DNA from: an uncultured Bacteroidales bacterium
Lineage (GTDB): Bacteria > Bacteroidota > Bacteroidia > Bacteroidales > P3
DNA length: 64,000 bases
NCBI GenBank assembly: GCA_900315335.1
Contig: OMYR01000027.1
Location: forward strand, 1 to 64,000
Direction of reading: 5' to 3'
Shown here: positions 1 to 64,000 of the stretch, in pieces
How positions within the stretch are numbered: the stretch's first letter is position 1
Layout of the letters: the number at the start of each line of letters is the position of its first letter
Program-made: the position numbers and the translations under genes
Notes under the pieces: model-generated
The model's database searches: none
What the model saw: only the letters and a program-made list of their open reading frames with translations
What the model was told of the DNA's origin: nothing

Positions 1-597
1 ACGATAAAGAAAAGCAAATTAAGAGAAGTCAGTTGCGTGGATATAGGGGCAAACGACGACAGCCTGCGACTGTATTACGGCGACAAGATAAATGAGAATG
101 CGGAGGGCATAGACAGTATAGTGCCATTGTTAAGTGATTATAAAAACAATAAAAAAGATAAAGAGATGAATGAAGTAGCAAAACAATTGAACCTTGCAGA
201 CAATGCAAGTGAGCGTGATATTTTAGACGCTGTAATAAAGTTGAAACAAGAAAATGAAGAACTGAAAAAACAAAGAGAAGATGAAAAAGAAAAACGCATC
301 AATGCTATGCTTGACGAAGCGATAAAAGACAAACGCTTATCCAAAGAGCAGAGAGAGACCTTTGCGTTGATAGGTAAGACCAACGGCGAAGAGGTGTTAA
401 AAAACGCATTGGCATCGTTGAAACCTGCGGCAGAGATACCGCAGATAAACGACCTATTGAAAAAGGAGAAAAAAGAAGATATGGAACTATCGGTGGAGAT
501 GTGGGATAAGATGGACAGAGAGGGTACTTTGCTCTCGTTGAAGCAAAACGATAGAGAGAAATACGATGCTTTGTTTAAGTTGAAATTTGGAAAATAA
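1..597 (+). CDS. Prohead protease/scaffold protein, C-terminal part (partial)
   Basis: The frame is open to the left window edge, so the gene starts outside; 198 residues are visible. The first residues read KLREVSCVDIGANDDSL, which resembles the conserved end of phage prohead serine protease domains (a 'VS.VD..AN' stretch). The rest is highly charged and predicted coiled coil (residues about 45-110), as expected of a scaffold. Protease fused to scaffold just before the capsid gene is the usual order in Mu-like and HK97-like phages. Role inferred: capsid assembly and proteolytic maturation. A GTG codon at 37 could be an internal start for a separate scaffold, but nothing requires it. Confidence 0.65.
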   Translation, partial: TIKKSKLREVSCVDIGANDDSLRLYYGDKINENAEGIDSIVPLLSDYKNNKKDKEMNEVAKQLNLADNASERDILDAVIKLKQENEELKKQREDEKEKRINAMLDEAIKDKRLSKEQRETFALIGKTNGEEVLKNALASLKPAAEIPQINDLLKKEKKEDMELSVEMWDKMDREGTLLSLKQNDREKYDALFKLKFGK

Positions 598-635
598 AAA
601 AAAGAGAAAAAAACATAAAGAAAGGAAAAAACAAA

Positions 636-1799
636 ATGAAGACAGTAAAATTAGTATTAAGTACAGTGATTGCCGCAATATTCTCAATGATTGCAGGAGC
701 GGTATTCGGCACGGGTGTGGGAGTTATGGCATTTGCCGGCTCTTTATTTGCAGGTGATATTTGCAATGCTTTATCGCTCAATATGGCGGTAACTCCGGAG
801 ATATGGACGAAAGACATTGAAGGTAACTTATTTAAGGATAACGAATTTTTGTTAAAAAGTATCGACGAAAGCCAGTATGTTGTTGGTGGCACGGTGGTAC
901 ATATACCGCAGGCGGGAAGTCCGAGTGGTGCTAAAAGAAATCGTACGTCGTTGCCGGCTACAATAAGCCAAAGAGTTGATACCGATGTTACCTATCCGTT
1001 GGACGAGATAACGACAGACCCGAGACTTATCACCAACGCCGAAGAGGTAGAGTTATCATATGACAAGCGTGCGAGCGTGATAATGGAAGACCAGCGTTAT
1101 ATCAACGAATTGGTTGCAGATTCAATGTTAAGCAACTGGAAGCCTAAGTTCTTTATCAAGGCGAGTGGCGAAGCGAAAGCAGAGAACCTTATATACGGCA
1201 AAGGTACAAGAACAGGTGTAAAATACGACGACTTCGTAAAAGCCAAGACAATCTTCAACAAATGGAATATGCCGAAACAAGGTCGTTATGTGATATTGAA
1301 CAGTGAGATGTATCGCTCGTTGTGCGAGGACGTCAAATCGTTATCAAGCAGCCATATCACAGCAGTATATGACCCTGTAACGGGACAACTAAGGAAGTTG
1401 GAGGGCTTTGAGATATTTGAGAGAAGCACGGTGTTGTTGGCAAGTGCCGTAAGCGGTTTTAAGACTGTGAAAAACACCCAGTACCTTGAAGACGGAGAGA
1501 CGAGTTCGCTGTATGGCTTAGAGGATTACCTTGATATAGAGAGCGGCGATAAAGAAGCGGCAGATACTGCCTGCGGCGTAGGATTGTTCTGGTGCGATAT
1601 AGCGGTGTCAAGAGCGGTAGGCGAAACGAAGATGTTTGACGATACGGGTAATCCTACATATTACGGAGATATATATTCGTTCTTGGTACGCTGCGGCGGA
1701 AGAGCAAGAAGAGGCGACGGCAAGGGCGTATTAGGTCTATTGCAGGATATAGGAGCAGCAAGCAATGAAGGACAAGGCGGCGGAAAAGAAAACCAATAG
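636..1799 (+). CDS. Phage major capsid protein
   Basis: 387 residues. It follows the protease/scaffold gene by 38 bases and has a purine-rich ribosome site (aaagaaagga). Size and position fit an HK97-fold major capsid protein, and the region from about residue 50 (KDNEFLLKSIDES, then a VVHIPQAGSPSG stretch) resembles capsid proteins of Bacteroidetes phages. The first 45 residues are strongly hydrophobic and look like a signal or membrane segment. That is odd for a capsid subunit; it may be removed by the prohead protease, or translation may begin at Met31 (base 726). Function is assigned from position and general similarity, not from a catalytic motif. Confidence 0.75.
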   Translation: MKTVKLVLSTVIAAIFSMIAGAVFGTGVGVMAFAGSLFAGDICNALSLNMAVTPEIWTKDIEGNLFKDNEFLLKSIDESQYVVGGTVVHIPQAGSPSGAKRNRTSLPATISQRVDTDVTYPLDEITTDPRLITNAEEVELSYDKRASVIMEDQRYINELVADSMLSNWKPKFFIKASGEAKAENLIYGKGTRTGVKYDDFVKAKTIFNKWNMPKQGRYVILNSEMYRSLCEDVKSLSSSHITAVYDPVTGQLRKLEGFEIFERSTVLLASAVSGFKTVKNTQYLEDGETSSLYGLEDYLDIESGDKEAADTACGVGLFWCDIAVSRAVGETKMFDDTGNPTYYGDIYSFLVRCGGRARRGDGKGVLGLLQDIGAASNEGQGGGKENQ

Positions 1800-1953
1800 C
1801 CCGATAAGGCAGAAGACAGGGGGAAAGAAAAACTCCCCTGTCGCAAAGCCTAAACGGTGGCAGTGTTCCAACGGTGCTATATACTCCAACAGAGAAGCGG
1901 CGGAAGAGTACCAGAAGAGCATAAATCCAAAAGCAACGGTTAAGGAGATATAA
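1765..1953 (+). CDS. Small basic phage protein of unknown function
   Basis: 62 residues, lysine-rich at the N-terminus (KDKAAEKKTNSP) and ending SINPKATVKEI. It overlaps the end of the capsid gene by 35 bases in another frame, and its stop overlaps the next start at 1953. Tight packing in the late operon supports it being a real gene. The segment KRWQCSNGAIYSNREAAEEY could be a small folded unit. No family recognised; a head-completion or decoration role is possible from position only. Confidence 0.5.
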   Translation: MKDKAAEKKTNSPIRQKTGGKKNSPVAKPKRWQCSNGAIYSNREAAEEYQKSINPKATVKEI

Positions 1954-2330
1954 TGATGAGCGGGGAGATAATAAGGATAATATTCGAGGTAATACTTGGC
2001 GGAGGCTGGATAGTGTCGCTTTTCACGCTTCGTTCTACTCAAAAGAAAAGTCGTGCGGAGGCGTTGCAGGAAGAGATGGAACTTGGAAAGAAGTATGTCG
2101 AAGAATTTACCGAGAATATAGCCAATCCCCTAAAAGAGAAAGTAAAAGATTTGGAGAATGCGACAAACGGGCTTAAAAGAGAGATGGCGAGACTTCGCAA
2201 AGCAATCAACAAAACGAATAGCTGTCAGTGGGTTGATAGTTGCCCTGTTGTTCGGGAGTTGCAAGACACCACAGGAGTGCAGAGTTCACCAAACGAACAA
2301 ACAGAACTATTCGACAATATTGAGAGATAG
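1953..2330 (+). CDS. Membrane-anchored coiled-coil phage protein (holin- or Rz-like)
   Basis: 125 residues. One hydrophobic segment near the N-terminus (about 6-26, IIRIIFEVILGGGWIVSLF) is followed by a charged coiled coil (about 30-85) and a Cys-containing tail (CQWVDSC). This layout is that of an inner-membrane spanin (Rz) or a small holin-like protein often found in Bacteroidetes phages. It starts one base before the previous stop is finished and is overlapped from 2158 by a lipoprotein gene in another frame, which is the classic Rz/Rz1 nesting. Function inferred; no sequence-level family assignment. Confidence 0.55.
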   Translation: MMSGEIIRIIFEVILGGGWIVSLFTLRSTQKKSRAEALQEEMELGKKYVEEFTENIANPLKEKVKDLENATNGLKREMARLRKAINKTNSCQWVDSCPVVRELQDTTGVQSSPNEQTELFDNIER

Positions 2331-2583
2331 CGTAAGCGTCAGAGACAGCGTGGTGTTTTTGCAGCGCGGCGACACCCTACTTGTAAGAGAGATAAAATAT
2401 ATTGACAGAACACTGAGAGACACTGTGCGAATAACCGACACGCTGAGCGTTACAAAAACGGAAATACAGACGAAAACGGAAAAGAAAACCGATTGGTCAA
2501 AGACGATAAAATATTCAATAATAGGTGCGATAATGATAAGTATTGCAATCTATGTAATTAAAAAGAAAATAATAAAAAGATGA
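2158..2583 (+). CDS. Spanin-like lipoprotein with C-terminal membrane segment
   Basis: 141 residues. Basic N-terminus, hydrophobic stretch and lipobox ending LLFGSC (Cys about 35), then a long polar region rich in D, T and V (repeated 'RDSV/RDTV' motifs), then a transmembrane segment at about 118-136 before a KKKIIKR tail. A lipid anchor at one end and an inner-membrane helix at the other is the architecture of unimolecular spanins such as phage T1 gp11, which span the periplasm and fuse the membranes at lysis. 173 bases overlap the preceding gene in another frame. The family call is by architecture. Confidence 0.6.
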   Translation: MRQTGLKERWRDFAKQSTKRIAVSGLIVALLFGSCKTPQECRVHQTNKQNYSTILRDSVSVRDSVVFLQRGDTLLVREIKYIDRTLRDTVRITDTLSVTKTEIQTKTEKKTDWSKTIKYSIIGAIMISIAIYVIKKKIIKR

Positions 2584-3728
2584 GTACATCAATAAAGATA
2601 ACAAGAGAGAACGGAGGCATACGCAGCAGTCTTGTCAATAATGACGGAGTGAGTGCCTTGGTGGCGTATATGGACACTTTGCCGAGCGGATTTACGGCAA
2701 ACGACAGGATTAAAGAGATAGCCTCGCTTGATGAAGCCAAAGGGCTTGGCATCACGGCGGACGCAACGGACAGCCATATTAAAGCGTTGCACTATCATTT
2801 GCGACAGGCTTTTTGCCTTAATCCCTCGTTAAGGGTGTATGTGGCTATCTATGACGCTTTGGAAGAAGATGCGGAGTATGATATGGAAGAGATTGCAAAG
2901 GTGTTGGACTTTGCGGGCGGAGAGATACGCCAAATGGTTATATGGTCACAAAAAGAATACAAGAAGACCGATGTTGTGTTGTTGCAAGAGGTGGCAAACA
3001 AAGCGGAAAACGAAGATAAACCGCTGTCGATAATCTATTGCCCTGCCGTTACAGATGTTTTGACAATGGAGAGCGGAGTAGCCAAAGGCAACAAAAATGT
3101 AAGCGTGTGTATCGGAGAAGATATAGACGAGAGTGTCAAAATAAGCGGCGTAACTCTGACAATGGCTGGAATTATCTTGGGACTTATATCTTCGGCGAAA
3201 GTCAATGAAAGTATAGCGTGGGTTAGGAAGTTTGACACGGGAATGTATAAGCCGGGCTTTGTGGATGGAAAAGCATACAAAGATTTATCGGTAACGCAGA
3301 TGACAAAACTTGAAGCAATGCGGCTTATATTCGCAAAGACGTTTGCGGGGTATAGCGGTTCATATATCAGCGACAGTTACACAATGGACGAAGCGACAAG
3401 CGACTATAACGCCATAGAACGTGTTAGAACGATGGACAAAGCCGCCCGTGGCGTTAGAAACTACTTGCTGCCGTTTGTGGGTTCTCCTGTGGAGATAGAC
3501 GCTCAGACGGGCAAGATAGACGCTGCAACGATAGAGATGTGGAAGAACGAGGGCAACAGGTTCCTGGAACAGATGGAAAGAGACGGCGAGTTGTCGGGCT
3601 TCGAAGTGTATATTGATGCGGAGCAGAACATATTGAGTACTTCGACAATAGAGATAATAATCCGTAACGTGCCTATGGGTGTGGCTCGTAACATCAAGAT
3701 AAAGATGTCTTATGCGGAGAGTTTATAA
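2580..3728 (+). CDS. Contractile tail sheath protein (DUF2586-like)
   Basis: 382 residues, start overlapping the previous stop (ATGA). The pattern NPSLRVYVAIYD near residue 85 and the later segment YNAIERVRTMDKAARGVR (about 275-295) resemble sheath proteins of Mu-like myophages, where the C-terminal domain packs around the tube. A small tube gene follows directly, as in contractile tails. Role: the sheath contracts and drives the tube through the host envelope. This gene makes the phage a myovirus type rather than a siphovirus. Confidence 0.8.
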   Translation: MSTSIKITRENGGIRSSLVNNDGVSALVAYMDTLPSGFTANDRIKEIASLDEAKGLGITADATDSHIKALHYHLRQAFCLNPSLRVYVAIYDALEEDAEYDMEEIAKVLDFAGGEIRQMVIWSQKEYKKTDVVLLQEVANKAENEDKPLSIIYCPAVTDVLTMESGVAKGNKNVSVCIGEDIDESVKISGVTLTMAGIILGLISSAKVNESIAWVRKFDTGMYKPGFVDGKAYKDLSVTQMTKLEAMRLIFAKTFAGYSGSYISDSYTMDEATSDYNAIERVRTMDKAARGVRNYLLPFVGSPVEIDAQTGKIDAATIEMWKNEGNRFLEQMERDGELSGFEVYIDAEQNILSTSTIEIIIRNVPMGVARNIKIKMSYAESL

Positions 3729-3772
3729 AGAGTTTGAAAAGGATTTGAAAACGATTAAAAAAAGGATAAAAA

Positions 3773-4216
3773 ATGGAAGGACTGAATAATGGTATCCCCG
3801 CCATCAACGGCGAGATGTACGGCTGGGCTGATGTTCGTTGCTTCATCAACGGCACCTTGGTCAAGGGCATAACGTCCGTCAAGTATGAGGACAACCAAAC
3901 AATAGAAAAGGTGTATGGAGCAGGCAGGTATCCCATCGGCTACGGCAAAGGCAGGATAGAGTGCAGCGGCTCGCTCACCTTGTTGAAAGAAGAAATAGTA
4001 GCCTTGCAGAATGTGGCACCTGACGGCAGGTTGCAGGATTTGCCGAGTTTTGACATTGTGGTAAGTTATCTGCCCGAGAACGGAGTGATAACAACCGACG
4101 TGTTAAAGAACTGCAAGTTCACCAAGAACAACAGGGAGGTCAAAGAGGGCGACACTTCGATAGCAAGCGAAATTGAGCTTATGGTGATGAACATCAAATG
4201 GGGCAAAACAAAATAA
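3773..4216 (+). CDS. Tail tube protein
   Basis: 147 residues, 44 bases after the sheath gene and 9 before the tail chaperone, the standard position for the tube protein of contractile phages. The sequence is rich in beta-forming residues. The GAGRYPIGYGKGRIECSGSL stretch near residue 45 and the final MVMNIKWGK strand fit the Mu/P2 tube beta-barrel pattern. Its role is to form the inner tube through which DNA passes. Assigned from position, size and strand pattern. Confidence 0.7.
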   Translation: MEGLNNGIPAINGEMYGWADVRCFINGTLVKGITSVKYEDNQTIEKVYGAGRYPIGYGKGRIECSGSLTLLKEEIVALQNVAPDGRLQDLPSFDIVVSYLPENGVITTDVLKNCKFTKNNREVKEGDTSIASEIELMVMNIKWGKTK

Positions 4217-4225
4217 GATAAAACG

Positions 4226-4743
4226 ATGGAAAACACAACAAACAAAGAATATGTCGGTCTTGCTGCGGAGCAGGACGTCAAGGCTTGGAAAGAGAAATAC
4301 CGCAAGGTGGTACAGGTGGAAGTGGAAGATGAAGAGGCTGTATATGTGGGTTATCTTCATTCACCGGACATGAAGACGATGAGAGCGGCGATGGAGATAA
4401 GCAAGAAAGACGAGACGCAAGGGACGGAAGTGCTTATCAGGAACTGCTGGATAGACGGGGCAAAGATAATGCTTGAAGACGGTTTGTTGTACGTTCAGTT
4501 GGCAACGCAGGTACAGAAGATGTTCGGCACTGCCGTTGGACGGCTAAAAAACTTGTAGAGCACTACCGTCTTAACGGTAACGACGAAGAGAAATTCATTG
4601 AGAAAGGTAGTGCGATAATACGATATATGTTTAACCTTGATGCGGAAGCGATGGATGAAGACACTTGGGCAAGACGGTACAATGAAGCCATTTTCATTGA
4701 AGAATGGCGGTTAAAGAACTTTGCGATGCTGTTTAAGGAATAA
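4226..4743 (+). CDS. Tail assembly chaperone, long -1 frameshift product
   Basis: The zero-frame product is 110 residues, ending at a TAG at 4556-4558. Just before that stop lies A AAA AAC (4546-4552). A shift of -1 there joins a 62-codon frame (LVEHYRLNGNDEEKF through to FAMLFKE, stop 4741-4743), giving about 172 residues. Between tube and tape measure, phages of this type make a short and a long tail chaperone from one gene by such a shift (known for lambda G/GT and for Mu-like phages). The second frame has good coding character and no separate start near its beginning. Both products are probably made and bind the tape measure during tail assembly. Confidence 0.8.
4546..4579 (+). promoter_or_regulatory. 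Programmed -1 ribosomal frameshift site
   Basis: Slippery heptamer A AAA AAC at 4546-4552 in the correct phase (codons cta aaa aac), one codon before the zero-frame TAG. A 6-bp stem (taccgt 4564-4569, acggta 4574-4579) with a 4-base loop starts 11 bases downstream and may act as the pausing element. The spacer is slightly longer than the usual 5-9 bases, so the hairpin role is less sure than the slip site. Confidence 0.75.
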
Positions 4744-4748
4744 AAGGG

Positions 4749-4946
4749 TTATTTATCTTTAACTTCTTTGTCCTTGTTAGGCTGTTTGATATTGATTTGA
4801 AAAGTGATAGTAGTAGTGTTGTCCTGCTTTTTGGGAAATAATGACTCTTTAAGCATAGTATAAATTATATAAATAATGCCTAAAAATATCAGTACGAAAA
4901 AGACGTCAAGGACTATTGTTAAAATACTTTCAAGGATACTGACCAT
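4749..4946 (-). CDS. Small inverted membrane protein, possible phage moron
   Basis: 65 residues on the strand opposite to every other phage gene. A hydrophobic N-terminal half (about 3-32, with FFVLIFLGIIYIIY) forms one membrane helix; the rest is polar (TTTITFQINIKQPNKDK). It fills the only inverted gap of the late operon, and on its own strand a Bacteroidetes-type promoter lies 32 bases upstream of its ATG. Independent promoter, inversion and small membrane product are typical of morons expressed from the prophage, for example in superinfection exclusion, but no function is shown by the sequence. Confidence 0.5.
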   Translation of the reverse strand: MVSILESILTIVLDVFFVLIFLGIIYIIYTMLKESLFPKKQDNTTTITFQINIKQPNKDKEVKDK

Positions 4947-4977
4947 AACAAAAATGTTTTAGAATTGAATTACTCTG

Positions 4978-5010
4978 CAAAGGTATAAAAAAATATGGAA
5001 ACCAACCAAA
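4978..5010 (-). promoter_or_regulatory. Promoter for the inverted small gene
   Basis: Read on the minus strand: TTTG at 5010-5007, 21 bases, then TACCTTTG at 4985-4978, matching the Bacteroidetes -33 TTTG and -7 TAnnTTTG boxes. The predicted transcript starts about 25 bases before the ATG at 4946. The site overlaps the start of the tape measure gene on the other strand. Confidence 0.5.
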
Positions 5011-6947
5011 TAATATTACAGATAAATATTACAGGCGACGCAAATAATGTCGTAAATCAACTGTCAAAAAACATTCAAGGTCTTAACGTAACAAGTAAGA
5101 AGACGATAAATGTAATGACGGAGCAATTCGGCAAATTATCTCTATTCTGTAATCAAATGTCTCAGTCGTTGCAGGGTGTTGGAAATATACTGAAAGGAGT
5201 AAATGCTCCGGCAGTAGCGTTTGATAAATCATTGCAGGAATTATCGGCAATAACGGGTGTTACGGGTGATGGGTTAATTGAGATTGGCGATATGGCGCAG
5301 GATGTGGCGAAGAAGTTCGGCACCGATGCGGCACAGGGAGTTGAGAGTTTCAAGTTGTTGTTAAGCCAGTTGTCGCCGGAGTTGGGCAAGACGCCGGAGG
5401 TTATGAAGAAGATGGGCGAGAACATCGCCACGCTCTCCAAGACCATGGGCGGGGATACCACGGCAGCGGCGGAAGTTCTTACCACAGCGATGAACCAGTT
5501 TCAGGTGTCGATGGACGACCCGATAGCAGCCGAAAAAGAAATGGCGAGGATGATGAACGTTATGGCTGCGGCTGCAAAGGAGGGCTCGGCAGAGTTGCCA
5601 CAGATACAGGAGGCGTTGAAGCAAAGCGGTATGGCTGCCAAGGCAGCAGGAGTGTCATTCGAGGAGGCGAATGCCGCCATTCAGGTTCTTGACAAAGCAG
5701 GAAGAAAAGGAAGCGAGGGCGGTGTGGCACTGCGTAACGTGATGACGACACTTGCAGCGGGCAGGTTCTTGCCAAAGGATGTGCAGCAGGAATTAAGAGG
5801 TGCCGGAATTAATCTGAACATACTGACGGACAGAAGCAAGAGCCTGCAAGAGCGGTTGCAGGTCTTGAAGCCAGTAATGAACGACCAGGCATTGCTTACC
5901 AAGTTATTCGGCAGGGAAAACGTGTCGTCAGCAATTGCCCTTATAAGCGGCACAGAAGCTATGCGAGAGTATCAGCGAGCAATAACGGGAACGAACACGG
6001 CAACGGAGCAAGCCGATACGATTATGCAGAGTTATGAGGAGCGACACAACAAACTATTGGCAAAGATTGAGGGACTGAAACTGACGCTGTTTGACTTGAC
6101 AGGCGGAATATCAATGTACATGGGTACATTTATAGAAATGGTGATACCATTGGCACAGTCTATACCGGTATTTGAGGGTATATGGAAAATGATAAAAGGG
6201 ATAGGAACGGCAATAATGGCATTGAAGCCGGTGATAGCAACGATAAAAGTGTTCTCAATAACGGCATGCAGGAGTATAGGCACGGCGATAGCAAGTATTC
6301 CGATAATAGGCTGGATAGCCATGGCAATAGGTGCATTGGCAGGGCTGTTTGCTTACTTCTGGAACACAAGTGCTAAATTCCGTGCGACAATAAAAGGGTC
6401 ATGGGCTTATGTGGTCTCAATATGTCAGGAAGCGTGGGGAGTGATAAAAAAGATATTTTCCTCAATAGCCGATATGATAAAAGCGGCAATACATCTTGAC
6501 TTCAAAGGCGTCAAAGAGGCGGCGAAAGGCTTTACCAACGTGTTTGCAGACTTCGGCAAGAAGAGTGCAGAAGCCTATAACAAAGCATACGACGAAGAGA
6601 TAGCAAAGAGTAAGAAGAAAGAGCAAAGCAAACAAGCCAAAAACACAAAGGCAGCAGCCAAGACAAGCAATGTAAAGAGTGTAAATAAAGAAGAAGAGGA
6701 TTTGTCCTCGGCAGCAATACCGAGTATAGGTGGCGGCGGATATGGTTCTGCGGGTTCTGTGTCATCAAGTACAGGCGGAAGCGGTGGCAGAAGCGACAAC
6801 AGAAGCATAACGACAAATATTCAGAACCTTATCAGCGGAGGCATAACGATAAACACAACGACGATAAAGGAGAGTGCGAGCGAGATAAAACGCATAATAA
6901 TAGAAGCACTGAGTGAAGCAACAAACGAAGCGACATACGTAGGATGA
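4995..6947 (+). CDS. Phage tail tape measure protein
   Basis: 650 residues. The N-terminal half carries the TP901-type tape-measure core (KSLQELSAITGVTGDGL near 75, then Ala/Met/Gln-rich helices to about 260). A hydrophobic region with two or three membrane-like helices lies at about 375-460 (IPIIGWIAMAIGALAGLFAYF). After it come a Lys/Ala-rich linker and a Gly/Ser-rich stretch near 580-605. Such proteins set tail length and take part in DNA entry through the inner membrane. It follows the tail chaperone, whose products are expected to coat it. Confidence 0.88.
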   Translation: METNQIILQINITGDANNVVNQLSKNIQGLNVTSKKTINVMTEQFGKLSLFCNQMSQSLQGVGNILKGVNAPAVAFDKSLQELSAITGVTGDGLIEIGDMAQDVAKKFGTDAAQGVESFKLLLSQLSPELGKTPEVMKKMGENIATLSKTMGGDTTAAAEVLTTAMNQFQVSMDDPIAAEKEMARMMNVMAAAAKEGSAELPQIQEALKQSGMAAKAAGVSFEEANAAIQVLDKAGRKGSEGGVALRNVMTTLAAGRFLPKDVQQELRGAGINLNILTDRSKSLQERLQVLKPVMNDQALLTKLFGRENVSSAIALISGTEAMREYQRAITGTNTATEQADTIMQSYEERHNKLLAKIEGLKLTLFDLTGGISMYMGTFIEMVIPLAQSIPVFEGIWKMIKGIGTAIMALKPVIATIKVFSITACRSIGTAIASIPIIGWIAMAIGALAGLFAYFWNTSAKFRATIKGSWAYVVSICQEAWGVIKKIFSSIADMIKAAIHLDFKGVKEAAKGFTNVFADFGKKSAEAYNKAYDEEIAKSKKKEQSKQAKNTKAAAKTSNVKSVNKEEEDLSSAAIPSIGGGGYGSAGSVSSSTGGSGGRSDNRSITTNIQNLISGGITINTTTIKESASEIKRIIIEALSEATNEATYVG

Positions 6948-7501
6948 TGGATGATTTGAGCAAAAATATAGGCATAACGGCAATAAGGACAGCATCGCAT
7001 AGGATAAATTTTTCTCTGTTAAAACCGATAGAGCGAAAAATATCTTACGACCAATTTGCCAATACGCAACAAGAAGTTGAATACGACACAGCATTCATCT
7101 TAATGAATGAGGATGGCAAGTATTTAGACCTTTCGGGTTGTGTGCAAATGGATACGTCTATGAGTAAAAATATCGTCAGTACTCAGATACAAGGTTATAA
7201 TTCAACGGTAAAAGAATGGATAAGCAATTCGGACTATGTTATCAATCTAACAGTGTCTGTTGTTGCCGACAATGAGAGCGATGGTTATCCTGATAACAAA
7301 GTTAAAGAGATAATTAACTTCATAAGCGATAATCGTGCCTTGTTGGTACTGAACCAATATCTTAATGAGACGTTGAAAGTTACAAGGCTTGTAGTCAATT
7401 CTTATAAGCATGTACCTGAATTGTACAAGAACAACCAGACAATAACGATAGACTGTACCTCTGATGAAAGTTATGTTTTGGAAAAAGAAATAATTGCATA
7501 G
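6944..7501 (+). CDS. Phage tail/baseplate protein (probably DUF6046-like)
   Basis: 185 residues, start overlapping the tape-measure stop by 4 bases. It lies between tape measure and baseplate hub, where Mu has gp43 and T4-like tails have the LysM-type connector. The block YVINLTVSVVADN followed by a helix containing VKEIINFISDNRALLVL (about 100-130) resembles small Bacteroidetes phage proteins of the DUF6046 type, a name given from memory. Probable job: connects the tube end or hub to the baseplate. Confidence 0.5.
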   Translation: MMDDLSKNIGITAIRTASHRINFSLLKPIERKISYDQFANTQQEVEYDTAFILMNEDGKYLDLSGCVQMDTSMSKNIVSTQIQGYNSTVKEWISNSDYVINLTVSVVADNESDGYPDNKVKEIINFISDNRALLVLNQYLNETLKVTRLVVNSYKHVPELYKNNQTITIDCTSDESYVLEKEIIA

Positions 7502-7503
7502 TA

Positions 7504-8487
7504 ATGTTAAGATTGAACTGTGAAATATCAATATACCACGTACCTGAAGGTAGCACGAGTGTTGAGAAAATAATTATTCGCAATGTTCATTCGGTAAAGA
7601 TTAAGGGCGATGGCGATACATTAGCTGACACGTGCGAGATAGAGATGCCGAAGAGGACATTATGGATAAGGGAGAACAATTGCCCTATTCACAGGGGCGA
7701 CAAGGTAGAAATATATCTTGGCTATAACGATATAAAGGAGAAGCGTTTTGTTGGGTGGGTTAAAGACGTTACAGCGGGCATCCCGACAATAATCAAGTGT
7801 GAAGATGATGTATTTGTTTTGCGTTCAACGACTATTAAAAAGAAGTTATATACAAATACAACAATTAACAAGATTATTGAAGACATATTGCCTGCGGGTA
7901 TTCGTGTCAAGTTCGGGGGCGAGATGAAGATAGCCTCATGGCGAACTACTGCCACAACGGTTGCGGGTGAGATAGAAGAACTTGCCGAGAGTTTCCCAAT
8001 TAAGGCATTTTTTGCCCTTGATGATGACGGAGAGCCGACGCTTTTCGTTCATACGGTGATGACGGACGGCAGACGTAACGCCGGAACATTTGAGGAAGCA
8101 AAGAACATCATATCTCATAATTTGGAATACAGAAGAGCGGAAGATGTCAAGATACGTATCAAGGGCGTATCAAGGCAAACAAACGGCAAGACCATAGAAT
8201 ACTCCGAAGGTGATGGTCAGGAAATAACAAAGAACTACTACAACCTCACAATGGAGGAACTGAAAGCCATGGTAAAAAAAGAGATAAAAGCCGAGAAATG
8301 GAGCGGACTGAACGGAACATTTGAGACATTCGGGCGACCAATGGTAAGAAAAGGCGATACAGTGGATTTGAAAATAGAAGGAACGCAAAAAGCAAGATAT
8401 GTGGTAAAAGGGGTAACAGTAAGTTTTGGAACAGGCGGCTACCGTCAAGAATTAGAGACAAGTAGAAAGATATACTATTATGAATGA
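7504..8487 (+). CDS. Baseplate hub protein (gpD / Mu gp44-like)
   Basis: 327 residues. N-terminal beta region (VKIKGDGDTLADTCEIEMPK), then HRGDKVEIYLGY near 60, which is the 'G..V.I..G' pattern of late control protein D family hubs. An alpha/beta middle follows (TTINKIIEDILPAGIRV near 115), and a C-terminal VRKGDTVDLKIEG (about 285) seen in hub domains. It overlaps the spike gene by 8 bases. Hubs of this family form a trimer at the tube end that holds the spike. Confidence 0.78.
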   Translation: MLRLNCEISIYHVPEGSTSVEKIIIRNVHSVKIKGDGDTLADTCEIEMPKRTLWIRENNCPIHRGDKVEIYLGYNDIKEKRFVGWVKDVTAGIPTIIKCEDDVFVLRSTTIKKKLYTNTTINKIIEDILPAGIRVKFGGEMKIASWRTTATTVAGEIEELAESFPIKAFFALDDDGEPTLFVHTVMTDGRRNAGTFEEAKNIISHNLEYRRAEDVKIRIKGVSRQTNGKTIEYSEGDGQEITKNYYNLTMEELKAMVKKEIKAEKWSGLNGTFETFGRPMVRKGDTVDLKIEGTQKARYVVKGVTVSFGTGGYRQELETSRKIYYYE

Positions 8488-8926
8488 GATAGCAAGAAAT
8501 ATAAGAAAGATAGCAGCAAGCGGCAGTGCCGTTGTCTACGGAACGGTTCGAAGTGTGGATAAAAACACAATGGTGTGCGAGGTTATGTTGTATGACGGGA
8601 GTAGTGTTGTGGCTTCGCTTGTGGTAGGTGAGAAAAACAAAGGGATTATCCAAGTGCCGAAAACAGGGAGTTATGTCGCCGTTGTTATGGAAAGCAGAGC
8701 GACCGGGTTCGTTGTGATGGTGGAAGAAGTAGAGCAGATAATAATAAATGGCGGAGAGAATGGCGGGCTTGTAAATGTAAAGGAATTGGTGGAAAAGATA
8801 AATAATCTAATTAATACATTCAATAATCATACGCACCCGGCAACATCAGGTACGACGTCGCCAACCGCTTCGCAATTGACGACAATAAAACAAGACGATA
8901 TAGAGGATAAGAAAATAACACACTGA
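8480..8926 (+). CDS. Baseplate central spike protein (gpV / Mu gp45-like)
   Basis: 148 residues. An N-terminal OB-like beta domain (about 15-85) is followed by a short helix (LVNVKELVEKINNLINTF) and a terminal tip segment NHTHPATSGTTSP near 117-130. The HTH pair matches the metal-binding His-x-His of spike tips in P2 and Mu. The protein pierces the host outer membrane when the sheath contracts. Gene position between hub and gp46-like wedge is standard. Confidence 0.78.
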   Translation: MNEIARNIRKIAASGSAVVYGTVRSVDKNTMVCEVMLYDGSSVVASLVVGEKNKGIIQVPKTGSYVAVVMESRATGFVVMVEEVEQIIINGGENGGLVNVKELVEKINNLINTFNNHTHPATSGTTSPTASQLTTIKQDDIEDKKITH

Positions 8927-8927
8927 A

Positions 8928-9203
8928 ATGGTAGGAATATTACTTGAAGATTTGGACTTGGCTGTAAGCGATGGGCATATTGCGTTGGGCGATAACAGAA
9001 TGGATGTTATAGAGAATATAATAGACAGCAATGAGGGGGAATGGAAAGCAAATAAGTTCCTCGGTGTGGGGATAAAAAAGATGATAGCCCAAAGCGGAGG
9101 CGGTAGTGAGATACGGCAGAAAGTAGTCGAGAACCTGAACAGAGAGAACATAAAAGTGGAGAATATCCAGGTGGATAACGAGAATATAGATATAGAGATA
9201 TGA
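8928..9203 (+). CDS. Baseplate wedge protein, Mu gp46-like
   Basis: 91 residues, one base after the spike stop. The opening DLDLAVSDGHIALGDNRMDVIEN and the centre NEGEWKANKFLGVGIKKM follow the pattern of Mu gp46 / gp25-like wedge proteins, where a short N-terminal hairpin is followed by a 'GEW....GVG' core. It overlaps the next gene by 4 bases (ATGA), suggesting translational coupling. Joins gp47-like protein to the hub. Confidence 0.7.
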   Translation: MVGILLEDLDLAVSDGHIALGDNRMDVIENIIDSNEGEWKANKFLGVGIKKMIAQSGGGSEIRQKVVENLNRENIKVENIQVDNENIDIEI

Positions 9204-10018
9204 GCATAAACGAGATAAAAAAAGAACTGACGGACGAGTTTATAAGCAGCCCCGAAGTTAAAGAGAAATGGCAACTAAACGATAACGACAACTTTGAAGA
9301 TGTATTCAAAACCTCTTCAATAGAGAACCTGCTGTTCTACATCGTCGCCAGCATAATATACCTACAGGAAAAGATGCACTCGCTTTGGCTGAAAGATGTG
9401 GAACAGACTGCCCTTGCCACAAGGTACGGCACAAAACAGTGGTGGTGGAAAATGGCAATGATGTGGCAGGACGGCGACAGCGTGGAAATAAAAGACGATG
9501 GAGTGATAGGTTATGCTACGGAAGACGAAACGAAGAAAATAATAAAATACGCAGCGATAGTGTCAGAAGGTAGAGCGGTGTATATAAGAGTAGCAAAGGT
9601 TGTGGGTGATGATTTGGCAGCGTTGAGCAGCGAAGAGTTAAGTAGGTTTCAGGACTATATAGAAGATATAAAGCCACTTGGCATTATGGCAATAGGACAG
9701 AGTTTTGAAGCGTGCAGCATAAAGATAAATGCCACGGTATATTATGACGGAGAAAAAGACGGCAGCAGCATAAAAACAGCGTGCGAGAATGCAATAAAAG
9801 ACTATTTGAAAAACATAACATTCGGCGGCATTGTATTCAAAAGCAAGATAACAGACGCAGTGCAGAGCGTGGAGGGAGTAAGCGATATGGTTCTTTTATC
9901 GGTAACATACTCCGACAACGGAGAAAATGGTGTGATAAGCAGGTGTTATCAAGCCAAAAGCGGGTACTATACGGCAGAGATAAACATAAGCACATCGGTG
10001 GAGAACGCAAAGAATTAA
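9200..10018 (+). CDS. Baseplate J-like protein (Mu gp47-like)
   Basis: 272 residues. The N-terminal part is helical (KELTDEFISSPEVKEKW); the central and C-terminal parts carry alternating strands with AIGQSFEACSIKINATVYYDGEKD and GVSDMVLLSVTYSDNG, as in the Baseplate_J family. It sits between gp46-like and gp48-like genes, the fixed order of Mu, P2 and their relatives. It forms the ring of wedge arms that holds tail fibres. Confidence 0.75.
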   Translation: MSINEIKKELTDEFISSPEVKEKWQLNDNDNFEDVFKTSSIENLLFYIVASIIYLQEKMHSLWLKDVEQTALATRYGTKQWWWKMAMMWQDGDSVEIKDDGVIGYATEDETKKIIKYAAIVSEGRAVYIRVAKVVGDDLAALSSEELSRFQDYIEDIKPLGIMAIGQSFEACSIKINATVYYDGEKDGSSIKTACENAIKDYLKNITFGGIVFKSKITDAVQSVEGVSDMVLLSVTYSDNGENGVISRCYQAKSGYYTAEINISTSVENAKN

Positions 10019-10026
10019 AACGAAAG

Positions 10027-10491
10027 ATGACAATAAATTGGAGAAGATACATACTTCTTATGTTACCCATAAGGCTGCGAGAAAGCAAAGCGTTGTTTGC
10101 TCTTATATGGTCGCTGACGGCATACACTCGCAAGAAATATGAGCAAGAGTATAACGGCATACTGCTCTTGACGGAAGAGTTGCGATATACTTCCTGCGTC
10201 AAAGCGATAAAAGAACTGCTGAAAAAACGCTTTGGTGAGGGTATCGAAATAACGGACGGAACGGATTATAATGTATCGTTTTTCAAAGCCAATGAACCGA
10301 CGGGCGAAGTAACGTTTGCCTACGGCGAAGATGAGACGGAAGAGAAAACGATGATAATACCCGAGAAAGAGAATACCATGGGTGTGGATTTTATGGTGGA
10401 AGTGCCGGTGCATATAGATAAGGACAGAGTGGCGGGGTTTATAAGGAGGTATGTGTTTGAAGGGGTTAAGTTTGATGTTCATTCTTTTTAG
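10027..10491 (+). CDS. Baseplate/tail protein, Mu gp48-like position
   Basis: 154 residues from the ATG at 10027, chosen because it lies 9 bases after the gp47-like stop and follows cgaaag; the longer frame upstream overlaps the gp47-like gene and is not needed. It opens MTINWRRYILLMLPIRLRES, with a helical region to about residue 70, then beta strands ending FIRRYVFEGVKFDVHSF. This is the place of the last baseplate gene (gp48 / gpI) that links baseplate and fibres. Confidence 0.6.
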   Translation: MTINWRRYILLMLPIRLRESKALFALIWSLTAYTRKKYEQEYNGILLLTEELRYTSCVKAIKELLKKRFGEGIEITDGTDYNVSFFKANEPTGEVTFAYGEDETEEKTMIIPEKENTMGVDFMVEVPVHIDKDRVAGFIRRYVFEGVKFDVHSF

Positions 10492-10737
10492 AAAAGAACG
10501 AACCAAGAAAAGCGTACTTTTTGTAAAAAGTACCAAAAACAATGGATGCGGAAGGTTTGTCGCTCTCGCCTACGAGGGTTTGCCAATGACTACCGCTGAG
10601 AAATTTTCGTAATGGCGAAAATTTATAAGCGGTGCGACTCTTTTCGCTGACGTTGATGAGGGTTTGATGCGGATTTTTGAGTGTGGTTGGTAATGTTTGG
10701 TTGGATTTGATAATTAATAATAAAAAAATAGTGAGAT
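10492..10737 (+). other. Structured intergenic spacer inside the tail operon
   Basis: The longest non-coding gap inside the phage. It contains a palindrome GTACTTTTT-gt-AAAAAGTAC (10514-10533). It also contains an interrupted hairpin with stems ACCGCT/AGCGGT (10592-10597, 10628-10633) and AAATTTTCG/CGAAAATTT (10601-10609, 10616-10624). No open frame of note. Its end is AT-rich (taattaataataaaaaa) before the next ATG. It could be a processing, attenuation or promoter region separating baseplate from fibre genes. Confidence 0.5.
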
Positions 10738-11337
10738 ATGAAGGTAATAACGGATAGTAATAAGACAAGGCAGGTGCAGCCGGTGGATTTTGCGTTTTTG
10801 TCGCAGGCGGACAGCGATGTGGTCAAAGCAGTGGAGAGAATGCTGCGGACTATGTACGGCTGGGGCGAGGACTACCCTATCATCATAAGCGGATTGGAAT
10901 ATAACACGTATAGCAAGCCGCCACAACAGAGTTCATACAAGATAACAAGCGGTAAAGTATTGTGGAACGGAGCAATATATGATGTGGAAGAAGTGCAACT
11001 GAAAACAGGACTTAACACGGTAGGCAGCATATTAAACAGCGTGTATTTTGTGATGAAAAGAAAAGTGGTAGCACCCTCGCCTGTATATGACAAGAATATG
11101 GCAAAAACCATTAACTGCCACTACGAGACATACGGGCAGTTGCAACAGGTGTTCCAACCCATAACGATAAACGGAGGTAACAACAGCGGTATAATAGTCG
11201 GAGCACTGTTAAGCGTCAAATATACGGATATGTATAGAGTGGAGAGTATAGCGTCCATGGTGGGCGAGATGATAGATGCTTTGGAACAAAGAATAAAGAA
11301 GTTGGAGATGATAAAATTGCCGATAATAAGCCAATAA
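10738..11337 (+). CDS. Phage virion protein of the fibre region, unknown function
   Basis: 199 residues. It opens VITDSNKTRQVQPVDFAFL, has a beta-rich middle (SYKITSGKVLWNGAIYDVEE near 65-85) and ends in a helix with ALEQRIKKLEM, a likely coiled coil for trimer formation. First gene after the structured spacer and the first of the variable fibre/appendage block. No catalytic motif. Probable adaptor or appendage between baseplate and fibres, from position. Confidence 0.55.
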   Translation: MKVITDSNKTRQVQPVDFAFLSQADSDVVKAVERMLRTMYGWGEDYPIIISGLEYNTYSKPPQQSSYKITSGKVLWNGAIYDVEEVQLKTGLNTVGSILNSVYFVMKRKVVAPSPVYDKNMAKTINCHYETYGQLQQVFQPITINGGNNSGIIVGALLSVKYTDMYRVESIASMVGEMIDALEQRIKKLEMIKLPIISQ

Positions 11338-11341
11338 AACG

Positions 11342-11617
11342 ATGAAGATACAAAGCGAGATAGGACAGTCATTGATAGACATCGCTCTGATGAGCGTCGG
11401 AGTGGAGCATTTGGCAGATATTGCAAAAGCAAATAATTTGCCGATAGATGCTGTATTTGAGAGTGTGCAGGAGGTGGAAGTTCCGCAATATACAGCCGCA
11501 ATATCTCGCACGGTGTATTGCACGGGAATAAGCGAACAAAGTAAATGGATATTGACAAGCGGAGAATGGGACGACAAAGAAGTGTGGAAAGATGAAGAGT
11601 ATTGGAAAGATAAGTAA
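11342..11617 (+). CDS. Small LysM-like phage protein
   Basis: 91 residues. The segment GQSLIDIALMSVGVEHLADIAKANNLPID (residues about 8-37) follows the LysM pattern 'G.SL..IA......L...N.L', which is common in short Bacteroidetes phage tail proteins. The acidic and aromatic tail (WDDKEVWKDEEYWKDK) carries three Trp. Starts 5 bases after the previous stop. Could bind glycan or act as a tail completion protein. Confidence 0.5.
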   Translation: MKIQSEIGQSLIDIALMSVGVEHLADIAKANNLPIDAVFESVQEVEVPQYTAAISRTVYCTGISEQSKWILTSGEWDDKEVWKDEEYWKDK

Positions 11618-11663
11618 AAGGTGTTAAAAACATATTAAAAACCTATTAAAATGCTTTTAAGAT

Positions 11664-12407
11664 ATGATTGAACAGATATTAAACAACGAGGGTGGAAAGA
11701 GTGTAAGAGAGAAATTGAACAGGGTTATAGACCTGTTGAACAACTTGCAAATAATGGCGACATCATACAAGACACTTGCCGATAAACCGATGATAAACAA
11801 CAGGGAGTTGGACGGCGATGTGTCGCTTGAAGAAATAGGCGTGGAGGATTTGGTACAACAAAGAATAACGGAAAACAACCAAAGGTATTACACCGCCGAA
11901 CAAGTCTCGGAGATGATACAAGAGAGTATCAACCAGTTGGAAGGTGTTAATGTTGATTTAAGCAAGTACGCAACAAATGACGATGTCGATAAGAAATATA
12001 CGGAACTATACAACGAAGTAATTCCGAAAGATTTGACGCTTATGGAAGCGTTTGACGGAAATATTGCTGATTTTGAGGACGGACGAGTATATTTCTACGA
12101 TATAGTCAAAGACAAAGGGACTTTTATTTACGGAAAACAACTGCGGCAGTTGATAGGCGGTGGCAGTGGAACAACACCGACAAGCGACAAAGAAATCCGC
12201 CAAATGGCATTTACAGAGGGAAGCCAGGAAGCAAGGCTGACGGATGTAAGAGGTTTTGACTTTGAGACATCAAGAGTAACAATAAACGGAGTAATGAAAT
12301 ATCCGACAATAGACTACATAAAAGCAGGTGAGATTGCCATTCAGTTCAGAGAATATAAACTTGAAACAGGCGATGTGGTGGTAATGGAGGGCTATTTTAA
12401 CTCTTAA
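11664..12407 (+). CDS. Probable tail fibre / appendage protein
   Basis: 247 residues. The N-terminus is helical (EQILNNEGGKSVREKLNRVIDLL). The stretch MINNRELDGDVSLEEIG near 50 is of a type often seen in phage fibre linkers. A coiled coil runs at about 75-120, and beta strands at the end include VTINGVMKYPTIDYI. Similar in layout to the two fibre genes downstream. No function beyond virion appendage can be read from the sequence. Confidence 0.5.
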   Translation: MIEQILNNEGGKSVREKLNRVIDLLNNLQIMATSYKTLADKPMINNRELDGDVSLEEIGVEDLVQQRITENNQRYYTAEQVSEMIQESINQLEGVNVDLSKYATNDDVDKKYTELYNEVIPKDLTLMEAFDGNIADFEDGRVYFYDIVKDKGTFIYGKQLRQLIGGGSGTTPTSDKEIRQMAFTEGSQEARLTDVRGFDFETSRVTINGVMKYPTIDYIKAGEIAIQFREYKLETGDVVVMEGYFNS

Positions 12408-12421
12408 ATCATAGAAGCGTT

Positions 12422-13009
12422 ATGGCAGAGAAGATACAAAGAGGAAGGATAAAACCGCAACAGTTGGAACACTTCAATCGTCAAAGAGTGGAAGAAGCGT
12501 TTGAGGATAAGAGTATTCCCGAAAGCAAGGTAATATTGGATGAGATAAACGCTAAAATCAAGAGATTGGAAGAAGTAACGGGAGCCTCAACGTATCGCAA
12601 ACAGTATGATTTGACAACAGACAACGGCAACGGTAACGGCGAGATAATATGCGAAGATATGGTATTTGACTACACGCAGCTGATGTATAAAGTGTTTGGC
12701 GAAGTGAGAATAAAAGTACCGAGAGAGTCAAGTTATTATCTGAACATAAACGTAGGACAGCGATTTGATGAGGGCGAAATAACCATAGGCGAAACGAAAT
12801 ATCCGATACAGGACAATATGACTTTTGTGTATGAAGACGTGAGAGAGATAGTGTTTTCAACAAATATATACTTATGGATAAGAACGCTGACGGTGCAGGA
12901 ATACAAACAATCCAAGATACCGACAAAGGTGTCGGAGTTGGAGAATGATTTGAAGTTTGTGGCGGCAAGGATAGAAAACGATGATAATTTGGTAATAGAA
13001 ATAAAATGA
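12422..13009 (+). CDS. Phage appendage protein of unknown function
   Basis: 195 residues, 14 bases after the previous gene. N-terminal charged helix (about 1-55, with EEAFEDKSIPESKVILDEI), a Gly/Asn-rich turn (DNGNGNGEI), then a beta-rich domain from about 75 to 165. Not recognised. Position within the fibre block and the helix-then-beta layout suggest a small fibre or fibre chaperone. Confidence 0.45.
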   Translation: MAEKIQRGRIKPQQLEHFNRQRVEEAFEDKSIPESKVILDEINAKIKRLEEVTGASTYRKQYDLTTDNGNGNGEIICEDMVFDYTQLMYKVFGEVRIKVPRESSYYLNINVGQRFDEGEITIGETKYPIQDNMTFVYEDVREIVFSTNIYLWIRTLTVQEYKQSKIPTKVSELENDLKFVAARIENDDNLVIEIK

Positions 13010-13041
13010 AGTAAAAATAAAAAAACAAAATTAAAGGAATT

Positions 13042-14286
13042 ATGGCAGATTTAAGTAAAATTACGGTAAATGGTGTAACCTACACCTTTGCGGACGAAAA
13101 GGCGAGACAAGATATTCTTAACGTGCTTAACCAATTGACGGGAGCAATGCGGTATATCGGTACTTGTATTGATGAGGCAAATATTACTTCCGACGGGATA
13201 TATACTCACGTGTATATCAAGACAGGAGCCGCAGGTTCTACAACGGCGATATGTTATTATCACGGCACAAAACCGACAGCGACAACATACGTATTCGGCG
13301 GAGTAACCTATACGCTGACGTATAAGGAAGTCAAAGCCGGGGATGTGGCAATATCAGGTAGATTGGAGTATGTGTTTTCGGACGCAGATAATTTATGGCA
13401 CGAGTTCGGAGATACAGGGAGTTTGAAAGCCCTTGCGTTCAAAGATAAAGCAAGCGGAAAATTTAAGCCCAAAGGTAGTGTGTCAAGTACATTTAGCGGA
13501 ACACCGCAGACGGTAAAACATACGGTAACAAACAGCGGAAGCGTGTCGGCAAGCGGAAGTTTTACTCCGAGCGGAACGGTAACACAAGGAAAGGCAGCGA
13601 CAGACTCATTTGTTAAATCGTATCCCGGAAGTACAAGTAAAATGGTGCAGACAACAATACATGATACGCCAACGCCACAAAAGAAAACAATACCAATACA
13701 TAACTATATTGATGGTTTATCGGAATTGGGAGCAAAACTTGTGAAAAAGCAGATAACAGGAGTATCGGGGAGTACCAAGGCATCCAAAGCAAATGCTACC
13801 TCTGTTCCGGGAATGAGTGCATCAGTAAGTGGCGATACATTGATATTGACGACAAAGACTGTATCGTTCTCAGACGTTACGGTACCTGTTGCAGGAAGTG
13901 CTGAAAGTGTGGCGACAGGCGATGTATCGGAAACAGGTACAGGAGCGAGAGTTTTAACAGGCGTAAGCGGAAATAAAATGCCCGGATTGGCATCAACAAC
14001 AGATATTGAAGTTGTTACAGATATTACGGCAGGAGCAGAAGTTATAGTTGCAACAGGAGAGGTTAATACAAGTGCGACAGGCGACAGCGTTATGGTCGGA
14101 ATGGGAACACCAACGAAAGGTAATGCAGTAACAAGTGTGGGTAACCCTACATTCAAGGGAACAGCAGGAAATGTAAGTGTTAGTGGAACAAATACAGGAG
14201 TGGTGATAGCAGACCATACTATAACACCGGCAGGAAGTGTGTCAAGTTCGTTCAGCGGAACAGAAGAAACAGTAACGGTTCGATAA
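13042..14286 (+). CDS. Tail fibre protein with Ser/Thr/Gly-rich repeats
   Basis: 414 residues. The N-terminus MADLSKITVNGVTYTFADEK is shared in pattern with the next gene and is probably the baseplate anchor. From about residue 145 the protein is low-complexity beta repeat: GSVSSTFSGTPQTV near 150 returns as GSVSSSFSGTEETV at the very C-terminus, with variants such as GSVSASGSFTPSGTV between. Such repeats form long beta shafts in receptor-binding fibres. Probable host-recognition protein. Confidence 0.65.
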   Translation: MADLSKITVNGVTYTFADEKARQDILNVLNQLTGAMRYIGTCIDEANITSDGIYTHVYIKTGAAGSTTAICYYHGTKPTATTYVFGGVTYTLTYKEVKAGDVAISGRLEYVFSDADNLWHEFGDTGSLKALAFKDKASGKFKPKGSVSSTFSGTPQTVKHTVTNSGSVSASGSFTPSGTVTQGKAATDSFVKSYPGSTSKMVQTTIHDTPTPQKKTIPIHNYIDGLSELGAKLVKKQITGVSGSTKASKANATSVPGMSASVSGDTLILTTKTVSFSDVTVPVAGSAESVATGDVSETGTGARVLTGVSGNKMPGLASTTDIEVVTDITAGAEVIVATGEVNTSATGDSVMVGMGTPTKGNAVTSVGNPTFKGTAGNVSVSGTNTGVVIADHTITPAGSVSSSFSGTEETVTVR

Positions 14287-14296
14287 CCAAACAACA

Positions 14297-14331
14297 ATAT
14301 GCGTGGCAAAAAACAAAGCCACGCATATTTT
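14297..14331 (+). terminator. Terminator after the first fibre gene
   Basis: Perfect 11-bp inverted repeat ATATGCGTGGC (14297-14307) and GCCACGCATAT (14318-14328), 10-base A-rich loop, followed by a short T run. It covers the ATG at 14299, which is one reason to place the next gene's start at 14347. It may attenuate expression of the downstream fibre and lysis genes. Confidence 0.75.
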
Positions 14332-14346
14332 AACAAACAAAAAAAT

Positions 14347-15213
14347 ATGGCAAATATCAGTAAAATAAATTTAAACGGTTCGGAGTATAGTATAGAAGGA
14401 AAAGAAGCGTATAATTGCAAAATAATGACATTTGCGAATTTGGGCATAAGCATAGGTGTAACGCATAATCTGTACAGCAACGCAACATTGGCAAATGAGA
14501 TAAATGACGGATTTGTTAAGTTTATAATAAAAGGAGCAAGCATAACAAATAACAACACCATAATAAACGTGGTTTCGTCGGCAGGTAGCGGAGCGGTATA
14601 TACAGCGTTATTTAACAAATACGGTGCAGGAAAAGAACTGACATTTATCTTTATCAATGCGGCTTCGGCATCAAATGAAACACCCTACTATACCGTAAAA
14701 GCAAGAGGCGTGGAAGCCAATCACGACAACACGATGAAAGTGCCGAAAAGCGGTTACGGAGCGAACCTTATGGTTAAAGTGATGTGCAGCGGTACAAGTG
14801 ATACAAGCCCGAAGGCAATAGTTACCGAAATGGCGTATATAGGCGATGATGTGCTATACAACTACATCAATAAAGTGGTTGCTCCACCGACAACCGTTAG
14901 CGGTTTGGACACAACGGCAATAAGTAACGCATTCAAACAGACAACAAACGTTATAGTACCCGTAGTAGGAAGTAACAGTTGCCCGACTGTTACACTCAAT
15001 AATCTTTATAGTAGTATGTTAACCAATACACCCGCAGGAGTAATTCATAACCTTATAATAAAAAATACAGGAAGCCAAAGTGCGTGCATACCTTTTACAG
15101 GAGGATATAGCGTAAATGTGGCAGCAAATAAATGTAGGGTTATCCCAATAGTGGCAATAAAAGTGGGTACAATAAATATTGTAGTGCCTGTTAATGTGGA
15201 TATGTCGTATTAA
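14347..15213 (+). CDS. Second tail fibre / receptor-binding protein
   Basis: 288 residues from the ATG at 14347; the earlier in-frame ATG at 14299 lies inside the terminator stem. N-terminus MANISKINLNGSEYSIEG matches the anchor of the preceding fibre gene, while the rest is different: beta-rich with TIINVVSSAGSGAVYTALF near 75 and a final strand block NIVVPVNVDMSY. Two proteins with one anchor and different tips suggest two alternative or co-mounted receptor-binding proteins. Confidence 0.6.
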   Translation: MANISKINLNGSEYSIEGKEAYNCKIMTFANLGISIGVTHNLYSNATLANEINDGFVKFIIKGASITNNNTIINVVSSAGSGAVYTALFNKYGAGKELTFIFINAASASNETPYYTVKARGVEANHDNTMKVPKSGYGANLMVKVMCSGTSDTSPKAIVTEMAYIGDDVLYNYINKVVAPPTTVSGLDTTAISNAFKQTTNVIVPVVGSNSCPTVTLNNLYSSMLTNTPAGVIHNLIIKNTGSQSACIPFTGGYSVNVAANKCRVIPIVAIKVGTINIVVPVNVDMSY

Positions 15214-15228
15214 AAAACTAAAACAAAG

Positions 15229-15660
15229 ATGAAAACAAGCGAAAAAGGAATTGAATTAATTAAAAAATATGAAGGGCTGAAACTTTCTGCCTATCTCTGC
15301 ACCGCAGGGGTATGGACTATCGGCTACGGACACACAAAAAACGTAAGACAAGGGCAGAAAATAAATATCGGCGAAGCCGAAAGGATCTTAAAAGAAGATT
15401 TGAAAGCGTTTGAAAAAGGTATAAATGATTTGAACCTTAAAATAAATCAAAATCAGTTTGACGCATTAGTGTCGTTTGCTTTTAATGTAGGATTGGAAAA
15501 CCTAAAAAAGAGTACGCTGCTCAAAAAAATAAAAGCAAATCCAATGGACAAAAGTATAGAAAACGAGTTTATGAGGTGGGTCTATGCAGGTAGCAAAAAG
15601 TTGGACGGACTGATAAAAAGGAGAACCGAAGAGGCTGAAATGTATTTTAAGGAGGGATAA
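15229..15660 (+). CDS. Endolysin, GH24 T4-type lysozyme
   Basis: 143 residues, the usual size of GH24 endolysins. Glu15 (KKYEGLK), Cys24 and Thr30 (LCTAGVWTIGYGH) give the E-x8-(D/C)-x5-T triad, with Cys in place of Asp as in several phage lysozymes. Also typical are RILKEDL near 51 and QFDALVSFAFNVG near 78. It cleaves peptidoglycan glycan chains at lysis. No export signal is present, so it needs a holin; the holin/spanin-like genes lie far upstream (1953-2583), an unusual split. Confidence 0.93.
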   Translation: MKTSEKGIELIKKYEGLKLSAYLCTAGVWTIGYGHTKNVRQGQKINIGEAERILKEDLKAFEKGINDLNLKINQNQFDALVSFAFNVGLENLKKSTLLKKIKANPMDKSIENEFMRWVYAGSKKLDGLIKRRTEEAEMYFKEG

Positions 15661-15815
15661 AAAACCTCTGACTTATGAAGAGAAGCTCTCACCCTTCTCA
15701 ACAATTAAAAGTGTACATAGCACTACGACAGAGGTATGCTCTGTTCGGTGCTATGGACACCCGTTTTTATGTGAGAGATTGCAAAATTACAAAAAAATTA
15801 ATAAATAAAAGAAAG
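15661..15815 (+). other. Structured spacer with a long hairpin after the endolysin
   Basis: A short stem GAGAAG/CTTCTC (15680-15685, 15694-15699) precedes a long interrupted hairpin at 15711-15760: GTGT, CATAGCAC, ACAGAG pair with CTCTGT, GTGCTATG, ACAC across small bulges, 18 base pairs in all. It is followed by ccgttttt, so it may be a terminator. The open frame that crosses it has no coding look. It could also act as a small RNA or a leader controlling the methyltransferase gene. Confidence 0.55.
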
Positions 15816-16658
15816 ATGAAAAATTATACAAAAGCACCTTTGCCCTTTCAAGGACAAAAAAGAGGTTTTCTAAAACTTTTCAAAGAGTGTTTAAACGATT
15901 TTAATGACAAGGTCATATTCGTAGATTTGTTCGGAGGTAGCGGACTGTTGGCTCATACGATTAAACAGCAACGCCCGGACGCAAGAGTGATATACAACGA
16001 TTATGATTGGTATATTAATAGGCTAAACAATATCAGCAGAACAAACGATTTATTGGCAAAAATACGCTTTGAAATTCAGGATTTTACACGGGGGGGGGGA
16101 TTTTCAAAAAAGGTAAGACTGCCCGAAGAGTTGCGTAGAAAGATATTGCAGATAATATATGACGAGGAACAAAAAGGCTATGTGGATTATATAACGCTGT
16201 CGGCATCGCTGCTGTTCAGTGGGCAGTTCGCAACGAGCTATGAAGAGTTGGCAAAAGAATGTTTTTACAACAAAATAAAGCAAAGTGAATATAATGCCGA
16301 CGGGTATTTGGACGGAGTAGAGATAACACATATAGACTACAAGGTGTTGTTTTCGTTATACAAGTATCTGCCGAATGTTTGTTTTGTTTTAGACCCTCCG
16401 TATCTTTCAACAGATTGCAGTTCCTATACTTCTTATTGGGGGCTTAAAGATTATTTAGAAGTGCTTGACTTATTGCAATGGACTTCGTACTTTTACTTTA
16501 CGTCCAACAAAACATCTATCGTGGAATTGTGCCAATGGTTGACAATGCACCCGAACATCGGAAATCCTCTCGAAGGAGCACAGTGTAAAGAGGTGGCGGT
16601 TAATATCAATAAAACTTCTAAATATAAAGATATGATGTTCTATAAAAAGATTGGATGA
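15816..16658 (+). CDS. D12-class N6-adenine DNA methyltransferase (Dam-like)
   Basis: 280 residues from the ATG at 15816 (preceded by gaaag); the frame upstream runs through a hairpin and is rejected. Motifs in D12 (Dam) order: PLPFQGQKR (8-16), DLFGGSG (37-43, AdoMet binding), DPPY (193-196, catalytic), then SNKTSIVEL near 230. Last gene of the prophage, like the DNA-modification gene mom at the right end of Mu. It probably methylates phage DNA against host restriction. A run of ten G lies in codons 92-95, so the gene may switch on and off by slippage. Confidence 0.88.
   Translation: MKNYTKAPLPFQGQKRGFLKLFKECLNDFNDKVIFVDLFGGSGLLAHTIKQQRPDARVIYNDYDWYINRLNNISRTNDLLAKIRFEIQDFTRGGGFSKKVRLPEELRRKILQIIYDEEQKGYVDYITLSASLLFSGQFATSYEELAKECFYNKIKQSEYNADGYLDGVEITHIDYKVLFSLYKYLPNVCFVLDPPYLSTDCSSYTSYWGLKDYLEVLDLLQWTSYFYFTSNKTSIVELCQWLTMHPNIGNPLEGAQCKEVAVNINKTSKYKDMMFYKKIG
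16090..16099 (+). repeat. G10 homopolymer tract in the methyltransferase gene
   Basis: Ten G in a row inside codons 92-95 (R-G-G-G), in otherwise AT-rich DNA. Gain of one G reaches a TAG after about 17 codons; loss of one reaches a TAA after about 9 codons. Both truncate the protein before DPPY. As written the frame is ON. Confidence 0.9.
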
Positions 16659-16677
16659 AAAAATAAAGAAAGAAGAA

Positions 16678-16706
16678 AGCAGGGCAACTCCGCCCTGCTG
16701 GAAAAA
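16678..16706 (+). terminator. Terminator after the methyltransferase gene
   Basis: Perfect 8-bp stem AGCAGGGC (16678-16685) and GCCCTGCT (16692-16699) with a 6-base loop, then ggaaaaatttt. Ends the phage rightward transcript. Confidence 0.75.
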
Positions 16707-16880
16707 TTTTGCAAAAAAATGACCAAACGTTTTGCAAAAAATGACTTTTTGAATTTCCGATTATAATTATCTTTCTTTACAGGATTATAAAAATAAAAAA
16801 ATCCGACATCATTTGCCAGACTCTTAACACAAAAACAACTTAACTTGGGATAACCACAAAGTGTGTGGTAAAAATTTTTG
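16707..16880. repeat. Direct repeats near the probable right end of the prophage
   Basis: Two near-identical copies of TTTTGCAAAAAA(A)TGAC lie at 16707-16723 and 16730-16745, 23 bases apart. Further right are AT-rich DNA and a small palindrome ACCACA/TGTGGT (16853-16858, 16864-16869) just before tRNA-Asn. Transposable Mu-like phages carry repeated transposase sites at each end, and other prophages end at tRNA genes, so the boundary probably lies here, but no target duplication can be tested without the left end. Confidence 0.4.
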
Positions 16881-16954
16881 CGCCCCTTCTAGGACTTGAA
16901 CCTAGGACCCCATGATTAACAGTCATGTGCTCTAACCAACTGAGCTAAAGAGGC
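16881..16954 (-). tRNA. tRNA-Asn (GTT)
   Basis: 74 bases. Read on the minus strand, acceptor GCCTCTT pairs with AAGGGGC, the anticodon stem-loop is CATGACTGTTAATCATG with anticodon GTT, and the T loop contains GGTTCAAGTCC. CCA is not encoded. It has its own promoter and lies next to the presumed prophage end. Confidence 0.96.
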
Positions 16955-16973
16955 GTGTTTTCTAAAACGTTTG

Positions 16974-17004
16974 CAAAAGTACATCATTTTTCAATACCTG
17001 CAAA
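16974..17004 (-). promoter_or_regulatory. Promoter of tRNA-Asn
   Basis: Minus strand: TTTG at 17004-17001, 19 bases, TACTTTTG at 16981-16974. Both boxes match the Bacteroidetes consensus; the transcript would start about 15 bases before the tRNA. The rest of 16955-17218 is AT-rich with no gene visible. Confidence 0.7.
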
Positions 17005-17218
17005 ATATTTTATAATATTTTTTCAATTTTATTTACAGTTTTATTTTTATTTAACTGAAAAATAAGATTATACACAACTAAAAAATTTTCACTAATTTAT
17101 TCTATTTTCTTTTATTTTTCGTTAAAAATCGCTATCAAAGATTGAAAAAAGGATGTTTTTAATCACAAATTTTCTATTTTTTATTCTTATTTGAACGTAT
17201 TTTTCAATTTCAAAAAAT

Positions 17219-17812
17219 CTATATAGCTAAAAAAGTCTGAAAAATTACTTTAATGTCACTAATCAGAGTCCTCCGTTGAAGATACTCCAAATTTATTCTC
17301 AGTTTGTCAGGCATAATCACATCTATATAGTATTGCTTCGGATTTTGCTGTTGTTCCAATAACTCGTTTTCATTTCTGTACGCAATCGATGCAGGATCGG
17401 TTATTCCGGGACGCACCGACAAAACTTTTAATTGTTCTTCATTGTACATATCCACATAATAACGTACTTCGGGACGAGGTCCCACAAAAGACATATCTCC
17501 AATTAAGACGTTAAACAATTGAGGCAATTCGTCCAACTTAAATTTGCGAATAAAATACCCAACTTTCGTAATTCTGCTATCTCTTCCCCCTATGGTAATC
17601 AATGAACCCTTATCGGCATTGACACACATCGAGCGAAATTTGTATAACACAAAATCCTTGTTATTACGCCCCACTCTTTTCTGCCTATAAAAAACTCCGC
17701 CCTTACTTGTCAATCCTACCGCCAACGCAATAATCACAAACATCCAACTTAAAATCAGCAGGCCAAACAATGAAAATACTATATCAAAAAGTCTTTTTGC
17801 CATTACACCCAA
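17219..17812 (-). CDS. Polyprenyl-phosphate sugar-1-phosphate transferase (bacterial sugar transferase)
   Basis: 197 residues. One N-terminal membrane hairpin (about 10-35), then the family motifs YRQKRVGRNN, YKFRSMCVNAD, KFKLDELPQL and LIGDMSFVGPRPE, and RPGITDPASI. This is the small PglC/WcaJ C-terminal type that moves a sugar phosphate onto the lipid carrier and starts glycan synthesis at the inner membrane. The aminotransferase gene lies 47 bases upstream on the same strand, suggesting the sugar is an amino sugar such as a bacillosamine type. Start Met1 or Met4 (MAKRLFDI). Confidence 0.9.
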   Translation of the reverse strand: MGVMAKRLFDIVFSLFGLLILSWMFVIIALAVGLTSKGGVFYRQKRVGRNNKDFVLYKFRSMCVNADKGSLITIGGRDSRITKVGYFIRKFKLDELPQLFNVLIGDMSFVGPRPEVRYYVDMYNEEQLKVLSVRPGITDPASIAYRNENELLEQQQNPKQYYIDVIMPDKLRINLEYLQRRTLISDIKVIFQTFLAI

Positions 17813-17859
17813 CTATTTTGCAAAAATTTGAATACAGAAACAATATTCAAATACCAAAA

Positions 17860-19101
17860 TTATTTCTGTGCTACAACCTCATCATGCACCCTAATCAGAT
17901 TTTCCAAAACAAAATCCACTTGTTCATCAGTTAATTGAGGATATAACGGCAGTGTTATCTCTTGCTTAAACACTTTGTTTGCAATAGGATAATTCGAAAT
18001 ATCAAATCCCATATTTTTGAAAACGGTTAAAGAAGGCATCGGTATGTAATGAACATTGGTTGCAATCTCTGTCTCTGCCAATTTCATAATCATATCATCT
18101 CTTTGTTGCTCATTTATATCCAAGATTCTCAACGGATATAAATGATACGAGGATTCAATATTTTCTTTATGGCTATCCTCTCCGTTTTCAATAGTTTCAA
18201 AAGGAAGTTTTGTCCACTTAAACTTCTGCAAACAAGAATTATAACGATTAAATATGCGTTTTCTTTCTTTAAGTAAGTAGTCATACTTGCGTATTTGAGC
18301 CAAAGCAATCGCAGCATTAACGTCAGGCATATTACATTTCATTCCACCTCCAAGAACATCATATCGCCAAGAAGCAAGTTGGTTTTTCGTGAAAGCATCT
18401 TTCGTCTGACCATTCAAAGACATTACCCTAAACCATTTTTTCAACTCTTTATTATCAAAAGGTGTGGGTAAATTCAAACAAATCATACCACCCTCGGCAG
18501 AAGTAATGTTTTTAACGGCGTGAAAACTCAACACACATATATCTACATAGTTTGCAACGCTTTGAGAATTAATTTTAGCACCAATTGAGTGGGCGCTATC
18601 CGAAAGAATCATTATTCTCCCCAATTTATCCTGGTTATCAGAGTTTGGAGTATATAATTTAAGTATTTCTTGCGAATTAATAATTTCTTTGATTCTAAGA
18701 TAATTACACGGAATACCGCCTATATCGACCGGAATAATGGCTTTGGTATGCGGATTTATGGCTTGCAATATCTTTTCTGTATCGATAGTCATATCTTCAC
18801 CTATATCCACCATAACAGGTTTAGCTCCTGCTTCTATTACAGCCAAAGCTGTTGCACAGTATGTATATGCAGGTACAATAACCTCATCATCGGATTTTAA
18901 CCCTAACCATCGCAATGACAATATTGCACCGCTCATCCAAGAATTTACAGCACTGCAAGCAGGACATCTAAGCAATTTTTCCGTTTCTTCTTCCAACGCC
19001 TTGACTTTTGGACCTGTCGTTATCCAACCGCTTCGCAAGGAATCATCTACTTCTTTTATCACATCTTCGTCTATGTAAGGTGGTGAAAAAGATATCTTCA
19101 T
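17860..19101 (-). CDS. DegT/DnrJ/EryC1 family sugar aminotransferase
   Basis: 413 residues. N-terminal FSPPYIDEDVIKEVDDSLRSGW and the ITTGPKVKALEEE motif of the family; PLP-binding Lys in SFHAVKNITSAEGGM near 195; the conserved histidine region HYIPMPSL near 355. These enzymes transfer an amino group from glutamate to a keto sugar nucleotide. Its partner sugar transferase follows. Together they point to one step of capsule, O-antigen or glycoprotein glycan synthesis. A TAATTTTG box lies about 65 bases upstream. Confidence 0.9.
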   Translation of the reverse strand: MKISFSPPYIDEDVIKEVDDSLRSGWITTGPKVKALEEETEKLLRCPACSAVNSWMSGAILSLRWLGLKSDDEVIVPAYTYCATALAVIEAGAKPVMVDIGEDMTIDTEKILQAINPHTKAIIPVDIGGIPCNYLRIKEIINSQEILKLYTPNSDNQDKLGRIMILSDSAHSIGAKINSQSVANYVDICVLSFHAVKNITSAEGGMICLNLPTPFDNKELKKWFRVMSLNGQTKDAFTKNQLASWRYDVLGGGMKCNMPDVNAAIALAQIRKYDYLLKERKRIFNRYNSCLQKFKWTKLPFETIENGEDSHKENIESSYHLYPLRILDINEQQRDDMIMKLAETEIATNVHYIPMPSLTVFKNMGFDISNYPIANKVFKQEITLPLYPQLTDEQVDFVLENLIRVHDEVVAQK

Positions 19102-19166
19102 CGTTAAATCTGTTTTCTTTATTGTTTTATAAAATCTAAGTCTGTCTATTTTTATCTCTCAAACTG

Positions 19167-19254
19167 CAAAATTAGTGTTAAATATCAATAAATTTTCTTT
19201 AAACACTAATTTATTTTTATCAATGATTATTTTTTTGATTCGACTTAATAATTT
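19167..19254. repeat. 21-bp-phased array 3' of the sugar transporter gene
   Basis: Degenerate 21-bp units (aaattagtgttaaatatcaat, then units with tttaaacactaat and caatgattat) fill the gap between the transporter stop and the aminotransferase start. The first unit also contains CAAAATTA (19167-19174), which on the minus strand is a -7 box for the aminotransferase gene. Same core as the other arrays, but more decayed. Confidence 0.5.
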
Positions 19255-19266
19255 TTCCTCTTCATT

Positions 19267-20667
19267 TTATGGTCTTATTTTACCTATCTTATATCCCTTC
19301 AAGCCATAGAAACATAAATAGATATATGAAATCATTGGTATGATAAATGAATATTTAATTCCTATTGCATCAGCCAAAAGTCCCTGCAATGGAGGTAAAA
19401 TTGCACCCCCAACAATCATCATAATGAGTATTGACGATGCAGACGCCGTTTGGCTTCCCAATCCATCAATTGCCAACGTAAAGACATTGCCCCACATTAT
19501 GGAATTAAACAATCCTATTGCCAAAATACACCAAACTGCAATTGTCGGAGCGACAATAAAAGACGATATTATCAAACCTAAATTTACCAAAGCAAATATA
19601 CCTAAACTCAAAGCAGGCTTACCTTCGCCAAGATAGAAAAATACAAAGTTAAGAATGATGAATATAATAAAGAACCAAACTTGATGAAATACAAGTCCGT
19701 TAAGAGAATAATTTACCAAGAAAATTATAGCGAATGAAGCAATTGCGAGCAAAACCATATAGATAAATTTATTCGTTTTCTTCGCATTTGACAACGATAC
19801 TGCCCCAAGAAATCTGCCTATCATCGCTCCACCCCAGTAATAACTAAGAAATGCAGAGGCAAGAGATTCCGGTTTATTCAAAATCTCTTTCATATACGAC
19901 ACAAAATTGCTGCCTATACTTACTTCCGCCCCAACATAAAAGAAAATTCCTAATGCTCCCAAAAGCACATAAGGTTTCTTAAATATGCTTTCCTTTTTAG
20001 ATACCACATCTTCTTTTTCTTCTGTGTAAGAAATTTTTGAAGTATAGATAAACACCGTCAAAGCCAATAGCAATGCAGCAAGGAACATATAAGGCAAAAA
20101 TACCGCCTGCGTTCCTGTGGTTTGTTTTGCAAAATAATTGAAAACAAAATATCCGCCAAGGGCAGGTCCCAATGTTGTTCCCAATGAATTAAACGCCTGA
20201 GTAAGATTAAGTCTTGAAGATGCAGTTTCTCTATCTCCTATTATGGAAACAAACGGATTTGCCGCAATCTGTAAAAACGTAAGACCTATTCCCAATAAAA
20301 ACAAAGTCATCAAAAACACTGAAAAAGGTAAATTCGCTTTGGCTGTCATAGCGAATAAGAAACAAGCAATGGCTGCTATTATCAAACCTATGACCAATGT
20401 GTTTTTATATCCAATCTTTGTTATCGGGTCTTTGCCTTTACGAGCGAACAAGTAGAATACAAACGCTCCGACAAAATATGCCCCAAAGAATGCAAATTGG
20501 ACTATATTCGCTTGAAAATGCGTTAATGAATAAACGCCTTTAAGATACGGTATCAAAACATCATTTAACGATGTTATAAAACCCCACATAAAAAACAAGA
20601 CCGTTACACTTATCATCGGCATAAGTGAAGACGTCTTCGTTTCCAATTCTGAATTATTATTTTTCAT
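19267..20667 (-). CDS. Sugar:proton symporter, FucP/GlcP-type MFS transporter
   Basis: 466 residues with about 12 membrane helices. The opening LFFMWGFITSLNDVLIPYLK and the mid-protein stretch LQIAANPFVSIIGDRETASSR are hallmarks of the FucP/GluP family that imports fucose, glucose or galactose. Start ATG at 20667 is 12 bases after the M16 peptidase stop on the same strand, so it is the last gene of the addA-addB-M16 run. A link between these genes is not obvious; the sugar specificity cannot be set from sequence. Confidence 0.88.
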   Translation of the reverse strand: MKNNNSELETKTSSLMPMISVTVLFFMWGFITSLNDVLIPYLKGVYSLTHFQANIVQFAFFGAYFVGAFVFYLFARKGKDPITKIGYKNTLVIGLIIAAIACFLFAMTAKANLPFSVFLMTLFLLGIGLTFLQIAANPFVSIIGDRETASSRLNLTQAFNSLGTTLGPALGGYFVFNYFAKQTTGTQAVFLPYMFLAALLLALTVFIYTSKISYTEEKEDVVSKKESIFKKPYVLLGALGIFFYVGAEVSIGSNFVSYMKEILNKPESLASAFLSYYWGGAMIGRFLGAVSLSNAKKTNKFIYMVLLAIASFAIIFLVNYSLNGLVFHQVWFFIIFIILNFVFFYLGEGKPALSLGIFALVNLGLIISSFIVAPTIAVWCILAIGLFNSIMWGNVFTLAIDGLGSQTASASSILIMMIVGGAILPPLQGLLADAIGIKYSFIIPMISYIYLCFYGLKGYKIGKIRP

Positions 20668-20679
20668 CTTTGATATTGT

Positions 20680-21915
20680 TTATTTCTTTATTGTATAATA
20701 TAATGTGTTATGTTTATTCTCAAAAAACATTTCTGTTGCCAATTCAATCAAACCATTGATTGTTACTTTTTCATAATATTCCTGTTCAATATTTATTCTT
20801 TCAAGCATATCCAAATGTGCATAATATGCAAGATTGAGTGCCTTGTCGGCAATTTTTATATTATTAAACGTTGTGTTTGCGTAATTCTTGTTTTTAACTT
20901 TTTGAAATTCTCTCTCGGTCGGTGGATTATCAACAAGGTTTCTTAATTCCTGCCAAATCATATCTTCTCCAAGTTTAATATCTACATCATCCGCATATTT
21001 GCCGATAATCATAAACAAACCCTTGTCATCATCACCTGAAATAACAGCATCTATACCCGTAAATATTTGTTTATTTCTTACCAAAGCATCATACAAACGC
21101 GAGCTCTTACCATTAGACAAAATATCGGAAAGTAAATCACAAGCGTAATAATCGTCATTTATTCTTTCGCACATAGGAAAAGTTATTACTATTACATTGG
21201 CAGGCACATCTCTTTCGACCGTCAATTCTCGATTTTCAGTTTGCAATGGCTCTTGTTTATAGTTTATAGTTTTTGTTCCACGATTGCCAAAATTAAAAAT
21301 ACTTGCCGCCAAATCGAAAACTTCTTCTGCTTTCACATTACCAGATATTGCAAAAACAGCATTGGACGGATTGTAATAATTGGCATAAAATTCTCTTACG
21401 ATTGATAGATTCGCTTTTTCTATATGGGAAATATCTTTTCCTATCGTTTGCCACTTGTATGGGTGCGTGGTATAAGACAATTCTCGCATCAGTTTATGCA
21501 AATCTCCGTAAGGCTGATTCAAATTGCGTTGCTTAAATTCTTCGCAAACGACCTTCTTTTGAACAGCCAAATGTTCCTCATCAATAATAAGGTTACACAT
21601 TCTATCGGCTTCAATCCTCAAAATAGTTTCCAAATAAATACTTGGAACGGTGCAATAGAAGTTAGTAATATCGCAATTAGTGAATGCATTGCTCTCCCCT
21701 CCTATGGAATTTATAAGATTATCGAAATCGGGAAAATTCTTACTACCCGAAAACATAAGATGTTCAAACAAATGAGCAAAACCTGTGTGATTCTCATCTT
21801 CGTTTTTACTTCCTACTTTGTATAATAAATTAACGGTTACAAGTTCTGTCATCAAATCTTCATTAACAATGACTTGCAAACCATTATCAAATATTTTCTC
21901 TTTATATTGTATCAT
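20680..21915 (-). CDS. M16 family zinc metallopeptidase
   Basis: 411 residues. The inverted zinc motif HLFEH is at 48-52, with the third ligand region CEEFKQR near 124-130, about 74 residues on, as in pitrilysin/MPP-type enzymes. It is a one-unit member (two M16 domains, the second inactive). No signal peptide is seen, so it is probably cytoplasmic or exported by an unknown route. It starts on the last base of the AddB-like stop codon, implying translational coupling. Confidence 0.9.
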   Translation of the reverse strand: MIQYKEKIFDNGLQVIVNEDLMTELVTVNLLYKVGSKNEDENHTGFAHLFEHLMFSGSKNFPDFDNLINSIGGESNAFTNCDITNFYCTVPSIYLETILRIEADRMCNLIIDEEHLAVQKKVVCEEFKQRNLNQPYGDLHKLMRELSYTTHPYKWQTIGKDISHIEKANLSIVREFYANYYNPSNAVFAISGNVKAEEVFDLAASIFNFGNRGTKTINYKQEPLQTENRELTVERDVPANVIVITFPMCERINDDYYACDLLSDILSNGKSSRLYDALVRNKQIFTGIDAVISGDDDKGLFMIIGKYADDVDIKLGEDMIWQELRNLVDNPPTEREFQKVKNKNYANTTFNNIKIADKALNLAYYAHLDMLERINIEQEYYEKVTINGLIELATEMFFENKHNTLYYTIKK

Positions 21916-24653
21916 TATCGTCTTGTTTTTTTACCCATTCGACAGAGAACATAGTAGTCGCAATAACGACATTTATCCTCATTTATTATTGCTTCATACT
22001 TTTCGCCTTGCTGTTTGCTTAAAAAATCGCCAAGCATTGTCTTCAAACTTTTCTCAAACGCCTCATTAGTATTTTTATCATAATAAAAAACGTTTTTATT
22101 TCTACTGCGAGACTCCGACATCGTTATATCCCTATCATCTAAATCGGACAAATATAACAATTCGGGCTTAATCACATCTGCTTCACCATTATTATAAGCC
22201 AAATAACAATAAAATAAAATCTCAAATATATTCTCAAAACCGTTTTTCCTTGATTTTTGTCCTTCATTCGGGCATTGCATCAATTGTTCAAAGGTATTGA
22301 AATTTCTTTCTTTTGCAGCACCAGTTTTATAATCTACAATACGAACAACATTTCCATAATTGCTATCCTCTACCCTATCAATCCTATCCAAACGTCCGAA
22401 CAAATGAACGGTATATCCGCCAACGTTCAAATCTCTTTTATATTCTTTTTCGCCACCAATATATTCGACATTGTTTTCAAAGTCTTTCCGATAGACCTGC
22501 TTCATATATTTTTTTATCATATTCAAATGAATGGCATCTGAGCAAACACGCCTATCTTGCTCCGTAGCATCGGAATTTATATATTTATCAATAGCATTTT
22601 CTATATACGGCATAGCATTTTCAACGCCGATATTCTTTCCTTTAATATCCTCATAAAACAAGTTAATGCTGTTATGAAAAACGTTTCCGAATGCAATAGC
22701 CAAATAATCATCGTCGTCAATTGTTTCGCTCAAGTATCTTACATTTTTCAAATAAAACTTCTGCTGACAATGTATAAGATTATTTAGCGATGAAGGGCTT
22801 AAACTTCTCTCACCTTTATCCAAAAATTTCAATTCATTGATATCAAAGAAATATTCTCTGTTTTCAGGTCGCAATGCTTTAACTGCCGTAAGACTTTTAT
22901 AATTTATCTGCTTTTTTTCTCCAATCGCAGGAAACTCAATCTCTATTTGACGCAAAAATCTACTTTTTTCCTTTAATTTGTTCTCCCCACCTATTGTTGT
23001 ATATATATAATCTGCTCTTTTGGCATGTTGCAGCAAACGATAGAAATAATATGCGAAAACGCCGCTCTTTCTTTCCACGCTGCCCATATCATACGCTTTA
23101 CGAAACGAATAAGGGATAAAAGAGACCTCTCTTGATAATTTCGGCAGATTGTCATCATCTGTCGAAAGCATCAACACATTCTCAAAATCCAAACTACGCG
23201 TTTCCAACATACCCATTAACTGCACTCCGTCTATTCCGTCCGAAATTATATCCAAACTAAACGCAGACAATTCTTTCTTTAATACGCTTTTAATTATATC
23301 ACCACCGATTTTTACATCCTTAATCTTGTCAAGCATATCGATAAAAGCCAATAGCATCTCGCTTATTTTCTTTAATATCGCTACTTGCCAAAGACCGTCC
23401 TTTTTGCTATCCGTAAAAGAATCAACAATATGTTTTATAGTATCAAATACTTTCTGTTTACTAAACTCTCCTTTATCCACCAAAGCATATAAATCTGCAA
23501 GCAACTCGTTATACAACCAAGTTTGATTGAATGGATAACCCATCGTTATATTTATTTTGCCTTTGTACTCTACCGGTAAGGATTTTATGACTAATGGAAT
23601 CAGTGATTCGTCGTTTAACACTATTGCCGTAGTGTTTAACACTGATTCGCTCGTTACCACTTCCTTTAACCACATACCAATATACGCCAAAGAAGTTGTT
23701 TCGTATGGCGAAGAAATAATATTGATTTGTTGTTTTTTGTTTGTAATATTATCAAAGGATACATCTTTCAAATCATTGCTTTGTGGAAACAAAACTATGT
23801 TCTCTCGAATAAATATTCCCGCTTCGTTTTTGTCGTTTGTCGCATAGTAATTGTCGTAATCCCAATAGAAGTCTGTCGTGTATTGTTCTTTTAACAGTCT
23901 GAATATTTTCTTTTCAACCTTATTCAAAACCGAAAAACCGATGATTTTCACCTTTTCGCAACTCAATGTAATCTCTCCTTGTTCCAATCGTCTCGCAAAC
24001 TCTCTATACATCTTGCCTGAATACGCCAAATTATGCTCGTCCAACAATTCATTAAACTGCTGATATATTTCGTACAAGTTGTTCCATACTTTTACAAAGT
24101 TCTTTCGCATCGAAGACTCGTCATTATCGATATTGCTATTGAACAATCGGTTTATCAATTCTATTTGCTGGCTGTTCAAATACTCTTTCGGGTCGATTTC
24201 CAAGTCTTTATAATCTTGCAAATTCCTAAACAACGCTTCTGCATTGACCAATTCTTTATCTATTTGGTCAAAATCTTTGAGTATAACCGAACCCCAAAAA
24301 TAAAAGTCATCGAAACTCTCTATCGTATAGTCATCTTGTGCTTGAAAATTCTTTCTAAAAACATCGCAATACACTGTATAAAGCAAATACAACAATTCCA
24401 AATTATCGCCTTTTCTCATATCAACCAAATAATCTCCCACCATTTGATCAATAGAAAATATCTTTGGAACGAAAAATACCGAATTGTCTTTATCGTTTGG
24501 TGTAACCGAGTTTTTGGCATTGTCTTTCAAATACTCAAAAAAGAAACGTATGGCGCGTTGATTGGGAAACAAAACCATAACATTTTGTAAATTATCTTTT
24601 TCTTTCTCAAAAATCTTTTGAGCCACAGTATGTAAAAAACCGCTACCTTTCAT
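21915..24653 (-). CDS. AddB-like PD-(D/E)XK exonuclease subunit
   Basis: 912 residues. The N-terminal half is a decayed helicase fold (FPNQRAIRFFFEYL near 30). The C-terminal nuclease has GRLDRID near 755 and VDYKTG near 770. Four cysteines for an Fe-S cluster are visible: one near 627 (IHCQQKFY) and three at the end (CRYCDYYVLC). This is the AddB/RexB plan. With the helicase-nuclease gene directly upstream (19 bases) it should form the complex that resects DNA double-strand breaks for RecA. Confidence 0.85.
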   Translation of the reverse strand: MKGSGFLHTVAQKIFEKEKDNLQNVMVLFPNQRAIRFFFEYLKDNAKNSVTPNDKDNSVFFVPKIFSIDQMVGDYLVDMRKGDNLELLYLLYTVYCDVFRKNFQAQDDYTIESFDDFYFWGSVILKDFDQIDKELVNAEALFRNLQDYKDLEIDPKEYLNSQQIELINRLFNSNIDNDESSMRKNFVKVWNNLYEIYQQFNELLDEHNLAYSGKMYREFARRLEQGEITLSCEKVKIIGFSVLNKVEKKIFRLLKEQYTTDFYWDYDNYYATNDKNEAGIFIRENIVLFPQSNDLKDVSFDNITNKKQQINIISSPYETTSLAYIGMWLKEVVTSESVLNTTAIVLNDESLIPLVIKSLPVEYKGKINITMGYPFNQTWLYNELLADLYALVDKGEFSKQKVFDTIKHIVDSFTDSKKDGLWQVAILKKISEMLLAFIDMLDKIKDVKIGGDIIKSVLKKELSAFSLDIISDGIDGVQLMGMLETRSLDFENVLMLSTDDDNLPKLSREVSFIPYSFRKAYDMGSVERKSGVFAYYFYRLLQHAKRADYIYTTIGGENKLKEKSRFLRQIEIEFPAIGEKKQINYKSLTAVKALRPENREYFFDINELKFLDKGERSLSPSSLNNLIHCQQKFYLKNVRYLSETIDDDDYLAIAFGNVFHNSINLFYEDIKGKNIGVENAMPYIENAIDKYINSDATEQDRRVCSDAIHLNMIKKYMKQVYRKDFENNVEYIGGEKEYKRDLNVGGYTVHLFGRLDRIDRVEDSNYGNVVRIVDYKTGAAKERNFNTFEQLMQCPNEGQKSRKNGFENIFEILFYCYLAYNNGEADVIKPELLYLSDLDDRDITMSESRSRNKNVFYYDKNTNEAFEKSLKTMLGDFLSKQQGEKYEAIINEDKCRYCDYYVLCRMGKKTRR

Positions 24654-24672
24654 CTTAACACTCCTAACACCT

Positions 24673-27672
24673 TTAACATTTTTCTATTTCGACACCCACA
24701 CCTTGTTCAATATTTATATAAAACAAATATCCCGATATTTCTTTGTCTTCAAAGCCACGAACATTGCCAAGTAAATTCATATAATGATGAACTTGCTTTT
24801 TGTATTTATCTTGTTTTTTACCAAATTTATAATCAACAACTATAATATTTTTATCATTGTACATAATACGGTCTGGACGCTTAACCACCAATTCATTCGC
24901 TTCGTCAAAACTTATTATCGCCCTTTCGTTCAAGACGCTATACGTATCATCAAACCAATGTCTTTCGCTCGTTGTTTCTATTATCTTATCAATGATTTCT
25001 TCCAACAAAACCGTATCGTCTTTCGATTGCTCCGCTTTTAACAATATGTTTTGTTTGTCTTCTGCTTTAATAAGATTGGAAATATATGTGTGATACTTCG
25101 TACCTATTTCCTTTTGAGAAAGTTCTTGATACGAATTATTAAAATATTCTTCCAGTTCGTCTTTATTGGATTTGGCGAAATTCACAACATTATCCGAAAA
25201 TTCTATCTTATCTATCAATATCTCGTCATTCTTTCCCTCATCGGATTTTGAAGAAGATTTCAATGTATCTTCACAATTCTTATAAATATATAGGTTATCC
25301 TCTCTTGCAACAAATTTACTGTTTTCCGAATTATTTACATAGTTAAACAACAATGTATTCAACGACTTCGCATCTTCACTCTTCGCTTTTTCCGACGGCA
25401 TTGTGGATATAACCGAAAGATTATCCCTGCTACGTGTAAAAGCAACGTACATCAAATTGATTGTATCCATATACTGAGCGTGATTTTCCTTTTCAAACTC
25501 ATCGTTATATTTCGTATCTTCCAAACTTGAAGACATTGCCGAAAAGATTGGCAACGCATCATCTTCGCAAGATTTAACCCAAATATTACTTGATTTATAA
25601 AAACTACTATCACAATAAGGAACAATAACAACCTTATATGCCAAACCTTTTGATTTATGAATACTTGTCAGATGTACGCCTGCCTTAACTCCACTCATAT
25701 CAACGTTTCGCTCTTGCAACGCTTCGTCCCAATAATCCAAAAAATCCGTTAAATTTCCTCCCGTATTCTTGGTATAATCTTTAATATTATCATAAAAAGC
25801 AGGCAAGAAAACCGCATCATCATTAATATCCAACACAACAGCAATATTCATAACCAACTCCAATAAGGATTTATCGGTCTTGTAACTGCTCGACAAAGCA
25901 TTGATACGTTTTATATTCTCATCACTACTATTTATAATCTCCTTAGATATTACACGCTTTTTGTCATCGATATATTTCAAGGTTTCTATAATCTTGCTAA
26001 CCGCCAAAGATGATGAGAACTTAAAGGCTACATCACTTACAGGATTGTAATCAAAATCCTCTGCATCTTTCAATGACTTCGCCACACTGACCAAATCGAC
26101 ATTACTGCGGAACAATATTGCTATATCATTCAAATCATAACCTTTATCATTGTAGTATTTAATCTCTCTTGTGATATAATCTATAACCGCATCCCTATTT
26201 TCTGCAAACTGAACTCTAACTATACCTTTGTTTTCTTCTCTTCTGACTTTCTGGTCTTGAAAATCTATCCCTTTTTCCTTATATATATTTCCAAAAAGAT
26301 TATTATTAAATTCAACGACATTACCCAACGAACGGAAATTGTCTTGCAACTCAATCACATTCTTGCTATCGCTTTGCTTTATCTTATCAACCTCGCCCTG
26401 CATAATAGTGTAATCGCCGCCATTGAATCTATATATACTCTGCTTTATATCTCCGAATATATACGATTTACCTCCGCTGCTCACACACTCATTCATTAGT
26501 TTTTCCAAGTTACGAAACGAAGCACGATTGGTATCTTGAAATTCGTCTATAAAGATATTATCAACCCTTTGCGATATTTTCTCAAACACAAACGGGACAT
26601 CGCCCTCATTCAATTTATCCAAGAAAGACGCCGTATCATTCAACACAAATATATTGTCTTGCTTCAAAATATCACTCTTTATATCAGAAATATATTTCAG
26701 CACACCCAACGGATAAATATTGGCATAATAAATCTTGTTCAGCCTATACGCATCATAATTCTTTTCTATATATTCGATTATATCGTTGGTTTCATTATAA
26801 ACTTCCTCACATGTATGACGGTTTTTTATTTCTTCTATCTCTATTTTTTGAGGCAATTGCTTGATATATTTATATACTCCGCCCTTTCGACCTTCCTTGA
26901 AATCCGCTTCTTTAAGCCCGAAACTCTCGCAACTCTTCAAAAACTTTTCTCTTTTGAGTCTCAAAATCTTTTCAAACTCAACAATGCTTTTTACCAACGA
27001 CTTTCTCAATTTATCCAACTGCTCTAAGGAAAAATCCTCCGCATTATTCTGCAAAATAGTGCTGACATCGTCCGAGCCAAACGCATTTTTCACAAAAGCA
27101 TTCAACGTTTTCTCTATGTTCCACGTCTTATGGTCCTCGTGAATTTTATCAAAATAATTCGCCAACCACTCAAAGATTTTGTTTCCTTGCTCATCATCTT
27201 CTTTTAGGGAAGTTACCAATGTTTTAACGGCTAATTCGTCATATTTTTGAGCATTTAACGAAAGCATATAATTACCAACCACACCCAATTCCTTAGTTAA
27301 ATTTTTAAGCACCAACTGAAAAAACGAATCAATTGTAGAGATATTAAAAAACGAGTAGTTATGCAAAATTCTCGTCAGCAGTTCTTGTGATTTCTGTTGC
27401 AAGAGCGCATCGGAGATATTAATCGAATGCTTAGCAAATTGAGTTTTCAAGTTATTGATGTATCCAACAGTTTCGGAATCCTTTTTCCCTTGCGAGATAT
27501 TTCGCAATACGTCGATAATTCGGTCTTTCATTTCTTTGGCAGCAGCGTTTGTGAAAGTTACAGCCAATATATTTTCAAAACCGCTAACCACTGCCGTAAA
27601 AATATAGTTACTTGCAAGATTAAAAGTTTTACCGCTTCCTGCCGACGCATTATATATCTTGAAACCTGCCAT
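24673..27672 (-). CDS. AddA-like UvrD helicase-nuclease
   Basis: 999 residues. Walker A SAGSGKT at 10-16, Walker B IDEFQDTNRASF near 375, and later superfamily 1 motifs VHLTSIHKSKGLAY and NLMYVAFTRSRDNL. The C-terminal PD-(D/E)XK nuclease has RPDRIMY near 935 and VVDYKFGKK near 945. This is the helicase and 3'-strand nuclease partner of AddB. First gene of the operon, with a promoter box just upstream (27698-27705). Confidence 0.9.
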   Translation of the reverse strand: MAGFKIYNASAGSGKTFNLASNYIFTAVVSGFENILAVTFTNAAAKEMKDRIIDVLRNISQGKKDSETVGYINNLKTQFAKHSINISDALLQQKSQELLTRILHNYSFFNISTIDSFFQLVLKNLTKELGVVGNYMLSLNAQKYDELAVKTLVTSLKEDDEQGNKIFEWLANYFDKIHEDHKTWNIEKTLNAFVKNAFGSDDVSTILQNNAEDFSLEQLDKLRKSLVKSIVEFEKILRLKREKFLKSCESFGLKEADFKEGRKGGVYKYIKQLPQKIEIEEIKNRHTCEEVYNETNDIIEYIEKNYDAYRLNKIYYANIYPLGVLKYISDIKSDILKQDNIFVLNDTASFLDKLNEGDVPFVFEKISQRVDNIFIDEFQDTNRASFRNLEKLMNECVSSGGKSYIFGDIKQSIYRFNGGDYTIMQGEVDKIKQSDSKNVIELQDNFRSLGNVVEFNNNLFGNIYKEKGIDFQDQKVRREENKGIVRVQFAENRDAVIDYITREIKYYNDKGYDLNDIAILFRSNVDLVSVAKSLKDAEDFDYNPVSDVAFKFSSSLAVSKIIETLKYIDDKKRVISKEIINSSDENIKRINALSSSYKTDKSLLELVMNIAVVLDINDDAVFLPAFYDNIKDYTKNTGGNLTDFLDYWDEALQERNVDMSGVKAGVHLTSIHKSKGLAYKVVIVPYCDSSFYKSSNIWVKSCEDDALPIFSAMSSSLEDTKYNDEFEKENHAQYMDTINLMYVAFTRSRDNLSVISTMPSEKAKSEDAKSLNTLLFNYVNNSENSKFVAREDNLYIYKNCEDTLKSSSKSDEGKNDEILIDKIEFSDNVVNFAKSNKDELEEYFNNSYQELSQKEIGTKYHTYISNLIKAEDKQNILLKAEQSKDDTVLLEEIIDKIIETTSERHWFDDTYSVLNERAIISFDEANELVVKRPDRIMYNDKNIIVVDYKFGKKQDKYKKQVHHYMNLLGNVRGFEDKEISGYLFYINIEQGVGVEIEKC

Positions 27673-27697
27673 TAAATTCCCCGCTTGATATTTTGTG

Positions 27698-27705
27698 CAA
27701 AGATA
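27698..27705 (-). promoter_or_regulatory. -7 box upstream of the addA-like gene
   Basis: Minus strand TATCTTTG, matching TAnnTTTG, 26 bases before the ATG. A clean -33 TTTG is not seen at the usual distance. Confidence 0.45.
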
Positions 27706-28034
27706 CAGAAATTTTGCATAAAACTAATAACATACCCTCTATTTTTCTATTGACACACTTCGGACAAAATCAATATCACTAAACAATAGATTAGTTAGGG
27801 ACACTAATAAATTAGTGTTAAACATTAGCAAATTAACATTAAACATCAGTAAATTAGTGTGAGATGTTAGTAAAATAATGGTAAAAATATAATTTCTATT
27901 AGAGTCATTGCTACCTACTTTGTTACTTGCTATCTTTTCAACAGGTGAAAATATAATTCATATCTAAGCCGTTGCGATTTGACTTCAAGATATATGTTTT
28001 TTTCAATGCTTTTATTACGACAAAAACAACAAAA
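27706..28034. repeat. Non-coding gap with a 21-bp-phased array (27810-27893)
   Basis: Four consecutive 21-base units: 27810-27830 aattagtgttaaacattag.., 27831-27851 aattaacattaaacatcag.., 27852-27872 aattagtgtgagatgttag.., and a decayed fourth. They lie downstream of gldN, beyond its terminator. The remaining bases are AT-rich with no gene. Confidence 0.7.
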
Positions 28035-28064
28035 AAGTGTGCAGCCTTAAAAGGCCGCACACTT
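28035..28064 (-). terminator. Terminator of the gld operon
   Basis: Stem AAGTGTGC-GCCTT paired with AAGGC-GCACACTT around one mismatch, 2-base loop, followed on the minus strand by a T run. Lies 28 bases after the gldN stop. Confidence 0.88.
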
Positions 28065-28091
28065 AAAATATCTTGAAAAAACTTTCGTCTG

Positions 28092-28967
28092 TTAATATTC
28101 CCACATATCTTGCTCACGATTAAATATCTCTTCTTCAATCTCATCGCTCTGGAACAAAGCATCTAAACCGGTAAGATACTGACTTATGCTTCTGTTCTGT
28201 GTGTTAGTTGTTCGAGTCACGTATGAGGTAAATAATCGTTTAACAAAAACATCATCGTAAGATATTTGCTGTACGTCATTCTTAGGGTTGTACATATCCG
28301 CGTTAGCCAAAAGGTTTCTTACTGCAGGATCGTTGTAACGAATCCAAAACAACGGAGTTGTACTTGAAGAACCGTCATCGGAAGGACGTGTATAAACAAA
28401 ACAGAATCCCAAAATTCTAACATCACGTACCGAGCGTTGTTTATCGACATACCAATCCTCTTTAATTCTTAACGACTTTATATCCATAGGGTTCATTGCC
28501 ACGAAAGTAGAGTCCTCAACCATTATAATTTCTCCATCAGGATCTTGAACCTCTGACTCCATACGTTCGTAATGACCTAAACCGCTAAGGATTTTTTGAT
28601 AATCGGCTTCGGTTTTGAACTCATCGTCCTCGTAACAAACTATGGTTCCATCTTTCAATGCTCTGTCTATAACAGAGAACAAATTCATTCGTCCCTGTGC
28701 GTCTTCATCCGGATCGATAGGATAATAGAATGGTTGGTTCATCTTCTCACGGAAATCAATCAAACGCCATACTCTTTGTCTCCAAACAACATCAGCTTTA
28801 CGCACGTATGGATAAACAAACGGCTTTCTTGCTTTTTCTTGTTTGTGATCATCGTAAAAAGAATTGAAAATAGTATTATCTTCTTTCTCTTCTACAACCT
28901 GTGCAAATAAATTACTGCTTACGAAAAGCATAAATGCACTCAATACTAATAGACTCGTTTTTTTCAT
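28092..28967 (-). CDS. gldN: Type IX secretion component GldN/PorN
   Basis: 291 residues with a clear signal peptide (MKKTSLLVLSAFMLFVSSNLFA). The mature part opens with a region containing DDHKQEKARKPFVYPYVRKADVVW, then RVWRLIDFREKMNQPFYYP (about 65-85), the conserved GldN pattern. It ends in an acidic tail. GldN forms a periplasmic ring with GldK under the outer membrane. Last gene of the operon; gldM lies 36 bases upstream. Confidence 0.92.
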   Translation of the reverse strand: MKKTSLLVLSAFMLFVSSNLFAQVVEEKEDNTIFNSFYDDHKQEKARKPFVYPYVRKADVVWRQRVWRLIDFREKMNQPFYYPIDPDEDAQGRMNLFSVIDRALKDGTIVCYEDDEFKTEADYQKILSGLGHYERMESEVQDPDGEIIMVEDSTFVAMNPMDIKSLRIKEDWYVDKQRSVRDVRILGFCFVYTRPSDDGSSSTTPLFWIRYNDPAVRNLLANADMYNPKNDVQQISYDDVFVKRLFTSYVTRTTNTQNRSISQYLTGLDALFQSDEIEEEIFNREQDMWEY

Positions 28968-29003
28968 GACTATGTTAAATTAAAATATTCTTCCTAAATA
29001 GAT

Positions 29004-30605
29004 TTACTGTATCGTAAATGTCAATGAAGTATTGGCAGCTGACATCGTTCCCGTAGGACCAACGATACGAATATCGGAAATAATAACCTTGTTGCCACGT
29101 TTCAATTTACGCAACTTGTTAATCATTTCTTGCGAAAATCTGTTACCCGTTCCATTCAATGGAATATCCGCATCGCCACCTTTTACTACCTCAAATCTAT
29201 ACGAAGCGACCGAGAAATTAACCGGAAATTCAAAATCGCCCTTATCAACTCTCATACCACCGGCACTAATCAACACTTCCTTGGCTATCTTACCGTCTTG
29301 GTTGTTACCAACCTTTACGATAGGCTTAGGAATTTGTTTGCAACGGAAGTTCATTGAACCTAAACTCTTCACGCCTCCACCGACTTTTGCAGAAACCGAT
29401 ATAGTGGTTTTGCCCTGTGATTTAACGTTGGCAGTGTATGTTCCATCTGCATTTTTACGTATTGCTCCGCCTGCACCATTTATGGAAACAACCAAATCAT
29501 TGCTGTTTATACCGGGAGCAGCCACCGAAATAGGGTTATCAACTCCTAAATACAATACGTTCATATTTGTCGGAGAAATGGTAATCGTTGGTGGTGCTAC
29601 AAAGAACTCACCCGAAAAATCATAAGGAACTTCTCCTGTTTCTTTCTTTACGAATATCGTTCCGTTATATGTTCTTTTACCGACAGCATTTCCTGCAATT
29701 TTCAATCTAAGTGTTCCAGAATCTGTCTCTGTTATATTACCTGCTGCACAAGTACCTCTAAGTGCTGTATGAGAATCCCACGCTGCGGCTATAACTTCTG
29801 CCTCGAAAGTACCGCCCTGCAACACGTAAGTCTCTTTCGGTATAACTTTAGCAACCATTCTATCCACCTTGAAGTCATCAGCCGATACATCAGAGAACAA
29901 ATTATTCACAACATCATATTCTTGGTTTATGACCTCTGATTTTAATTTATTCAAAACGACAACATCGGCAACAACTATATTCTGGTAGAAATTATAAACC
30001 TGCCAATTTTGTTCTTGACCGGATTGCTCATTCTTGTATTTGCCATTGGTTTTTATCTGCATTTTCTTAAATGCGTCTCTATTTCTTTCCGGACAAAGAG
30101 CAAGCATTTTAGCTTGATAAGCCTCAATTCTTTGACGCAATTTCAAAGCGTTACCTGCACTTCCGTCCTGAGCTCCCGAACCCAAAAAGAAATTTACAGA
30201 ATTAGATATTTCATCTTTCTTTGGAATATTCATATAACTTTCAGCAACCAATTTCTTGGCTTCTTCCACTCCACCTTTCAAACCATTGGAATGTGCAATC
30301 AAAGCATACTTCAAACTATCAATATAATTAACCATCGCTTTGCTCTCTTTTTGAACTTGCATGGCTTTGTCGTAATTTGCTTTCACCTTGTCAGGGTTAC
30401 CTTTCAAGGCTGCAGCAAACATTTGATAAGAATTTGTTGTTTTATCCAACAATAATTTATTCGTTACCTCCATAGAATCTCCAACAGTGATAAAACTGTT
30501 CAAAATCTCCGCAGATACGTTTAGTGCCAACATCGCCGTGTACACTAAATACATCATTGAAATCATTCTTTGCCTCGGGGTCTCCGGGCAGTTTGTTGCA
30601 CCCAT
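29004..30605 (-). CDS. gldM: Type IX secretion motor protein GldM/PorM
   Basis: 533 residues. The N-terminus TNCPETPRQRMISMMYLVYT leads into one membrane helix (about 12-35) with the conserved NVSAEILNSF stretch. A long periplasmic part follows: helical to about 215, then repeated beta domains with APPTITISPTNMNVLYLGVDN near 335. GldM dimers sit in a GldL ring and transmit proton-driven rotation across the periplasm to the GldK/N ring. Size agrees with the family (about 515-530). Confidence 0.95.
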   Translation of the reverse strand: MGATNCPETPRQRMISMMYLVYTAMLALNVSAEILNSFITVGDSMEVTNKLLLDKTTNSYQMFAAALKGNPDKVKANYDKAMQVQKESKAMVNYIDSLKYALIAHSNGLKGGVEEAKKLVAESYMNIPKKDEISNSVNFFLGSGAQDGSAGNALKLRQRIEAYQAKMLALCPERNRDAFKKMQIKTNGKYKNEQSGQEQNWQVYNFYQNIVVADVVVLNKLKSEVINQEYDVVNNLFSDVSADDFKVDRMVAKVIPKETYVLQGGTFEAEVIAAAWDSHTALRGTCAAGNITETDSGTLRLKIAGNAVGKRTYNGTIFVKKETGEVPYDFSGEFFVAPPTITISPTNMNVLYLGVDNPISVAAPGINSNDLVVSINGAGGAIRKNADGTYTANVKSQGKTTISVSAKVGGGVKSLGSMNFRCKQIPKPIVKVGNNQDGKIAKEVLISAGGMRVDKGDFEFPVNFSVASYRFEVVKGGDADIPLNGTGNRFSQEMINKLRKLKRGNKVIISDIRIVGPTGTMSAANTSLTFTIQ

Positions 30606-30669
30606 AATCTTTTACTTTTTAATTCAAAATAATTTAATTTATATTGATTGTGATTTATGGATAATCAAA

Positions 30670-31644
30670 TTAACCTTTAACTTGCATAGCAGCAAGCATA
30701 TTTCCGTAAATGTCGTTCAAAGAACCAACCTTTTTGGAAAGAGCATTAACTTGTTCCTTATATTTAAGAACATTTTCAGCCGTATCTGCAAAATTGGTAA
30801 CAAGGTTATCAATTCTTTCTTGAACATTCTTGGTTGCTTCCAATTGTGCAGAAGAATTTTGTATCTGCATTTCATACAAAGCATTAATTGAAGAAAGACT
30901 TGAAGCCATTGTCTTCAATTCATCTATATATGAAGCATCACCAACAGATAATGTGTTTGCTGTCTCTTTGTAAATATTTGCCAAAGTTGAAACAGCACTT
31001 GTTGCCTCTTGAACCGATGCCAAATATTCACCTGATGCTAACAAATCTTTATTCAAATAATCAGCAGTTTTCTGGTATGCTGTCGTCAAACCCTTAACTT
31101 GCGTAGAAGCCTCTCCAACATTCTTGATAAATGTTTCAGAAGTCTCTGCTGCCTTTGCAACAGAACCCAAACCATTTGTTGTCTCTGATAAATTTTGAAG
31201 ACCTTTACCTAAACTCTCTATCAATTCAGGACCTATTTTTGCATCTTCAAGCATTTTATCCAATTGCTGAGTTGAACCAGAGCCGCTACCACCACCAAGA
31301 ACGACATTGCCACCGCCTTCAACTGTAATTCCACCTGATGAATTTTTTCTTTCTGCTGCAACAGCTTCTCTTCTCTGTTGTTTTTCTTCTTCGGTTAAAT
31401 CTTCCATTCCTGCCAATTCAGGATAAGCCAATGACCAATCATATTCTACGTGTAATGGTTCAAAAGCAGAAGCAAAGAATATCAAAGATTCTATACCCAT
31501 ACCGATAATCAACATCGGTGTTGCACCTGGCCAGTGCTGAATCTTAAACAAAGCACCGATAATAACGATTGACGCACCCCAACCATACATCTTAGCAGTA
31601 ATCTGCTTATAGGTTTTACTTCTAACAAAACTGTCTATACCCAT
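30670..31644 (-). CDS. gldL: Type IX secretion motor protein GldL/PorL
   Basis: 324 residues. Two N-terminal membrane helices (about 22-33 and 42-60) with GWGASIVIIGALFKIQHWPG between; Glu52 in GMGIESLIFFAS is the expected proton-pathway glutamate. A long cytoplasmic C-terminal domain of coiled-coil character follows (about 115-320), longer than in the Flavobacterium protein but like the PorL form. GldL pentamers form the stator of the type IX motor in the inner membrane. An intercistronic hairpin separates it from gldK. Confidence 0.95.
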   Translation of the reverse strand: MGIDSFVRSKTYKQITAKMYGWGASIVIIGALFKIQHWPGATPMLIIGMGIESLIFFASAFEPLHVEYDWSLAYPELAGMEDLTEEEKQQRREAVAAERKNSSGGITVEGGGNVVLGGGSGSGSTQQLDKMLEDAKIGPELIESLGKGLQNLSETTNGLGSVAKAAETSETFIKNVGEASTQVKGLTTAYQKTADYLNKDLLASGEYLASVQEATSAVSTLANIYKETANTLSVGDASYIDELKTMASSLSSINALYEMQIQNSSAQLEATKNVQERIDNLVTNFADTAENVLKYKEQVNALSKKVGSLNDIYGNMLAAMQVKG

Positions 31645-31711
31645 AATAAATTAGTTTTAATGTTTTTAGTTATTGTTTTATTTAATCTATAAAATTCACA
31701 CTTTAACTTTC

Positions 31712-31753
31712 GCAAGCAATCGGCTACCAAATATTGAAAGCCGATTCACTTGC
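31712..31753 (-). promoter_or_regulatory. Intercistronic hairpin between gldK and gldL
   Basis: Stem AATCGGCT/AGCCGATT (31718-31725, 31739-31746) extended by GCAAG/CTTGC. On the transcribed strand no T run follows, so it is probably not a simple terminator. It may stabilise the upstream message or adjust the lipoprotein to motor ratio. Confidence 0.55.
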
Positions 31754-31768
31754 TAAAATATATCTTCC

Positions 31769-33148
31769 TTATCTGTTATAAACATTTGAAGATGTCTTAG
31801 GATTATCGCCTCTTACACGACCAAGATATGTTTGAACACATCTAAATCCTATATAACTCTTTGCTGTATCTTGGTATTCATAAGAACGAGTTGAAGTCTG
31901 AATAAAGAACTTGCTGTCTTTCCAAGAACCACCTCTAACGACTTTCTTTTTCATTTCCATATCTTCATCGTCAGATGCACGATAGAAATTATATTGATTC
32001 AAATCATGAGCAAAATCATAAGAAGATGTATTGTAAGCATCTGCGCACCACTCAGCAACATTACCAGCCATATCATAAAGACCAAAGTTATTAGGAGCAT
32101 AGTGAGCAACAACAACAGTAGTAGCACCACCATCACCGTCATAAGCACCACGCAAAGGCTTGTAGTTTGCAAGATAACAACCTCTACCATTATTTACATA
32201 AGGACCTCCCCAAGGATAAGGTGAGCCATCAACACCACCTCTTGCTGCATATTCCCACTCAGCTTCTGTCGGTAAACGAAAATCACCCATACGAGCATAA
32301 TCATTCTTTTCCAAATAATCATTCATTTGCGAAGTTCTCCACCAAGCAAAAGCCTGTGCCTGCATATAACTAACACCAACGACAGGATAATTGTCATACT
32401 TAGGACTATCAAAATATGAACGAGTTGCTTCGTCATTGTATGAGTAAGTGAAATCGTGTATCCAGCAAAGTGTATCAGGATAGATATTTATCTTTTCTTT
32501 TTGTATAAGATTCTTTCTTGCACCTTTCAATTGTGCCGGACGATTGTTAAATCCGGAACCTCTGTATTCGTGATTTGCCTGCTCTACCTCCAAATCCTTT
32601 TCAGCTGCTGCATGATAATCAATCCAAGTATAATCATATATCATTTTCGCAGCGTCCAACTGTTGTTTATTATAGAATCTCTCGTCCGTTTTAATGTATA
32701 ACTGAGACAATGCTTCTCTTTCGTCTTCGTTTTTGTTGTTATCCCAATTAATTTTAGCGTCCCAATTGATAAGTGGAGTTTCCAAATCTTGTCCCCATTG
32801 GTCTGCCTCAATCAAATACGTTTCAGGAGAAACCTCTCCAAGCAATCTGTATGCAAGGGAATCTCTTACCCAATAAACAAATTGACGATATTCATTATTA
32901 GTTATTTCTGTCTCGTCCATCCAAAAAGATTGCACCTGAACCGTCTTTGGAGAAAAAGCAAAAGTGTGATTTACGTCCTCATCGGCAGAACCCATAGTGA
33001 AACTTCCTTGTGGAACATCGACCATTCCGTATGGCTGCATATCCATAGTTTTAGGTCTTTCTTGCACTCCGATTAATTCGCCATTATCAGAACTACCGCA
33101 ACTTATCATAACCACTGCCGTTGCTACTAACAAAATTAGCTTTTTCAT
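31769..33148 (-). CDS. gldK: Type IX secretion lipoprotein GldK/PorK
   Basis: 459 residues. Lipobox MISC with lipidated Cys17. The rest is an FGE-sulfatase (SUMF1) fold: VPQGSFTMGSADEDV near 50, FWMDETEITNNEYRQFV near 75, RLPTEAEWEYAARGG near 285 and YIGFRCVQT near 435. GldK uses this fold structurally, not as a formylglycine enzyme. It is anchored under the outer membrane and forms the ring with GldN. Confidence 0.94.
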   Translation of the reverse strand: MKKLILLVATAVVMISCGSSDNGELIGVQERPKTMDMQPYGMVDVPQGSFTMGSADEDVNHTFAFSPKTVQVQSFWMDETEITNNEYRQFVYWVRDSLAYRLLGEVSPETYLIEADQWGQDLETPLINWDAKINWDNNKNEDEREALSQLYIKTDERFYNKQQLDAAKMIYDYTWIDYHAAAEKDLEVEQANHEYRGSGFNNRPAQLKGARKNLIQKEKINIYPDTLCWIHDFTYSYNDEATRSYFDSPKYDNYPVVGVSYMQAQAFAWWRTSQMNDYLEKNDYARMGDFRLPTEAEWEYAARGGVDGSPYPWGGPYVNNGRGCYLANYKPLRGAYDGDGGATTVVVAHYAPNNFGLYDMAGNVAEWCADAYNTSSYDFAHDLNQYNFYRASDDEDMEMKKKVVRGGSWKDSKFFIQTSTRSYEYQDTAKSYIGFRCVQTYLGRVRGDNPKTSSNVYNR

Positions 33149-33245
33149 ATCTCAATCTCCTAAATTTTATTCTGTTTTATGTCTTTGCTGTCCTATATTT
33201 ACGCCCTTTGTGCGTTTTTTGTTTCAATTTTTTATAAAAACCAAA

Positions 33246-33253
33246 CAAATATA
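33246..33253 (-). promoter_or_regulatory. Possible internal promoter upstream of gldK
   Basis: Minus strand TATATTTG, matching TAnnTTTG, 97 bases before the gldK start in the 194-base gap after porP. In AT-rich DNA this may be chance. Confidence 0.3.
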
Positions 33254-33342
33254 TTTTCTTATCACTTATCAGCTAAATAGTTTCAGATACCATTTTACTA
33301 ATGTTAAATACTAATTTTTTCTTCACTCATATCATTTGAGTA

Positions 33343-34353
33343 TTACATATAAATGGTATTCTTATAAATCGTAGGCTTCTTAGGTGTTGATTCAAACTTG
33401 AAGCACCATCTCAAAAAGACTTCAAACGAACCCGAACCCTGAGTGGATACTCTCGAAGTAGGAATATCATACGAAAGACCTATCTTAAAATCTTTAACCG
33501 TAAAACCGCCAAGCACCATAACCGCATCATCTATTCTGTAAGACAAACCGCCCCAAAACTTATGCTCATATTCTGCTAAAAGAGAAGCATCAATTTGATA
33601 CGCCGAAGAAGACGCAAAATCTGTCTTAAACAATGCTGAAGGCAAAAGTCTCCAAGAAGGATAATCCGGCAAAGTGTATTCATAGCCGGCAAGCACGTAA
33701 TAAAACCTTCTGTTATTCCATTTCAGTTTATCGCTTTTGGTTTCCATTATCTTACTCGTAGCCGCACCTATATATAATTTGCCCGGAACTTGATAATAAA
33801 CACCAAATCCCAAATCGAATAACATATCTTCTTTATCCAAATTATTTAATATAGGGTCTGTTGTAGGTTTTCTTTGATCGTCGGGACCGAATTGGTCAGA
33901 GCCGATTAGTTTTGAATTATCCAATGAAGCATTGAACATCTGGGCTTCGATTCCTATTGCCAAATTACCCGTAGGTAATTGAAATCTATAAGCATAATCT
34001 AACTTGATATATGTGTTGTTATAATATCCAATCTTATCTGAAATAACAGTAGCACCAATACCTCCATGTAAAAACTTTACAGGCATATCGAATGAAATAT
34101 TCATCGTTTCTCCTTTGGACGCAGATGAGGAAAGCCCATTATCAGTAAGTTTCAATCCCATCCATTGTTCTCTGAAAAAACCTGTAACACATATCGCTCC
34201 ATTACTACCTGCATAGCCCGGATTATATGATAAACGATTAAACATATACTGTGTAAAGTGTGGCTCCTGCTGTGCATTGGCTCGCTCCACGTATAAATTC
34301 GATACAATTATAATTGATATTAATATAACAAATATATTCTTAGTCTTCACCAT
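33343..34353 (-). CDS. porP: PorP/SprF family type IX secretion outer-membrane protein
   Basis: 336 residues. The signal sequence ends near ERANAQ. The mature start EPHFTQYMFNRLSYNPGYAGS is the signature of the PorP/SprF family, followed by an outer-membrane beta-barrel (alternating aromatic strands, RWCFKFE near the end). First gene of the porP-gldKLMN operon, as in Porphyromonas. Members connect the secretion machine to cell-surface or outer-membrane partners. Confidence 0.9.
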   Translation of the reverse strand: MVKTKNIFVILISIIIVSNLYVERANAQQEPHFTQYMFNRLSYNPGYAGSNGAICVTGFFREQWMGLKLTDNGLSSSASKGETMNISFDMPVKFLHGGIGATVISDKIGYYNNTYIKLDYAYRFQLPTGNLAIGIEAQMFNASLDNSKLIGSDQFGPDDQRKPTTDPILNNLDKEDMLFDLGFGVYYQVPGKLYIGAATSKIMETKSDKLKWNNRRFYYVLAGYEYTLPDYPSWRLLPSALFKTDFASSSAYQIDASLLAEYEHKFWGGLSYRIDDAVMVLGGFTVKDFKIGLSYDIPTSRVSTQGSGSFEVFLRWCFKFESTPKKPTIYKNTIYM

Positions 34354-34399
34354 AAAATAATACCTAATTTTTAACTCTTTATTTCAAAAAGAGACTGTG

Positions 34400-34407
34400 C
34401 AAAAGTA
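34400..34407 (-). promoter_or_regulatory. -7 box of the porP-gldKLMN operon
   Basis: Minus strand TACTTTTG, 46 bases before the porP start, within AT-rich DNA. No other feature seen in 34408-34522. Confidence 0.5.
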
Positions 34408-34522
34408 AAAATTTTTTCGCACTTTTGAACCGTTATTCCATAATTTTTTTAATTTTTTCTGTACATTTTAATTTCAAAAGTCAATTTACGCACTATAAAT
34501 CAACTTATTAAAATTTATTCTT

Positions 34523-35242
34523 TCAATCTTTCTTCCTTACCAAATGTGCCAATGGATATTGTTTTTTAAGTTTATTTATTGCCATATTTGCGGATTTTTC
34601 ATTCTCAAAAGGTCCAATATTAACATAAATAAACTTCTCATTATAAATTTTCTCCGCAACTACCATATTCACATATTCGGTTGGCAATGTGTTTTTAATT
34701 TTTTGCACCATATCTTCTCCCTCAACAGTCTGCAATCGCACGTAAAATCGGTAGTCCGCAATAATTTTTCTATCATTTATCAAAGAATCTATATAATGTA
34801 TTTTCAAACTATCGGTCATTGTATTCGAGGCTAATACATCGGATTGCTGCGACCAAATATCCAAATATTCTTTACCCAAAACCTCAACGGTAACATTAGA
34901 TGTTCCTTTCAAACCAATCCTATCAGCTGCTATTTTCGCCAAATCTATAATTCCGCCTCTCAAACATCTATCGTTTATCTTGACCAATACAGATTTTTCC
35001 GTTTTTGGATTTGTTACTTTTACTATTGTATTGAAAGGCAATGTGCGGTGAGCCGCTGTATAACGTTTTTGCGAAAAGACCTCACCACTTGAAGTTCTTC
35101 GATTTTCAAACTTATTATGGTAATAAGTACCTTTACAAGTAAAAGTTTTATTATTAGTTTGTGCAAAAACAAATTGTGATTCAATTAAAATCAAACCAAT
35201 AATAATTACATTTTTCAGTATTTTCAAATTAAACTTTACCAC
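34523..35242 (-). CDS. RlpA-like double-psi beta-barrel protein with SPOR domain
   Basis: 239 residues. Signal peptide (about 1-28, ending FVFAQ). A double-psi beta-barrel runs from CKGTYYHNKFENRRTSSGE (about 36-54) to INDRCLRGGIIDLAKIAADRIG, where Asp91 is the expected catalytic residue of RlpA lytic transglycosylases. A C-terminal SPOR-like domain (RFYVRLQTVEG near 165 to the end) should bind denuded glycan at division sites. It overlaps the KdsC-type gene by 7 bases. Confidence 0.85.
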   Translation of the reverse strand: MVKFNLKILKNVIIIGLILIESQFVFAQTNNKTFTCKGTYYHNKFENRRTSSGEVFSQKRYTAAHRTLPFNTIVKVTNPKTEKSVLVKINDRCLRGGIIDLAKIAADRIGLKGTSNVTVEVLGKEYLDIWSQQSDVLASNTMTDSLKIHYIDSLINDRKIIADYRFYVRLQTVEGEDMVQKIKNTLPTEYVNMVVAEKIYNEKFIYVNIGPFENEKSANMAINKLKKQYPLAHLVRKKD

Positions 35243-35754
35243 ACTTTTGAATGTTCGTTAAACCATTTGCCGTGCAATCGCAAGACTTGTTCAATCACAT
35301 CTCTCACACAGCCTTTTCCTCCTTGTTTGTCCGAAATATAATCCGCGACTTGTTTTATTTCCCAAGCGGCATCAGACGGACAAGTTGCAACACCTACGTT
35401 TTGCATTATATCGTAATCGGGTATATCGTCCCCCATATACAAAATATTTTCTTTTTTCAAGTGCTTTTTCGCACAATACGTATTGTATATGTCTATCTTG
35501 TTGCCTGCACCTGTAAAAACATCTTCAACGCCCAACATTTTCATTCTACTTTCTATACTACTGCCGCTTCCACCCGATAAAATAGCAACATTATATCCTT
35601 GTTTTATGGCATATTGTATGGCATAACCGTCTTTGACGTTACCGCTTCTTATTATTATTTCATCATTTGCCGTGTAAATAAAGCCATCGCTTATCACTCC
35701 GTCATAATCAAAAATAAACGTATTAACAGTATTTAATTTTACTTTATAATTCAT
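35236..35754 (-). CDS. KdsC-type HAD phosphatase
   Basis: 172 residues. HAD motif I DYDGVISDG (Asp16, Asp18), LSGGSGSSIESRMKMLGV in motif II, MGDDIPDYDIM as motif IV, and GGKGCVRDVIEQVL at the C-terminus, all in the KdsC/YrbI pattern for 3-deoxy-D-manno-octulosonate 8-phosphate phosphatase. The usual 'QG..NK' after motif II is changed to TGAGNK, so the true substrate may differ. Cytoplasmic, probably a tetramer; sits with LPS and wall genes. Confidence 0.85.
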   Translation of the reverse strand: MNYKVKLNTVNTFIFDYDGVISDGFIYTANDEIIIRSGNVKDGYAIQYAIKQGYNVAILSGGSGSSIESRMKMLGVEDVFTGAGNKIDIYNTYCAKKHLKKENILYMGDDIPDYDIMQNVGVATCPSDAAWEIKQVADYISDKQGGKGCVRDVIEQVLRLHGKWFNEHSKVW

Positions 35755-35827
35755 ATTCTTGTTTTCAAATGCTTTTAATCAAAAACGCCCTACTCTTTTT
35801 GCAATACCACTTAAAAAAATATTAGTG

Positions 35828-36793
35828 TTAATAATAAAGATGTTCATTTAAGTAATTACGCACGTAATCTCTCACACCATTTTCCAAAGAATAAAAAGGC
35901 TTTTTGTAACCTGCGTTTATAAGTTTTTGGATATTGGCTTGCGTGAAATATTGATATTTATCCCTTATCATTTCAGGCATAGGAATGTATTCGATATTCT
36001 CTTGCTTTTCCATTGAAAGGAAAGTATTTTTCGCCAAATCATAAAAACTTCTTGCCTTGCCTGTGCCTACATTATATATATCACTCTTCGGTCTATTGGT
36101 CATAAGAAAATACATCACCTCAACCAAATCCTTGACATAAACAAAATCTCTTAATTGCATGCCGTCTTCGTACCCTTCTTTGTATGAACGGAACAACCCG
36201 ACCTTACCTTCTTTGTTTATCTGCTCAAAACTATGCAAAATAACCGATGCCATACTTCCTTTATGATATTCATTAGGCCCATAAACATTGAAGAACTTCA
36301 AACCTGCCCAAAATGGCGGTCTTTTAGTCTGTTTTAACTGCCACAAATCAAATTCTTGTTTCGATTTGCCATAAAGATTCAACGGTTTTAGACTTTCTAT
36401 TTTACTTAAATCGTCATCATACCCCTGCTCACCATTACCATACGTTGCAGCCGAAGAAGCATACACCAATGGAATTTCATTATCCGAACAAATACTCCAA
36501 ATAGTTTTCGTGTAATCCAAGTTAAGTTTCAATAAAACTTCCCAACTCTGCTCGGTTGTAGCCGACCTCGCCCCCAAATGATAAACAGCAGTTATTTGTT
36601 TGGCATTATCCTTAAACCAAGCCAAGAAATCATCTCTGTCTATGGCTTGTATGTATTTCTTATTTTTCCAATTATTTATTCTGTCCTTTTTGGTAAAATC
36701 ATCTACAATAACAATATCCTCAATACCCTCTTGATTGAGTTTTGAAAGCATACAACTTCCTATAAATCCCGCTGCACCTGTTATTACTTGCAT
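35828..36793 (-). CDS. rfaD: ADP-L-glycero-D-manno-heptose 6-epimerase
   Basis: 321 residues. NAD-binding TGAAGFIGS at 5-13, catalytic YGKSK near 140, FFNVYGPNEYHKGSMASV and RDFVYVKDL, typical for RfaD/HldD. Makes the L,D-heptose precursor for the LPS core. The paired phosphatase-type neighbour also fits LPS sugar supply. 22 bases from the deacetylase-like gene upstream. Confidence 0.9.
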   Translation of the reverse strand: MQVITGAAGFIGSCMLSKLNQEGIEDIVIVDDFTKKDRINNWKNKKYIQAIDRDDFLAWFKDNAKQITAVYHLGARSATTEQSWEVLLKLNLDYTKTIWSICSDNEIPLVYASSAATYGNGEQGYDDDLSKIESLKPLNLYGKSKQEFDLWQLKQTKRPPFWAGLKFFNVYGPNEYHKGSMASVILHSFEQINKEGKVGLFRSYKEGYEDGMQLRDFVYVKDLVEVMYFLMTNRPKSDIYNVGTGKARSFYDLAKNTFLSMEKQENIEYIPMPEMIRDKYQYFTQANIQKLINAGYKKPFYSLENGVRDYVRNYLNEHLYY

Positions 36794-36815
36794 AACTTTT
36801 TGTTTTATGATAATT

Positions 36816-38129
36816 TTATTTATCCGTTTCCAATTGTTTTATTTGCCAATCATAAACTTCTCGCCACCCTTGCCATTGTCCATAATCCGATAACGATTCA
36901 TTATGCCAAACGCTGACGAACTCTCCGCCCACACTTTTTATATTATCGATAATAACACCGATATGTTCTTTTGCTTTATCAACATCAAATTTCAAAGCAT
37001 TTTTCATTGCCACGTCCATAATTTCAAAAGGATGCAACAAAAGATTTGTCTCACAATCTCTATCCAAATCATAGAAATTGTATGGCGTACATATACCTGC
37101 TCGAAAACCTATACAATCGGAGTACCCCATTGAGTAATCTTCCTTTATGCCATACTCCAAAAGATTTCTATATGACTCAGGTAATGTAAATCTCAGGTAA
37201 TGAAATCTTGACAATACTATTTCCTTATGAATTGCCGCCTTTAACAAGCGTTTCGACATATCAATCTCGCTCGGATTTTCCATTGAATAATACGACGGAT
37301 GCAGTCCTATTTCTCCATAATCGCCAAGTCGTTTGATTAACAGTTGGAAATCTTTGTTATATACATTTACATTCTTATCCCATTTATCATAAAAAGTATA
37401 TAACACAAAGAATATAGTATTTAGTTTATGACGCTTTAATTCGTTTATTATAAAATCGTAACTTCTCCACGGATCTTTTTCCAACGACAACAGGACTCGT
37501 ATCCTTGTCTTGATACTTTGCCAATCTTTTTGCTTTATATCCCTCAATACTCCGCCTATATTTCTATATAAACTCTTTCCTTTGTAACACCAAGCCTGAT
37601 CTATATCAATTGTATTGATAAAATTAAACTCTCGTTTCTTAATTTGAATATTCGGATACTTTTGCTGCAAAAATTTTCTTAATTCTTCCGCCCACATATT
37701 CACAACAGGCTTATCCAAAAAGCCTTTCTTGTAAGCTATGCTGTCTTTATAACCAAATCTCAAATGACTATCTCTAATGAATGGCAGATATTCTTCATAT
37801 CTCGATACCATATAAAATGTAGCGGCAAAGATATCAAAACCTAAATTGTCGTCATCGTAATTTCTAAATATCTTTGGAGTACCTTTATCATTAAAGTAAC
37901 TTATTTCAATAGAGTATATCGTAGCGTCAAATAACAAATCATTTGCCGTTCTTATATACAATTCATCGCAAATCTTATCTTCGCCATAAGAGAGTTTCGC
38001 ACCATTGTAATCAATAAAGTATTGCTTATCGGTAGTAACCGCATAATCCATTCCAAGCAAGTTTTCAAAAACTAACTTGAATGTATAACCCAAGCGGTTA
38101 GTTTGTTTATTTGTATATATAAGCAACAT
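36816..38129 (-). CDS. Polysaccharide deacetylase-like protein (DUF7033 type)
   Basis: 437 residues. N-terminal domain of the kind found before NodB-like deacetylases in Bacteroidetes (LLIYTNKQTNRLGYTFKLVF). The C-terminal domain has FINTIDIDQAWCYKG near 170 (Asp pair), a histidine in GEIGLHPSYYS near 275, and a late WHNESLSDYGQW. No signal peptide, so cytoplasmic or membrane-associated. Probably acts on a glycan in envelope synthesis. The family name is from memory. Confidence 0.6.
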   Translation of the reverse strand: MLLIYTNKQTNRLGYTFKLVFENLLGMDYAVTTDKQYFIDYNGAKLSYGEDKICDELYIRTANDLLFDATIYSIEISYFNDKGTPKIFRNYDDDNLGFDIFAATFYMVSRYEEYLPFIRDSHLRFGYKDSIAYKKGFLDKPVVNMWAEELRKFLQQKYPNIQIKKREFNFINTIDIDQAWCYKGKSLYRNIGGVLRDIKQKDWQSIKTRIRVLLSLEKDPWRSYDFIINELKRHKLNTIFFVLYTFYDKWDKNVNVYNKDFQLLIKRLGDYGEIGLHPSYYSMENPSEIDMSKRLLKAAIHKEIVLSRFHYLRFTLPESYRNLLEYGIKEDYSMGYSDCIGFRAGICTPYNFYDLDRDCETNLLLHPFEIMDVAMKNALKFDVDKAKEHIGVIIDNIKSVGGEFVSVWHNESLSDYGQWQGWREVYDWQIKQLETDK

Positions 38130-38137
38130 ATCAATCT

Positions 38138-38221
38138 AATGTCTTTAATCCGTGCGTTAATCTCTTTAATTAGTATATTAATCTCTCTAATCAATGTATC
38201 AGTGTCCCTAATTAGAGATGC
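38138..38221. repeat. 21-bp-phased array 3' of lptB
   Basis: Four exact-length 21-base units at 38138, 38159, 38180 and 38201: aatgtctttaatccg.., aatctctttaattag.., aatctctctaatcaa.., agtgtccctaattag... They start with a tighter AATCTCTYTAAT consensus than the other arrays. They fill the gap between lptB and the deacetylase-like gene. Confidence 0.75.
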
Positions 38222-38237
38222 TCGTATTTGAAACTAT

Positions 38238-38960
38238 TTATCTCAATTGGAAATTGTCTCCCAAATATTTCTTTCTCACCATTTCGTCGCTTGCAAGTTC
38301 TTGGGGCGTACCACTCTTAAAGACCTTGCCGTCAATCAACAAATATGCCCTGTCGGTTATCCTTAATGTTTCATGTACATTGTGGTCGGTTATCAGTACT
38401 CCGATATTTTTGAATTTAAGTTTTCGTACTATTTCTTGTATATCCTGCACCGCAATGGGATCAACTCCTGCAAAAGGTTCATCTAAAAGTATAAACTTAG
38501 GATCACTCGCCAAAGCCCTTGCTATCTCGCATCTTCTTCTTTCTCCTCCCGACAATTGGTTGCCATGACTCTTGCGAATCTTTGTTAAAGAAAATTCTTC
38601 CAACAAGTTTTCCATTATATCCTTACGTTGTTCGACGGAAAGTTTTCTAAATTCCAACACGGCCATAATATTATCTTCCACACTCAAATTTCTAAACACT
38701 GAGGCTTCTTGTGGCAAATATCCTATACCGAGTTGCGAACGTTTGTACATCGGCATTTCAGTTATCTCATTATCATCTAAAAAAACTTTGCCTGCAAAAG
38801 GTTTTATCAAACCTACAATCATATAAAACGTAGTAGTTTTACCTGCGCCATTTGGACCAAGCAAACCGACAATCTCGCCTTGATTTACTTCTATCGAAGG
38901 GCCATCGACAACAACTCTGTTCTTATATTTTTTTACTACTTTGTCTGTATATAACCTCAT
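38238..38960 (-). CDS. lptB: LPS export ABC transporter ATP-binding protein
   Basis: 240 residues. Walker [10 protein letters not shown] (35-43), signature [16 protein letters not shown], Walker [14 protein letters not shown] with LptB-type Ala-Gly, H-loop TDHNVHET. It powers LPS extraction from the inner membrane with LptFG and LptC (not in the window). Confidence 0.95.
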
Positions 38961-38995
38961 TTTGTACTATTTTTTCTCTAATTTTGCAAGCCGTT

Positions 38996-39490
38996 ATGAA
39001 AAACTTATTATTCCGCATACGCCAATATATATTCTATTGTCTGAAAGCAAAAGACGAGTTTTCCATACATTCTCCTTTTTTGTTCGCATTCTATACCAAC
39101 ATTATTAAACGTAAAAAAGCAAAAAAAAGTTTACAAAAAAACGAATTAATTTCTAAGATAATAAATTCCTATCCCGAATTTAACGTTTTTACATCTGATT
39201 TCACAACTATGGTATCACTAAATAATCGCTCAAATAATAATACTATTTCAGCGATTAATATAACTGATTTTTCAAAAACATATCCCGCAAAAACTATTTG
39301 TGATTTTATCGAAAAACCATATACAATAATCATCTTGTTTGGCATTCACAAGACCAAAGTCAATCATATCTTTTGGCAGAATATATGCACTAAAGATTTT
39401 AAGTGCGTCAAACTCGATTTTTTCAATTACGGCATTTTGATTAATAACCCTCATATTTTTTCAAAACAAGTTCTCGTCTTAAAGAAATAA
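38996..39490 (+). pseudogene. Shortened SAM-methyltransferase-like gene
   Basis: 164 residues from the ATG at 38996. The start (RQYIFYCLKAKDEFSIHSPFLF) and the end (IILFGIHKTKVNHIFW to LDFFNYGILINN) match, by pattern, the two ends of Bacteroidetes class I methyltransferases of about 250 residues that begin 'KA..E.SIHSPF' and end 'I.DIHWSK...DLF..GIL'. The middle, which should hold the glycine-rich AdoMet loop, is missing and replaced by a short polar stretch. It is probably a degraded relic, though it remains open and has a promoter (TAATTTTG at 38979-38986) only 9 bases before the ATG. Confidence 0.5.
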
Positions 39491-39799
39491 TTTTTTGCAA
39501 TATCATAGCAACAAAACAAAAGGTGTAAGATTTAATTTCTTTATTGCGTAGGCTTAATAAATTTTTTGAATTTCGCTCCAAAAATACGCTGAATATATAA
39601 CGCAGAAATAAATATGTGAAATCAAAAAATTAGTGTTAAACATTAATAAACTAATCACTCACATTAATTTTCTAATATGAGTGATTAGTAAAACGATTAC
39701 AATGATTACTTTTTGCTTTGCTTAAAAGCAAGTTACAAATAAGGAATAAAACTTATTGCGTTCGCAAAATGCGATTTGTTTATCGCAAGGCAATACCAT
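39491..39799. repeat. Convergent intergenic gap with a 21-bp-phased array (39628-39711)
   Basis: Four 21-base units at 39628, 39649, 39670 and 39691. Units 2 and 3 are inverted copies: CTAATCACTCA (39651-39661) pairs with TGAGTGATTAG (39678-39688), giving a hairpin between two converging genes, a possible two-way terminator. The rest of the gap is AT-rich without a gene. Confidence 0.72.
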
Positions 39800-41068
39800 T
39801 TATACCAAATCGCCTCGCGAGGCATCTTGCCTAATAAAAACAAATAACATCAAAGTAAAAGTCCATAGCGATGAACCGCCATAGGATATAAACGGCAGCG
39901 GAATACCAATAACAGGCAACAAACCTATTGTCATACCTATATTGACCATAACATGAAAGAATATAACGCTTGCCACTCCGTAGCCATAAATCCTTGCAAA
40001 GTTGCTTCGCTGTCGTTCTGCCATTTTGATAATCTTAACACACAGCCAAATAAATACAATAACAATTATCGACGAACCGATAAAACCCCACTCCTCTCCA
40101 ATAGTACAGAAAATAAAATCGGTATCCTGTTCGGGAACAAAATTGAATTTTGTTTGCGTTCCTTGCAAAAATCCTTTACCTGTAAGTCCGCCCGAACCTA
40201 TTGCTATCTTGCTTTGATTGACATTATAACCTACGCCCTTGTCGTCTTTCTTTTGTCCGAGCAAAACTTCTATACGGTCTTTTTGGTGAGATTCCAACAC
40301 TTCGTTATATGCCAATTGAACCCCCGATACAATAACGGCACAAAAGATAAATACTCCGAGAAAATATATAAACCTTACGTGTCTATTGCGTTTATGTATG
40401 ACAAAATAAGTAATAAGAATTATGGCAGCCAATACGCCTATAAGGATATAAGGATTTATCAACAATGCCAAGACAAATAGAATAATGACAGATGCTCCCG
40501 ATATTAAAACCATATATGAAAGACCCTCTCTGAACATAACAAACACAAATGATAAGAACACCAATGCGCTTCCGGTATCGTTTTGCAATAAGACAAGCAA
40601 CATAGGCAACAAAACAACGCCTATTGCAGACAGACGAGTAGGCCATTGTTTCATATCCACATTGATAGCCGAGAGGACTTTGGCTAATATCAACGCCGTC
40701 GCGAATTTAGCAAACTCCGAGGGCTGAATACCAAAATCGCCGATACCCAACCAACTCTTTGCCCCCTTTGTTGCCGTCGCCACACCGAGGACGACCACCA
40801 AAAGCCCCATACATATTATATATATAAGGTATGATGATTGTGAAAAGAATTTTGGGTCTATGATTAAAACGAATAATGCAATAACGACAGAAGCCGCTAT
40901 CCAAATCATCTGCTTTCCATATCGGCAAGAAAAATCGAATATACTCGAATGCTCCGAATCATACACCGCCGCATAGATATTCAACCAGCCAACAAGAACC
41001 AAGAAAAGCCATACTATAACCACTTTCCATTCTATATTGTTTAATATACTCTTGCCTCGCTTATCCAT
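39800..41068 (-). CDS. rodA: Rod-shape SEDS glycosyltransferase RodA
   Basis: 422 residues with about ten membrane helices. Family motifs: GVATATKGAKSWLGIGDFGIQPSEFAKF split near 105-130, LLQNDTGSALVFLSFVF near 160, EEWGFIGSS near 330, and GIPLPFISYGGSS near 385. Polymerises peptidoglycan glycan strands during elongation. Lies 50 bases after the PBP2 gene on the same strand, the usual rodA-mrdA pair. mreBCD are not in the window. Confidence 0.95.
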   Translation of the reverse strand: MDKRGKSILNNIEWKVVIVWLFLVLVGWLNIYAAVYDSEHSSIFDFSCRYGKQMIWIAASVVIALFVLIIDPKFFSQSSYLIYIICMGLLVVVLGVATATKGAKSWLGIGDFGIQPSEFAKFATALILAKVLSAINVDMKQWPTRLSAIGVVLLPMLLVLLQNDTGSALVFLSFVFVMFREGLSYMVLISGASVIILFVLALLINPYILIGVLAAIILITYFVIHKRNRHVRFIYFLGVFIFCAVIVSGVQLAYNEVLESHQKDRIEVLLGQKKDDKGVGYNVNQSKIAIGSGGLTGKGFLQGTQTKFNFVPEQDTDFIFCTIGEEWGFIGSSIIVIVFIWLCVKIIKMAERQRSNFARIYGYGVASVIFFHVMVNIGMTIGLLPVIGIPLPFISYGGSSLWTFTLMLFVFIRQDASRGDLV

Positions 41069-41118
41069 AAATATTTTTGTGTTTCTTTAAGCCGTTAAAA
41101 GGTTTCTATGTCCCACGA

Positions 41119-43032
41119 TTATTTTTTAGTGTTCTTGGTTGAATCTTGTTTAACACTATTTTTGTCATGTTTAACACTATCGTTTTCTTGTTTAACAACA
41201 GGTTTTCTGACAATAATAGGCTGACAAGGTTGAGCCTCCATATATTGTTTTTCAATCTCTTTGCGTTCAACTTCTCGCTTGATGTATTTTTCAATAATCA
41301 ATCCAGCAATAGGAGCAGCCCAAGCACCACCTCCTCCACGTGCATTTTCGACATAAACAGATACGGCAATCTTTGGATTGTTACGAGGGGCGAAACTAAT
41401 AAATACCGAATGGTCTTCGCCTGAGTTTTGAGCAGTTCCTGTCTTGCCACAGACTTCCAATCCGGGAACATCTGCCCTACGACCGGTGCCGCCGCCTTCA
41501 TGAACAACGCCATACATACCCGCAACAGCAACATCCCAATACTTTGCATCAACAGAAGAATAATGTTTTTCTTTATACTTCTTCAGAGCAAAGCGTTTTC
41601 CTTCTTCTCCAATGTATTTGACAATATGAGGCGTTATATACCAACCACGATTGGCAACCAATGCCGCAAAATTAGCCATTTGCAAAGGCACGACAGTAAC
41701 CTCGCCTTGTCCTATGGAGTTGGAATAAATCGTATAAAAGTTCCAACCGGTCGGATACCAACGATTGTAAAAAGAAGTATCGGGTATATATCCCTTACGA
41801 ACAGACGGCAAATCAATATCCAATCGAGTACCGAAACCCATTTTAAGCATCGCTGCCGTCCATTCACTAAGTCCGTATTTACTATCTATCTTGTTTGTCT
41901 TCGGATTTAACCGCTGAACTTCTCGTTGAAATACCCTGTAAAAATAAGGGTTACACGACATTTTTATTGCGTCTTTCACCGTTGGAGCTGATGGATGATT
42001 ATGACAGCCTACCAATGACTTATCACACGGAAAGCCTGTTCCAGGAGTTATAACCCCCATATCCAAAGCCACCAAGGCTTGTGCAACCTTGAAAATACTT
42101 CCTGGAGGATATTCCGCCATAAGAGCACGATTGAACAACGGCTTTGATATATCGTTTGCCAAACGCTTATAGTTTTCTCCTCGTACTCTGCCCACCAAAA
42201 GGTTCGGATCGTAAGCCGGTGCCGTAACAAAACACAACACCTCCCCCGTTGAAGGTTCTATTGCCACAATACTTCCCCTTTTGTTCTTCATCAGTTTTTC
42301 TGCATACTTCTGTAACTCCAAATCAATGGTGGAATACAAATTCTGCCCTGCAACGGCAGGCTCATCAAACTTACCGCCTTGAAAAGAACCTTTTTCCCTG
42401 TTATGTACATCAACCAAAGTTATTTTGTTTCCTTTAACGCCTCTCAAATATTTTTCGTAACTTTTTTCCAAACCACTCATACCGATGTAATCGCCACGCT
42501 TGTAATAACTGTCTTCCTCAATCTTCTTTTCATTGACTTCACCGATATAACCCAAAACAGCCGCAGCCACACTATCAGGATATGTTCTCAAAGTTCGACT
42601 TTGTGCATAAAATCCATTGAATTGATATAACTTCTCTTGAATCTGTGCAAAATCTTCCTTAGATATTTGTTTCTCAAAAAACGACGGAGCATAAAGGCTG
42701 TATTTCTTTGCCTTCTCCATTTTTTTATCAAAATCTTCTCTTGTGATTTTAAGTAAAGAACAGAAATAATCCGTATCCAAATCCTTTACTTGTCGCGGAA
42801 TAACCATAAGGTCATAGACGGCTTCGTTATATACCAAAAGTTTGCCGTTCCTATCATAAACCAAGCCTCGCGAAGGATATTGTGTAACATATCTCAGTGC
42901 ATTTTTGTTTGCCAATTCCGCATACGTTCCATCGATAATCTGCAAATACAACAGCCTTATAATATATATAACCCCGACAGTTATAAATATACCCATAACA
43001 ACCAAACGCCGCGAAGAAAGACTATTTTTCAT
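41119..43032 (-). CDS. mrdA: Penicillin-binding protein 2, elongation transpeptidase
   Basis: 637 residues. One N-terminal membrane helix (about 8-30), dimerisation domain, then the transpeptidase: SIFK with catalytic Ser312, SCN near 362, KTG near 530. Cross-links peptidoglycan with RodA. Its last about 25 codons (VKQENDS, VKHDKNS, VKQDSTK) are three heptapeptides encoded by a 21-bp tandem array (41145-41207) whose core tgtttaacac matches the intergenic arrays, so the C-terminal tail appears to have been made by read-through into such an array. Confidence 0.95.
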   Translation of the reverse strand: MKNSLSSRRLVVMGIFITVGVIYIIRLLYLQIIDGTYAELANKNALRYVTQYPSRGLVYDRNGKLLVYNEAVYDLMVIPRQVKDLDTDYFCSLLKITREDFDKKMEKAKKYSLYAPSFFEKQISKEDFAQIQEKLYQFNGFYAQSRTLRTYPDSVAAAVLGYIGEVNEKKIEEDSYYKRGDYIGMSGLEKSYEKYLRGVKGNKITLVDVHNREKGSFQGGKFDEPAVAGQNLYSTIDLELQKYAEKLMKNKRGSIVAIEPSTGEVLCFVTAPAYDPNLLVGRVRGENYKRLANDISKPLFNRALMAEYPPGSIFKVAQALVALDMGVITPGTGFPCDKSLVGCHNHPSAPTVKDAIKMSCNPYFYRVFQREVQRLNPKTNKIDSKYGLSEWTAAMLKMGFGTRLDIDLPSVRKGYIPDTSFYNRWYPTGWNFYTIYSNSIGQGEVTVVPLQMANFAALVANRGWYITPHIVKYIGEEGKRFALKKYKEKHYSSVDAKYWDVAVAGMYGVVHEGGGTGRRADVPGLEVCGKTGTAQNSGEDHSVFISFAPRNNPKIAVSVYVENARGGGGAWAAPIAGLIIEKYIKREVERKEIEKQYMEAQPCQPIIVRKPVVKQENDSVKHDKNSVKQDSTKNTKK

Positions 43033-43083
43033 TTGATTTGCACTTTTATTCGTTTTTCTACGTTATCCTTTCAAAATGACGTG

Positions 43084-43091
43084 CAAAGTTA
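43084..43091 (-). promoter_or_regulatory. -7 box of the mrdA-rodA operon
   Basis: Minus strand TAACTTTG, 51 bases before the PBP2 start. It lies inside the divergent gap shared with the LuxE-like gene. Confidence 0.5.
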
Positions 43092-43099
43092 CAATAAAA

Positions 43100-44092
43100 A
43101 TGGTTACAAATACTGAGTTTTTGAACATAAATAACGAAAAAGACTTCTTAAACATCGCCATAAAGACTTTTGAAAAACAATTCAAAGAAAACAAAGTCTA
43201 TAACGAGTGGTGCAGATTGATGAACGTAAAGCAAATAAATACCTTATCCGACATTCCATTCCTGCCGATAAGTTTCTTCAAAACAAAAAAGGTTGTGTGT
43301 TCCAACGAAGGTTTTGAAGATTATTTCCTTTCGTCGGGTACAGGAAATATGAGCCGCTCCACTCATTATGTTTTCAACAAACAAATGTATTTGGACAACA
43401 CGATAAACTGTTTCGAGCAGTTTTACGACAAAGTCGAGTCGTATTGTTATATTTGTCTTTTGCCTAACTACCTTGAACAGGAGCATTCGTCCCTTATCTG
43501 TATGATGGACAATTTTGTTCACAAAAGTAAATTCTCTCAATCGGGGTTTTTCAAAAACGAATTAAATCAAGTCTTGGATATTTTGATTGATAATCAAATA
43601 AACAACGTAAAGACAATTCTTTTCGGTGTAACTTATGCCTTGTTGGACTTGGTTGAAGAAAAGAAAAGGAAGAATATTATAGATGTTTTGGATAGATGTA
43701 TCGTTTTTGAGACGGGAGGAATGAAAGGCAGAAGAAAAGAAATTTCCAAACAAGAGTTGCATTCGGTCTTAAAACAAGGGCTTGGAGTTAAAGACATCGC
43801 CTCCGAATACGGTATGTGCGAGTTATTCTCCCAAGCGTATTCCAAAAGCGACGGCAAGTTTTTCACTCCAAAACAAATGCAGGTGTTTATCAAGCCTGTC
43901 AATGACCCCAAAGGCGAAAACATTATCAATCACAACGGTGTTATAAACATTATCGACCTTGCCAATCAGGACAGTTGTGCTTTTATTCAAACAGAAGATA
44001 TTGGCAGGAAGTACTCGGACGACAGTTTTGAGATACTCGGACGATTGAACCATGCCGATATTCGTGGCTGCAATCTTATGTATGAGAATTAA
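43100..44092 (+). CDS. LuxE-like acyl-protein synthetase
   Basis: 330 residues from the ATG at 43100 (an in-frame ATG at 43076 would add eight residues). Motifs of the LuxE/acyl-adenylate family: DIPFLPISFFKTKKV near 52, YFLSSGTGNMSRS near 80 (the phosphate-binding SSGT.G.S stretch), FETGGMKGRRKEISKQEL near 210 and SEYGMCELFSQAY near 245. It probably activates a carboxylic acid or transfers an acyl group; in Bacteroidetes such genes often sit in surface-glycan loci. Lone gene here, divergent from PBP2. Confidence 0.75.
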   Translation: MVTNTEFLNINNEKDFLNIAIKTFEKQFKENKVYNEWCRLMNVKQINTLSDIPFLPISFFKTKKVVCSNEGFEDYFLSSGTGNMSRSTHYVFNKQMYLDNTINCFEQFYDKVESYCYICLLPNYLEQEHSSLICMMDNFVHKSKFSQSGFFKNELNQVLDILIDNQINNVKTILFGVTYALLDLVEEKKRKNIIDVLDRCIVFETGGMKGRRKEISKQELHSVLKQGLGVKDIASEYGMCELFSQAYSKSDGKFFTPKQMQVFIKPVNDPKGENIINHNGVINIIDLANQDSCAFIQTEDIGRKYSDDSFEILGRLNHADIRGCNLMYEN

Positions 44093-44445
44093 CACCAATA
44101 ACAATTGTTATTCGTATCTGATAATAAGTTTCAAATAATCCAAATAGCCGAGTTTTCGTTCCAAAATGTGTGGTTTTCGTTCCAAACACGGCAATTCGTA
44201 ACGTATATAGTACTATATAGTGAGCATATATAGTACTATATGTACTCACTATATAGTACTATATACGCCACAAACTACCGTGTTTGGAACGAAAACCTCC
44301 GTATTTGGGAAATTAACCTCTGTGTTTGGAATAAAAATATCCCACAAACAAACACGTTAAGGCGATTATTGGACGCAATTCCTTTATTGTAAAAATCCAA
44401 ATAGGGCTGATATGGATTTAACGAACAATACGATTCAATATTAAA
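44093..44445. repeat. Large palindrome with phased repeats between convergent genes
   Basis: Outer arms GTTTTCGTTCCAAACACGG (44173-44191) and its exact complement at 44278-44296. Inner 22-base arms at 44203-44224 and 44245-44266 are also exact inverse copies (core TATATAGTACTATATA). The spacers between arms are 11 bases on both sides, and the 20-base centre is itself nearly palindromic. Outside the palindrome, GTTTTCGTTCCAAA recurs at 44152 and tTTGGAA units recur at 44280, 44301 and 44322, each step 21 bases; inside, TATATAG steps are 23 bases. No gene seen. Likely two-way terminator or cruciform element. Confidence 0.85.
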
Positions 44446-45957
44446 CTAAAACTGAAAATATATAAACGGTTGTATTGCCGAACTTTTTACCTGTACAAGC
44501 ACAAAGACCACAACAACTATAATAAGTATCTTTACCCAAATAGGCACTTTGACAAAACCATCTCTCCAATGCAATTTGATATTCTCAGGCACAAGATGAA
44601 TAATCAGAGTAAATGCTATAATTACAAGCGGCTTCCAATAAGCAATAAAAATAGGGATTATCGTGGAAAAGTCTGCCGACAAAGAGCGATTGATTATCGT
44701 TAAAGCAATATCGAAACTATCGGCACGGAAAAATATCCACAAAACATTGACGATATTAAACGTTAAAAAGATTAGTAAAACATTTCCTACCCTGTATTTC
44801 TTTAACCAATCCGTTATGGGCTTTATTATCTTATCCAAACTCAACAAAAGTCCGTGCATACCGCCCCAAAATATGAATTTAATATTCGCTCCATGCCAAA
44901 AGCCACCGACAAGCATGGTTATCATAAGATTCAAATACTGTCTTGCTTTGCCTTTTCTATTGCCCCCAAGAGGTATGTAAATATAGTCTCTAAGCCATGT
45001 GGATAACGATATATGCCAACGACGCCAAAACTCCGTTATTGTCTTTGCTTTATACGGAGAATTGAAATTCAATGGCAAATGAAAACCGAAAAGCAATGAA
45101 ATTGCGATTGCTATATCCGTGTAACCCGAGAAATCACAATAAATTTGCATTGTATAGCCGAATGTTGCCAATAGGTTTTCCATTGGCGTGAATACCTCGG
45201 GCGTAGCAAACACCCTATCAACAAAATTCAACGAAATATAATCGGCAACAAAGATTTTCTTTACCAATCCTTTCAATATAAAAAAGACGGCAAACGAAAA
45301 ATCTCTTTTATTCAACGACCATTCGTTTTTAATCTGTGGCAAAAACACATCCGCCCTAACAATCGGCCCTGCCACCAATTGAGGGAAAAACGTCAAATAA
45401 AATGCAAAGTCAAGAAAATCCGTCTTGTTTTCAAACCTTTGTTTATATGTATCAACAATAAAACTAATCGCCTGAAAAGTATAGAAAGATATTCCGACAG
45501 GTAAAATAATCTTATCAATTGAAAAACTTGTGCCGAAACTGTTATTGACAAACAACGCCAAATAATCTTTTGCCACAATATCGGTATGGCAATAAGTATT
45601 CAATAAATCTATAAAGAAATATGTATATTTGAAATACAACAAAAATGCACTATCTAATATAATACCTACAATCAATAGCAGTTTTTTGATAGGCCTTCGC
45701 TGAGTTTTTTCAACGCCTTTTGCAAAAAGATATGTTAAAACCGTTGTCAAAAGCAGCAATACGACGAAGTTCCCCGAAGATTTGTAATAGAAAAAATAAG
45801 ACACCAACAACAGCCACAGATGAGCAAGTTTTAATTTATTCTTCAATACTGCAAACACACAAAGAACAACAAACAAAAACAACCAAAAGTATAACTGAGT
45901 AAATAATAGCGGCTGCCCGTCTATGTATGTAAATATGTTTTCAATAATGTCTGTCAT
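44446..45957 (-). CDS. MBOAT family O-acyltransferase
   Basis: 503 residues from the ATG at 45957; an upstream TTG (45999) would add residues coded by repeat-like DNA and is rejected. About ten membrane helices; FWRRWHISLSTWLRDYIYIP near 310, and GGFWHGANIKFIFWGGMHG near 350 with the catalytic His. This is the DltB/AlgI type that O-acylates an exported polymer. No SGNH or DltD-like partner is next to it, so the target is unknown. Confidence 0.92.
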   Translation of the reverse strand: MTDIIENIFTYIDGQPLLFTQLYFWLFLFVVLCVFAVLKNKLKLAHLWLLLVSYFFYYKSSGNFVVLLLLTTVLTYLFAKGVEKTQRRPIKKLLLIVGIILDSAFLLYFKYTYFFIDLLNTYCHTDIVAKDYLALFVNNSFGTSFSIDKIILPVGISFYTFQAISFIVDTYKQRFENKTDFLDFAFYLTFFPQLVAGPIVRADVFLPQIKNEWSLNKRDFSFAVFFILKGLVKKIFVADYISLNFVDRVFATPEVFTPMENLLATFGYTMQIYCDFSGYTDIAIAISLLFGFHLPLNFNSPYKAKTITEFWRRWHISLSTWLRDYIYIPLGGNRKGKARQYLNLMITMLVGGFWHGANIKFIFWGGMHGLLLSLDKIIKPITDWLKKYRVGNVLLIFLTFNIVNVLWIFFRADSFDIALTIINRSLSADFSTIIPIFIAYWKPLVIIAFTLIIHLVPENIKLHWRDGFVKVPIWVKILIIVVVVFVLVQVKSSAIQPFIYFQF

Positions 45958-46096
45958 AAAAAATTTGTTTTCACTAATCCGTGTTGTGATGTTTAACAAA
46001 AAATTCTAAATACTCTTATAATTTTTTTTAATCCTTAATACCGAGTTTTGACAAATACCACCAACATTGCCTGTTCTATCTTCCGAGTAAAAGAAA

Positions 46097-46126
46097 AAGC
46101 CTTGCTAATATCAATTAACAAGGCTT
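46097..46126 (-). terminator. Terminator after tRNA-Val
   Basis: Stem AAGCCTTG/CAAGGCTT (46097-46104, 46119-46126) with an inner TAAT/ATTA pairing, followed on the minus strand by TTTTC. 8 bases beyond the tRNA 3' end. Confidence 0.85.
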
Positions 46127-46134
46127 CCATTCTG

Positions 46135-46209
46135 TGGGAGTAATAGGAGTCGAACCTATGACCCTCTGCTTGTAAGGCAGATGCTCTAAACCAACTGAGC
46201 TATACTCCC
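46135..46209 (-). tRNA. tRNA-Val (TAC)
   Basis: 75 bases. Minus strand: acceptor GGGAGTA pairs with TACTCCC; anticodon arm CTGCCTTACAAGCAG gives anticodon TAC; T arm contains GGTTCGACTCC. CCA not encoded. Own promoter and terminator. Confidence 0.96.
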
Positions 46210-46223
46210 CCTGATTGCGTTTG

Positions 46224-46255
46224 CAAAATTACAACTTTTTTTTATACCCACCAAA
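46224..46255 (-). promoter_or_regulatory. Promoter of tRNA-Val
   Basis: Minus strand TTTG (46255-46252), 20 bases, TAATTTTG (46231-46224), then 14 bases to the tRNA. Good match to both Bacteroidetes boxes. Confidence 0.72.
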
Positions 46256-46300
46256 TAAATTTTCAAAAAAATTAAAAATTTTATTCATTTTATTGTTTTA

Positions 46301-47584
46301 TCAACAATTAAAATCGCCATTTTTATACACTATTTTACCGTTCAAAATAGTCATTTCCAATTTATTAGAAAATGTCTTACCTTCAAACGGAGACCATTTA
46401 CATTTTGATAAAACCGTATCCTTTGTTACTTGCGTTTTTTCATTCGGATTGACTAAAATAAGGTCTGCAAAGTAACCTTTTTTGATAAATCCACGTTTTT
46501 TTATACCAAATCTTATCGCAGGATTGCTACACATTTTTTCTACAACCATTCTTATATTCCAATTTTCTTGCTTTGCAATTTCTAACATCACAAGCAAAGA
46601 AAACTGCAAGGACGGAATACCGCTTGGTGCTTGAAAATAGTTTTTACGTTTTTCTTCCAACAAATGTGGAGCGTGATCCGTAGCAATCATATCTATATAT
46701 CCATCTTTTAAGGCCCTTCGCAAAGCATCTCTATCTGCTTTGCTCTTTATTGCAGGGTTACACTTGATAAGATTGCCGTATTTTTCGTAATCTTCATTGC
46801 AAAACAGCAAATGATTGACCGAAACCTCCGAAGTTATATGTTTTTTATCTAATGGTTGATTGGTCAAAAGGCTTAATTCTTCTTTTGTTGTGATATGTGC
46901 TATATGAAAATCAGTGTCATACTTCTTTGCCAAATCAACGGCAAGTTTCGTACTTTTGTAACAAACGGCATTATCACGGATAAGGGCGTGTATGTTGTTG
47001 GGTAGTGGCATTAAATTTTCATATTTCGCTTTATTGGTCTTTATTAATTGCTCGTCTTCGCAATGTGCAACAATGATTTTTTTGCTTTTTTTGAATAAAG
47101 TTTCTATTGATTTCACATCATCAACCAACATATTGCCCGTAGAAGAACCTAAAAACAATTTCAAACCTGCCAAATACTCATCATCAAAACTCATAGCCTC
47201 TTCTATATTATTATTCGTCACACCGAAAAACAACTTGAAATTGCAACGCATATTATTCTTTGCAAGTTCAAGTTTATCGTAAAATGTTTTCTTTGATGTT
47301 ATTGTCGGAGTGTTGTTAGGCATATCAAACACTGTTGTAACACCACCTGCCAAAGCAGCCAACGACTCGCTTTGCATATCAGCTTTGTACTCAGCACCGG
47401 GCTGACGAAAATGAACGTGAGCATCAATAACGCCGGGCAATATAATCTTCCCTTTGCAATCTATCGTTACCGTATTTTCGGGTAAAGAAATATCCTCATC
47501 GGAAATTTCTTTTATAAAATCATTCTCAATGAGGATATTTTGCGGAGTGTCTATCACAACACCGCCTTTTAGATATATATTCAT
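46301..47584 (-). CDS. pyrC: Dihydroorotase, class I
   Basis: 427 residues. Metal motif DAHVHFRQPG (His56, His58), FDMPNNTPT near 90, HCEDEQL, HIAHITTKEEL, and ATDHAPHLLEEK near 300 with the catalytic Asp. Closes the pyrimidine ring from carbamoyl aspartate to dihydroorotate. Last gene of the mnmA operon, 4 bases after the CdsZ-like gene. Confidence 0.92.
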   Translation of the reverse strand: MNIYLKGGVVIDTPQNILIENDFIKEISDEDISLPENTVTIDCKGKIILPGVIDAHVHFRQPGAEYKADMQSESLAALAGGVTTVFDMPNNTPTITSKKTFYDKLELAKNNMRCNFKLFFGVTNNNIEEAMSFDDEYLAGLKLFLGSSTGNMLVDDVKSIETLFKKSKKIIVAHCEDEQLIKTNKAKYENLMPLPNNIHALIRDNAVCYKSTKLAVDLAKKYDTDFHIAHITTKEELSLLTNQPLDKKHITSEVSVNHLLFCNEDYEKYGNLIKCNPAIKSKADRDALRRALKDGYIDMIATDHAPHLLEEKRKNYFQAPSGIPSLQFSLLVMLEIAKQENWNIRMVVEKMCSNPAIRFGIKKRGFIKKGYFADLILVNPNEKTQVTKDTVLSKCKWSPFEGKTFSNKLEMTILNGKIVYKNGDFNC

Positions 47585-47588
47585 TTAT

Positions 47589-48413
47589 TTATGAAAATAA
47601 TTCGTCCTTATTAACATCTTCTGCTATTGCTTCATCAACCAAAATTCTGCCGCAATATTCACATACATAAATTCTTTTATGCATCATAACGTCCATTTGT
47701 CTTTGACGAGTAACTTTATTAAAACAACCACCGCAAGCATCTCTATCCACTTTGACAACAGCCAAGCCATTATGAGCATTACCTCTTATACGCTTAAAGG
47801 CTTGAAGATATTTTTCGCCTTTTGGTTCTTGCATCAAAGATTCTTCTTCTTTTAGTTGGCGTTCCAACAATTTAGTTTCTTGCTCGGAAGTCTCTTTAAC
47901 AATTGTCTCCAACTCTGCTTGTTTATGTTCAAGATCGCTTTGTTTTTGAGAAAGTTTTTCTTTTGCTTCTTCAATAGTTTTATCTATTGATGCTATTTCG
48001 TTATTGGCTTCACGTATTCTTTTTTCACAAAGTTCAATCTCCAATTGTTGAAATTCTATTTCTTTGGCTATTGAATCATGTTCACGAATATTTTTTACTT
48101 TTTTTAATTGACTTTCAAACTTCTCTATCGAAGCATTATGTTCTTCTATCGCTTGTTTATGTTCTGCAATTCTGTTTTGGCATTCTTCTTTTGCAACGCC
48201 TTGATTACTTATTCTTGTATTCAATCCCTCTATGGTGTCCTGCAAAAGCTGCACTTGTTCAGGTAATTCTCCTCTTACCTTACGAATTTTGTCTATCTCT
48301 GATTCTATTTTCTGTAATCTATAAAGAGATGTTAATAATTTTTCAACACTTTTGTCTGCATCCATTGCATGAAAAATAACCTTAGGCTCTTCTTTCTTTG
48401 TTTTCTTTGCCAT
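47589..48413 (-). CDS. Coiled-coil protein with C4 zinc ribbon (CdsZ-like)
   Basis: 274 residues. Long antiparallel coiled coil (about 15-195) followed by a zinc ribbon: CGGC (227-230) and CEYC (251-254). This is the zf-RING_7 / CdsZ family common in Bacteroidetes and chlamydiae, where a nucleic-acid or secretion-linked role has been proposed. Nearly always next to the Nif3-like gene, as here (4 bases apart), pointing to a shared task. Confidence 0.85.
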   Translation of the reverse strand: MAKKTKKEEPKVIFHAMDADKSVEKLLTSLYRLQKIESEIDKIRKVRGELPEQVQLLQDTIEGLNTRISNQGVAKEECQNRIAEHKQAIEEHNASIEKFESQLKKVKNIREHDSIAKEIEFQQLEIELCEKRIREANNEIASIDKTIEEAKEKLSQKQSDLEHKQAELETIVKETSEQETKLLERQLKEEESLMQEPKGEKYLQAFKRIRGNAHNGLAVVKVDRDACGGCFNKVTRQRQMDVMMHKRIYVCEYCGRILVDEAIAEDVNKDELFS

Positions 48414-48417
48414 ATCT

Positions 48418-49221
48418 TTATATGAATTTTACTCTGTTATTCTCGTCTGATAAATATAGGGGTGCAAAATTACATATTTTTTCTGAAATAATATCAAAAA
48501 ATCTTTGTTTTATGAATTTTTCACTTTCAAAGTGTCCTATATCCGCCAAAACAATTTTATCTTCATTCGACAAGTAATCGTGATATTTCAAATCCCCTGT
48601 AAGATAAATATCGCAACCTTTGTCTATCGCATTTTCTATTAAAAAACTACCGCTGCCACCACAAAAACCAATACGTTTTATTTTCTTTTTCTCATCACCA
48701 ATATACTTTATCGCACCAATACCCAAGTTTTTCTTTATTCTTAATAAATATTCCTTAACCATTGTTTCACTTTTCAACTCTCCTATTGCACCACCTCCCC
48801 AAAAATTTTCTTCATTTGGAAACCTGCTTTTTTCTAATCTGCAAATATTTTCAACTTCCAACGCCTTAGATAGCATATAACTAACGCCCGTTTTTGCGTT
48901 ATCCATATTGGTATGAGCAGCATAAATGGCAATATTGTGAGTAAAGGCCAATTTCAAAATATCATTTATCTGCCTGTCAAAGTCTATCTTTTTCAAACCT
49001 TTGTATATAAACGGATGATGTGCCACTATCATATTGCAACCTTTGTCTATCGCTTCCAATAATGTCTGTTTGAAAACATCTAAACAAATAATGACACCCG
49101 TACATTTTTCTTCTTTGTTGCCGATAATCAATCCCGCATTGTCATAATCTTCCTGCCAATGAAGCGGTGCGACTATTTCTAAACAATCCGTTATATCTTT
49201 TATTTTGATTTCCTTATTCAT
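48418..49221 (-). CDS. Nif3-like dinuclear metal centre protein
   Basis: 267 residues. APLHWQEDYDNAGLIIG near 20, MIVAHHPFIYKGLKKI near 65, YAAHTNMDNAKTGVS near 100, and LTGDLKYHDYL with GHFESEKFIKQ at the end supply the metal ligands. It is the short form lacking the inserted domain found in many Bacteroidetes homologues (about 365 residues). A GTP cyclohydrolase type I activity was proposed for some members but is not settled. Cytoplasmic, ring-shaped hexamer in the family. Confidence 0.88.
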   Translation of the reverse strand: MNKEIKIKDITDCLEIVAPLHWQEDYDNAGLIIGNKEEKCTGVIICLDVFKQTLLEAIDKGCNMIVAHHPFIYKGLKKIDFDRQINDILKLAFTHNIAIYAAHTNMDNAKTGVSYMLSKALEVENICRLEKSRFPNEENFWGGGAIGELKSETMVKEYLLRIKKNLGIGAIKYIGDEKKKIKRIGFCGGSGSFLIENAIDKGCDIYLTGDLKYHDYLSNEDKIVLADIGHFESEKFIKQRFFDIISEKICNFAPLYLSDENNRVKFI

Positions 49222-49233
49222 AATATTATAGCA

Positions 49234-50286
49234 TTACATAATTACCCCGCTGCCGTAACACAAATGGCAGTCCGTATCATATATAACCCCATATTGTCCT
49301 TGTGCAACACCCTGTATTTTTTCGCCAAAACGAACGTGATATGTATCGTTATTCTTACTTATCCAACCTTTTGTAAAATCGGGTGTATGACGGATTTTGA
49401 AACGTATTTCTTTTTCTCCGCTAAAATCCCCGAAAACATCTTCGGTTATGAAGTGTATATCTTGCAAATCCATTTCCATTCCGTATTGTGTTATCGGGTC
49501 GTAGCCTTGTGAGACATATAAAACATTGTTAGGAATATCCTTTTTGACAACAAACCAAGGACCGCCACTCAACCCTAAACCTTTTCTTTGTCCTATGGTA
49601 TGGAACCAAAAACCTTTATGTTTCCCTAATATTTTACCTGTTTCCAACTCAACAATATCGCCTTGCTTTTCTCCCAAATATCTTTTTATAAAATCATTAT
49701 AATTGATTTTACCAAGAAAACATATACCTTGCGAATCTTTTCTTTTTGCACTCGGCAGCTTCTCTTCAACGGCTATCGCTCTCACTTCACTTTTATCCAA
49801 ATGACCAATAGGGAAAATAGTTTTCTTTAACTGTTCGTATGTTATGCGAGCCAAAAAATCCGTCTGATCTTTCACAGGGTCTTTGGCAGTTGAAAGAAAT
49901 TTTTTGTCTCCGATTTGTGTTGTTGTACAGTAATGTCCTGTGGCAATAATATCGAAATCTTTCCCCCATTTGTCATTAAACGCTCCGAATTTTATTAGAC
50001 GGTTGCACATAACATCGGGGTTGGGAGTTAGTCCTTTTGCAACCGTATTGACAGTATATTTGACTACGCTATCAAAATACTCTTGTTGTAAATTAACAAC
50101 TTCCATTTTGCAGCCATACTTACGAGCCACAAACGAAGTTATCTCTATATCTTCTTCTTTCGGGCATTGAGAATCGTCCATACCAATCATTATATAGAAT
50201 ATTGTTGGCGTTATGCCCTGTTCTTTCAATTTATAAACCACAACAGAGGAATCCACTCCTCCCGAAACTAATGCTGCTACATTCAT
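49234..50286 (-). CDS. mnmA: tRNA 2-thiouridylase
   Basis: 350 residues. PP-loop SGGVDSS (8-14), catalytic Cys94 in PDVMCNRLIKFG and Cys189 in SQGICFLGKI, plus GHYCTTTQIG. Thiolates U34 of Glu, Gln and Lys tRNAs. First gene of the operon mnmA, Nif3-like, CdsZ-like, pyrC. The -7 box TAATTTTG ends 4 bases before its ATG, so the message is probably leaderless. Confidence 0.95.
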   Translation of the reverse strand: MNVAALVSGGVDSSVVVYKLKEQGITPTIFYIMIGMDDSQCPKEEDIEITSFVARKYGCKMEVVNLQQEYFDSVVKYTVNTVAKGLTPNPDVMCNRLIKFGAFNDKWGKDFDIIATGHYCTTTQIGDKKFLSTAKDPVKDQTDFLARITYEQLKKTIFPIGHLDKSEVRAIAVEEKLPSAKRKDSQGICFLGKINYNDFIKRYLGEKQGDIVELETGKILGKHKGFWFHTIGQRKGLGLSGGPWFVVKKDIPNNVLYVSQGYDPITQYGMEMDLQDIHFITEDVFGDFSGEKEIRFKIRHTPDFTKGWISKNNDTYHVRFGEKIQGVAQGQYGVIYDTDCHLCYGSGVIM

Positions 50287-50290
50287 ATTG

Positions 50291-50298
50291 CAAAATTA
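50291..50298 (-). promoter_or_regulatory. -7 box directly before mnmA, probable leaderless start
   Basis: Minus strand TAATTTTG, then CAAT, then the ATG. With transcription starting about 4-7 bases after this box, the message would begin at or next to the start codon. Confidence 0.5.
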
Positions 50299-50409
50299 CT
50301 ATTTATTTCTCTAATACCAGCAGACTATTTTTGTTAAAAACTTTTCATTCATACAATTTTATATAATTTCTCACGTTTTCATATTAATTAAACTTAAAAC
50401 ATAACAACC

Positions 50410-51031
50410 ATGAAAAAAATTATTTACCACGCTTGTGATATTTCTATCATTAAGCCTTTGTGCAACGGCACAGAATGATGAGTATATCCCGAAACTTAGA
50501 TTTGAAGTAGGTGCTAATTTCGGAATTGAATCTTTCTTTTCTTCGGATTTAAGTATCTTGGACAATCAGACGCACGAGAATTATTTTGCTCAGTCTGTCG
50601 CAATCAACTTAGGTGTTCGCACTTCAAGTGTATTTGCTGGCTTAGACTTTATCCTAACTGCTTTGCAACCGAACAACGCCGAAGACATTACATTGTACGC
50701 ATTAGGTATTTATACCGGTGATTATTATCCTTTCAATAACCGTTTTGGGGCAAAACTTGCCGTAGGCTGTTATTGGAGATACTACGCAAATGAATTTATC
50801 GTCAATGACATGGAACACAAGTATAATAGACACGGATTTATGGCATCAGTTCTTGCAGGTCTGTACTTCAAGGCAAATAGTAATACAAATATTGAAGCAA
50901 CTATCAAATATAGTGCGAGTACTTTTGAGGACAACGACAAAACAATTGACGGCATTCCTTCCACTTTACCAAAGAATAGCGTACTAAGTTCCATCACTCC
51001 TTCGATAGGTATCAATTTTTTTATACCATAA
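50410..51031 (+). pseudogene. Outer-membrane beta-barrel protein with frameshift in the signal peptide
   Basis: An ATG at 50410 is followed by seven A. With six A the frame would read MKKLFTTLVIFLSLSLCATAQ, a perfect signal peptide running on into the 198-codon frame (mature part from NDEYIPKLRFEVGANFG). With the seven A written here that ATG is out of frame, and the only in-frame start is a GTG at 50435 that loses the basic residues. The mature part has amphipathic strands, about 185 residues, ending ITPSIGINFFIP, as a small beta-barrel does. It is a fresh frameshift, a sequencing error, or a gene read by slippage on the A run. Confidence 0.65.
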
Positions 51032-51087
51032 AACACATTTTTCAAACACTTTGTGTTTAACCACGTAGTTTTTGTATCAAAAGAGAC

Positions 51088-51118
51088 GGTCATTTCATTA
51101 GAAGATGACCTCCTTTTT
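51088..51118 (+). terminator. Terminator after the frameshifted barrel gene
   Basis: Stem GGTCAT (51088-51093) and ATGACC (51105-51110), then tcc and a run of T. 57 bases after the stop codon. Confidence 0.75.
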
Positions 51119-51232
51119 TTATTTTATTGTCCACAATTTCCCAATATATTTTACAAAACTCTCAATGTTTGAACATAAAAAAAGGTGAGATTTTAAGAGA
51201 AAAACATCACGTCTGGCGTTCAAATAAAAAAC

Positions 51233-51261
51233 GTCCGTCAAATCAAATGGATTTGACGGAC
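51233..51261 (-). terminator. Terminator of the outer-membrane protein gene
   Basis: Perfect 12-bp stem GTCCGTCAAATC/GATTTGACGGAC with a 5-base loop; on the minus strand it is followed by GTTTTTTATTTG. 22 bases after the stop. Confidence 0.9.
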
Positions 51262-51283
51262 TAAACATATTTATGAGCAATTT

Positions 51284-51919
51284 TTAGAATCTGTAACCTA
51301 AACTGATTGTCATATTGTTTGAAGTAGCATCAACGTCTTTGATTATGTCGTTGAAACCTTTTTGGTAAGAAAATTGAATACCAAATTGATTGTACCAAAC
51401 ACCGATACCTACGTTAAAACCATAGTCCATTCTGTTGTAATCATCAATATCGCTAATAGCTTTATCGAGGATATTTTTGGTTGTACCTAATACAGTTACA
51501 TCTTCTTTGTATTTACCATAGTAGTCAAATGAAATAAATGGACCAACGTTCAAATCGATTGACAAACTTGGGATAACATTGAAGTTCAAACCAATATGAG
51601 GAGTCAAACCAATGTTGTGAGAGAATAAAGTAAATTCACTTCTGTTGTTGCTGTTTATTTCAATTTCGTTTTTGTAACCACGAGAACCTAAATTTACATC
51701 AGCACCCCAGTAGAATATGTTTGAAATCGGAGAATTGAAACCGAAATCAACCTTATATCCAATGTTATTGGACGTATTCTCTGCCCAATCACCAGATACG
51801 TTCATCATATTCAAACCAACTTTAACATGAGTTGAACCTCCGTCTAATAATCCTTTTGCTTCCGTTTGGGCAGTCAATCCCAAAACCATTAAGCATACTG
51901 CTAATAATGTCTTTTTCAT
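51284..51919 (-). CDS. Outer-membrane beta-barrel protein
   Basis: 211 residues. Signal peptide MKKTLLAVCLMVLGLTAQTEA, then about eight amphipathic strands (THVKVGLNMMNVSGDW, FYWGADVNLGSRGY, FNVGIGVWYNQFGIQFSYQKG) and a C-terminal LGYRF ending in Phe, the assembly signal of barrels. Opacity/OmpW-like size. Function unknown. Lies downstream of the nqr operon, separated by its terminator and a phased array. Confidence 0.85.
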   Translation of the reverse strand: MKKTLLAVCLMVLGLTAQTEAKGLLDGGSTHVKVGLNMMNVSGDWAENTSNNIGYKVDFGFNSPISNIFYWGADVNLGSRGYKNEIEINSNNRSEFTLFSHNIGLTPHIGLNFNVIPSLSIDLNVGPFISFDYYGKYKEDVTVLGTTKNILDKAISDIDDYNRMDYGFNVGIGVWYNQFGIQFSYQKGFNDIIKDVDATSNNMTISLGYRF

Positions 51920-52261
51920 TTCTTTTTAGTATTTTATTAATTTACGCCTTCATCCTTTTAAGCGACTCGGCTATCTCTTTTACTTTTTTTACCATTTTTG
52001 ATTGCCGAAACATTACAACTTCCGTGCCACAAAAGTTTTATTTGATAAAATTTTTAGTATTTAAAAGTATTTTTAATAGTGTTTAATGCCGTTTTATTAG
52101 TGTGAGAGATTAATTTACCAATCATTAACACTATTTTATTAATCACTCACATTATTTTACTAATATTAATAGTTACTTTAATGAAAACACTTACACTTTC
52201 GCCGACAGGAAAAATTTAGGAAAAAATATCACACAAATGGTTAATAACAATCACTAAAAAA
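51920..52261. repeat. Gap with a 21-bp-phased array (52092-52196)
   Basis: Five 21-base units at 52092, 52113, 52134, 52155 and 52176. Unit 1 (TGTGAGAGATTA) and unit 3 (TAATCACTCACA) are inverted with one mismatch and can pair. Located 3' of nqrF, beyond its terminator. The remaining bases before the barrel gene are T-rich with no clear promoter or gene. Confidence 0.75.
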
Positions 52262-52289
52262 GCGGCAACTTCAAAAAAGAAATTACCGC
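52262..52289 (-). terminator. Terminator of the nqr operon
   Basis: GCGGCAACTTC pairs with GAAATTACCGC (one G-T and one mismatch), A-rich loop; a T run follows on the minus strand. 47 bases after the nqrF stop. Confidence 0.85.
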
Positions 52290-52336
52290 CTTCAATTACA
52301 AACATTTTATGTCTATTTGTTAAAAGCATTTTTACA

Positions 52337-53593
52337 TCAACCACCGAAGTTGTCGTACATAATGTTTTCAGGCGGAACACCCAAATTATCCAACATTGTG
52401 GTAACAGCTTTGGACATTGGTCCAGGTCCGCACATATAGTACTCAATATCCTCAGGTGCTTTATGATCTTTAAGATATGTTTCGTACATAACATTATGAA
52501 CAAAGCCTGCCGTGTATGCAACACCGGCCTTGTCAGCCGCAGGGTCAGGTCTATCCAATGCCAAATGGAATTTGAAGTTAGGAAATTCCTTCTCCAAAGC
52601 CATAAAGTCGTCCAAATAGAATACTTCATTAAGGGCTCTTGCACCATAGAAGTAATGCATTTGTCTGTCTGTTGTATGCAATGTTTTTGCCATGTGCATA
52701 ATCTGAGCACGCAACGGAGCCATACCGGCACCACCACCAACCCAAATCATTTCATTCTTTGTATCAAAATGAGGATGGAACTCTCCATAAGGACCACTCA
52801 TAATAACTTTATCTCCCGGTTTCAAACTGAAAATATATGAAGAAGCAATACCCGGATTTACATCCATAAAGCCGCTTCTATCCGGTTTGAACGGTGGAGT
52901 TGCGATACGAACCGTAAGCATAAACACATTGCCTTCGGCAGGATAGTTAGCCATAGAGTAAGCACGTATCGTAGGCTCAGAGTTTGTACATTTCAAATCG
53001 AACATTTTGAATTTCTCCCAACTTGGCAAGTACTCATCTCCTATCAAGCCCTTATCGTAATCGGCATAATTAATTTGGAATGCAGGAATCTTGATTTGAG
53101 CATAAGAACCCGGCAAGAAATCCATGTGAGCACCCTCCGGCAACTGAACTTTGAACTCTTTGATAAACGTTGCAACGTTCTTGTTGGAAATAACAGTACA
53201 TTCGTATTCCTTAACTCCCAATACAGATTCAGGAACTTTGATTTTCATATCGTTTTTAACCTTAACCTGACAACCCAAACGGAAGTGATTTTCCTGCTCT
53301 TTACGTGAAAAATGGGCTTTTTCGGTAGGAAGAATTTCTCCGCCGCCTTCCAAAACCTGACATTTACATTGTCCGCAAGAACCTTTACCACCGCAAGCGG
53401 AAGGCAAAAAGATTTTCTGCTCGGCAAGTGTGCTTAACAATGAAGAACCTGTCTGTACGGTTACGTCTTTTTTACCGTTGATATTGATGGTTACATTACC
53501 CGATGGAACAAGTTTTTTCCTTGCTACCAACAACACTGTAACCAAAAGCAATACGATAATTAAAAATATTACTATACTTAATATAATTTGCAT
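52337..53593 (-). CDS. nqrF: Na+-translocating NADH:quinone reductase subunit F
   Basis: 418 residues. One N-terminal membrane helix (about 4-24), a [2Fe-2S] domain with Cys67, Cys73, Cys76 and Cys108, an FAD site RAYSMANYP near 210, and an NADH domain with MWVGGGAGMAPLRAQI near 290 and the terminal YDNFGG. Takes electrons from NADH into the Na+ pump. Last gene of the operon. Confidence 0.97.
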   Translation of the reverse strand: MQIILSIVIFLIIVLLLVTVLLVARKKLVPSGNVTININGKKDVTVQTGSSLLSTLAEQKIFLPSACGGKGSCGQCKCQVLEGGGEILPTEKAHFSRKEQENHFRLGCQVKVKNDMKIKVPESVLGVKEYECTVISNKNVATFIKEFKVQLPEGAHMDFLPGSYAQIKIPAFQINYADYDKGLIGDEYLPSWEKFKMFDLKCTNSEPTIRAYSMANYPAEGNVFMLTVRIATPPFKPDRSGFMDVNPGIASSYIFSLKPGDKVIMSGPYGEFHPHFDTKNEMIWVGGGAGMAPLRAQIMHMAKTLHTTDRQMHYFYGARALNEVFYLDDFMALEKEFPNFKFHLALDRPDPAADKAGVAYTAGFVHNVMYETYLKDHKAPEDIEYYMCGPGPMSKAVTTMLDNLGVPPENIMYDNFGG

Positions 53594-53605
53594 ACTGTTT
53601 CCTCC

Positions 53606-54220
53606 TTATAGTTTAATACCGCTAAATGCTTGAAAAGCCATAGCCATAAGTCCTGTAATAATGAACGCAATACCCAAACCTCTTAATGCAGGAGGAATAT
53701 TGCTGTATTTCAATCTCTCTCTTATGGCTGCAATGCCGATAATAGCCAAAAGCCAACCGATACCACTACCAAAAGCAAAAGAAAATACTTCTCCAATATT
53801 GGAATAATCTCTCTTTTGCATAAACAATGAACAACCAAGAATGGCACAATTCACTGCTATCAAAGGTAAGAATATTCCCAATTGAGAATATAACGAAGGA
53901 GAATATCTTTCAATAAACATCTCAACCAATTGAACAATACCCGCAATAACGGCTATGAACAATATAAAGGAAAGAAAACTCAAATCAACGTTTGCAAAAG
54001 AATCGGAAATCCAAGTTAATGCACCAGGTTGTAAAAGATATTTGTCTATAAGATAATTTACAGGAACGGTGATAATCAATACAAAGGTTACTGCCAATCC
54101 TAATCCCATAGAAGTTTTAACGGTTTTTGATATTGCCAAGTATGAACACATACCAAGGAAGAAGGCAAATATCATATTGTCAATAAATATTGACTTGATA
54201 AATATATTTAATGCTTCCAT
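53606..54220 (-). CDS. nqrE: Na+-translocating NADH:quinone reductase subunit E
   Basis: 204 residues, six membrane helices. Signature NMIFAFFLGMCSYLAISKTVKTSMGLG near the start (split here around 15-40), NCAILGCSLF near 115, and a conserved Cys in each of two inverted halves that hold an Fe centre with NqrD. Inner membrane. 12 bases from nqrD. Confidence 0.96.
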   Translation of the reverse strand: MEALNIFIKSIFIDNMIFAFFLGMCSYLAISKTVKTSMGLGLAVTFVLIITVPVNYLIDKYLLQPGALTWISDSFANVDLSFLSFILFIAVIAGIVQLVEMFIERYSPSLYSQLGIFLPLIAVNCAILGCSLFMQKRDYSNIGEVFSFAFGSGIGWLLAIIGIAAIRERLKYSNIPPALRGLGIAFIITGLMAMAFQAFSGIKL

Positions 54221-54232
54221 ATCTCAGTCCTC

Positions 54233-54874
54233 CTATTCTTTTTCCAATAAATCTTTATTACGGCTGCGGTGTATCCATATAATGATACCTAAAAGTACCA
54301 AAGCCATTGCAGGCATAACCATAAGTCCGTTAGGAATATATCCCTCAGGCATAATTCTTATATCCCAAAGAGTGCCTGAACCGAATAACTCTCTTACAAA
54401 ACCTATAATGATAAGGATTATACCATAACCCAATCCGTTACCCAAACCGTCCATTAATGAAGGCCAAGGTTTGTTACTCATTGCAAACGCTTCCAAACGA
54501 CCCATAACGATACAGTTGGTAATAATCAAACCGACATATACCGAAAGTTGTTTGCTCGCATCATACACAAAAGCTCTCAATACTTGATCGACAATAATTA
54601 CAAGGAATGACACAATAACCAACTGAACAATGATACGGATACGTGGCGGAATCGTATTACGAAGAAGTGATATTATGACATTACTCATCATAACCACAAC
54701 CGTAACGGATAAAGCCATAACAACGGCAGGTTGTAATTTAACCGTAACTGCCAACGCCGAACAAATACCAAGTACCTGCACTATGATAGGATTTTCTTTC
54801 GAGAACGGCGTCTTTATCAATTTCATATCTCTTGGACCAAACAATGGGTCCTTTTTCTTTGCTATCTCACTCAT
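54233..54874 (-). CDS. nqrD: Na+-translocating NADH:quinone reductase subunit D
   Basis: 213 residues, six membrane helices. Family stretches LGICSALAVTVKLQPA near 32, YVGLIITNCIVMGRLEAFA near 112 and GLGNGLGYGIILIIIGFVRE near 143. Pairs with NqrE around the intramembrane iron-sulfur centre. Starts 7 bases after nqrC. Confidence 0.96.
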   Translation of the reverse strand: MSEIAKKKDPLFGPRDMKLIKTPFSKENPIIVQVLGICSALAVTVKLQPAVVMALSVTVVVMMSNVIISLLRNTIPPRIRIIVQLVIVSFLVIIVDQVLRAFVYDASKQLSVYVGLIITNCIVMGRLEAFAMSNKPWPSLMDGLGNGLGYGIILIIIGFVRELFGSGTLWDIRIMPEGYIPNGLMVMPAMALVLLGIIIWIHRSRNKDLLEKE

Positions 54875-54881
54875 ATCCGTA

Positions 54882-55622
54882 CTACTTTTTTAATGTGTTA
54901 AAATAAGGTAAATAGAACTTCAAACAATCTTCAATCATTGCAGAGACACCATTGGAAGTCAAGGTAGCACCCGACAAGGCATCAACTGCATGAGGATTTT
55001 GCGTTCCAACACGTTTTTCAACTTTAACGCTCACAAACTCATCACCCTCGTACATAGTCTTATTCTCAAAAGACTTTGCAAAGTTAGGGTCGTCAGTAAT
55101 TTTTGAACCCAAGCCCGGAGTTTCACTTTCGTGGTCGAAAATAACTCCTGAGATAGTATTCAAATCACTCTTCAAAGCAACATTCCCCCAAACATCGCCC
55201 CAAAGACCTGTACCCCTTACAGGAACAATGTATATCGTTTGTCCGTCGTCTTTCTTGCAAACATAAACAGGAAGTTTAACATCAGTCGCACCACCTTTAA
55301 GACTCTTGTACTGAGATTTAACATTAACATCGAAAGGACGCTCGCTGCCTTTTTGTTGTTTACCCTCAGAATATTCATCGATTACTTCTCCATTGCCATT
55401 GACGGTATATTCTGCGATGATATATTTGTCATAGTTTTCTTCTGCAACATTTCTTTCGACTTTAATACCTGCCGAAGCAAGTAATTGTTGCATCTGCTCT
55501 GCTTTAATATTCTTTTGCTGATAAGGTTTCAATCCCACCGCAAGCAATGCAAGTACGGTCGCAACAATCAAAACCAAAACAACAGAATATATATATATGT
55601 ACTTATTGCTGAAATTTTTCAT
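54882..55622 (-). CDS. nqrC: Na+-translocating NADH:quinone reductase subunit C
   Basis: 246 residues. One N-terminal membrane helix (about 8-30) and a periplasmic flavin domain with DALSGATLTSNGV near 220; the Thr of SGAT is the covalent FMN attachment residue in the family. VPVRGTGLWGDVWG near 135 and HESETPGLGSKI near 165 are also typical. An ApbE flavin transferase, needed for FMN attachment, is not in the window. Confidence 0.96.
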   Translation of the reverse strand: MKNFSNKYIYIYSVVLVLIVATVLALLAVGLKPYQQKNIKAEQMQQLLASAGIKVERNVAEENYDKYIIAEYTVNGNGEVIDEYSEGKQQKGSERPFDVNVKSQYKSLKGGATDVKLPVYVCKKDDGQTIYIVPVRGTGLWGDVWGNVALKSDLNTISGVIFDHESETPGLGSKITDDPNFAKSFENKTMYEGDEFVSVKVEKRVGTQNPHAVDALSGATLTSNGVSAMIEDCLKFYLPYFNTLKK

Positions 55623-55634
55623 CTCTTGTTCCTC

Positions 55635-56795
55635 CTATTTATTGTTAGTTGCCGCAACCAATCTTTTCTTTCTTCTTCTGACGTTCGCATCAACCACATA
55701 GTAATCGATAAGCGGAGCAAATACGTTCATCAAAAGTATAGCCAACATCATTCCTTCCGGATATGCAGGATTGACAACACGAATCAAGACAGCCATAATA
55801 CCAATCAAAAAGCCGTAAATATATTTACCGCAATTGGTATGTGCAGCCGTTACAGGGTCTGTTGCCATAAACACAGCACCAAAAGCAAAACCACCCAACA
55901 AGAAGTGATAATAGAAAGGCATATTCATATAATCGTTTGCACCGATAAGGTTAAAGATAATTCCCATCAAAGCACCACCGCAGAATATTGAAAGCATAAT
56001 TCTCCACGATGCTATACCGGTTACCAACAATATAAATGCACCTAACAAGATTGCTATCAAAGAAGTTTCACCGACAGAACCCGGAATAAATCCGCAAATC
56101 ATATCACAAACGCTTGCAGCAGGCATTGTAGCACCGGCCAACATTTCGCCAAGTGGAGTTGCACCCGTTACGCCCTCCGGCATATCATAAATCCAAACCA
56201 TATCACCTGACATTTGCGAAGGATATGCAAAGAACAAGAATGCTCTTGCAACCAATGCAGGGTTCATAAAGTTCATACCCGTTCCACCAAAAACTTCTTT
56301 ACCTATCAATGTTCCGAAAACAACTGCCAAACCCAATTGCCATAAAGGAGTTGTAGGAGGACATATCATTGGTATCAAAAGACCAGTTACCAAATATCCT
56401 TCATTGACTTCTTCGTTTCTTATCTGAGCAAACATAAACTCAATAAACAAACCCACAACATAAGAAACAATTATCATTGGCAATACTCTTAGGAAACCAT
56501 ACCAAAAGATTGTCCAAAAGCCCGGCATAGCAACGTCTGTCAAAGAATGGAAATGTTGCCAACCAACGTTATACATACCGAACAACAATGCAGGTATCAA
56601 TGCAATGACAACAACGATTATGGCTCTCTTGGAATCTATCGCATCACGAAAATGCGCCCCTTTTGCCTTTGCCGTTTTATTGCTTACGAACGAGAAACTC
56701 TCAAAAGCCTCAAAAGTAGATGCCAACCAATGTAGTTTTTGTCCCTTTGCGACTTTCGGTCTTGTCTGTTCAAAAAATTTTTCTACAAAGTTCAT
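55635..56795 (-). CDS. nqrB: Na+-translocating NADH:quinone reductase subunit B
   Basis: 386 residues, about ten membrane helices. Conserved stretches RDAIDSKRAIIVVVIALIP near 45, EVFGGTGMNFMNPALVARAF near 168, and GFIPGSVGETSLIAILLG near 235, where the family's second covalent FMN Thr is expected. Holds the Na+ channel and riboflavin. 41 bases from nqrA, 12 from nqrC. Confidence 0.96.
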   Translation of the reverse strand: MNFVEKFFEQTRPKVAKGQKLHWLASTFEAFESFSFVSNKTAKAKGAHFRDAIDSKRAIIVVVIALIPALLFGMYNVGWQHFHSLTDVAMPGFWTIFWYGFLRVLPMIIVSYVVGLFIEFMFAQIRNEEVNEGYLVTGLLIPMICPPTTPLWQLGLAVVFGTLIGKEVFGGTGMNFMNPALVARAFLFFAYPSQMSGDMVWIYDMPEGVTGATPLGEMLAGATMPAASVCDMICGFIPGSVGETSLIAILLGAFILLVTGIASWRIMLSIFCGGALMGIIFNLIGANDYMNMPFYYHFLLGGFAFGAVFMATDPVTAAHTNCGKYIYGFLIGIMAVLIRVVNPAYPEGMMLAILLMNVFAPLIDYYVVDANVRRRKKRLVAATNNK

Positions 56796-56836
56796 TTCTT
56801 TATATTTTTTATTCTTTTACTAATTTAGATATTGGC

Positions 56837-58189
56837 TTACAAACCTTGCTCACGCATCAATTCCAAACCGCTGCGAACTATCGCTTGAACATCAGTCTTG
56901 GAAACATCTATAACCTCGCATAAAGCAAAATCTTCCGCATCAACTTCATAAATTCCTAACTCTTCCATACGATCAATGTCTTTCGTAAGACAAGCCTTTA
57001 CAAGCTGCATAGGATAAATGTCCAAAGGCACAACTTTCTCAAAATCGCCTGTAAAGATATATGCCCTTTGTCCTCCGTGAATATTGGAATCGATATGAAC
57101 AGGTTTCTTTGAGCAAAAAGCCGTAAAGCCTTTCAAGAATGTTTTCGAGATACTGAATTTCTTAAATCCCGGCATCATCCAACCCAAACCTTCTTTGTAA
57201 TCGCCTTCCTCAATAACGGTTACCTGCGTATCGTAATAACCCAAATATCCGTCGCTTTCGACTCTTGTTCCCGTCAAAACATTACCGCTTATATAACGAA
57301 GATGCTTATCGCTCACATTACCCTCAAACATTTTTCTTAGGTTAATTCCCTTCGTTGTCTCAAAGTAACAAGGATTTTTCACTTCCTCGCCCGTCAAAGC
57401 AACTATCGTCTTAGCGTAATACTTGCCGTCCAAGAACAATCTGCCTATGGCTACCAAATCCATAACCGTCAAATACCAAATACGCATACCCTTATTTATC
57501 GGCTTTATTCTCTGCGCCTGAACAGACACATTGCCATAAGGATGCTTGCCCTCAAAAGTCAAAACCTCAACATTCTGCAAGCCTTTTATTTCTTCTCCCG
57601 TGTTCTTGTTGATTGAAAGATACAAAGGTTTTGAAGTCATCTTCTTCAAAGCGTCTATGCCGACTTGCATTGCAGCCTTCTGTCCTTTAACCAACAAATC
57701 ATAATCGGCAGCAAGAGGAGCGGAATCAAAGCCTTTTATAATGATATACTCTGGTGTTGCATCTGCATCGGGAATAATATCGTAAGGACGCTGACGAAGT
57801 AATGCCCAAGTACCCGATTCCCACATTTTTTCTCTAATCTGTTCGCCACTTAACTCTGCGATAGACTGTTTGCCGAAATCGACTGCACTATCCAAACCGT
57901 CTGCTGTTATACGTATTTCTTCTATCACACGTTTTGCCCCACGCTTAACCTCAACGATTTGACCGCTTACAGGAGAAACGAATTTTACTTTCGGATTTTG
58001 TTTAACGTAAAAGACAGGACTTCCGACCTGAACCTTATCGCCGACATCTACCAAAAGTTTAGGCGTAACACCTATAACGTCCAAAGGCTTCAAAGCAAAA
58101 GAAACATCGCTGAGCGATTTGATTTCTTTCTTGGCTTCTCCGAACAAATGGATGTCTAAACCCTTAGGTATTTTAATAACTTTTGACAT
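56837..58189 (-). CDS. nqrA: Na+-translocating NADH:quinone reductase subunit A
   Basis: 450 residues, no membrane helix. Opens with KIPKGLDIHLFGEAKKE, then VDVGDKVQVGSPVFYVKQNP and FVSPVSGQIVEVKRGAKRV, as in all NqrA. HIDSNIHGGQRAYIFTGDFEKV lies near 365. Cytoplasmic face; takes part in quinone binding. First gene of nqrABCDEF, with a -7 box 38 bases upstream. Confidence 0.96.
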   Translation of the reverse strand: MSKVIKIPKGLDIHLFGEAKKEIKSLSDVSFALKPLDVIGVTPKLLVDVGDKVQVGSPVFYVKQNPKVKFVSPVSGQIVEVKRGAKRVIEEIRITADGLDSAVDFGKQSIAELSGEQIREKMWESGTWALLRQRPYDIIPDADATPEYIIIKGFDSAPLAADYDLLVKGQKAAMQVGIDALKKMTSKPLYLSINKNTGEEIKGLQNVEVLTFEGKHPYGNVSVQAQRIKPINKGMRIWYLTVMDLVAIGRLFLDGKYYAKTIVALTGEEVKNPCYFETTKGINLRKMFEGNVSDKHLRYISGNVLTGTRVESDGYLGYYDTQVTVIEEGDYKEGLGWMMPGFKKFSISKTFLKGFTAFCSKKPVHIDSNIHGGQRAYIFTGDFEKVVPLDIYPMQLVKACLTKDIDRMEELGIYEVDAEDFALCEVIDVSKTDVQAIVRSGLELMREQGL

Positions 58190-58226
58190 AATGTATTTGT
58201 ATTTTATATTTTTTATAATGAGGTTG

Positions 58227-58234
58227 CAAAGTTA
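58227..58234 (-). promoter_or_regulatory. -7 box of the nqr operon
   Basis: Minus strand TAACTTTG matching TAnnTTTG, 37 bases before the nqrA ATG. Upstream, 58235-58490 is T- and C-rich with no gene seen. Confidence 0.5.
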
Positions 58235-58499
58235 CAAATCTTTTTTGAAAGATAGGGAATAACATCAAAAGATTTTACAAATTATCTTTCCTCTCAATAC
58301 CTCGCATATCCTTATCTCAAACTCTGAGTTTTCTTTCTGTTTTCTTTATGCAACACTCTCAGTCCCTCACATATCCTTACTCCGACCTCTGTTTCAAGTA
58401 TGCAAATCTTGAATTTTTAATTTATTCATCGCCATTTTACGCTCCACGCACTGATTTTTTAATTAAATCATTTGAAAAACGTACTTAATAATGGGAAAA

Positions 58500-58795
58500 A
58501 CATACTCCACGAAGGCGAAAACGTATTCCACGAAGCCTAACTTTTTTCCAAGTCAGTCCAATACTTTTCCAAGTCAGCCTGACTTGGAAAAAAGTACGGC
58601 TGTTTTGAACACCAATATCAGTGTTTTTGATGTAAAACTTCAAAGCAAAAAAAACAAACTTCAAGGCACAAGAAACGAACTTCAAAGCACAAGCGACAAA
58701 CTTCAAAGTAGAAAATCAAAATATCTAAATAAAGAATTAAAATATCAAAGTAAAGAATTAAAATATCAATAAAGAAAATTAAAATATCAAGTCTT
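58500..58795. repeat. 21-bp-phased array of about 14 units upstream of the thioredoxin gene
   Basis: Exact 21-base steps with changing cores: ccacgaag at 58507 and 58528; ccaagtcag at 58548 and 58569; acttcaaag/g at 58637, 58658, 58679 and 58700; ttaaaatatc at 58737, 58758 and 58779. The second ccaagtcag is followed by its own inverse (ccaagtcagcctgacttgg, 58569-58587). Because 21 is divisible by 3, a plus-strand frame 58491-58772 stays open and would encode heptapeptides (KTYSTKA, KLQSKKN and so on); this looks like a by-product. Confidence 0.85.
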
Positions 58796-58864
58796 TTAAT
58801 GTAAAATATCGGGAAAGAAGAATGAAAATAAAAAGAGAGTTTTCGTGCTTTGCAATGAAAAAGT

Positions 58865-58895
58865 TTTGCCATAAAACAATTATTTTATAACTTTG
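58865..58895 (+). promoter_or_regulatory. Promoter 240 bases upstream of the thioredoxin lipoprotein gene
   Basis: TTTG (58865-58868), 19 bases, TAACTTTG (58888-58895): full match to the Bacteroidetes -33 and -7 boxes. Predicts a transcript start near 58899 and a leader of about 235 bases. Confidence 0.65.
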
Positions 58896-58898
58896 CAC

Positions 58899-59134
58899 TC
58901 CGTTAGACCTTTGAACGGCTTTATTTAATAAAAACTCCTCTGTTTGGGAACAAAAAACAACACTATTATATATAAGGTGTAGGCAAAAACAAAGAAAACG
59001 GACGACATCATATATATAATAAAGGTATAAGGAGGAAAAGATGACACCTTTATATATATAATAGAGGCAAGGGAAAAGGAAAACGAGACGAAAAAAAAGA
59101 TTTTGTAACGAATAACAAATAAAATATAACGATA
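58899..59134 (+). other. Long leader with inverted AT-rich repeats
   Basis: Contains TATATATAA three times (58968, 59012, 59054; steps 44 and 42 bases), with ATAAGGTGT near 58974 and its near-inverse ACACCTTTAT near 59045, so a long stem can form. ctctgtttgggaacaaaaa near 58939 resembles the tTTGGAA units beside the 44-kb palindrome. Ends in AT-rich DNA before the ATG at 59135. No clear open frame. Confidence 0.5.
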
Positions 59135-59731
59135 ATGAAAAAAGTAGGTTTGATGTTGGCACTTGTTTTAAGCGTTGCTTCATTTACAAGTTGCTTCTCA
59201 CAGAATGAAAAAGCAAAATCCAATATCAATTGGATGGGTGTTCAAGACGCAATCAATCAGTCCCAAAAAGACGGCAAAGACGCAAAACTTTTCTTTATAG
59301 ACTGCTATACGTCGTGGTGCGGCTGGTGCAAAGTGTTAGACCAAAAAACTTTCTCCAACGATACCGTTGCCGCAATACTTAATTACTATTATTATCCTTG
59401 TAAGTTCGATGCCGAAAGTTCCGATGAAATAACTATCGGCAAAAGTATATACATGGGTAACGCAAAAGCAGGCAAACGCGGAGGAACTCACGAATTGATG
59501 AAAGTTATTTGGGAAGGGCAGAACGGCGGCGGTTATCCTTCGATGTCGATAAGACGAGGCGATTTCACGAATTTGGAGTGCGTTATGGGATATGTCGAAG
59601 CTCCGAAATTGGAAGTGATATTGGTTTATTACGCAGAGAAGTTCAATAAAGATATGTCTATCGAGAAATTTGCTTCACAGTACAACGATGTGTTCAGAAG
59701 CGATGTTTTGAAAAAAGTTTTTAAGAAATAA
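59135..59731 (+). CDS. Thioredoxin-fold lipoprotein
   Basis: 198 residues. Lipobox FTSC with Cys20 as the lipid anchor; thioredoxin motif WCGWC with Cys62 and Cys65; the cis-Pro region is GGGYPSMSI near 132. A DUF255/Thioredoxin_7-like single domain, probably a periplasmic disulfide or reductase protein bound to a membrane. Own promoter 240 bases upstream with a structured leader; not in an operon with the next gene, which starts 85 bases later. Confidence 0.85.
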   Translation: MKKVGLMLALVLSVASFTSCFSQNEKAKSNINWMGVQDAINQSQKDGKDAKLFFIDCYTSWCGWCKVLDQKTFSNDTVAAILNYYYYPCKFDAESSDEITIGKSIYMGNAKAGKRGGTHELMKVIWEGQNGGGYPSMSIRRGDFTNLECVMGYVEAPKLEVILVYYAEKFNKDMSIEKFASQYNDVFRSDVLKKVFKK

Positions 59732-59815
59732 TTAAAAAATATATCCCGATACGGCAACGGACAATAAGGTCAAGAAATTGAAAGTGGCGGATATCGGGTA
59801 AAAAAGTCTTTATAT

Positions 59816-61081
59816 ATGGATAATAGTGAATGTATCAAATGTTTGATGCAAAAGAATATAGTCGTTGCAGTGGGTTGTACCGAACCTGTTGCAGTGGCTC
59901 TTTGCGTTGCAAAAGCAAAGGAAATCTTGAACAAAGAAGTTGAAGAGATAGAATTAAAGTTATCGAAAAACATTATCAAGAACGCAATGGGCGTCGGTAT
60001 CCCTGCAACAGGTATGGTAGGCTTGCCGATAGCGATTGCTTTGGGTGTGGTGTGCGGAGATTCGTCCAAGGAATTGGAAGTTTTGGGAAACGCAAAAGAT
60101 AATGTGGAAAAGGCAAAGGATTGGTTGAAGACACATTCTATAAATATGTCGGCGGCACAGACAGATGAGAAACTTTATATAGAATGTATAGCGAAAAACA
60201 AAGATTCTTTTGCCAAAACGATAATTGCTCAAACGCATACCAATTTTATTCATATAGAAAGCAACGGAGAAGTTATCCTGCATAAAGATTTGCAATCCGA
60301 CAACAACTGCACGTCGGACGATATATTGGAAAAACTTAACGCCAAAATGATTTGGGACTACGCCACCGACGAACCGATAGAGAATTTGGAGTGGATAAAC
60401 GACACGGTGGCGTTGAACGGTAAGTGTAGCGAAGAGAGTTTGAAAGGCAACTACGGATTACAAATCGGCAAGAACTTATTTAATTCGTGGGATAAAAGCA
60501 TAAGGAGTGAGATTATAGGACGCAGTTGTGCGGCTTGCGATGCACGAATGGACGGCATAACGCTTCCTATCTATTCCAATAGCGGCAGCGGTAATCAAGG
60601 AATAACTTGTACTTTACCTGTGTATTATTTCGGCGTTAAAAAGAACTCTCCGAAAGAAGACATAACACGTGCTTTGACTTTGTCGCATCTTATGAGCATT
60701 TATATAAAGAGTAAAATCGGCCGTTTGTCGGCTTTGTGCGGAGTTGTGAATGCTTCAATGGGGGCTGCAAGCGGTATAACTTATTTGTCGGGCGGCACGT
60801 TCCAACAAATGTGTTATGCAATCAACAATATGATTAATACAATCACGGGAGTGGTCTGCGACGGAGCGAAACCGTCTTGTTCTTTAAAGATGTCGGCGTG
60901 TTTGAACAGTGCTTTTGACTCGGTTATGTTGGCGATGAAAGATATTGTGGTCGATTCAACTGACGGTATTGCCGAAAAGGATATAGACAGAAGCATTGAG
61001 GACGTAGGTCGCATCGGCAAGTACGCTATGGATTCTATGGACGATATGGTTTTGGATATTATGACGCACAAAAAACACTAA
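59816..61081 (+). CDS. UPF0597 family Fe-S lyase (CyuA / L-serine dehydratase alpha-like)
   Basis: 421 residues. GCTEPVAVALCVAKA near 20 (Cys21), RSCAACDARMDG near 237 (Cys238, Cys241), and KPSCSLKMSAC near 355 (Cys355, Cys362) provide the [4Fe-4S] ligands seen in this family. Members act as L-cysteine desulfidases (CyuA/YhaM, CdsB) or serine/threonine dehydratases, releasing ammonia, pyruvate and sulfide. Oxygen-sensitive, so it agrees with an anaerobic host. Substrate cannot be fixed here. Confidence 0.85.
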   Translation: MDNSECIKCLMQKNIVVAVGCTEPVAVALCVAKAKEILNKEVEEIELKLSKNIIKNAMGVGIPATGMVGLPIAIALGVVCGDSSKELEVLGNAKDNVEKAKDWLKTHSINMSAAQTDEKLYIECIAKNKDSFAKTIIAQTHTNFIHIESNGEVILHKDLQSDNNCTSDDILEKLNAKMIWDYATDEPIENLEWINDTVALNGKCSEESLKGNYGLQIGKNLFNSWDKSIRSEIIGRSCAACDARMDGITLPIYSNSGSGNQGITCTLPVYYFGVKKNSPKEDITRALTLSHLMSIYIKSKIGRLSALCGVVNASMGAASGITYLSGGTFQQMCYAINNMINTITGVVCDGAKPSCSLKMSACLNSAFDSVMLAMKDIVVDSTDGIAEKDIDRSIEDVGRIGKYAMDSMDDMVLDIMTHKKH

Positions 61082-61141
61082 CGAAATACGCAATAAAAAC
61101 AAAGCGATTAAGTTTTCATAAAACAAATATCACTTAAAACG

Positions 61142-61206
61142 AAAATAGTGTTTAACACTACGAAAATAATCTCACTAACTAATCTACTGAATAGTGAGAT
61201 TATTTT
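61142..61206. repeat. 21-bp-phased array forming a two-way terminator
   Basis: Three units at 61142, 61163 and 61184. Units 2 and 3 contain a perfect 15-bp inverted repeat AAAATAATCTCACTA (61163-61177) / TAGTGAGATTATTTT (61192-61206) followed by T. Lies between the CyuA-like gene and the convergent tmRNA, so it should stop transcription from the left. Confidence 0.8.
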
Positions 61207-61326
61207 TATGAATAGAGACAAGGGAATAAAGAATGGTGATAAGCTAATTGCGAATAATTATAAACAAGCGATAAATGGCTGTAATAAAATTGAAAATAAC
61301 GAAAAACACTTATAAAACGGCAACAA

Positions 61327-61361
61327 AAAAATAGAGACCTCATAATGATGTCTCTATTTTT
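61327..61361 (-). terminator. Terminator of tmRNA
   Basis: Perfect 12-bp stem AAAAATAGAGAC/GTCTCTATTTTT with an 11-base loop. On the minus strand the T run follows directly; 5 bases beyond the tmRNA end. Confidence 0.9.
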
Positions 61362-61366
61362 ACCTG

Positions 61367-61766
61367 TGGAGTTGCAGAGATTCGAACTCTGGTCCAAACA
61401 AGAGAAACCGAAGTTTTCTACACGCTTATTCTATTGTTCAATTGTCGGCGCAAGGCAGTGAATAGACACGCTTTCCTTTTGCTTAGCCTCTAAAAATTTC
61501 ATCGGACACACGAGGCATTTGTCTGACTAAACCTTTCTGATGATGCACCCCTTGATTGAGAAAACCGAAGGTTAGGAATCTTCTCAGGAGCGTCTTGCTC
61601 AGCAACCTTGTGCCGATAAAGAGTAGTGTACTATACTTCGACTACGCAGCAAGAGCGTAATTATTTTCGCCAATTAATTTTTCGTAACCAAGTTTTAAGT
61701 TAATTGTTACCTGTAACTGCGTGCTTGCTTGAGCCTCTACCTTGCTGTCAAAACCAACCCAACCCC
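61367..61766 (-). ncRNA. ssrA: Transfer-messenger RNA (tmRNA)
   Basis: 400 bases. Ends fold as a tRNA-Ala-like acceptor: GGGGTTG pairs with CAACTCC (one G-U), with a T arm containing CAGAGTTCGAATCTCTG. The internal frame (minus strand of 61642-61671) encodes GENNYALAA then TAG, the Bacteroidetes degradation tag. Rescues stalled ribosomes with SmpB. Own promoter and terminator. Confidence 0.96.
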
Positions 61767-61793
61767 AAAGTATTACTCTTACAATTCAGGTTG

Positions 61794-61824
61794 CAAAATT
61801 ATAACAAAACTACGGATTGACAAA
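61794..61824 (-). promoter_or_regulatory. Promoter of tmRNA
   Basis: Minus strand TTTG (61824-61821), 19 bases, TAATTTTG (61801-61794), 27 bases before the RNA 5' end. Between here and 62011 only AT-rich DNA is seen. Confidence 0.72.
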
Positions 61825-62011
61825 ATATTTCGCTCTTTTTCTCACTATTCCGTACAAATTAATCACAACAAAACGTCAATTTTTACGTTTTTCAAGCCGA
61901 TTTATCACCATTTTCTCTGTTTTAATATGTATAATCGCTAAAATTAATTCAACGATAAATCAACTACTTAACGAAAATAATGTATTTTTTTCATATTTTT
62001 TACTCAAAAAA

Positions 62012-62043
62012 TTTGGTCACAATTCAAAAAGATAGTAATTTTG
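62012..62043 (+). promoter_or_regulatory. Promoter of tRNA-Asp
   Basis: TTTG (62012-62015), 20 bases, TAATTTTG (62036-62043), about 50 bases before the tRNA. Good match to both boxes. Confidence 0.7.
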
Positions 62044-62092
62044 CAAACGCAACTGAGGGATACGACAAAATGAATCTTGAAGTAAGCGAAAC

Positions 62093-62167
62093 GGTCTGGT
62101 AGTTCAGCTTGGTTAGAATACATGCCTGTCACGCATGGGGTCGCGAGTTCGAGTCTCGTCCAGACCG
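62093..62167 (+). tRNA. tRNA-Asp (GTC)
   Basis: 75 bases. Acceptor GGTCTGG pairs with CCAGACC; anticodon arm CATGCCTGTCACGCATG gives anticodon GTC; T arm has GAGTTCGAGTCTC. CCA not encoded. Flanked by its own promoter and terminator. Confidence 0.96.
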
Positions 62168-62170
62168 CTG

Positions 62171-62203
62171 AAAAAGAGATGTTGAAATTAGCATCTCTTT
62201 TTT
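62171..62203 (+). terminator. Terminator of tRNA-Asp
   Basis: Stem AAAAAGAGATG/CATCTCTTTTT with a 10-base loop, run of T after it. 3 bases beyond the tRNA. Confidence 0.9.
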
Positions 62204-62329
62204 TGTTGTTAGAACTTTACATAATATATCTTTAATAACAATCTTTATTACTACGACTCCAACACAAATAAACAGCAATACAAATCCAAAAATCCTTCTG
62301 ACAATAAGGAAATTTTACAAAATAAAATA

Positions 62330-62357
62330 AGCGAGAGATTTTGTAAAAACTCTCGCT
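62330..62357 (-). terminator. Terminator of gmk
   Basis: Stem AGCGAGAG/CTCTCGCT (62330-62337, 62350-62357); minus strand continues TATTTT. 27 bases after the gmk stop. Confidence 0.85.
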
Positions 62358-62384
62358 ATTCCACTTATTATCGTTTCGCTTACC

Positions 62385-62942
62385 CTATAATATATATTTC
62401 TCCACCGCTTTTGAAAATTCCTTAACAGCAGTAGCCAAATCGTCATTGACAATTATTTTATCAAAAAATTTTGCATAACTTATCTCCATTTCAGCCCTTT
62501 GAATACGCTTATTCAACGTCTCTTCTGTCTCCGTTCCTCTATTAACCAAACGATGCTTTAACACTTCAACACTCGGCGGCATTATAAAAATACTATACGC
62601 CTTATCTCCCAAAGTCTTTTTTATATTCACTCCACCTTTAACATCGACATCAAAAACAGGATATCTCCCCTCGCCGTTTATTCTATCTATCTCACTTTTC
62701 AAAGTACCATAAAAAAGATTATCATAGACCTGTTCATACTCCAAAAAATCCGATGCCTCTATCCTTTTATTAAATTCCTCCGCCGAAAGGAAATAATAAT
62801 CTTTGCCATTGACTTCTCCCTGTCTTGGGGTTCGCGTAGTCGCCGAAACCGAAAAACCAAATTTGTCGGGATATAGTTCAAAAATCTTCTTCAATATGGT
62901 GGTCTTACCACTGCCACTCGGTGCTGAAACAATCAAATTCAT
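62385..62942 (-). CDS. gmk: Guanylate kinase
   Basis: 185 residues. P-loop PSGSGKTT (8-15), SVSATTRTPRQGEVNGKDYYF near 33-53 (GMP binding), EYEQVYDNLFYGTL near 70, and VDVKGGVNIKK near 98. Converts GMP to GDP with ATP. Starts right at the P-loop region, slightly short at the N-terminus compared with E. coli but normal for Bacteroidetes. Confidence 0.95.
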   Translation of the reverse strand: MNLIVSAPSGSGKTTILKKIFELYPDKFGFSVSATTRTPRQGEVNGKDYYFLSAEEFNKRIEASDFLEYEQVYDNLFYGTLKSEIDRINGEGRYPVFDVDVKGGVNIKKTLGDKAYSIFIMPPSVEVLKHRLVNRGTETEETLNKRIQRAEMEISYAKFFDKIIVNDDLATAVKEFSKAVEKYIL

Positions 62943-62970
62943 AGTCTAATAATTTTTAAGTGTTATTGTC

Positions 62971-63054
62971 AAATTAGTGTTTAACATCAGCAAAATAATA
63001 TTAAACATTAATAGAATAGTGTTTAACATCAGTACAACGATATTTAATACAAAT
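62971..63054. repeat. 21-bp-phased array between gmk and the coiled-coil gene
   Basis: Units at 62971 (aaattagtgtttaacatcag..), 62992 (aaaataatattaaacatta..), 63013 (agaatagtgtttaacatcag..) and 63034 (decayed). Units 1 and 3 agree at most positions. 3' of the coiled-coil gene on the minus strand. Confidence 0.78.
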
Positions 63055-63098
63055 AAATCCCTTACACAACAAAATTTGACAATCAATAAAAATGCTTT

Positions 63099-63986
63099 TT
63101 AGTTGAAACGTCTGCCAATTATGCCTTCAAGTGTAGTGTATGCCAATGATGTCTTTGCCCAGCGTTTTTGCTTTTGGAATGTTTCCACAATATCCATAGA
63201 TGCCTCGAATGTTGAGCAGGCATTCAAATCACATACAAATTTATTATAGTCTTTTATATTGCCCGAAAACAAATCATTGATAAACATAAATTTCTCACTA
63301 ACGCCAATAGCGGACATCAGGTCTTTATTATTCGCTTGTTCAAAAGTATCTGCGATTGAACGAGGTTGTTTATCAGTTTTTATCTCTGGTTTCACTTGCT
63401 CGGTAATAGTGCGTATCGAAGAGGTTTGAGAAGACGGCATAGATACTTGTTGCATCGCTGTTCTGTCCAAGGTTTTATCTTTCATCACTCTTTGATGCAA
63501 GAAATCCAATACTGACGATGTCGGCTTCTCTTCTTTCGTTTCCGGTTGCTCGGGTTCTTGTTCTTTTTGCTCTGTCGTATCTTCTTTTGTCGGTATCGGT
63601 TCTTGTTTTTCTTCTATTGGCGGTTGCGGTTCAACCTTTGCAGGCTCTACAACTTCACCCTTTTTAGGTGTGTCGATACACTCTTCTTCTTTCTTCTCAA
63701 CGTAATTTTCCTCAATCGTAGAAACAATTGGCGAAGAAACTTTTTGCGTTTGCAATTCCAATGTAGAATCTTTTACCGATACCATATTGATACCTTTTTC
63801 CAACAACTGATTGTTTTGCTCCAATAACTGTCGGTTTATCATCAAGAGTTTCTCAACGTTTGCCTGCAAAAGATTTATTTTCTCATTCAAATTATTTACT
63901 TTTTCGTCTCTTGCATTATTTGTTTGCTGCAAATAATCAAACAAAGAGTTCAAAAATTCTTCTGTCTTATTTCTTAAATCGTTCAT
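63099..63986 (-). CDS. Conserved Bacteroidetes coiled-coil protein of unknown function
   Basis: 295 residues. N-terminal coiled coil (about 20-65, NLNEKINLLQANVEKLLMIN), a long Pro/Glu/Lys-rich disordered middle (about 85-170, with PIEEKQEPIPTKEDTTEQ), and a C-terminal domain from about 215 containing LMSAIGVSEKFMFINDLFSG and ending GIIGRRFN. That last domain recurs in Bacteroidetes proteins of unknown role. No membrane segment. The layout suggests a scaffold or chromosome/wall organiser but no function can be assigned. Confidence 0.75.
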   Translation of the reverse strand: MNDLRNKTEEFLNSLFDYLQQTNNARDEKVNNLNEKINLLQANVEKLLMINRQLLEQNNQLLEKGINMVSVKDSTLELQTQKVSSPIVSTIEENYVEKKEEECIDTPKKGEVVEPAKVEPQPPIEEKQEPIPTKEDTTEQKEQEPEQPETKEEKPTSSVLDFLHQRVMKDKTLDRTAMQQVSMPSSQTSSIRTITEQVKPEIKTDKQPRSIADTFEQANNKDLMSAIGVSEKFMFINDLFSGNIKDYNKFVCDLNACSTFEASMDIVETFQKQKRWAKTSLAYTTLEGIIGRRFN

Positions 63987-64000
63987 ATCCTTATTTATTT

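Follow-up and report, generated by a model that had tools for sequence, protein, structure and literature searches.

The window, i.e., the whole 64-kb stretch of DNA that was analysed, contains a long run of guanines inside a phage methyltransferase gene, and the question raised by this locus is whether the run switches the enzyme on and off. The run consists of exactly ten G at 16090-16099 on the forward strand, and elsewhere in the window neither G nor C occurs in a run of at least six. Under a first-order Markov model, 0.0025 G runs and 0.005 C runs of at least ten would be expected here (about 0.007 jointly). The tract follows codon 91 of a 280-aa methyltransferase and lies between the AdoMet-binding motif I (residues 37-43) and the catalytic DPPY (residues 193-196). 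The initial annotation, which had reported ten G inside coding DNA between these two motifs, was exact in both length and placement. The run is probably a phase-variation (contingency) site that is carried by a transposable prophage and operates via slippage.

The gene spans 15816-16658 on the forward strand and encodes a DNA adenine methyltransferase of the D12 (alpha) class. The first ATG of the open reading frame, at 15675, was rejected as the start; the homologs align from the ATG at 15816 onwards, and the protein is therefore taken as 280 aa. The class assignment is based on a Pfam MethyltransfD12 match above the gathering score (3e-9, 37.4 bits against a cut-off of 22) and on three motifs of the homolog alignment that occur in the order X, I, and IV on the forward strand: PLPFQGQK (15837-15860), which is nearly invariant in the alignment, DLFGGSG (15924-15944), and DPPY (16392-16403). 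A match to the DNA methyltransferase family phrog_56 (1e-29) and the phage structural and lysis genes in front of the gene further bear out its first reading as a phage DNA methyltransferase. All residues that are invariant in alignments of 22 and 33 homologs are kept in the window protein, which makes the enzyme look functional in its ON state. No solved structure was found for it by sequence search alone; its AlphaFold model (pLDDT 88) matches the folds of Dam, DpnM, and T4Dam. The tract region (residues 91-100) has a lower confidence in the model and forms a loop between two helices (residues 73-91 and 104-119). In this surface loop the ten G encode RGGG, and in the alignment the loop is shorter by four to six residues in homologs that lack the tract. 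A restriction partner was not seen beside the gene, and the enzyme is classified from its sequence as an orphan D12 adenine methyltransferase.

The position of the tract makes the reading frame dependent on its length. In silico translation of simulated tract lengths leaves the frame open at 7, 10, and 13 G, and the window allele with its 10 G is in frame, i.e., in the ON state. Nine G lead to a product of 99 aa and 11 G to one of 107 aa, both without DPPY, which agrees with the early stop that had been proposed for one G more or less. As in a contingency locus, the tract is a pure repeat far above chance length within a gene, and one unit gained or lost alters expression in silico. Exact-flank searches for other alleles of the locus gave no second copy.

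The methyltransferase is part of a Mu-like prophage, of which the window contig holds the right part only; the left part lies off the contig. PHROG and homolog matches identify the late region (1-15660, forward strand) with a prohead protease, major head protein, tail sheath, tape measure, baseplate, tail fibre, and lysozyme, and the genes at 37-15660 are structure and lysis genes of a contractile-tail phage. The nearest head and sheath proteins are those of Mu-like phages of Porphyromonas and Flavobacterium, and the record of the Porphyromonas phage includes transposase and MuB-like genes. The phage lysozyme (endolysin) gene at 15229-15660 (forward strand, match 4.6e-45) directly precedes the methyltransferase, which is followed by a terminator-like hairpin, gcagggcaactccgccctgc, read from the sequence at 16679-16702 (forward strand). 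The prophage ends at 16765 with CCGATTATA (16757-16765), the last bases of both the window prophage and the Porphyromonas Mu-like phage BK068089; just past this motif the sequences of related prophages part ways. Mu-like late genes combined with this Mu-type right end and differing flanks characterize the element as a Mu-like prophage. A PF09299 search of the host genome for the MuA/MuB transposition genes gave no match, and the control likewise matched nowhere. The methyltransferase is the final gene before the right end, a slot that mom occupies in phage Mu. Just beyond the end lies a host tRNA-Asn (16880-16954, reverse strand), followed by sugar-transferase-like and aminotransferase-like genes of the surface polysaccharide type that were noticed by eye at 17219-19101 (reverse strand). 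Elsewhere in the host genome (G000:C7:4850-5167), a decayed second copy of the 3' part of the methyltransferase is followed by right-end-like sequence and is probably the remnant of another Mu-like prophage.

The host genome itself is rich in long G runs. It is available as a 2.1-Mb draft of 66 contigs, which was searched by pattern with inspection of the tract surroundings. There are 14 runs of exactly six G, 36 of at least eight, and 26 of at least nine; the run lengths show no geometric fall and do not follow a chance distribution. Across members of the genus, the number of runs of at least nine G varies from 0 to 41 per genome. Several of the host runs fall within reading frames. A type I hsdM gene (C41:32243) carries, after its first 52 codons, a G10 tract that keeps the frame (ON). 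A G9 tract divides an FrhB/FdhB-like gene of a polysaccharide cluster into two frames (OFF), and a TupA-like gene, also of a polysaccharide cluster, is likewise cut off at its tract. Hexapeptide transferases and a radical SAM/SPASM gene have long G tracts inside or adjoining them, and examples of the runs of at least nine, besides the hsdM tract, are located at C8:2948, C8:5977, C8:13892, C8:25122, C15:7221, C15:7291, and C16:24685. hsdM and surface polysaccharide genes are usual targets of phase variation. When hsdM relatives were checked for a change in tract length, a tract was found only in one distant paralog. An hsdM-like gene of another species of the genus (L251 in G013, C run at 2464-2472) has an in-frame G9, and a shift of +1 or -1 truncates it. 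Some host tracts are intergenic. Part of these belong to a repeated, short ORF-like element that starts with ATGACMAAAACAATCGCAAATATCAC and ends about 60 bases on in a long G tract (L326-L330, at G000:C19:18272, C33:12740, C39:15341, C48:91533, and C61:1448), and the number of true contingency genes is therefore below 26. With 16 G, an intergenic run at G000:C37:27941-27956 exceeds all other G runs seen in the genome and is a candidate for a promoter-spacing switch.

Relatives of the methyltransferase were not found in viral and genome contigs by peptide-pattern scans with the single protein and were recovered with an alignment profile. The unselected set contains 170 homologs including the window gene, and G or C runs of at least nine occur in three of them, each in frame: the window gene (G10), the genome locus L062 (G13, ON), and L189 (C9, ON). 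Four more tract-bearing genes form a selected set, as they were found by searching viral contigs for tracts near the conserved motifs. All four are from IMG/VR. L283 carries a G9 tract in the same loop as the window gene and is ON. The tracts of L271 (G8, ON), L269 (G9), and L273 (G9) are located between motifs X and I; the latter two are OFF, with products of 40 and 50 aa, in metagenome assemblies in which a one-base homopolymer error is possible. Over the gene, L269 and L271 share 82% identity; if the ends are left aside, no indel other than a single G separates them within it. A scan of the loop site with AAT-GAT spelling added no more family members.

On a tree that uses only the part of the gene after motif I, the seven tract-bearing genes require six changes, at least five of which are forced by well-supported branches. 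This enzyme family has acquired G or C tracts on at least five independent occasions. Given the gains that the tree requires and the states of L269 and L271, tracts arise repeatedly in length-tolerant stretches, with both frame states in existence. That the tract could switch the enzyme, as had been suggested from the window sequence alone, is well supported by three lines of evidence: the frame logic, the excess of G runs in the host together with its ON and OFF genes, and the ON and OFF alleles of related phages.

Whether such switching is of any use to the phage is less clear-cut. The run could be an accidental hypermutable site that has grown by slippage in a variable loop and mutates frequently, with the resulting switching being unselected and useless. 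This explanation shares the slippage step with the phase-variation reading and denies only its use. It stays the main rival because the two nearest relatives (G007 and G004, approximately 70% identical) have no tract. The loop tolerates a change in length, and the host genome has many long G runs, intergenic ones among them. Among the 170 unselected homologs, tracts of at least nine show no significant excess, with three in 138 kb, the window's own gene among them, as compared to four in 445 kb of flanking DNA. Set against this are the at least five independent gains within one enzyme family, which fall where the sequence is not conserved and in two cases hit the same loop, and the presence of other host tracts in classic phase-variable gene types, namely hsdM and surface polysaccharide genes. 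On balance, an accidental site is a real possibility but not a probable one.

A further explanation is that the tract is stable and encodes a fixed glycine-rich RGGG loop without any switching. The frame is open at the observed length, and the loop accepts extra residues. However, glycine has four codons, and yet the tract is spelled in pure G in a window of 37% G+C. Natural ON and OFF alleles exist in relatives, and in Campylobacter, phase variation usually rests on G/C tracts (PMC8355987), all of which renders a fixed loop improbable. Long homopolymers can also cause polymerase slippage. Transcriptional or ribosomal slippage at the run would yield a fixed ratio of full-length to truncated enzyme from one genotype and would act in any tract-bearing gene, but no observation favours it and the tract is not conserved, so that it is quite improbable. 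Least probable of all is an assembly or sequencing error that hides a true length other than ten: homopolymers are error-prone and the genome is a 66-contig draft, but the 280-aa frame with every conserved motif is open at precisely the given length, and doubt could concern only the exact length of the long G run, which is itself certain.

According to the phase-variation reading, slipped-strand mispairing during replication would shift the tract by one G at a rate far above that of normal mutation. Such slippage in the cell is suggested by the length of the tract, by the host's many long tracts with their ON and OFF genes, and by the L269/L271 pair. Tracts of 3n+1 length (7, 10, and 13 G) would give the full methyltransferase, and all others a stub of approximately 100 aa without DPPY. 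A lysogen population and the phages it releases would consequently be a mix of methylating and non-methylating forms. By analogy with Mu Mom, the mixed forms would differ in how their DNA is protected from restriction, and a regulon switch is the less favoured outcome; in the mom slot, the likely use of such a switch would be to protect phage DNA when it enters the next host, and an effect on host gene expression is possible.

The closest mechanistic parallels are repeat-driven methyltransferase switches of other bacteria. In the type III mod genes of Haemophilus, Neisseria, and Helicobacter, a homopolymer or short repeat lies in the coding sequence, one unit gained or lost truncates the product, and random ON/OFF expression is expected, as in the window gene. 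The switches of Campylobacter work alike, and Helicobacter pylori has a G9 tract in a phase-variable methyltransferase (PMC12003011). In contrast to the mod genes, which are host restriction-modification genes, the window gene is an orphan D12 methyltransferase of a transposable prophage.

Other systems resemble the locus in gene position. The hankyphage (Bacteroides phage p00, BK010646) encodes a homolog of 48-49% identity (L050) as the last gene before its right end, as in the window, and this end has been called the methyltransferase end (PMC12135933). Unlike the window gene, the hankyphage gene has no G tract. The com-mom genes of phage Mu likewise place a DNA-modification gene at the right end. 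Mom is controlled by Com, Dam methylation, and OxyR and involves no homopolymer. It is a different enzyme from the window methyltransferase, and no com gene was seen in the window prophage. In SuMu, a member of the same protein family (38% identical) is located at the right end directly after com. The related genes L283, L271, L269, L273, and L062 belong to the same enzyme family and carry in-frame or frame-shifted G tracts; the tract sites differ, with four of them between motifs X and I, and the tracts were acquired independently.

Taken more broadly, transposable phages of Bacteroidota may repeatedly make the methyltransferase in their mom slot phase-variable, with a lysogen releasing methylated and unmethylated virions as a bet-hedge; this generalization is a tentative one. 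If true, the hedge would balance hosts in which unmodified DNA is restricted against others in which the modification is of no use or carries a cost. A repeat-tract switch in a temperate phage's own modification gene that recurs in related phages makes bet-hedging of DNA modification a question that can be asked. Among the open-access papers searched, none describes repeat-tract switching of a phage-borne methyltransferase.

The region between the lysozyme and the methyltransferase harbors a second conserved feature, a strongly covarying structured RNA of approximately 130 nt (15657-15789, reverse strand) that carries a -7 element and a terminator of its own. It is a neighbour of the poly-G switch and not part of it. 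The stretch upstream of the methyltransferase folds strongly in 139 of 179 relatives. The Bacteroidota -7 element (TAnnTTTG) occurs in leftward orientation in 95 of the relatives as compared to 10 expected from shuffles and 14 in the opposite orientation, and a T run occupies the terminator position in 69 of 90 (24 expected). In the helices predicted by RNAalifold, 16 of 17 pairs change on both sides while remaining paired, as do 11 of 11 in a larger set of 60 sequences. The feature at 15657-15789 is probably a leftward small RNA, as judged from these sequence comparisons.

A covariance model finds the RNA in most of the phage loci, in the hankyphage (L050, 4783-4927), and in the Porphyromonas Mu-like phage (L265, 33111-33242), whose record lists no methyltransferase. 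It also occurs in 3 of 61 related genomes, each time on a contig that bears a methyltransferase of the window's family. In Bacteroidota Mu-like phages it lies close to the right end, in most cases immediately upstream of the methyltransferase, and it resembles a small RNA gene of these phages. No Rfam family matches it, and it may represent a new small RNA of phages. The tail of the RNA before the T run is complementary to its apical region, with a mean longest pairing of 8.0 as compared to 6.5 for shuffled partners, and pairing between the tail and the apical arm may allow two mutually exclusive folds.

What the first reader, a model, noticed from the sequence alone, without database searches (positions are those of the whole stretch)
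19167..63054. A family of 21-bp-phased degenerate arrays in chromosomal non-coding DNA
At least nine places carry consecutive units of exactly 21 bases: 19167, 27810, 38138, 39628, 41145 (coding), 52092, 58500, 61142 and 62971; the flanks of the 44.2-kb palindrome step by 21 too. Six share a core like TTAGTGTTAAACATTAGTA in either orientation. Most lie just 3' of a gene or operon (sugar transporter, gldN, lptB, rodA, mrdA, nqrF, the CyuA-like gene, the 295-residue gene). 21 bases is two turns of DNA, so every unit shows the same face. Inverted neighbours make hairpins, so a role in termination, protein binding or supercoiling is plausible. None is seen in the prophage. I know no named family with these features.
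Basis: partly seen in the sequence, partly recalled or inferred. Interest (0 to 1): 0.75.

Follow-up and report, generated by a model that had tools for sequence, protein, structure and literature searches.

The report
Genome-wide 21-base lattice in bacteria
Short DNA repeats spaced 21 letters apart in this gut-type bacterium turn out to be the visible patches of a hidden 21-letter rhythm that runs through its genes as well and keeps step over thousands of letters, which suggests that a protein may coat the chromosome at regular two-turn intervals.

Summary
The 21-bp arrays are real (573 pattern matches genome-wide against 18 in the reversed control) and share one degenerate, near-palindromic unit. 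Neighbouring units lie 21 or 42 bp apart in 228 of 231 close pairs, inverted ones included. They are not local tandem duplicates; tests of 3'-end placement and RNA pairing gave no clear support. Between two sister species, array cores change by substitution as fast as other intergenic DNA, but their only indels are net gains or losses of exactly 21 bp (weak outer units are not so protected).

The arrays are the unconstrained patches of a lattice that continues through genes. Coding DNA has autocorrelation peaks at 21, 42 ... 420 bp, mostly at third codon positions; shuffling synonymous codons removes about three quarters of the mean excess. Successive arrays up to ~4.5 kb apart stay in register on a non-integer pitch of ~21.02 bp. 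The prophage lacks it. The sister species and most sampled close relatives have it, with other intergenic words; sampled other families and E. coli show nothing comparable.

Best explanation: a two-fold-symmetric DNA-binding protein occupies the chromosome every two helical turns. No protein was identified. The known ~10-11 bp genomic periodicity is the nearest relative, but differs.

The parts
17200..64000 (.). host chromosome part of the window that carries the 21-bp lattice in coding and non-coding DNA
   Evidence: comb test z 12.1 (lags 18-230) and best z 5.0 (230-1000) against z 1.4 at that pitch in 1-16700; held-out window scores above all 40 codon-block-permuted profiles
19170..19232 (.). 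array: one strong and two weak units, 21 bp apart
   Evidence: unit profile 23.7, 7.3, 5.7 bits
23627..23647 (.). single unit inside a 912-aa ORF
   Evidence: 16.9 bits
27789..27872 (.). array: one weak and three strong units
   Evidence: 7.0, 27.8, 18.2, 17.8 bits at 21-bp steps
   Evidence: 12.5 and 24.4 bits, 21 apart
35862..35882 (.). single unit near the 3' end of a 321-aa ORF
   Evidence: 14.4 bits
38137..38212 (.).
   Evidence: lag-21 segment score 27; Pfam
39607..39690 (.). array: two strong and two weak units, 3' of the rodA-type gene
   Evidence: 28.8, 20.8, 5.7, 7.6 bits; FTSW_RODA_SPOVE
41144..41197 (-).
   Evidence: lag-21 segment score 23 in ORF 41119..43032
44139..44337 (.). long palindrome with 21-bp-stepped arms; an interspersed element with several similar places in the sister genome
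52074..52157 (.). array: three strong and one weaker unit
   Evidence: 11.0, 20.9, 23.0, 20.1 bits
58466..58790 (.). 21-bp arrays with other words
   Evidence: lag-21 segment scores 31 and 77
61143..61184 (.). array: one strong and one weak unit
   Evidence: 18.5 and 5.7 bits
62972..63055 (.). array: three strong and one weak unit
   Evidence: 25.1, 22.6, 22.3, 7.5 bits

Best explanation
The chromosome carries a sequence lattice with a pitch of about 21.02 bp, two turns of B-DNA. SHOWN: it runs through genes and gaps, stays in register over several kilobases, is written mainly at synonymous positions inside genes and as explicit near-palindromic units (core TGTnnnACA) in gaps, and is not a decaying relic (favoured third bases are substituted less often than disfavoured ones; array cores accept substitutions and 21-bp steps but no other indel was seen). 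INFERRED: the lattice is the footprint of an abundant DNA-binding protein, probably a dimer because the unit and the coding profile are dyad-symmetric, that sits on one face of the DNA once per two turns and forms a long regular nucleoprotein filament. Intergenic arrays would be the high-affinity anchors that set the register; selection then keeps the anchors of neighbouring gaps in step so that filaments can join across a gene. Function would be packaging of the nucleoid, possibly with silencing or protection of host DNA.
For: Rigid spacing: 206 of 231 neighbour spacings are 21 and 22 are 42. Array cores aligned with the sister species: 3117 bases, 200 substitutions (6.4%; other intergenic 6.0%), 3 merged indel events, all net +-21, no other, against 11.2 expected (Fisher p 4e-5); 18.6 raw events expected after allowing for homopolymer runs, 5 pieces seen, by my reading all parts of net-21 events. 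T6, T8 and A14 of the unit changed once each in 139-140 sites while other positions reach about 10%. Coding DNA of 592 ORFs: peaks at every multiple of 21 to 420 (z 9.7 to 3.0), none at 10, 11, 31, 32. Synonymous codon shuffling in 571 genes lowers the mean excess at multiples of 21 from 0.0068 to 0.0015-0.0016 (lag 21 alone: 0.0098 to 0.0037-0.0038). Inside coding DNA the unit-profile score is highest at multiples of 21 from the arrays: -33.1 against -35.1 to -35.8 at the other phases of the same codon step (84-420 bp), and -34.6 against -36.1 to -36.5 (420-900 bp). Register of successive arrays: within 3 bp of the lattice in 14/16 (<2 kb), 18/21 (2-3 kb) and 25/28 (3-4.5 kb) intervals at P 21.02, where about 30% is chance; 90 intervals alone give P 21.021 (mean cosine 0.80; best of 300 nulls, on a coarser grid, 0.31), close to 21.011-21.015 from whole-sequence autocorrelation. 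Favoured third bases substituted in 477/5971 sites against 448/3840 for disfavoured, ratio 0.68, the lowest of 21 phase shifts. Coding profile dyad-symmetric, r 0.73-0.86. Not detected in the prophage.
Against: No protein was identified: no histone-fold match in any of 14 genus genomes, and HU-family counts (2-23 in the genus) do not track the lattice. Register is lost beyond about 6.5 kb (6/18 within 3 bp), and the nine clusters of this window do not fit one fixed lattice (p 0.66). Between the sister species 15 of 30 inter-array distances have slipped by 1 bp and 6 by 3 or more modulo 21, so the register is elastic. Indel protection holds for strict cores only: with weak outer units included there are 11 indel pieces in 3827 bases, five of them of 1-2 bp (2.9 per kb against 6.9 in other intergenic DNA; a sixth 1-bp piece is part of a net-21 event), and the 42 bp on either side show 9.1% substitutions and 17 non-21 events in 5415 bases, like other intergenic DNA. 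Cores were defined in one species, which hides indels of that lineage that break a unit; for the other lineage alone about half of 11.2 would be expected. The lattice could come from mutation bias at bound positions rather than selection. One genus genome with 30 kb sampled (G004) shows no lattice. The codon-block control passes in 12 of 20 lattice-clade sets only.
Confidence: 0.5

Rival explanations
1. Mutational footprint: a regularly bound protein (or other regular DNA state) modulates mutation or repair every 21 bp, and the sequence pattern is a by-product without function.
For: The lattice is strongest where selection is weakest (third codon positions, gaps) and acquired DNA (the prophage) lacks it. 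Favoured and disfavoured bases differ in substitution rate.
Against: Near-invariant bases in the units (T6, T8, A14 at about 1/140 against 6% in other intergenic DNA) and the absence of non-21 indels in strict array cores ask for more than a mutation bias.
Confidence: 0.2
2. Structural code: a stronger and sharper version of the known ~10-11 bp genomic periodicity (DNA curvature, supercoiling) with a dominant two-turn term and no dedicated protein.
For: The pitch (P/2 about 10.5-10.6 in most species with a clear signal) is a plausible helical repeat; known periodicity is also chromosome-wide, reported under selection and generally absent from phages (PMC7537859 abstract and section 14; PMC3431218 passages).
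Against: No signal at 10, 11, 31, 32 bp; specific words and dyads; register of arrays over 4.5 kb. In a 50-kb E. coli stretch the same test gives 11.1 bp, z 3.7, at short range and nothing near 11 bp beyond 230 bp.
Confidence: 0.15
3. Mobile or dispersed repeats: the arrays are a MITE- or REP-like family spread by transposition and recombination; the lattice in genes is unrelated.
For: Hundreds of copies, sequence family limited to this genome and its sister among 61 searched, synteny breaks at arrays (14 of 61 breakpoints within 100 bp of a core array, some counted twice).
Against: Y1/RAYT transposase in 0 of 14 genus genomes; no sharp element ends; units of one array hardly more alike than random units (0.655 against 0.630); coding lattice is in phase with the arrays.
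Confidence: 0.08
4. Transcript 3'-end elements: the arrays form hairpins that end or protect transcripts.
For: In co-directional gaps arrays lie a median of 61 bp from the upstream stop and 95 bp from the next start; 87 of 145 units there point with transcription.
Against: Present in 12 of 57 divergent gaps; no pairing covariation within units at 7 of 8 position pairs and none clear between units; lattice continues in coding DNA.
Confidence: 0.04

Closest known systems
Genome-wide ~10-11 bp dinucleotide / A-tract periodicity of prokaryotic chromosomes (Atzinger and Lawrence 2020, PMC7537859; Abel and Mrazek 2012, PMC3431218)
   Same: Chromosome-wide, conserved among close relatives, reported under selection, generally absent in phages
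   Different: Here the period is two turns (about 21.02 bp), without a 10.5-bp term at odd half-steps, with explicit near-palindromic words in gaps, in register to about 4.5 kb, and with indels of strict array cores limited to whole units. The part of PMC7537859 that I read (section 14) explored periods of 6-16 bp in E. coli
BrickBuilt minisatellite/MITE of Porphyromonas gingivalis (PMC4596501, abstract and outline seen)
   Same: Bacteroidales, intergenic, short tandem unit close to two turns (23 nt)
   Different: 19 places in strain ATCC 33277, an element with leader, tail and small inverted-repeat ends, always intergenic; here hundreds of degenerate arrays without sharp ends, in phase with genes
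REP/BIME elements with RAYT transposases (PMC2817692, PMC3733652: search listings with the start of the abstract; details recalled)
   Same: Dispersed intergenic palindromes in both orientations, lineage-specific sequence
   Different: No Y1 transposase found in the genus; strict 21-bp lattice; continues in genes
Nucleosome or archaeal-histone sequence periodicity (recalled)
   Same: Sequence adapted to a regularly spaced protein
   Different: No histone-fold gene found; pitch of 21 bp, not about 10 bp

Membership tests
~10-11 bp genomic periodicity | dominant period 10-11 bp, so peaks at 10/11, 31/32 bp | tested here: not met
   coding residuals at 10, 11, 31, 32, 52, 53, 73, 74, 94, 95 between -1.6 and +0.7 sd while multiples of 21 reach 9.7 (21) to 3.0 (420) sd
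~10-11 bp genomic periodicity | present across coding and non-coding chromosome, absent in prophage | tested here: met
REP/RAYT | associated Y1 (REP-associated tyrosine) transposase | tested here: not met
   PF01797 in 0 of 14 genus genomes, 26 of 61 overall
MITE / BrickBuilt | element with defined terminal inverted repeats | tested here: not met
   37 aligned three-unit arrays: about 22 bits in each core unit, 8.3 and 6.6 in the next 21 bp on either side, 2.4-4.2 beyond; the outer units look roughly mirror-like but show no sharp end
Minisatellite by tandem duplication | neighbouring units clearly more alike than units of other arrays | tested here: not met
   0.655 (n=328 pairs) against 0.630
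Intrinsic terminator | located 3' of genes with conserved RNA pairing | tested here: not met
   RNA ends not testable here
Known RNA family | Rfam match at gathering score | tested here: not met
   only one tmRNA and three tRNAs in the window
Histone-based chromatin | histone-fold protein | tested here: not met
   PF00808 in 0 of 14 genus genomes, 1 of 61 overall
HU/IHF-based chromatin | HU-family protein that distinguishes lattice-bearing genomes | tested here: inconclusive
   60 of 61 genomes have PF00216; counts 2-23 in the genus with no clear link
Nucleoprotein filament | protein bound every 21 bp in vivo | not testable with these tools
   needs footprinting or ChIP

The most novel reading that the evidence does not exclude
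A bacterial chromatin code: a clade of gut Bacteroidales packages its chromosome in a sequence-encoded nucleoprotein lattice with one protein dimer per 21.02 bp, with intergenic anchor arrays kept in register across genes by selection, and with synonymous codons used to extend the lattice through genes.
Probability: 0.45. Interest if true: 0.97.

Novelty: categorically new. Interest (0 to 1): 0.9.

Why it matters
My eight literature searches found no bacterial genome described with a site lattice in kilobase register. If the lattice is a protein footprint, this clade has a form of chromatin whose positions can be read from sequence, it biases codon choice and indels in many genes, and it sets host DNA apart from acquired DNA. 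It makes an old question (does sequence direct nucleoid packing in bacteria?) testable by one footprinting experiment. Even under the mutational reading it would show where a regular structure sits on the DNA in vivo.

Tried and rejected
Tandem duplication as the source of the arrays: rejected, since neighbour units are hardly more alike than random ones. REP/RAYT, MITE, terminator, Rfam and histone readings: see the membership table. Site-specific recombination at arrays: two breakpoints looked at (L113/L203 and L112/L118) fit recombination across stretches of 28 and 29 identical bases (counted by eye); ordinary. Coding heptads (coiled coils) as the cause of the coding signal: the top 100 of 675 genes hold 65% of the lag-21 excess but 69% of genes are positive; in the more distant sets (MrdA loci 48-100, other families of the order) the excess is 0.003-0.004 at lag 21 and about zero at 42 and 63, unlike here; synonymous shuffling removes about three quarters of the mean excess. 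What is left may be heptads. EM without array phases converged on a 21-bp pattern from four starts, but no null was run and its orientation is confounded with strand composition; I do not lean on it. The first cross-species profile test gave inflated z values, also in other families (19.1), because control periods were not multiples of 3; replaced by codon-block permutation. The first comb test had an edge error at short lags; replaced. A 22-bp lattice in genus g2: non-coding peaks at 22, 44, 66 in one 20-kb stretch but no whole-sequence comb; G014's signal consists of harmonics of 69 bp. Flexible YR steps at some phases are not used because they can reflect codon phase; part of the phase-by-base signal in coding DNA is codon composition too (chi-square 535, 757, 940 at three distances against 442, 338, 271 for a control period of 24.013).

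Results against that I kept: window clusters do not share one fixed register; 12 of 31 prophage windows and 58 of 87 host windows passed a null threshold that does not allow for the 3-base period, while the codon-block control gives z -1.5 in the prophage; codon-block control passes in 12 of 20 lattice-clade sets only, most at a pitch chosen from or near the fits, whereas the outside sets were run at 21.05 (prophage 21.013); the profile was learnt on the same genome that it scores.
Full report
WHERE IT IS. The window is G000:C31:1-64000 of a 2.13-Mb, 66-contig genome. The nearest named record by MrdA is the MAG 'Bacteroidales bacterium Phil12' (L021, 100% on MrdA); its 197,226-bp contig has the length of G002:C149, so G002 is that MAG or a twin. 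The next hits are MAGs named as Bacteroidales, many from ruminant gut. G002 is a sister species; the long alignments are mostly 94-96% identical. I took positions 1-16,700 as the prophage (the finding gives no coordinates): of 10 ORFs tested there, 7 match PHROGs, among them head, sheath, tape-measure and baseplate families.

THE OBSERVATION. The arrays exist and belong to one genome-wide family: 290+283 matches to TTAGTGTTAAACATNANTA at up to 3 mismatches against 8+10 in the reversed control. At up to 2 mismatches the pattern has 286 matches in G000, 288 in G002 and 0-11 in each of the other 59 of 61 genomes searched. An iterated profile gave 211 units in 461 kb, with 4 hits in the reversed sequence, and 404 units in 837 kb. 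Spacings up to 150 bp: 206 of 231 are 21, 22 are 42, one each 22, 84, 134; 51 of the 21s and 42s are between inverted neighbours. Clusters, weak units included, hold mostly three or four units (70 and 42 of 174). Three-unit arrays have weaker, partly conserved outer units on both sides.

WHAT THE UNIT IS. The consensus AATTAGTGTTAAACATTAGTA is near-palindromic about its eleventh base. Complementary positions vary independently at seven of eight position pairs (for 5/15 the non-pairing A-C occurs 28 times, about 32 expected by my arithmetic), so no hairpin is being conserved within units; the exception, 9/11, I attribute to two unit types. Pairing between neighbours is slightly below chance (z -2.6) and between second neighbours slightly above (z 1.9). 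Units of one array are hardly more alike (0.655) than random units (0.630), so arrays are not fresh tandem duplications.

SELECTION ON SPACING. Of 96 core arrays, 49 lie fully and 3 partly in G000-G002 alignments. Cores: 3117 aligned bases, 200 substitutions (6.4%), three merged indel events, each net +21 or -21. Other intergenic DNA: 31,926 bases, 6.0% substitutions, 135 merged events, 115 of them not a multiple of 21. No such event was seen in cores where 11.2 were expected (Fisher p 4e-5). Allowing for homopolymer length, 18.6 raw events were expected and 5 pieces seen, by my reading all parts of net-21 events. Limits: cores were defined in G000, which hides unit-breaking indels of that lineage, so the fair expectation may be half. 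With weak outer units included, 11 pieces fall in 3827 bases; five of them, of 1-2 bp, belong to no net-21 event (2.9 pieces per kb against 6.9 in other intergenic DNA). The 42 bp on either side of arrays show 9.1% substitutions and 17 non-21 events in 5415 bases, no better than other intergenic DNA. Within units, T6, T8 and A14 changed once each in 139-140 sites; G7, T16, A17, G18, T19 changed in 10-11.5%. Over all alignments, indels of exactly 21 bp stand out: 6 of 54 merged coding events and 8 of 159 non-coding ones, several far from any profile-defined array.

THE LATTICE RUNS THROUGH GENES. After masking arrays, non-coding lag 21 still stands out (z 7.5). Coding DNA of 592 ORFs has peaks at all multiples of 21 from 21 (z 9.7) to 420 (z 3.0), with nothing at 10, 11, 31, 32; the third codon position carries most of it (0.2948 at lag 21 against 0.2753 and 0.2798 at 18 and 24). 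The excess is spread over genes: 69% of 675 are positive, though the top 100 hold 65%. Shuffling synonymous codons within 571 genes lowers the mean excess at multiples of 21 from 0.0068 to 0.0015-0.0016, and at lag 21 alone from 0.0098 to 0.0037-0.0038. Array and gene lattices are one: inside coding DNA the unit-profile score at multiples of 21 from the arrays is -33.1 against -35.1 to -35.8 at the other phases of the same codon step (84-420 bp), and -34.6 against -36.1 to -36.5 (420-900 bp); folding at 19, 20, 22 or 23 shows nothing.

REGISTER OVER KILOBASES. Distances between successive arrays, modulo 21, cluster and drift by about 1 bp per kb (108 intervals). With P 21.02, 14/16, 18/21, 25/28, 15/25 and 6/18 intervals lie within 3 bp of the lattice at <2, 2-3, 3-4.5, 4.5-6.5 and >6.5 kb; about 30% is chance. 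The 90 intervals under 6.5 kb alone give P 21.021 with mean cosine 0.80 (300 nulls on a coarser grid: mean 0.19, largest 0.31). Whole-sequence autocorrelation gives 21.011-21.015, with z 24.2, 16-20 and 9.2-9.5 at lags 18-230, 230-1000 and 1000-3000; G002 gives 20.990-21.011. Between the species, 30 orthologous inter-array distances differ by 0 (7), +-1 (15), +-2 (2) or more (6) modulo 21, including two of +-20, that is one unit and one base. The register is therefore elastic, kept within a few bp, and lost beyond about 6.5 kb. In this window the best phase drifts fairly smoothly from about 34 to 44 kb, but the nine clusters do not share one fixed lattice (p 0.66).

NOT A RELIC. At 23,996 aligned third positions within 600 bp of arrays, bases favoured by the lattice phase were substituted in 477 of 5971 sites and disfavoured ones in 448 of 3840 (ratio 0.68, the lowest of 21 phase shifts; shifts 1, 8 and 14 also reach 0.70-0.76; the profile was learnt on the same genome). 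A decaying relic should show no difference. This fits selection or mutation bias.

WHO HAS IT. Per-genome comb tests (mostly 15-40 kb each) are clear (z 4.1 to 21.4 for lags 18-800; control periods up to 2.9) in G001, G006-G010, G012, G013 of the genus, in 10 of 14 MrdA-neighbour loci tested among L022-L045 (the other four 3.2-3.7), and in genera g12, g4 and, weakly, g3 (4.4). They are not clear (3.8 or less) in G004 and in the stretches tested of genera g2, g5, g6 and g8-g11; G014 of g2 has a strong signal at other periods, from a 69-bp repeat. G003 and G005 had only 7-8 kb and G011 was not tested. The best pitch of clear cases varies from about 20.9 to 21.26. Intergenic words differ by species, but the coding profile learnt in G000 beats all 40 codon-block-permuted profiles in 12 of 20 lattice-clade sets and in 0 of 9 outside sets, prophage and E. 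coli included. Stretches of other families of the order show z 3.0 at short range and nothing at that pitch beyond. A 50-kb E. coli stretch shows only the known 11-bp signal at short range.

HOW IT PROBABLY WORKS. The profile in genes is dyad-symmetric on the given strand (r 0.73-0.86 about phases 9.5 and 20), as is the intergenic unit. A dyad-symmetric, non-integer two-turn pitch that ignores gene borders points to a protein lattice on double-stranded DNA rather than to RNA, translation or transposition. I take the most likely mechanism to be cooperative binding of a dimer every two turns along the chromosome, with arrays as anchors. This last step is inference. Histone-fold genes were not found; HU-family numbers give no lead.

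LITERATURE. Eight searches of the open library found no description of such a lattice. Nearest are the ~10-11 bp periodicity papers (PMC7537859: abstract, outline and section 14; PMC3431218: passages; PMC3940949 and others: listing only) and BrickBuilt (PMC4596501: abstract and outline; PMC5771137: passages). Subscription papers are mostly not covered.

Noticed in passing
window 44139-44337: Long palindrome with 21-bp-stepped arms; the sister genome has similar stretches at several other places (G002 contigs C151, C141, C152, C53), so it looks like an interspersed element of its own.
   Followed up: partly
L113:9061-9123 and 14694-14756; L112:14009; L118:11628: Synteny between G000 and G002 breaks at arrays (14 of 61 breakpoints within 100 bp of a core array, some counted twice); two cases fit recombination over 28 and 29 identical bases, counted by eye.
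   Followed up: partly
L243 (genus g2 of the same family): Non-coding autocorrelation peaks at 22, 44 and 66 bp, as if another pitch existed there; one 20-kb stretch only.
   Followed up: partly
L232: Periods 34.5, 23.0, 17.25, 11.5 are harmonics of a 69-bp repeat, probably a repetitive gene.
   Followed up: no
window 58466-58790: Two further 21-bp arrays with quite different words in one region.
   Followed up: no
window 4995-6947: Local 21-bp signal inside a prophage ORF that matches tape-measure families; perhaps heptad repeats of a coiled coil.
   Followed up: partly
G002, G014, G025, G035: 22-29 HU-family matches per genome, against 0-5 in 47 of the 61 genomes searched.
   Followed up: no
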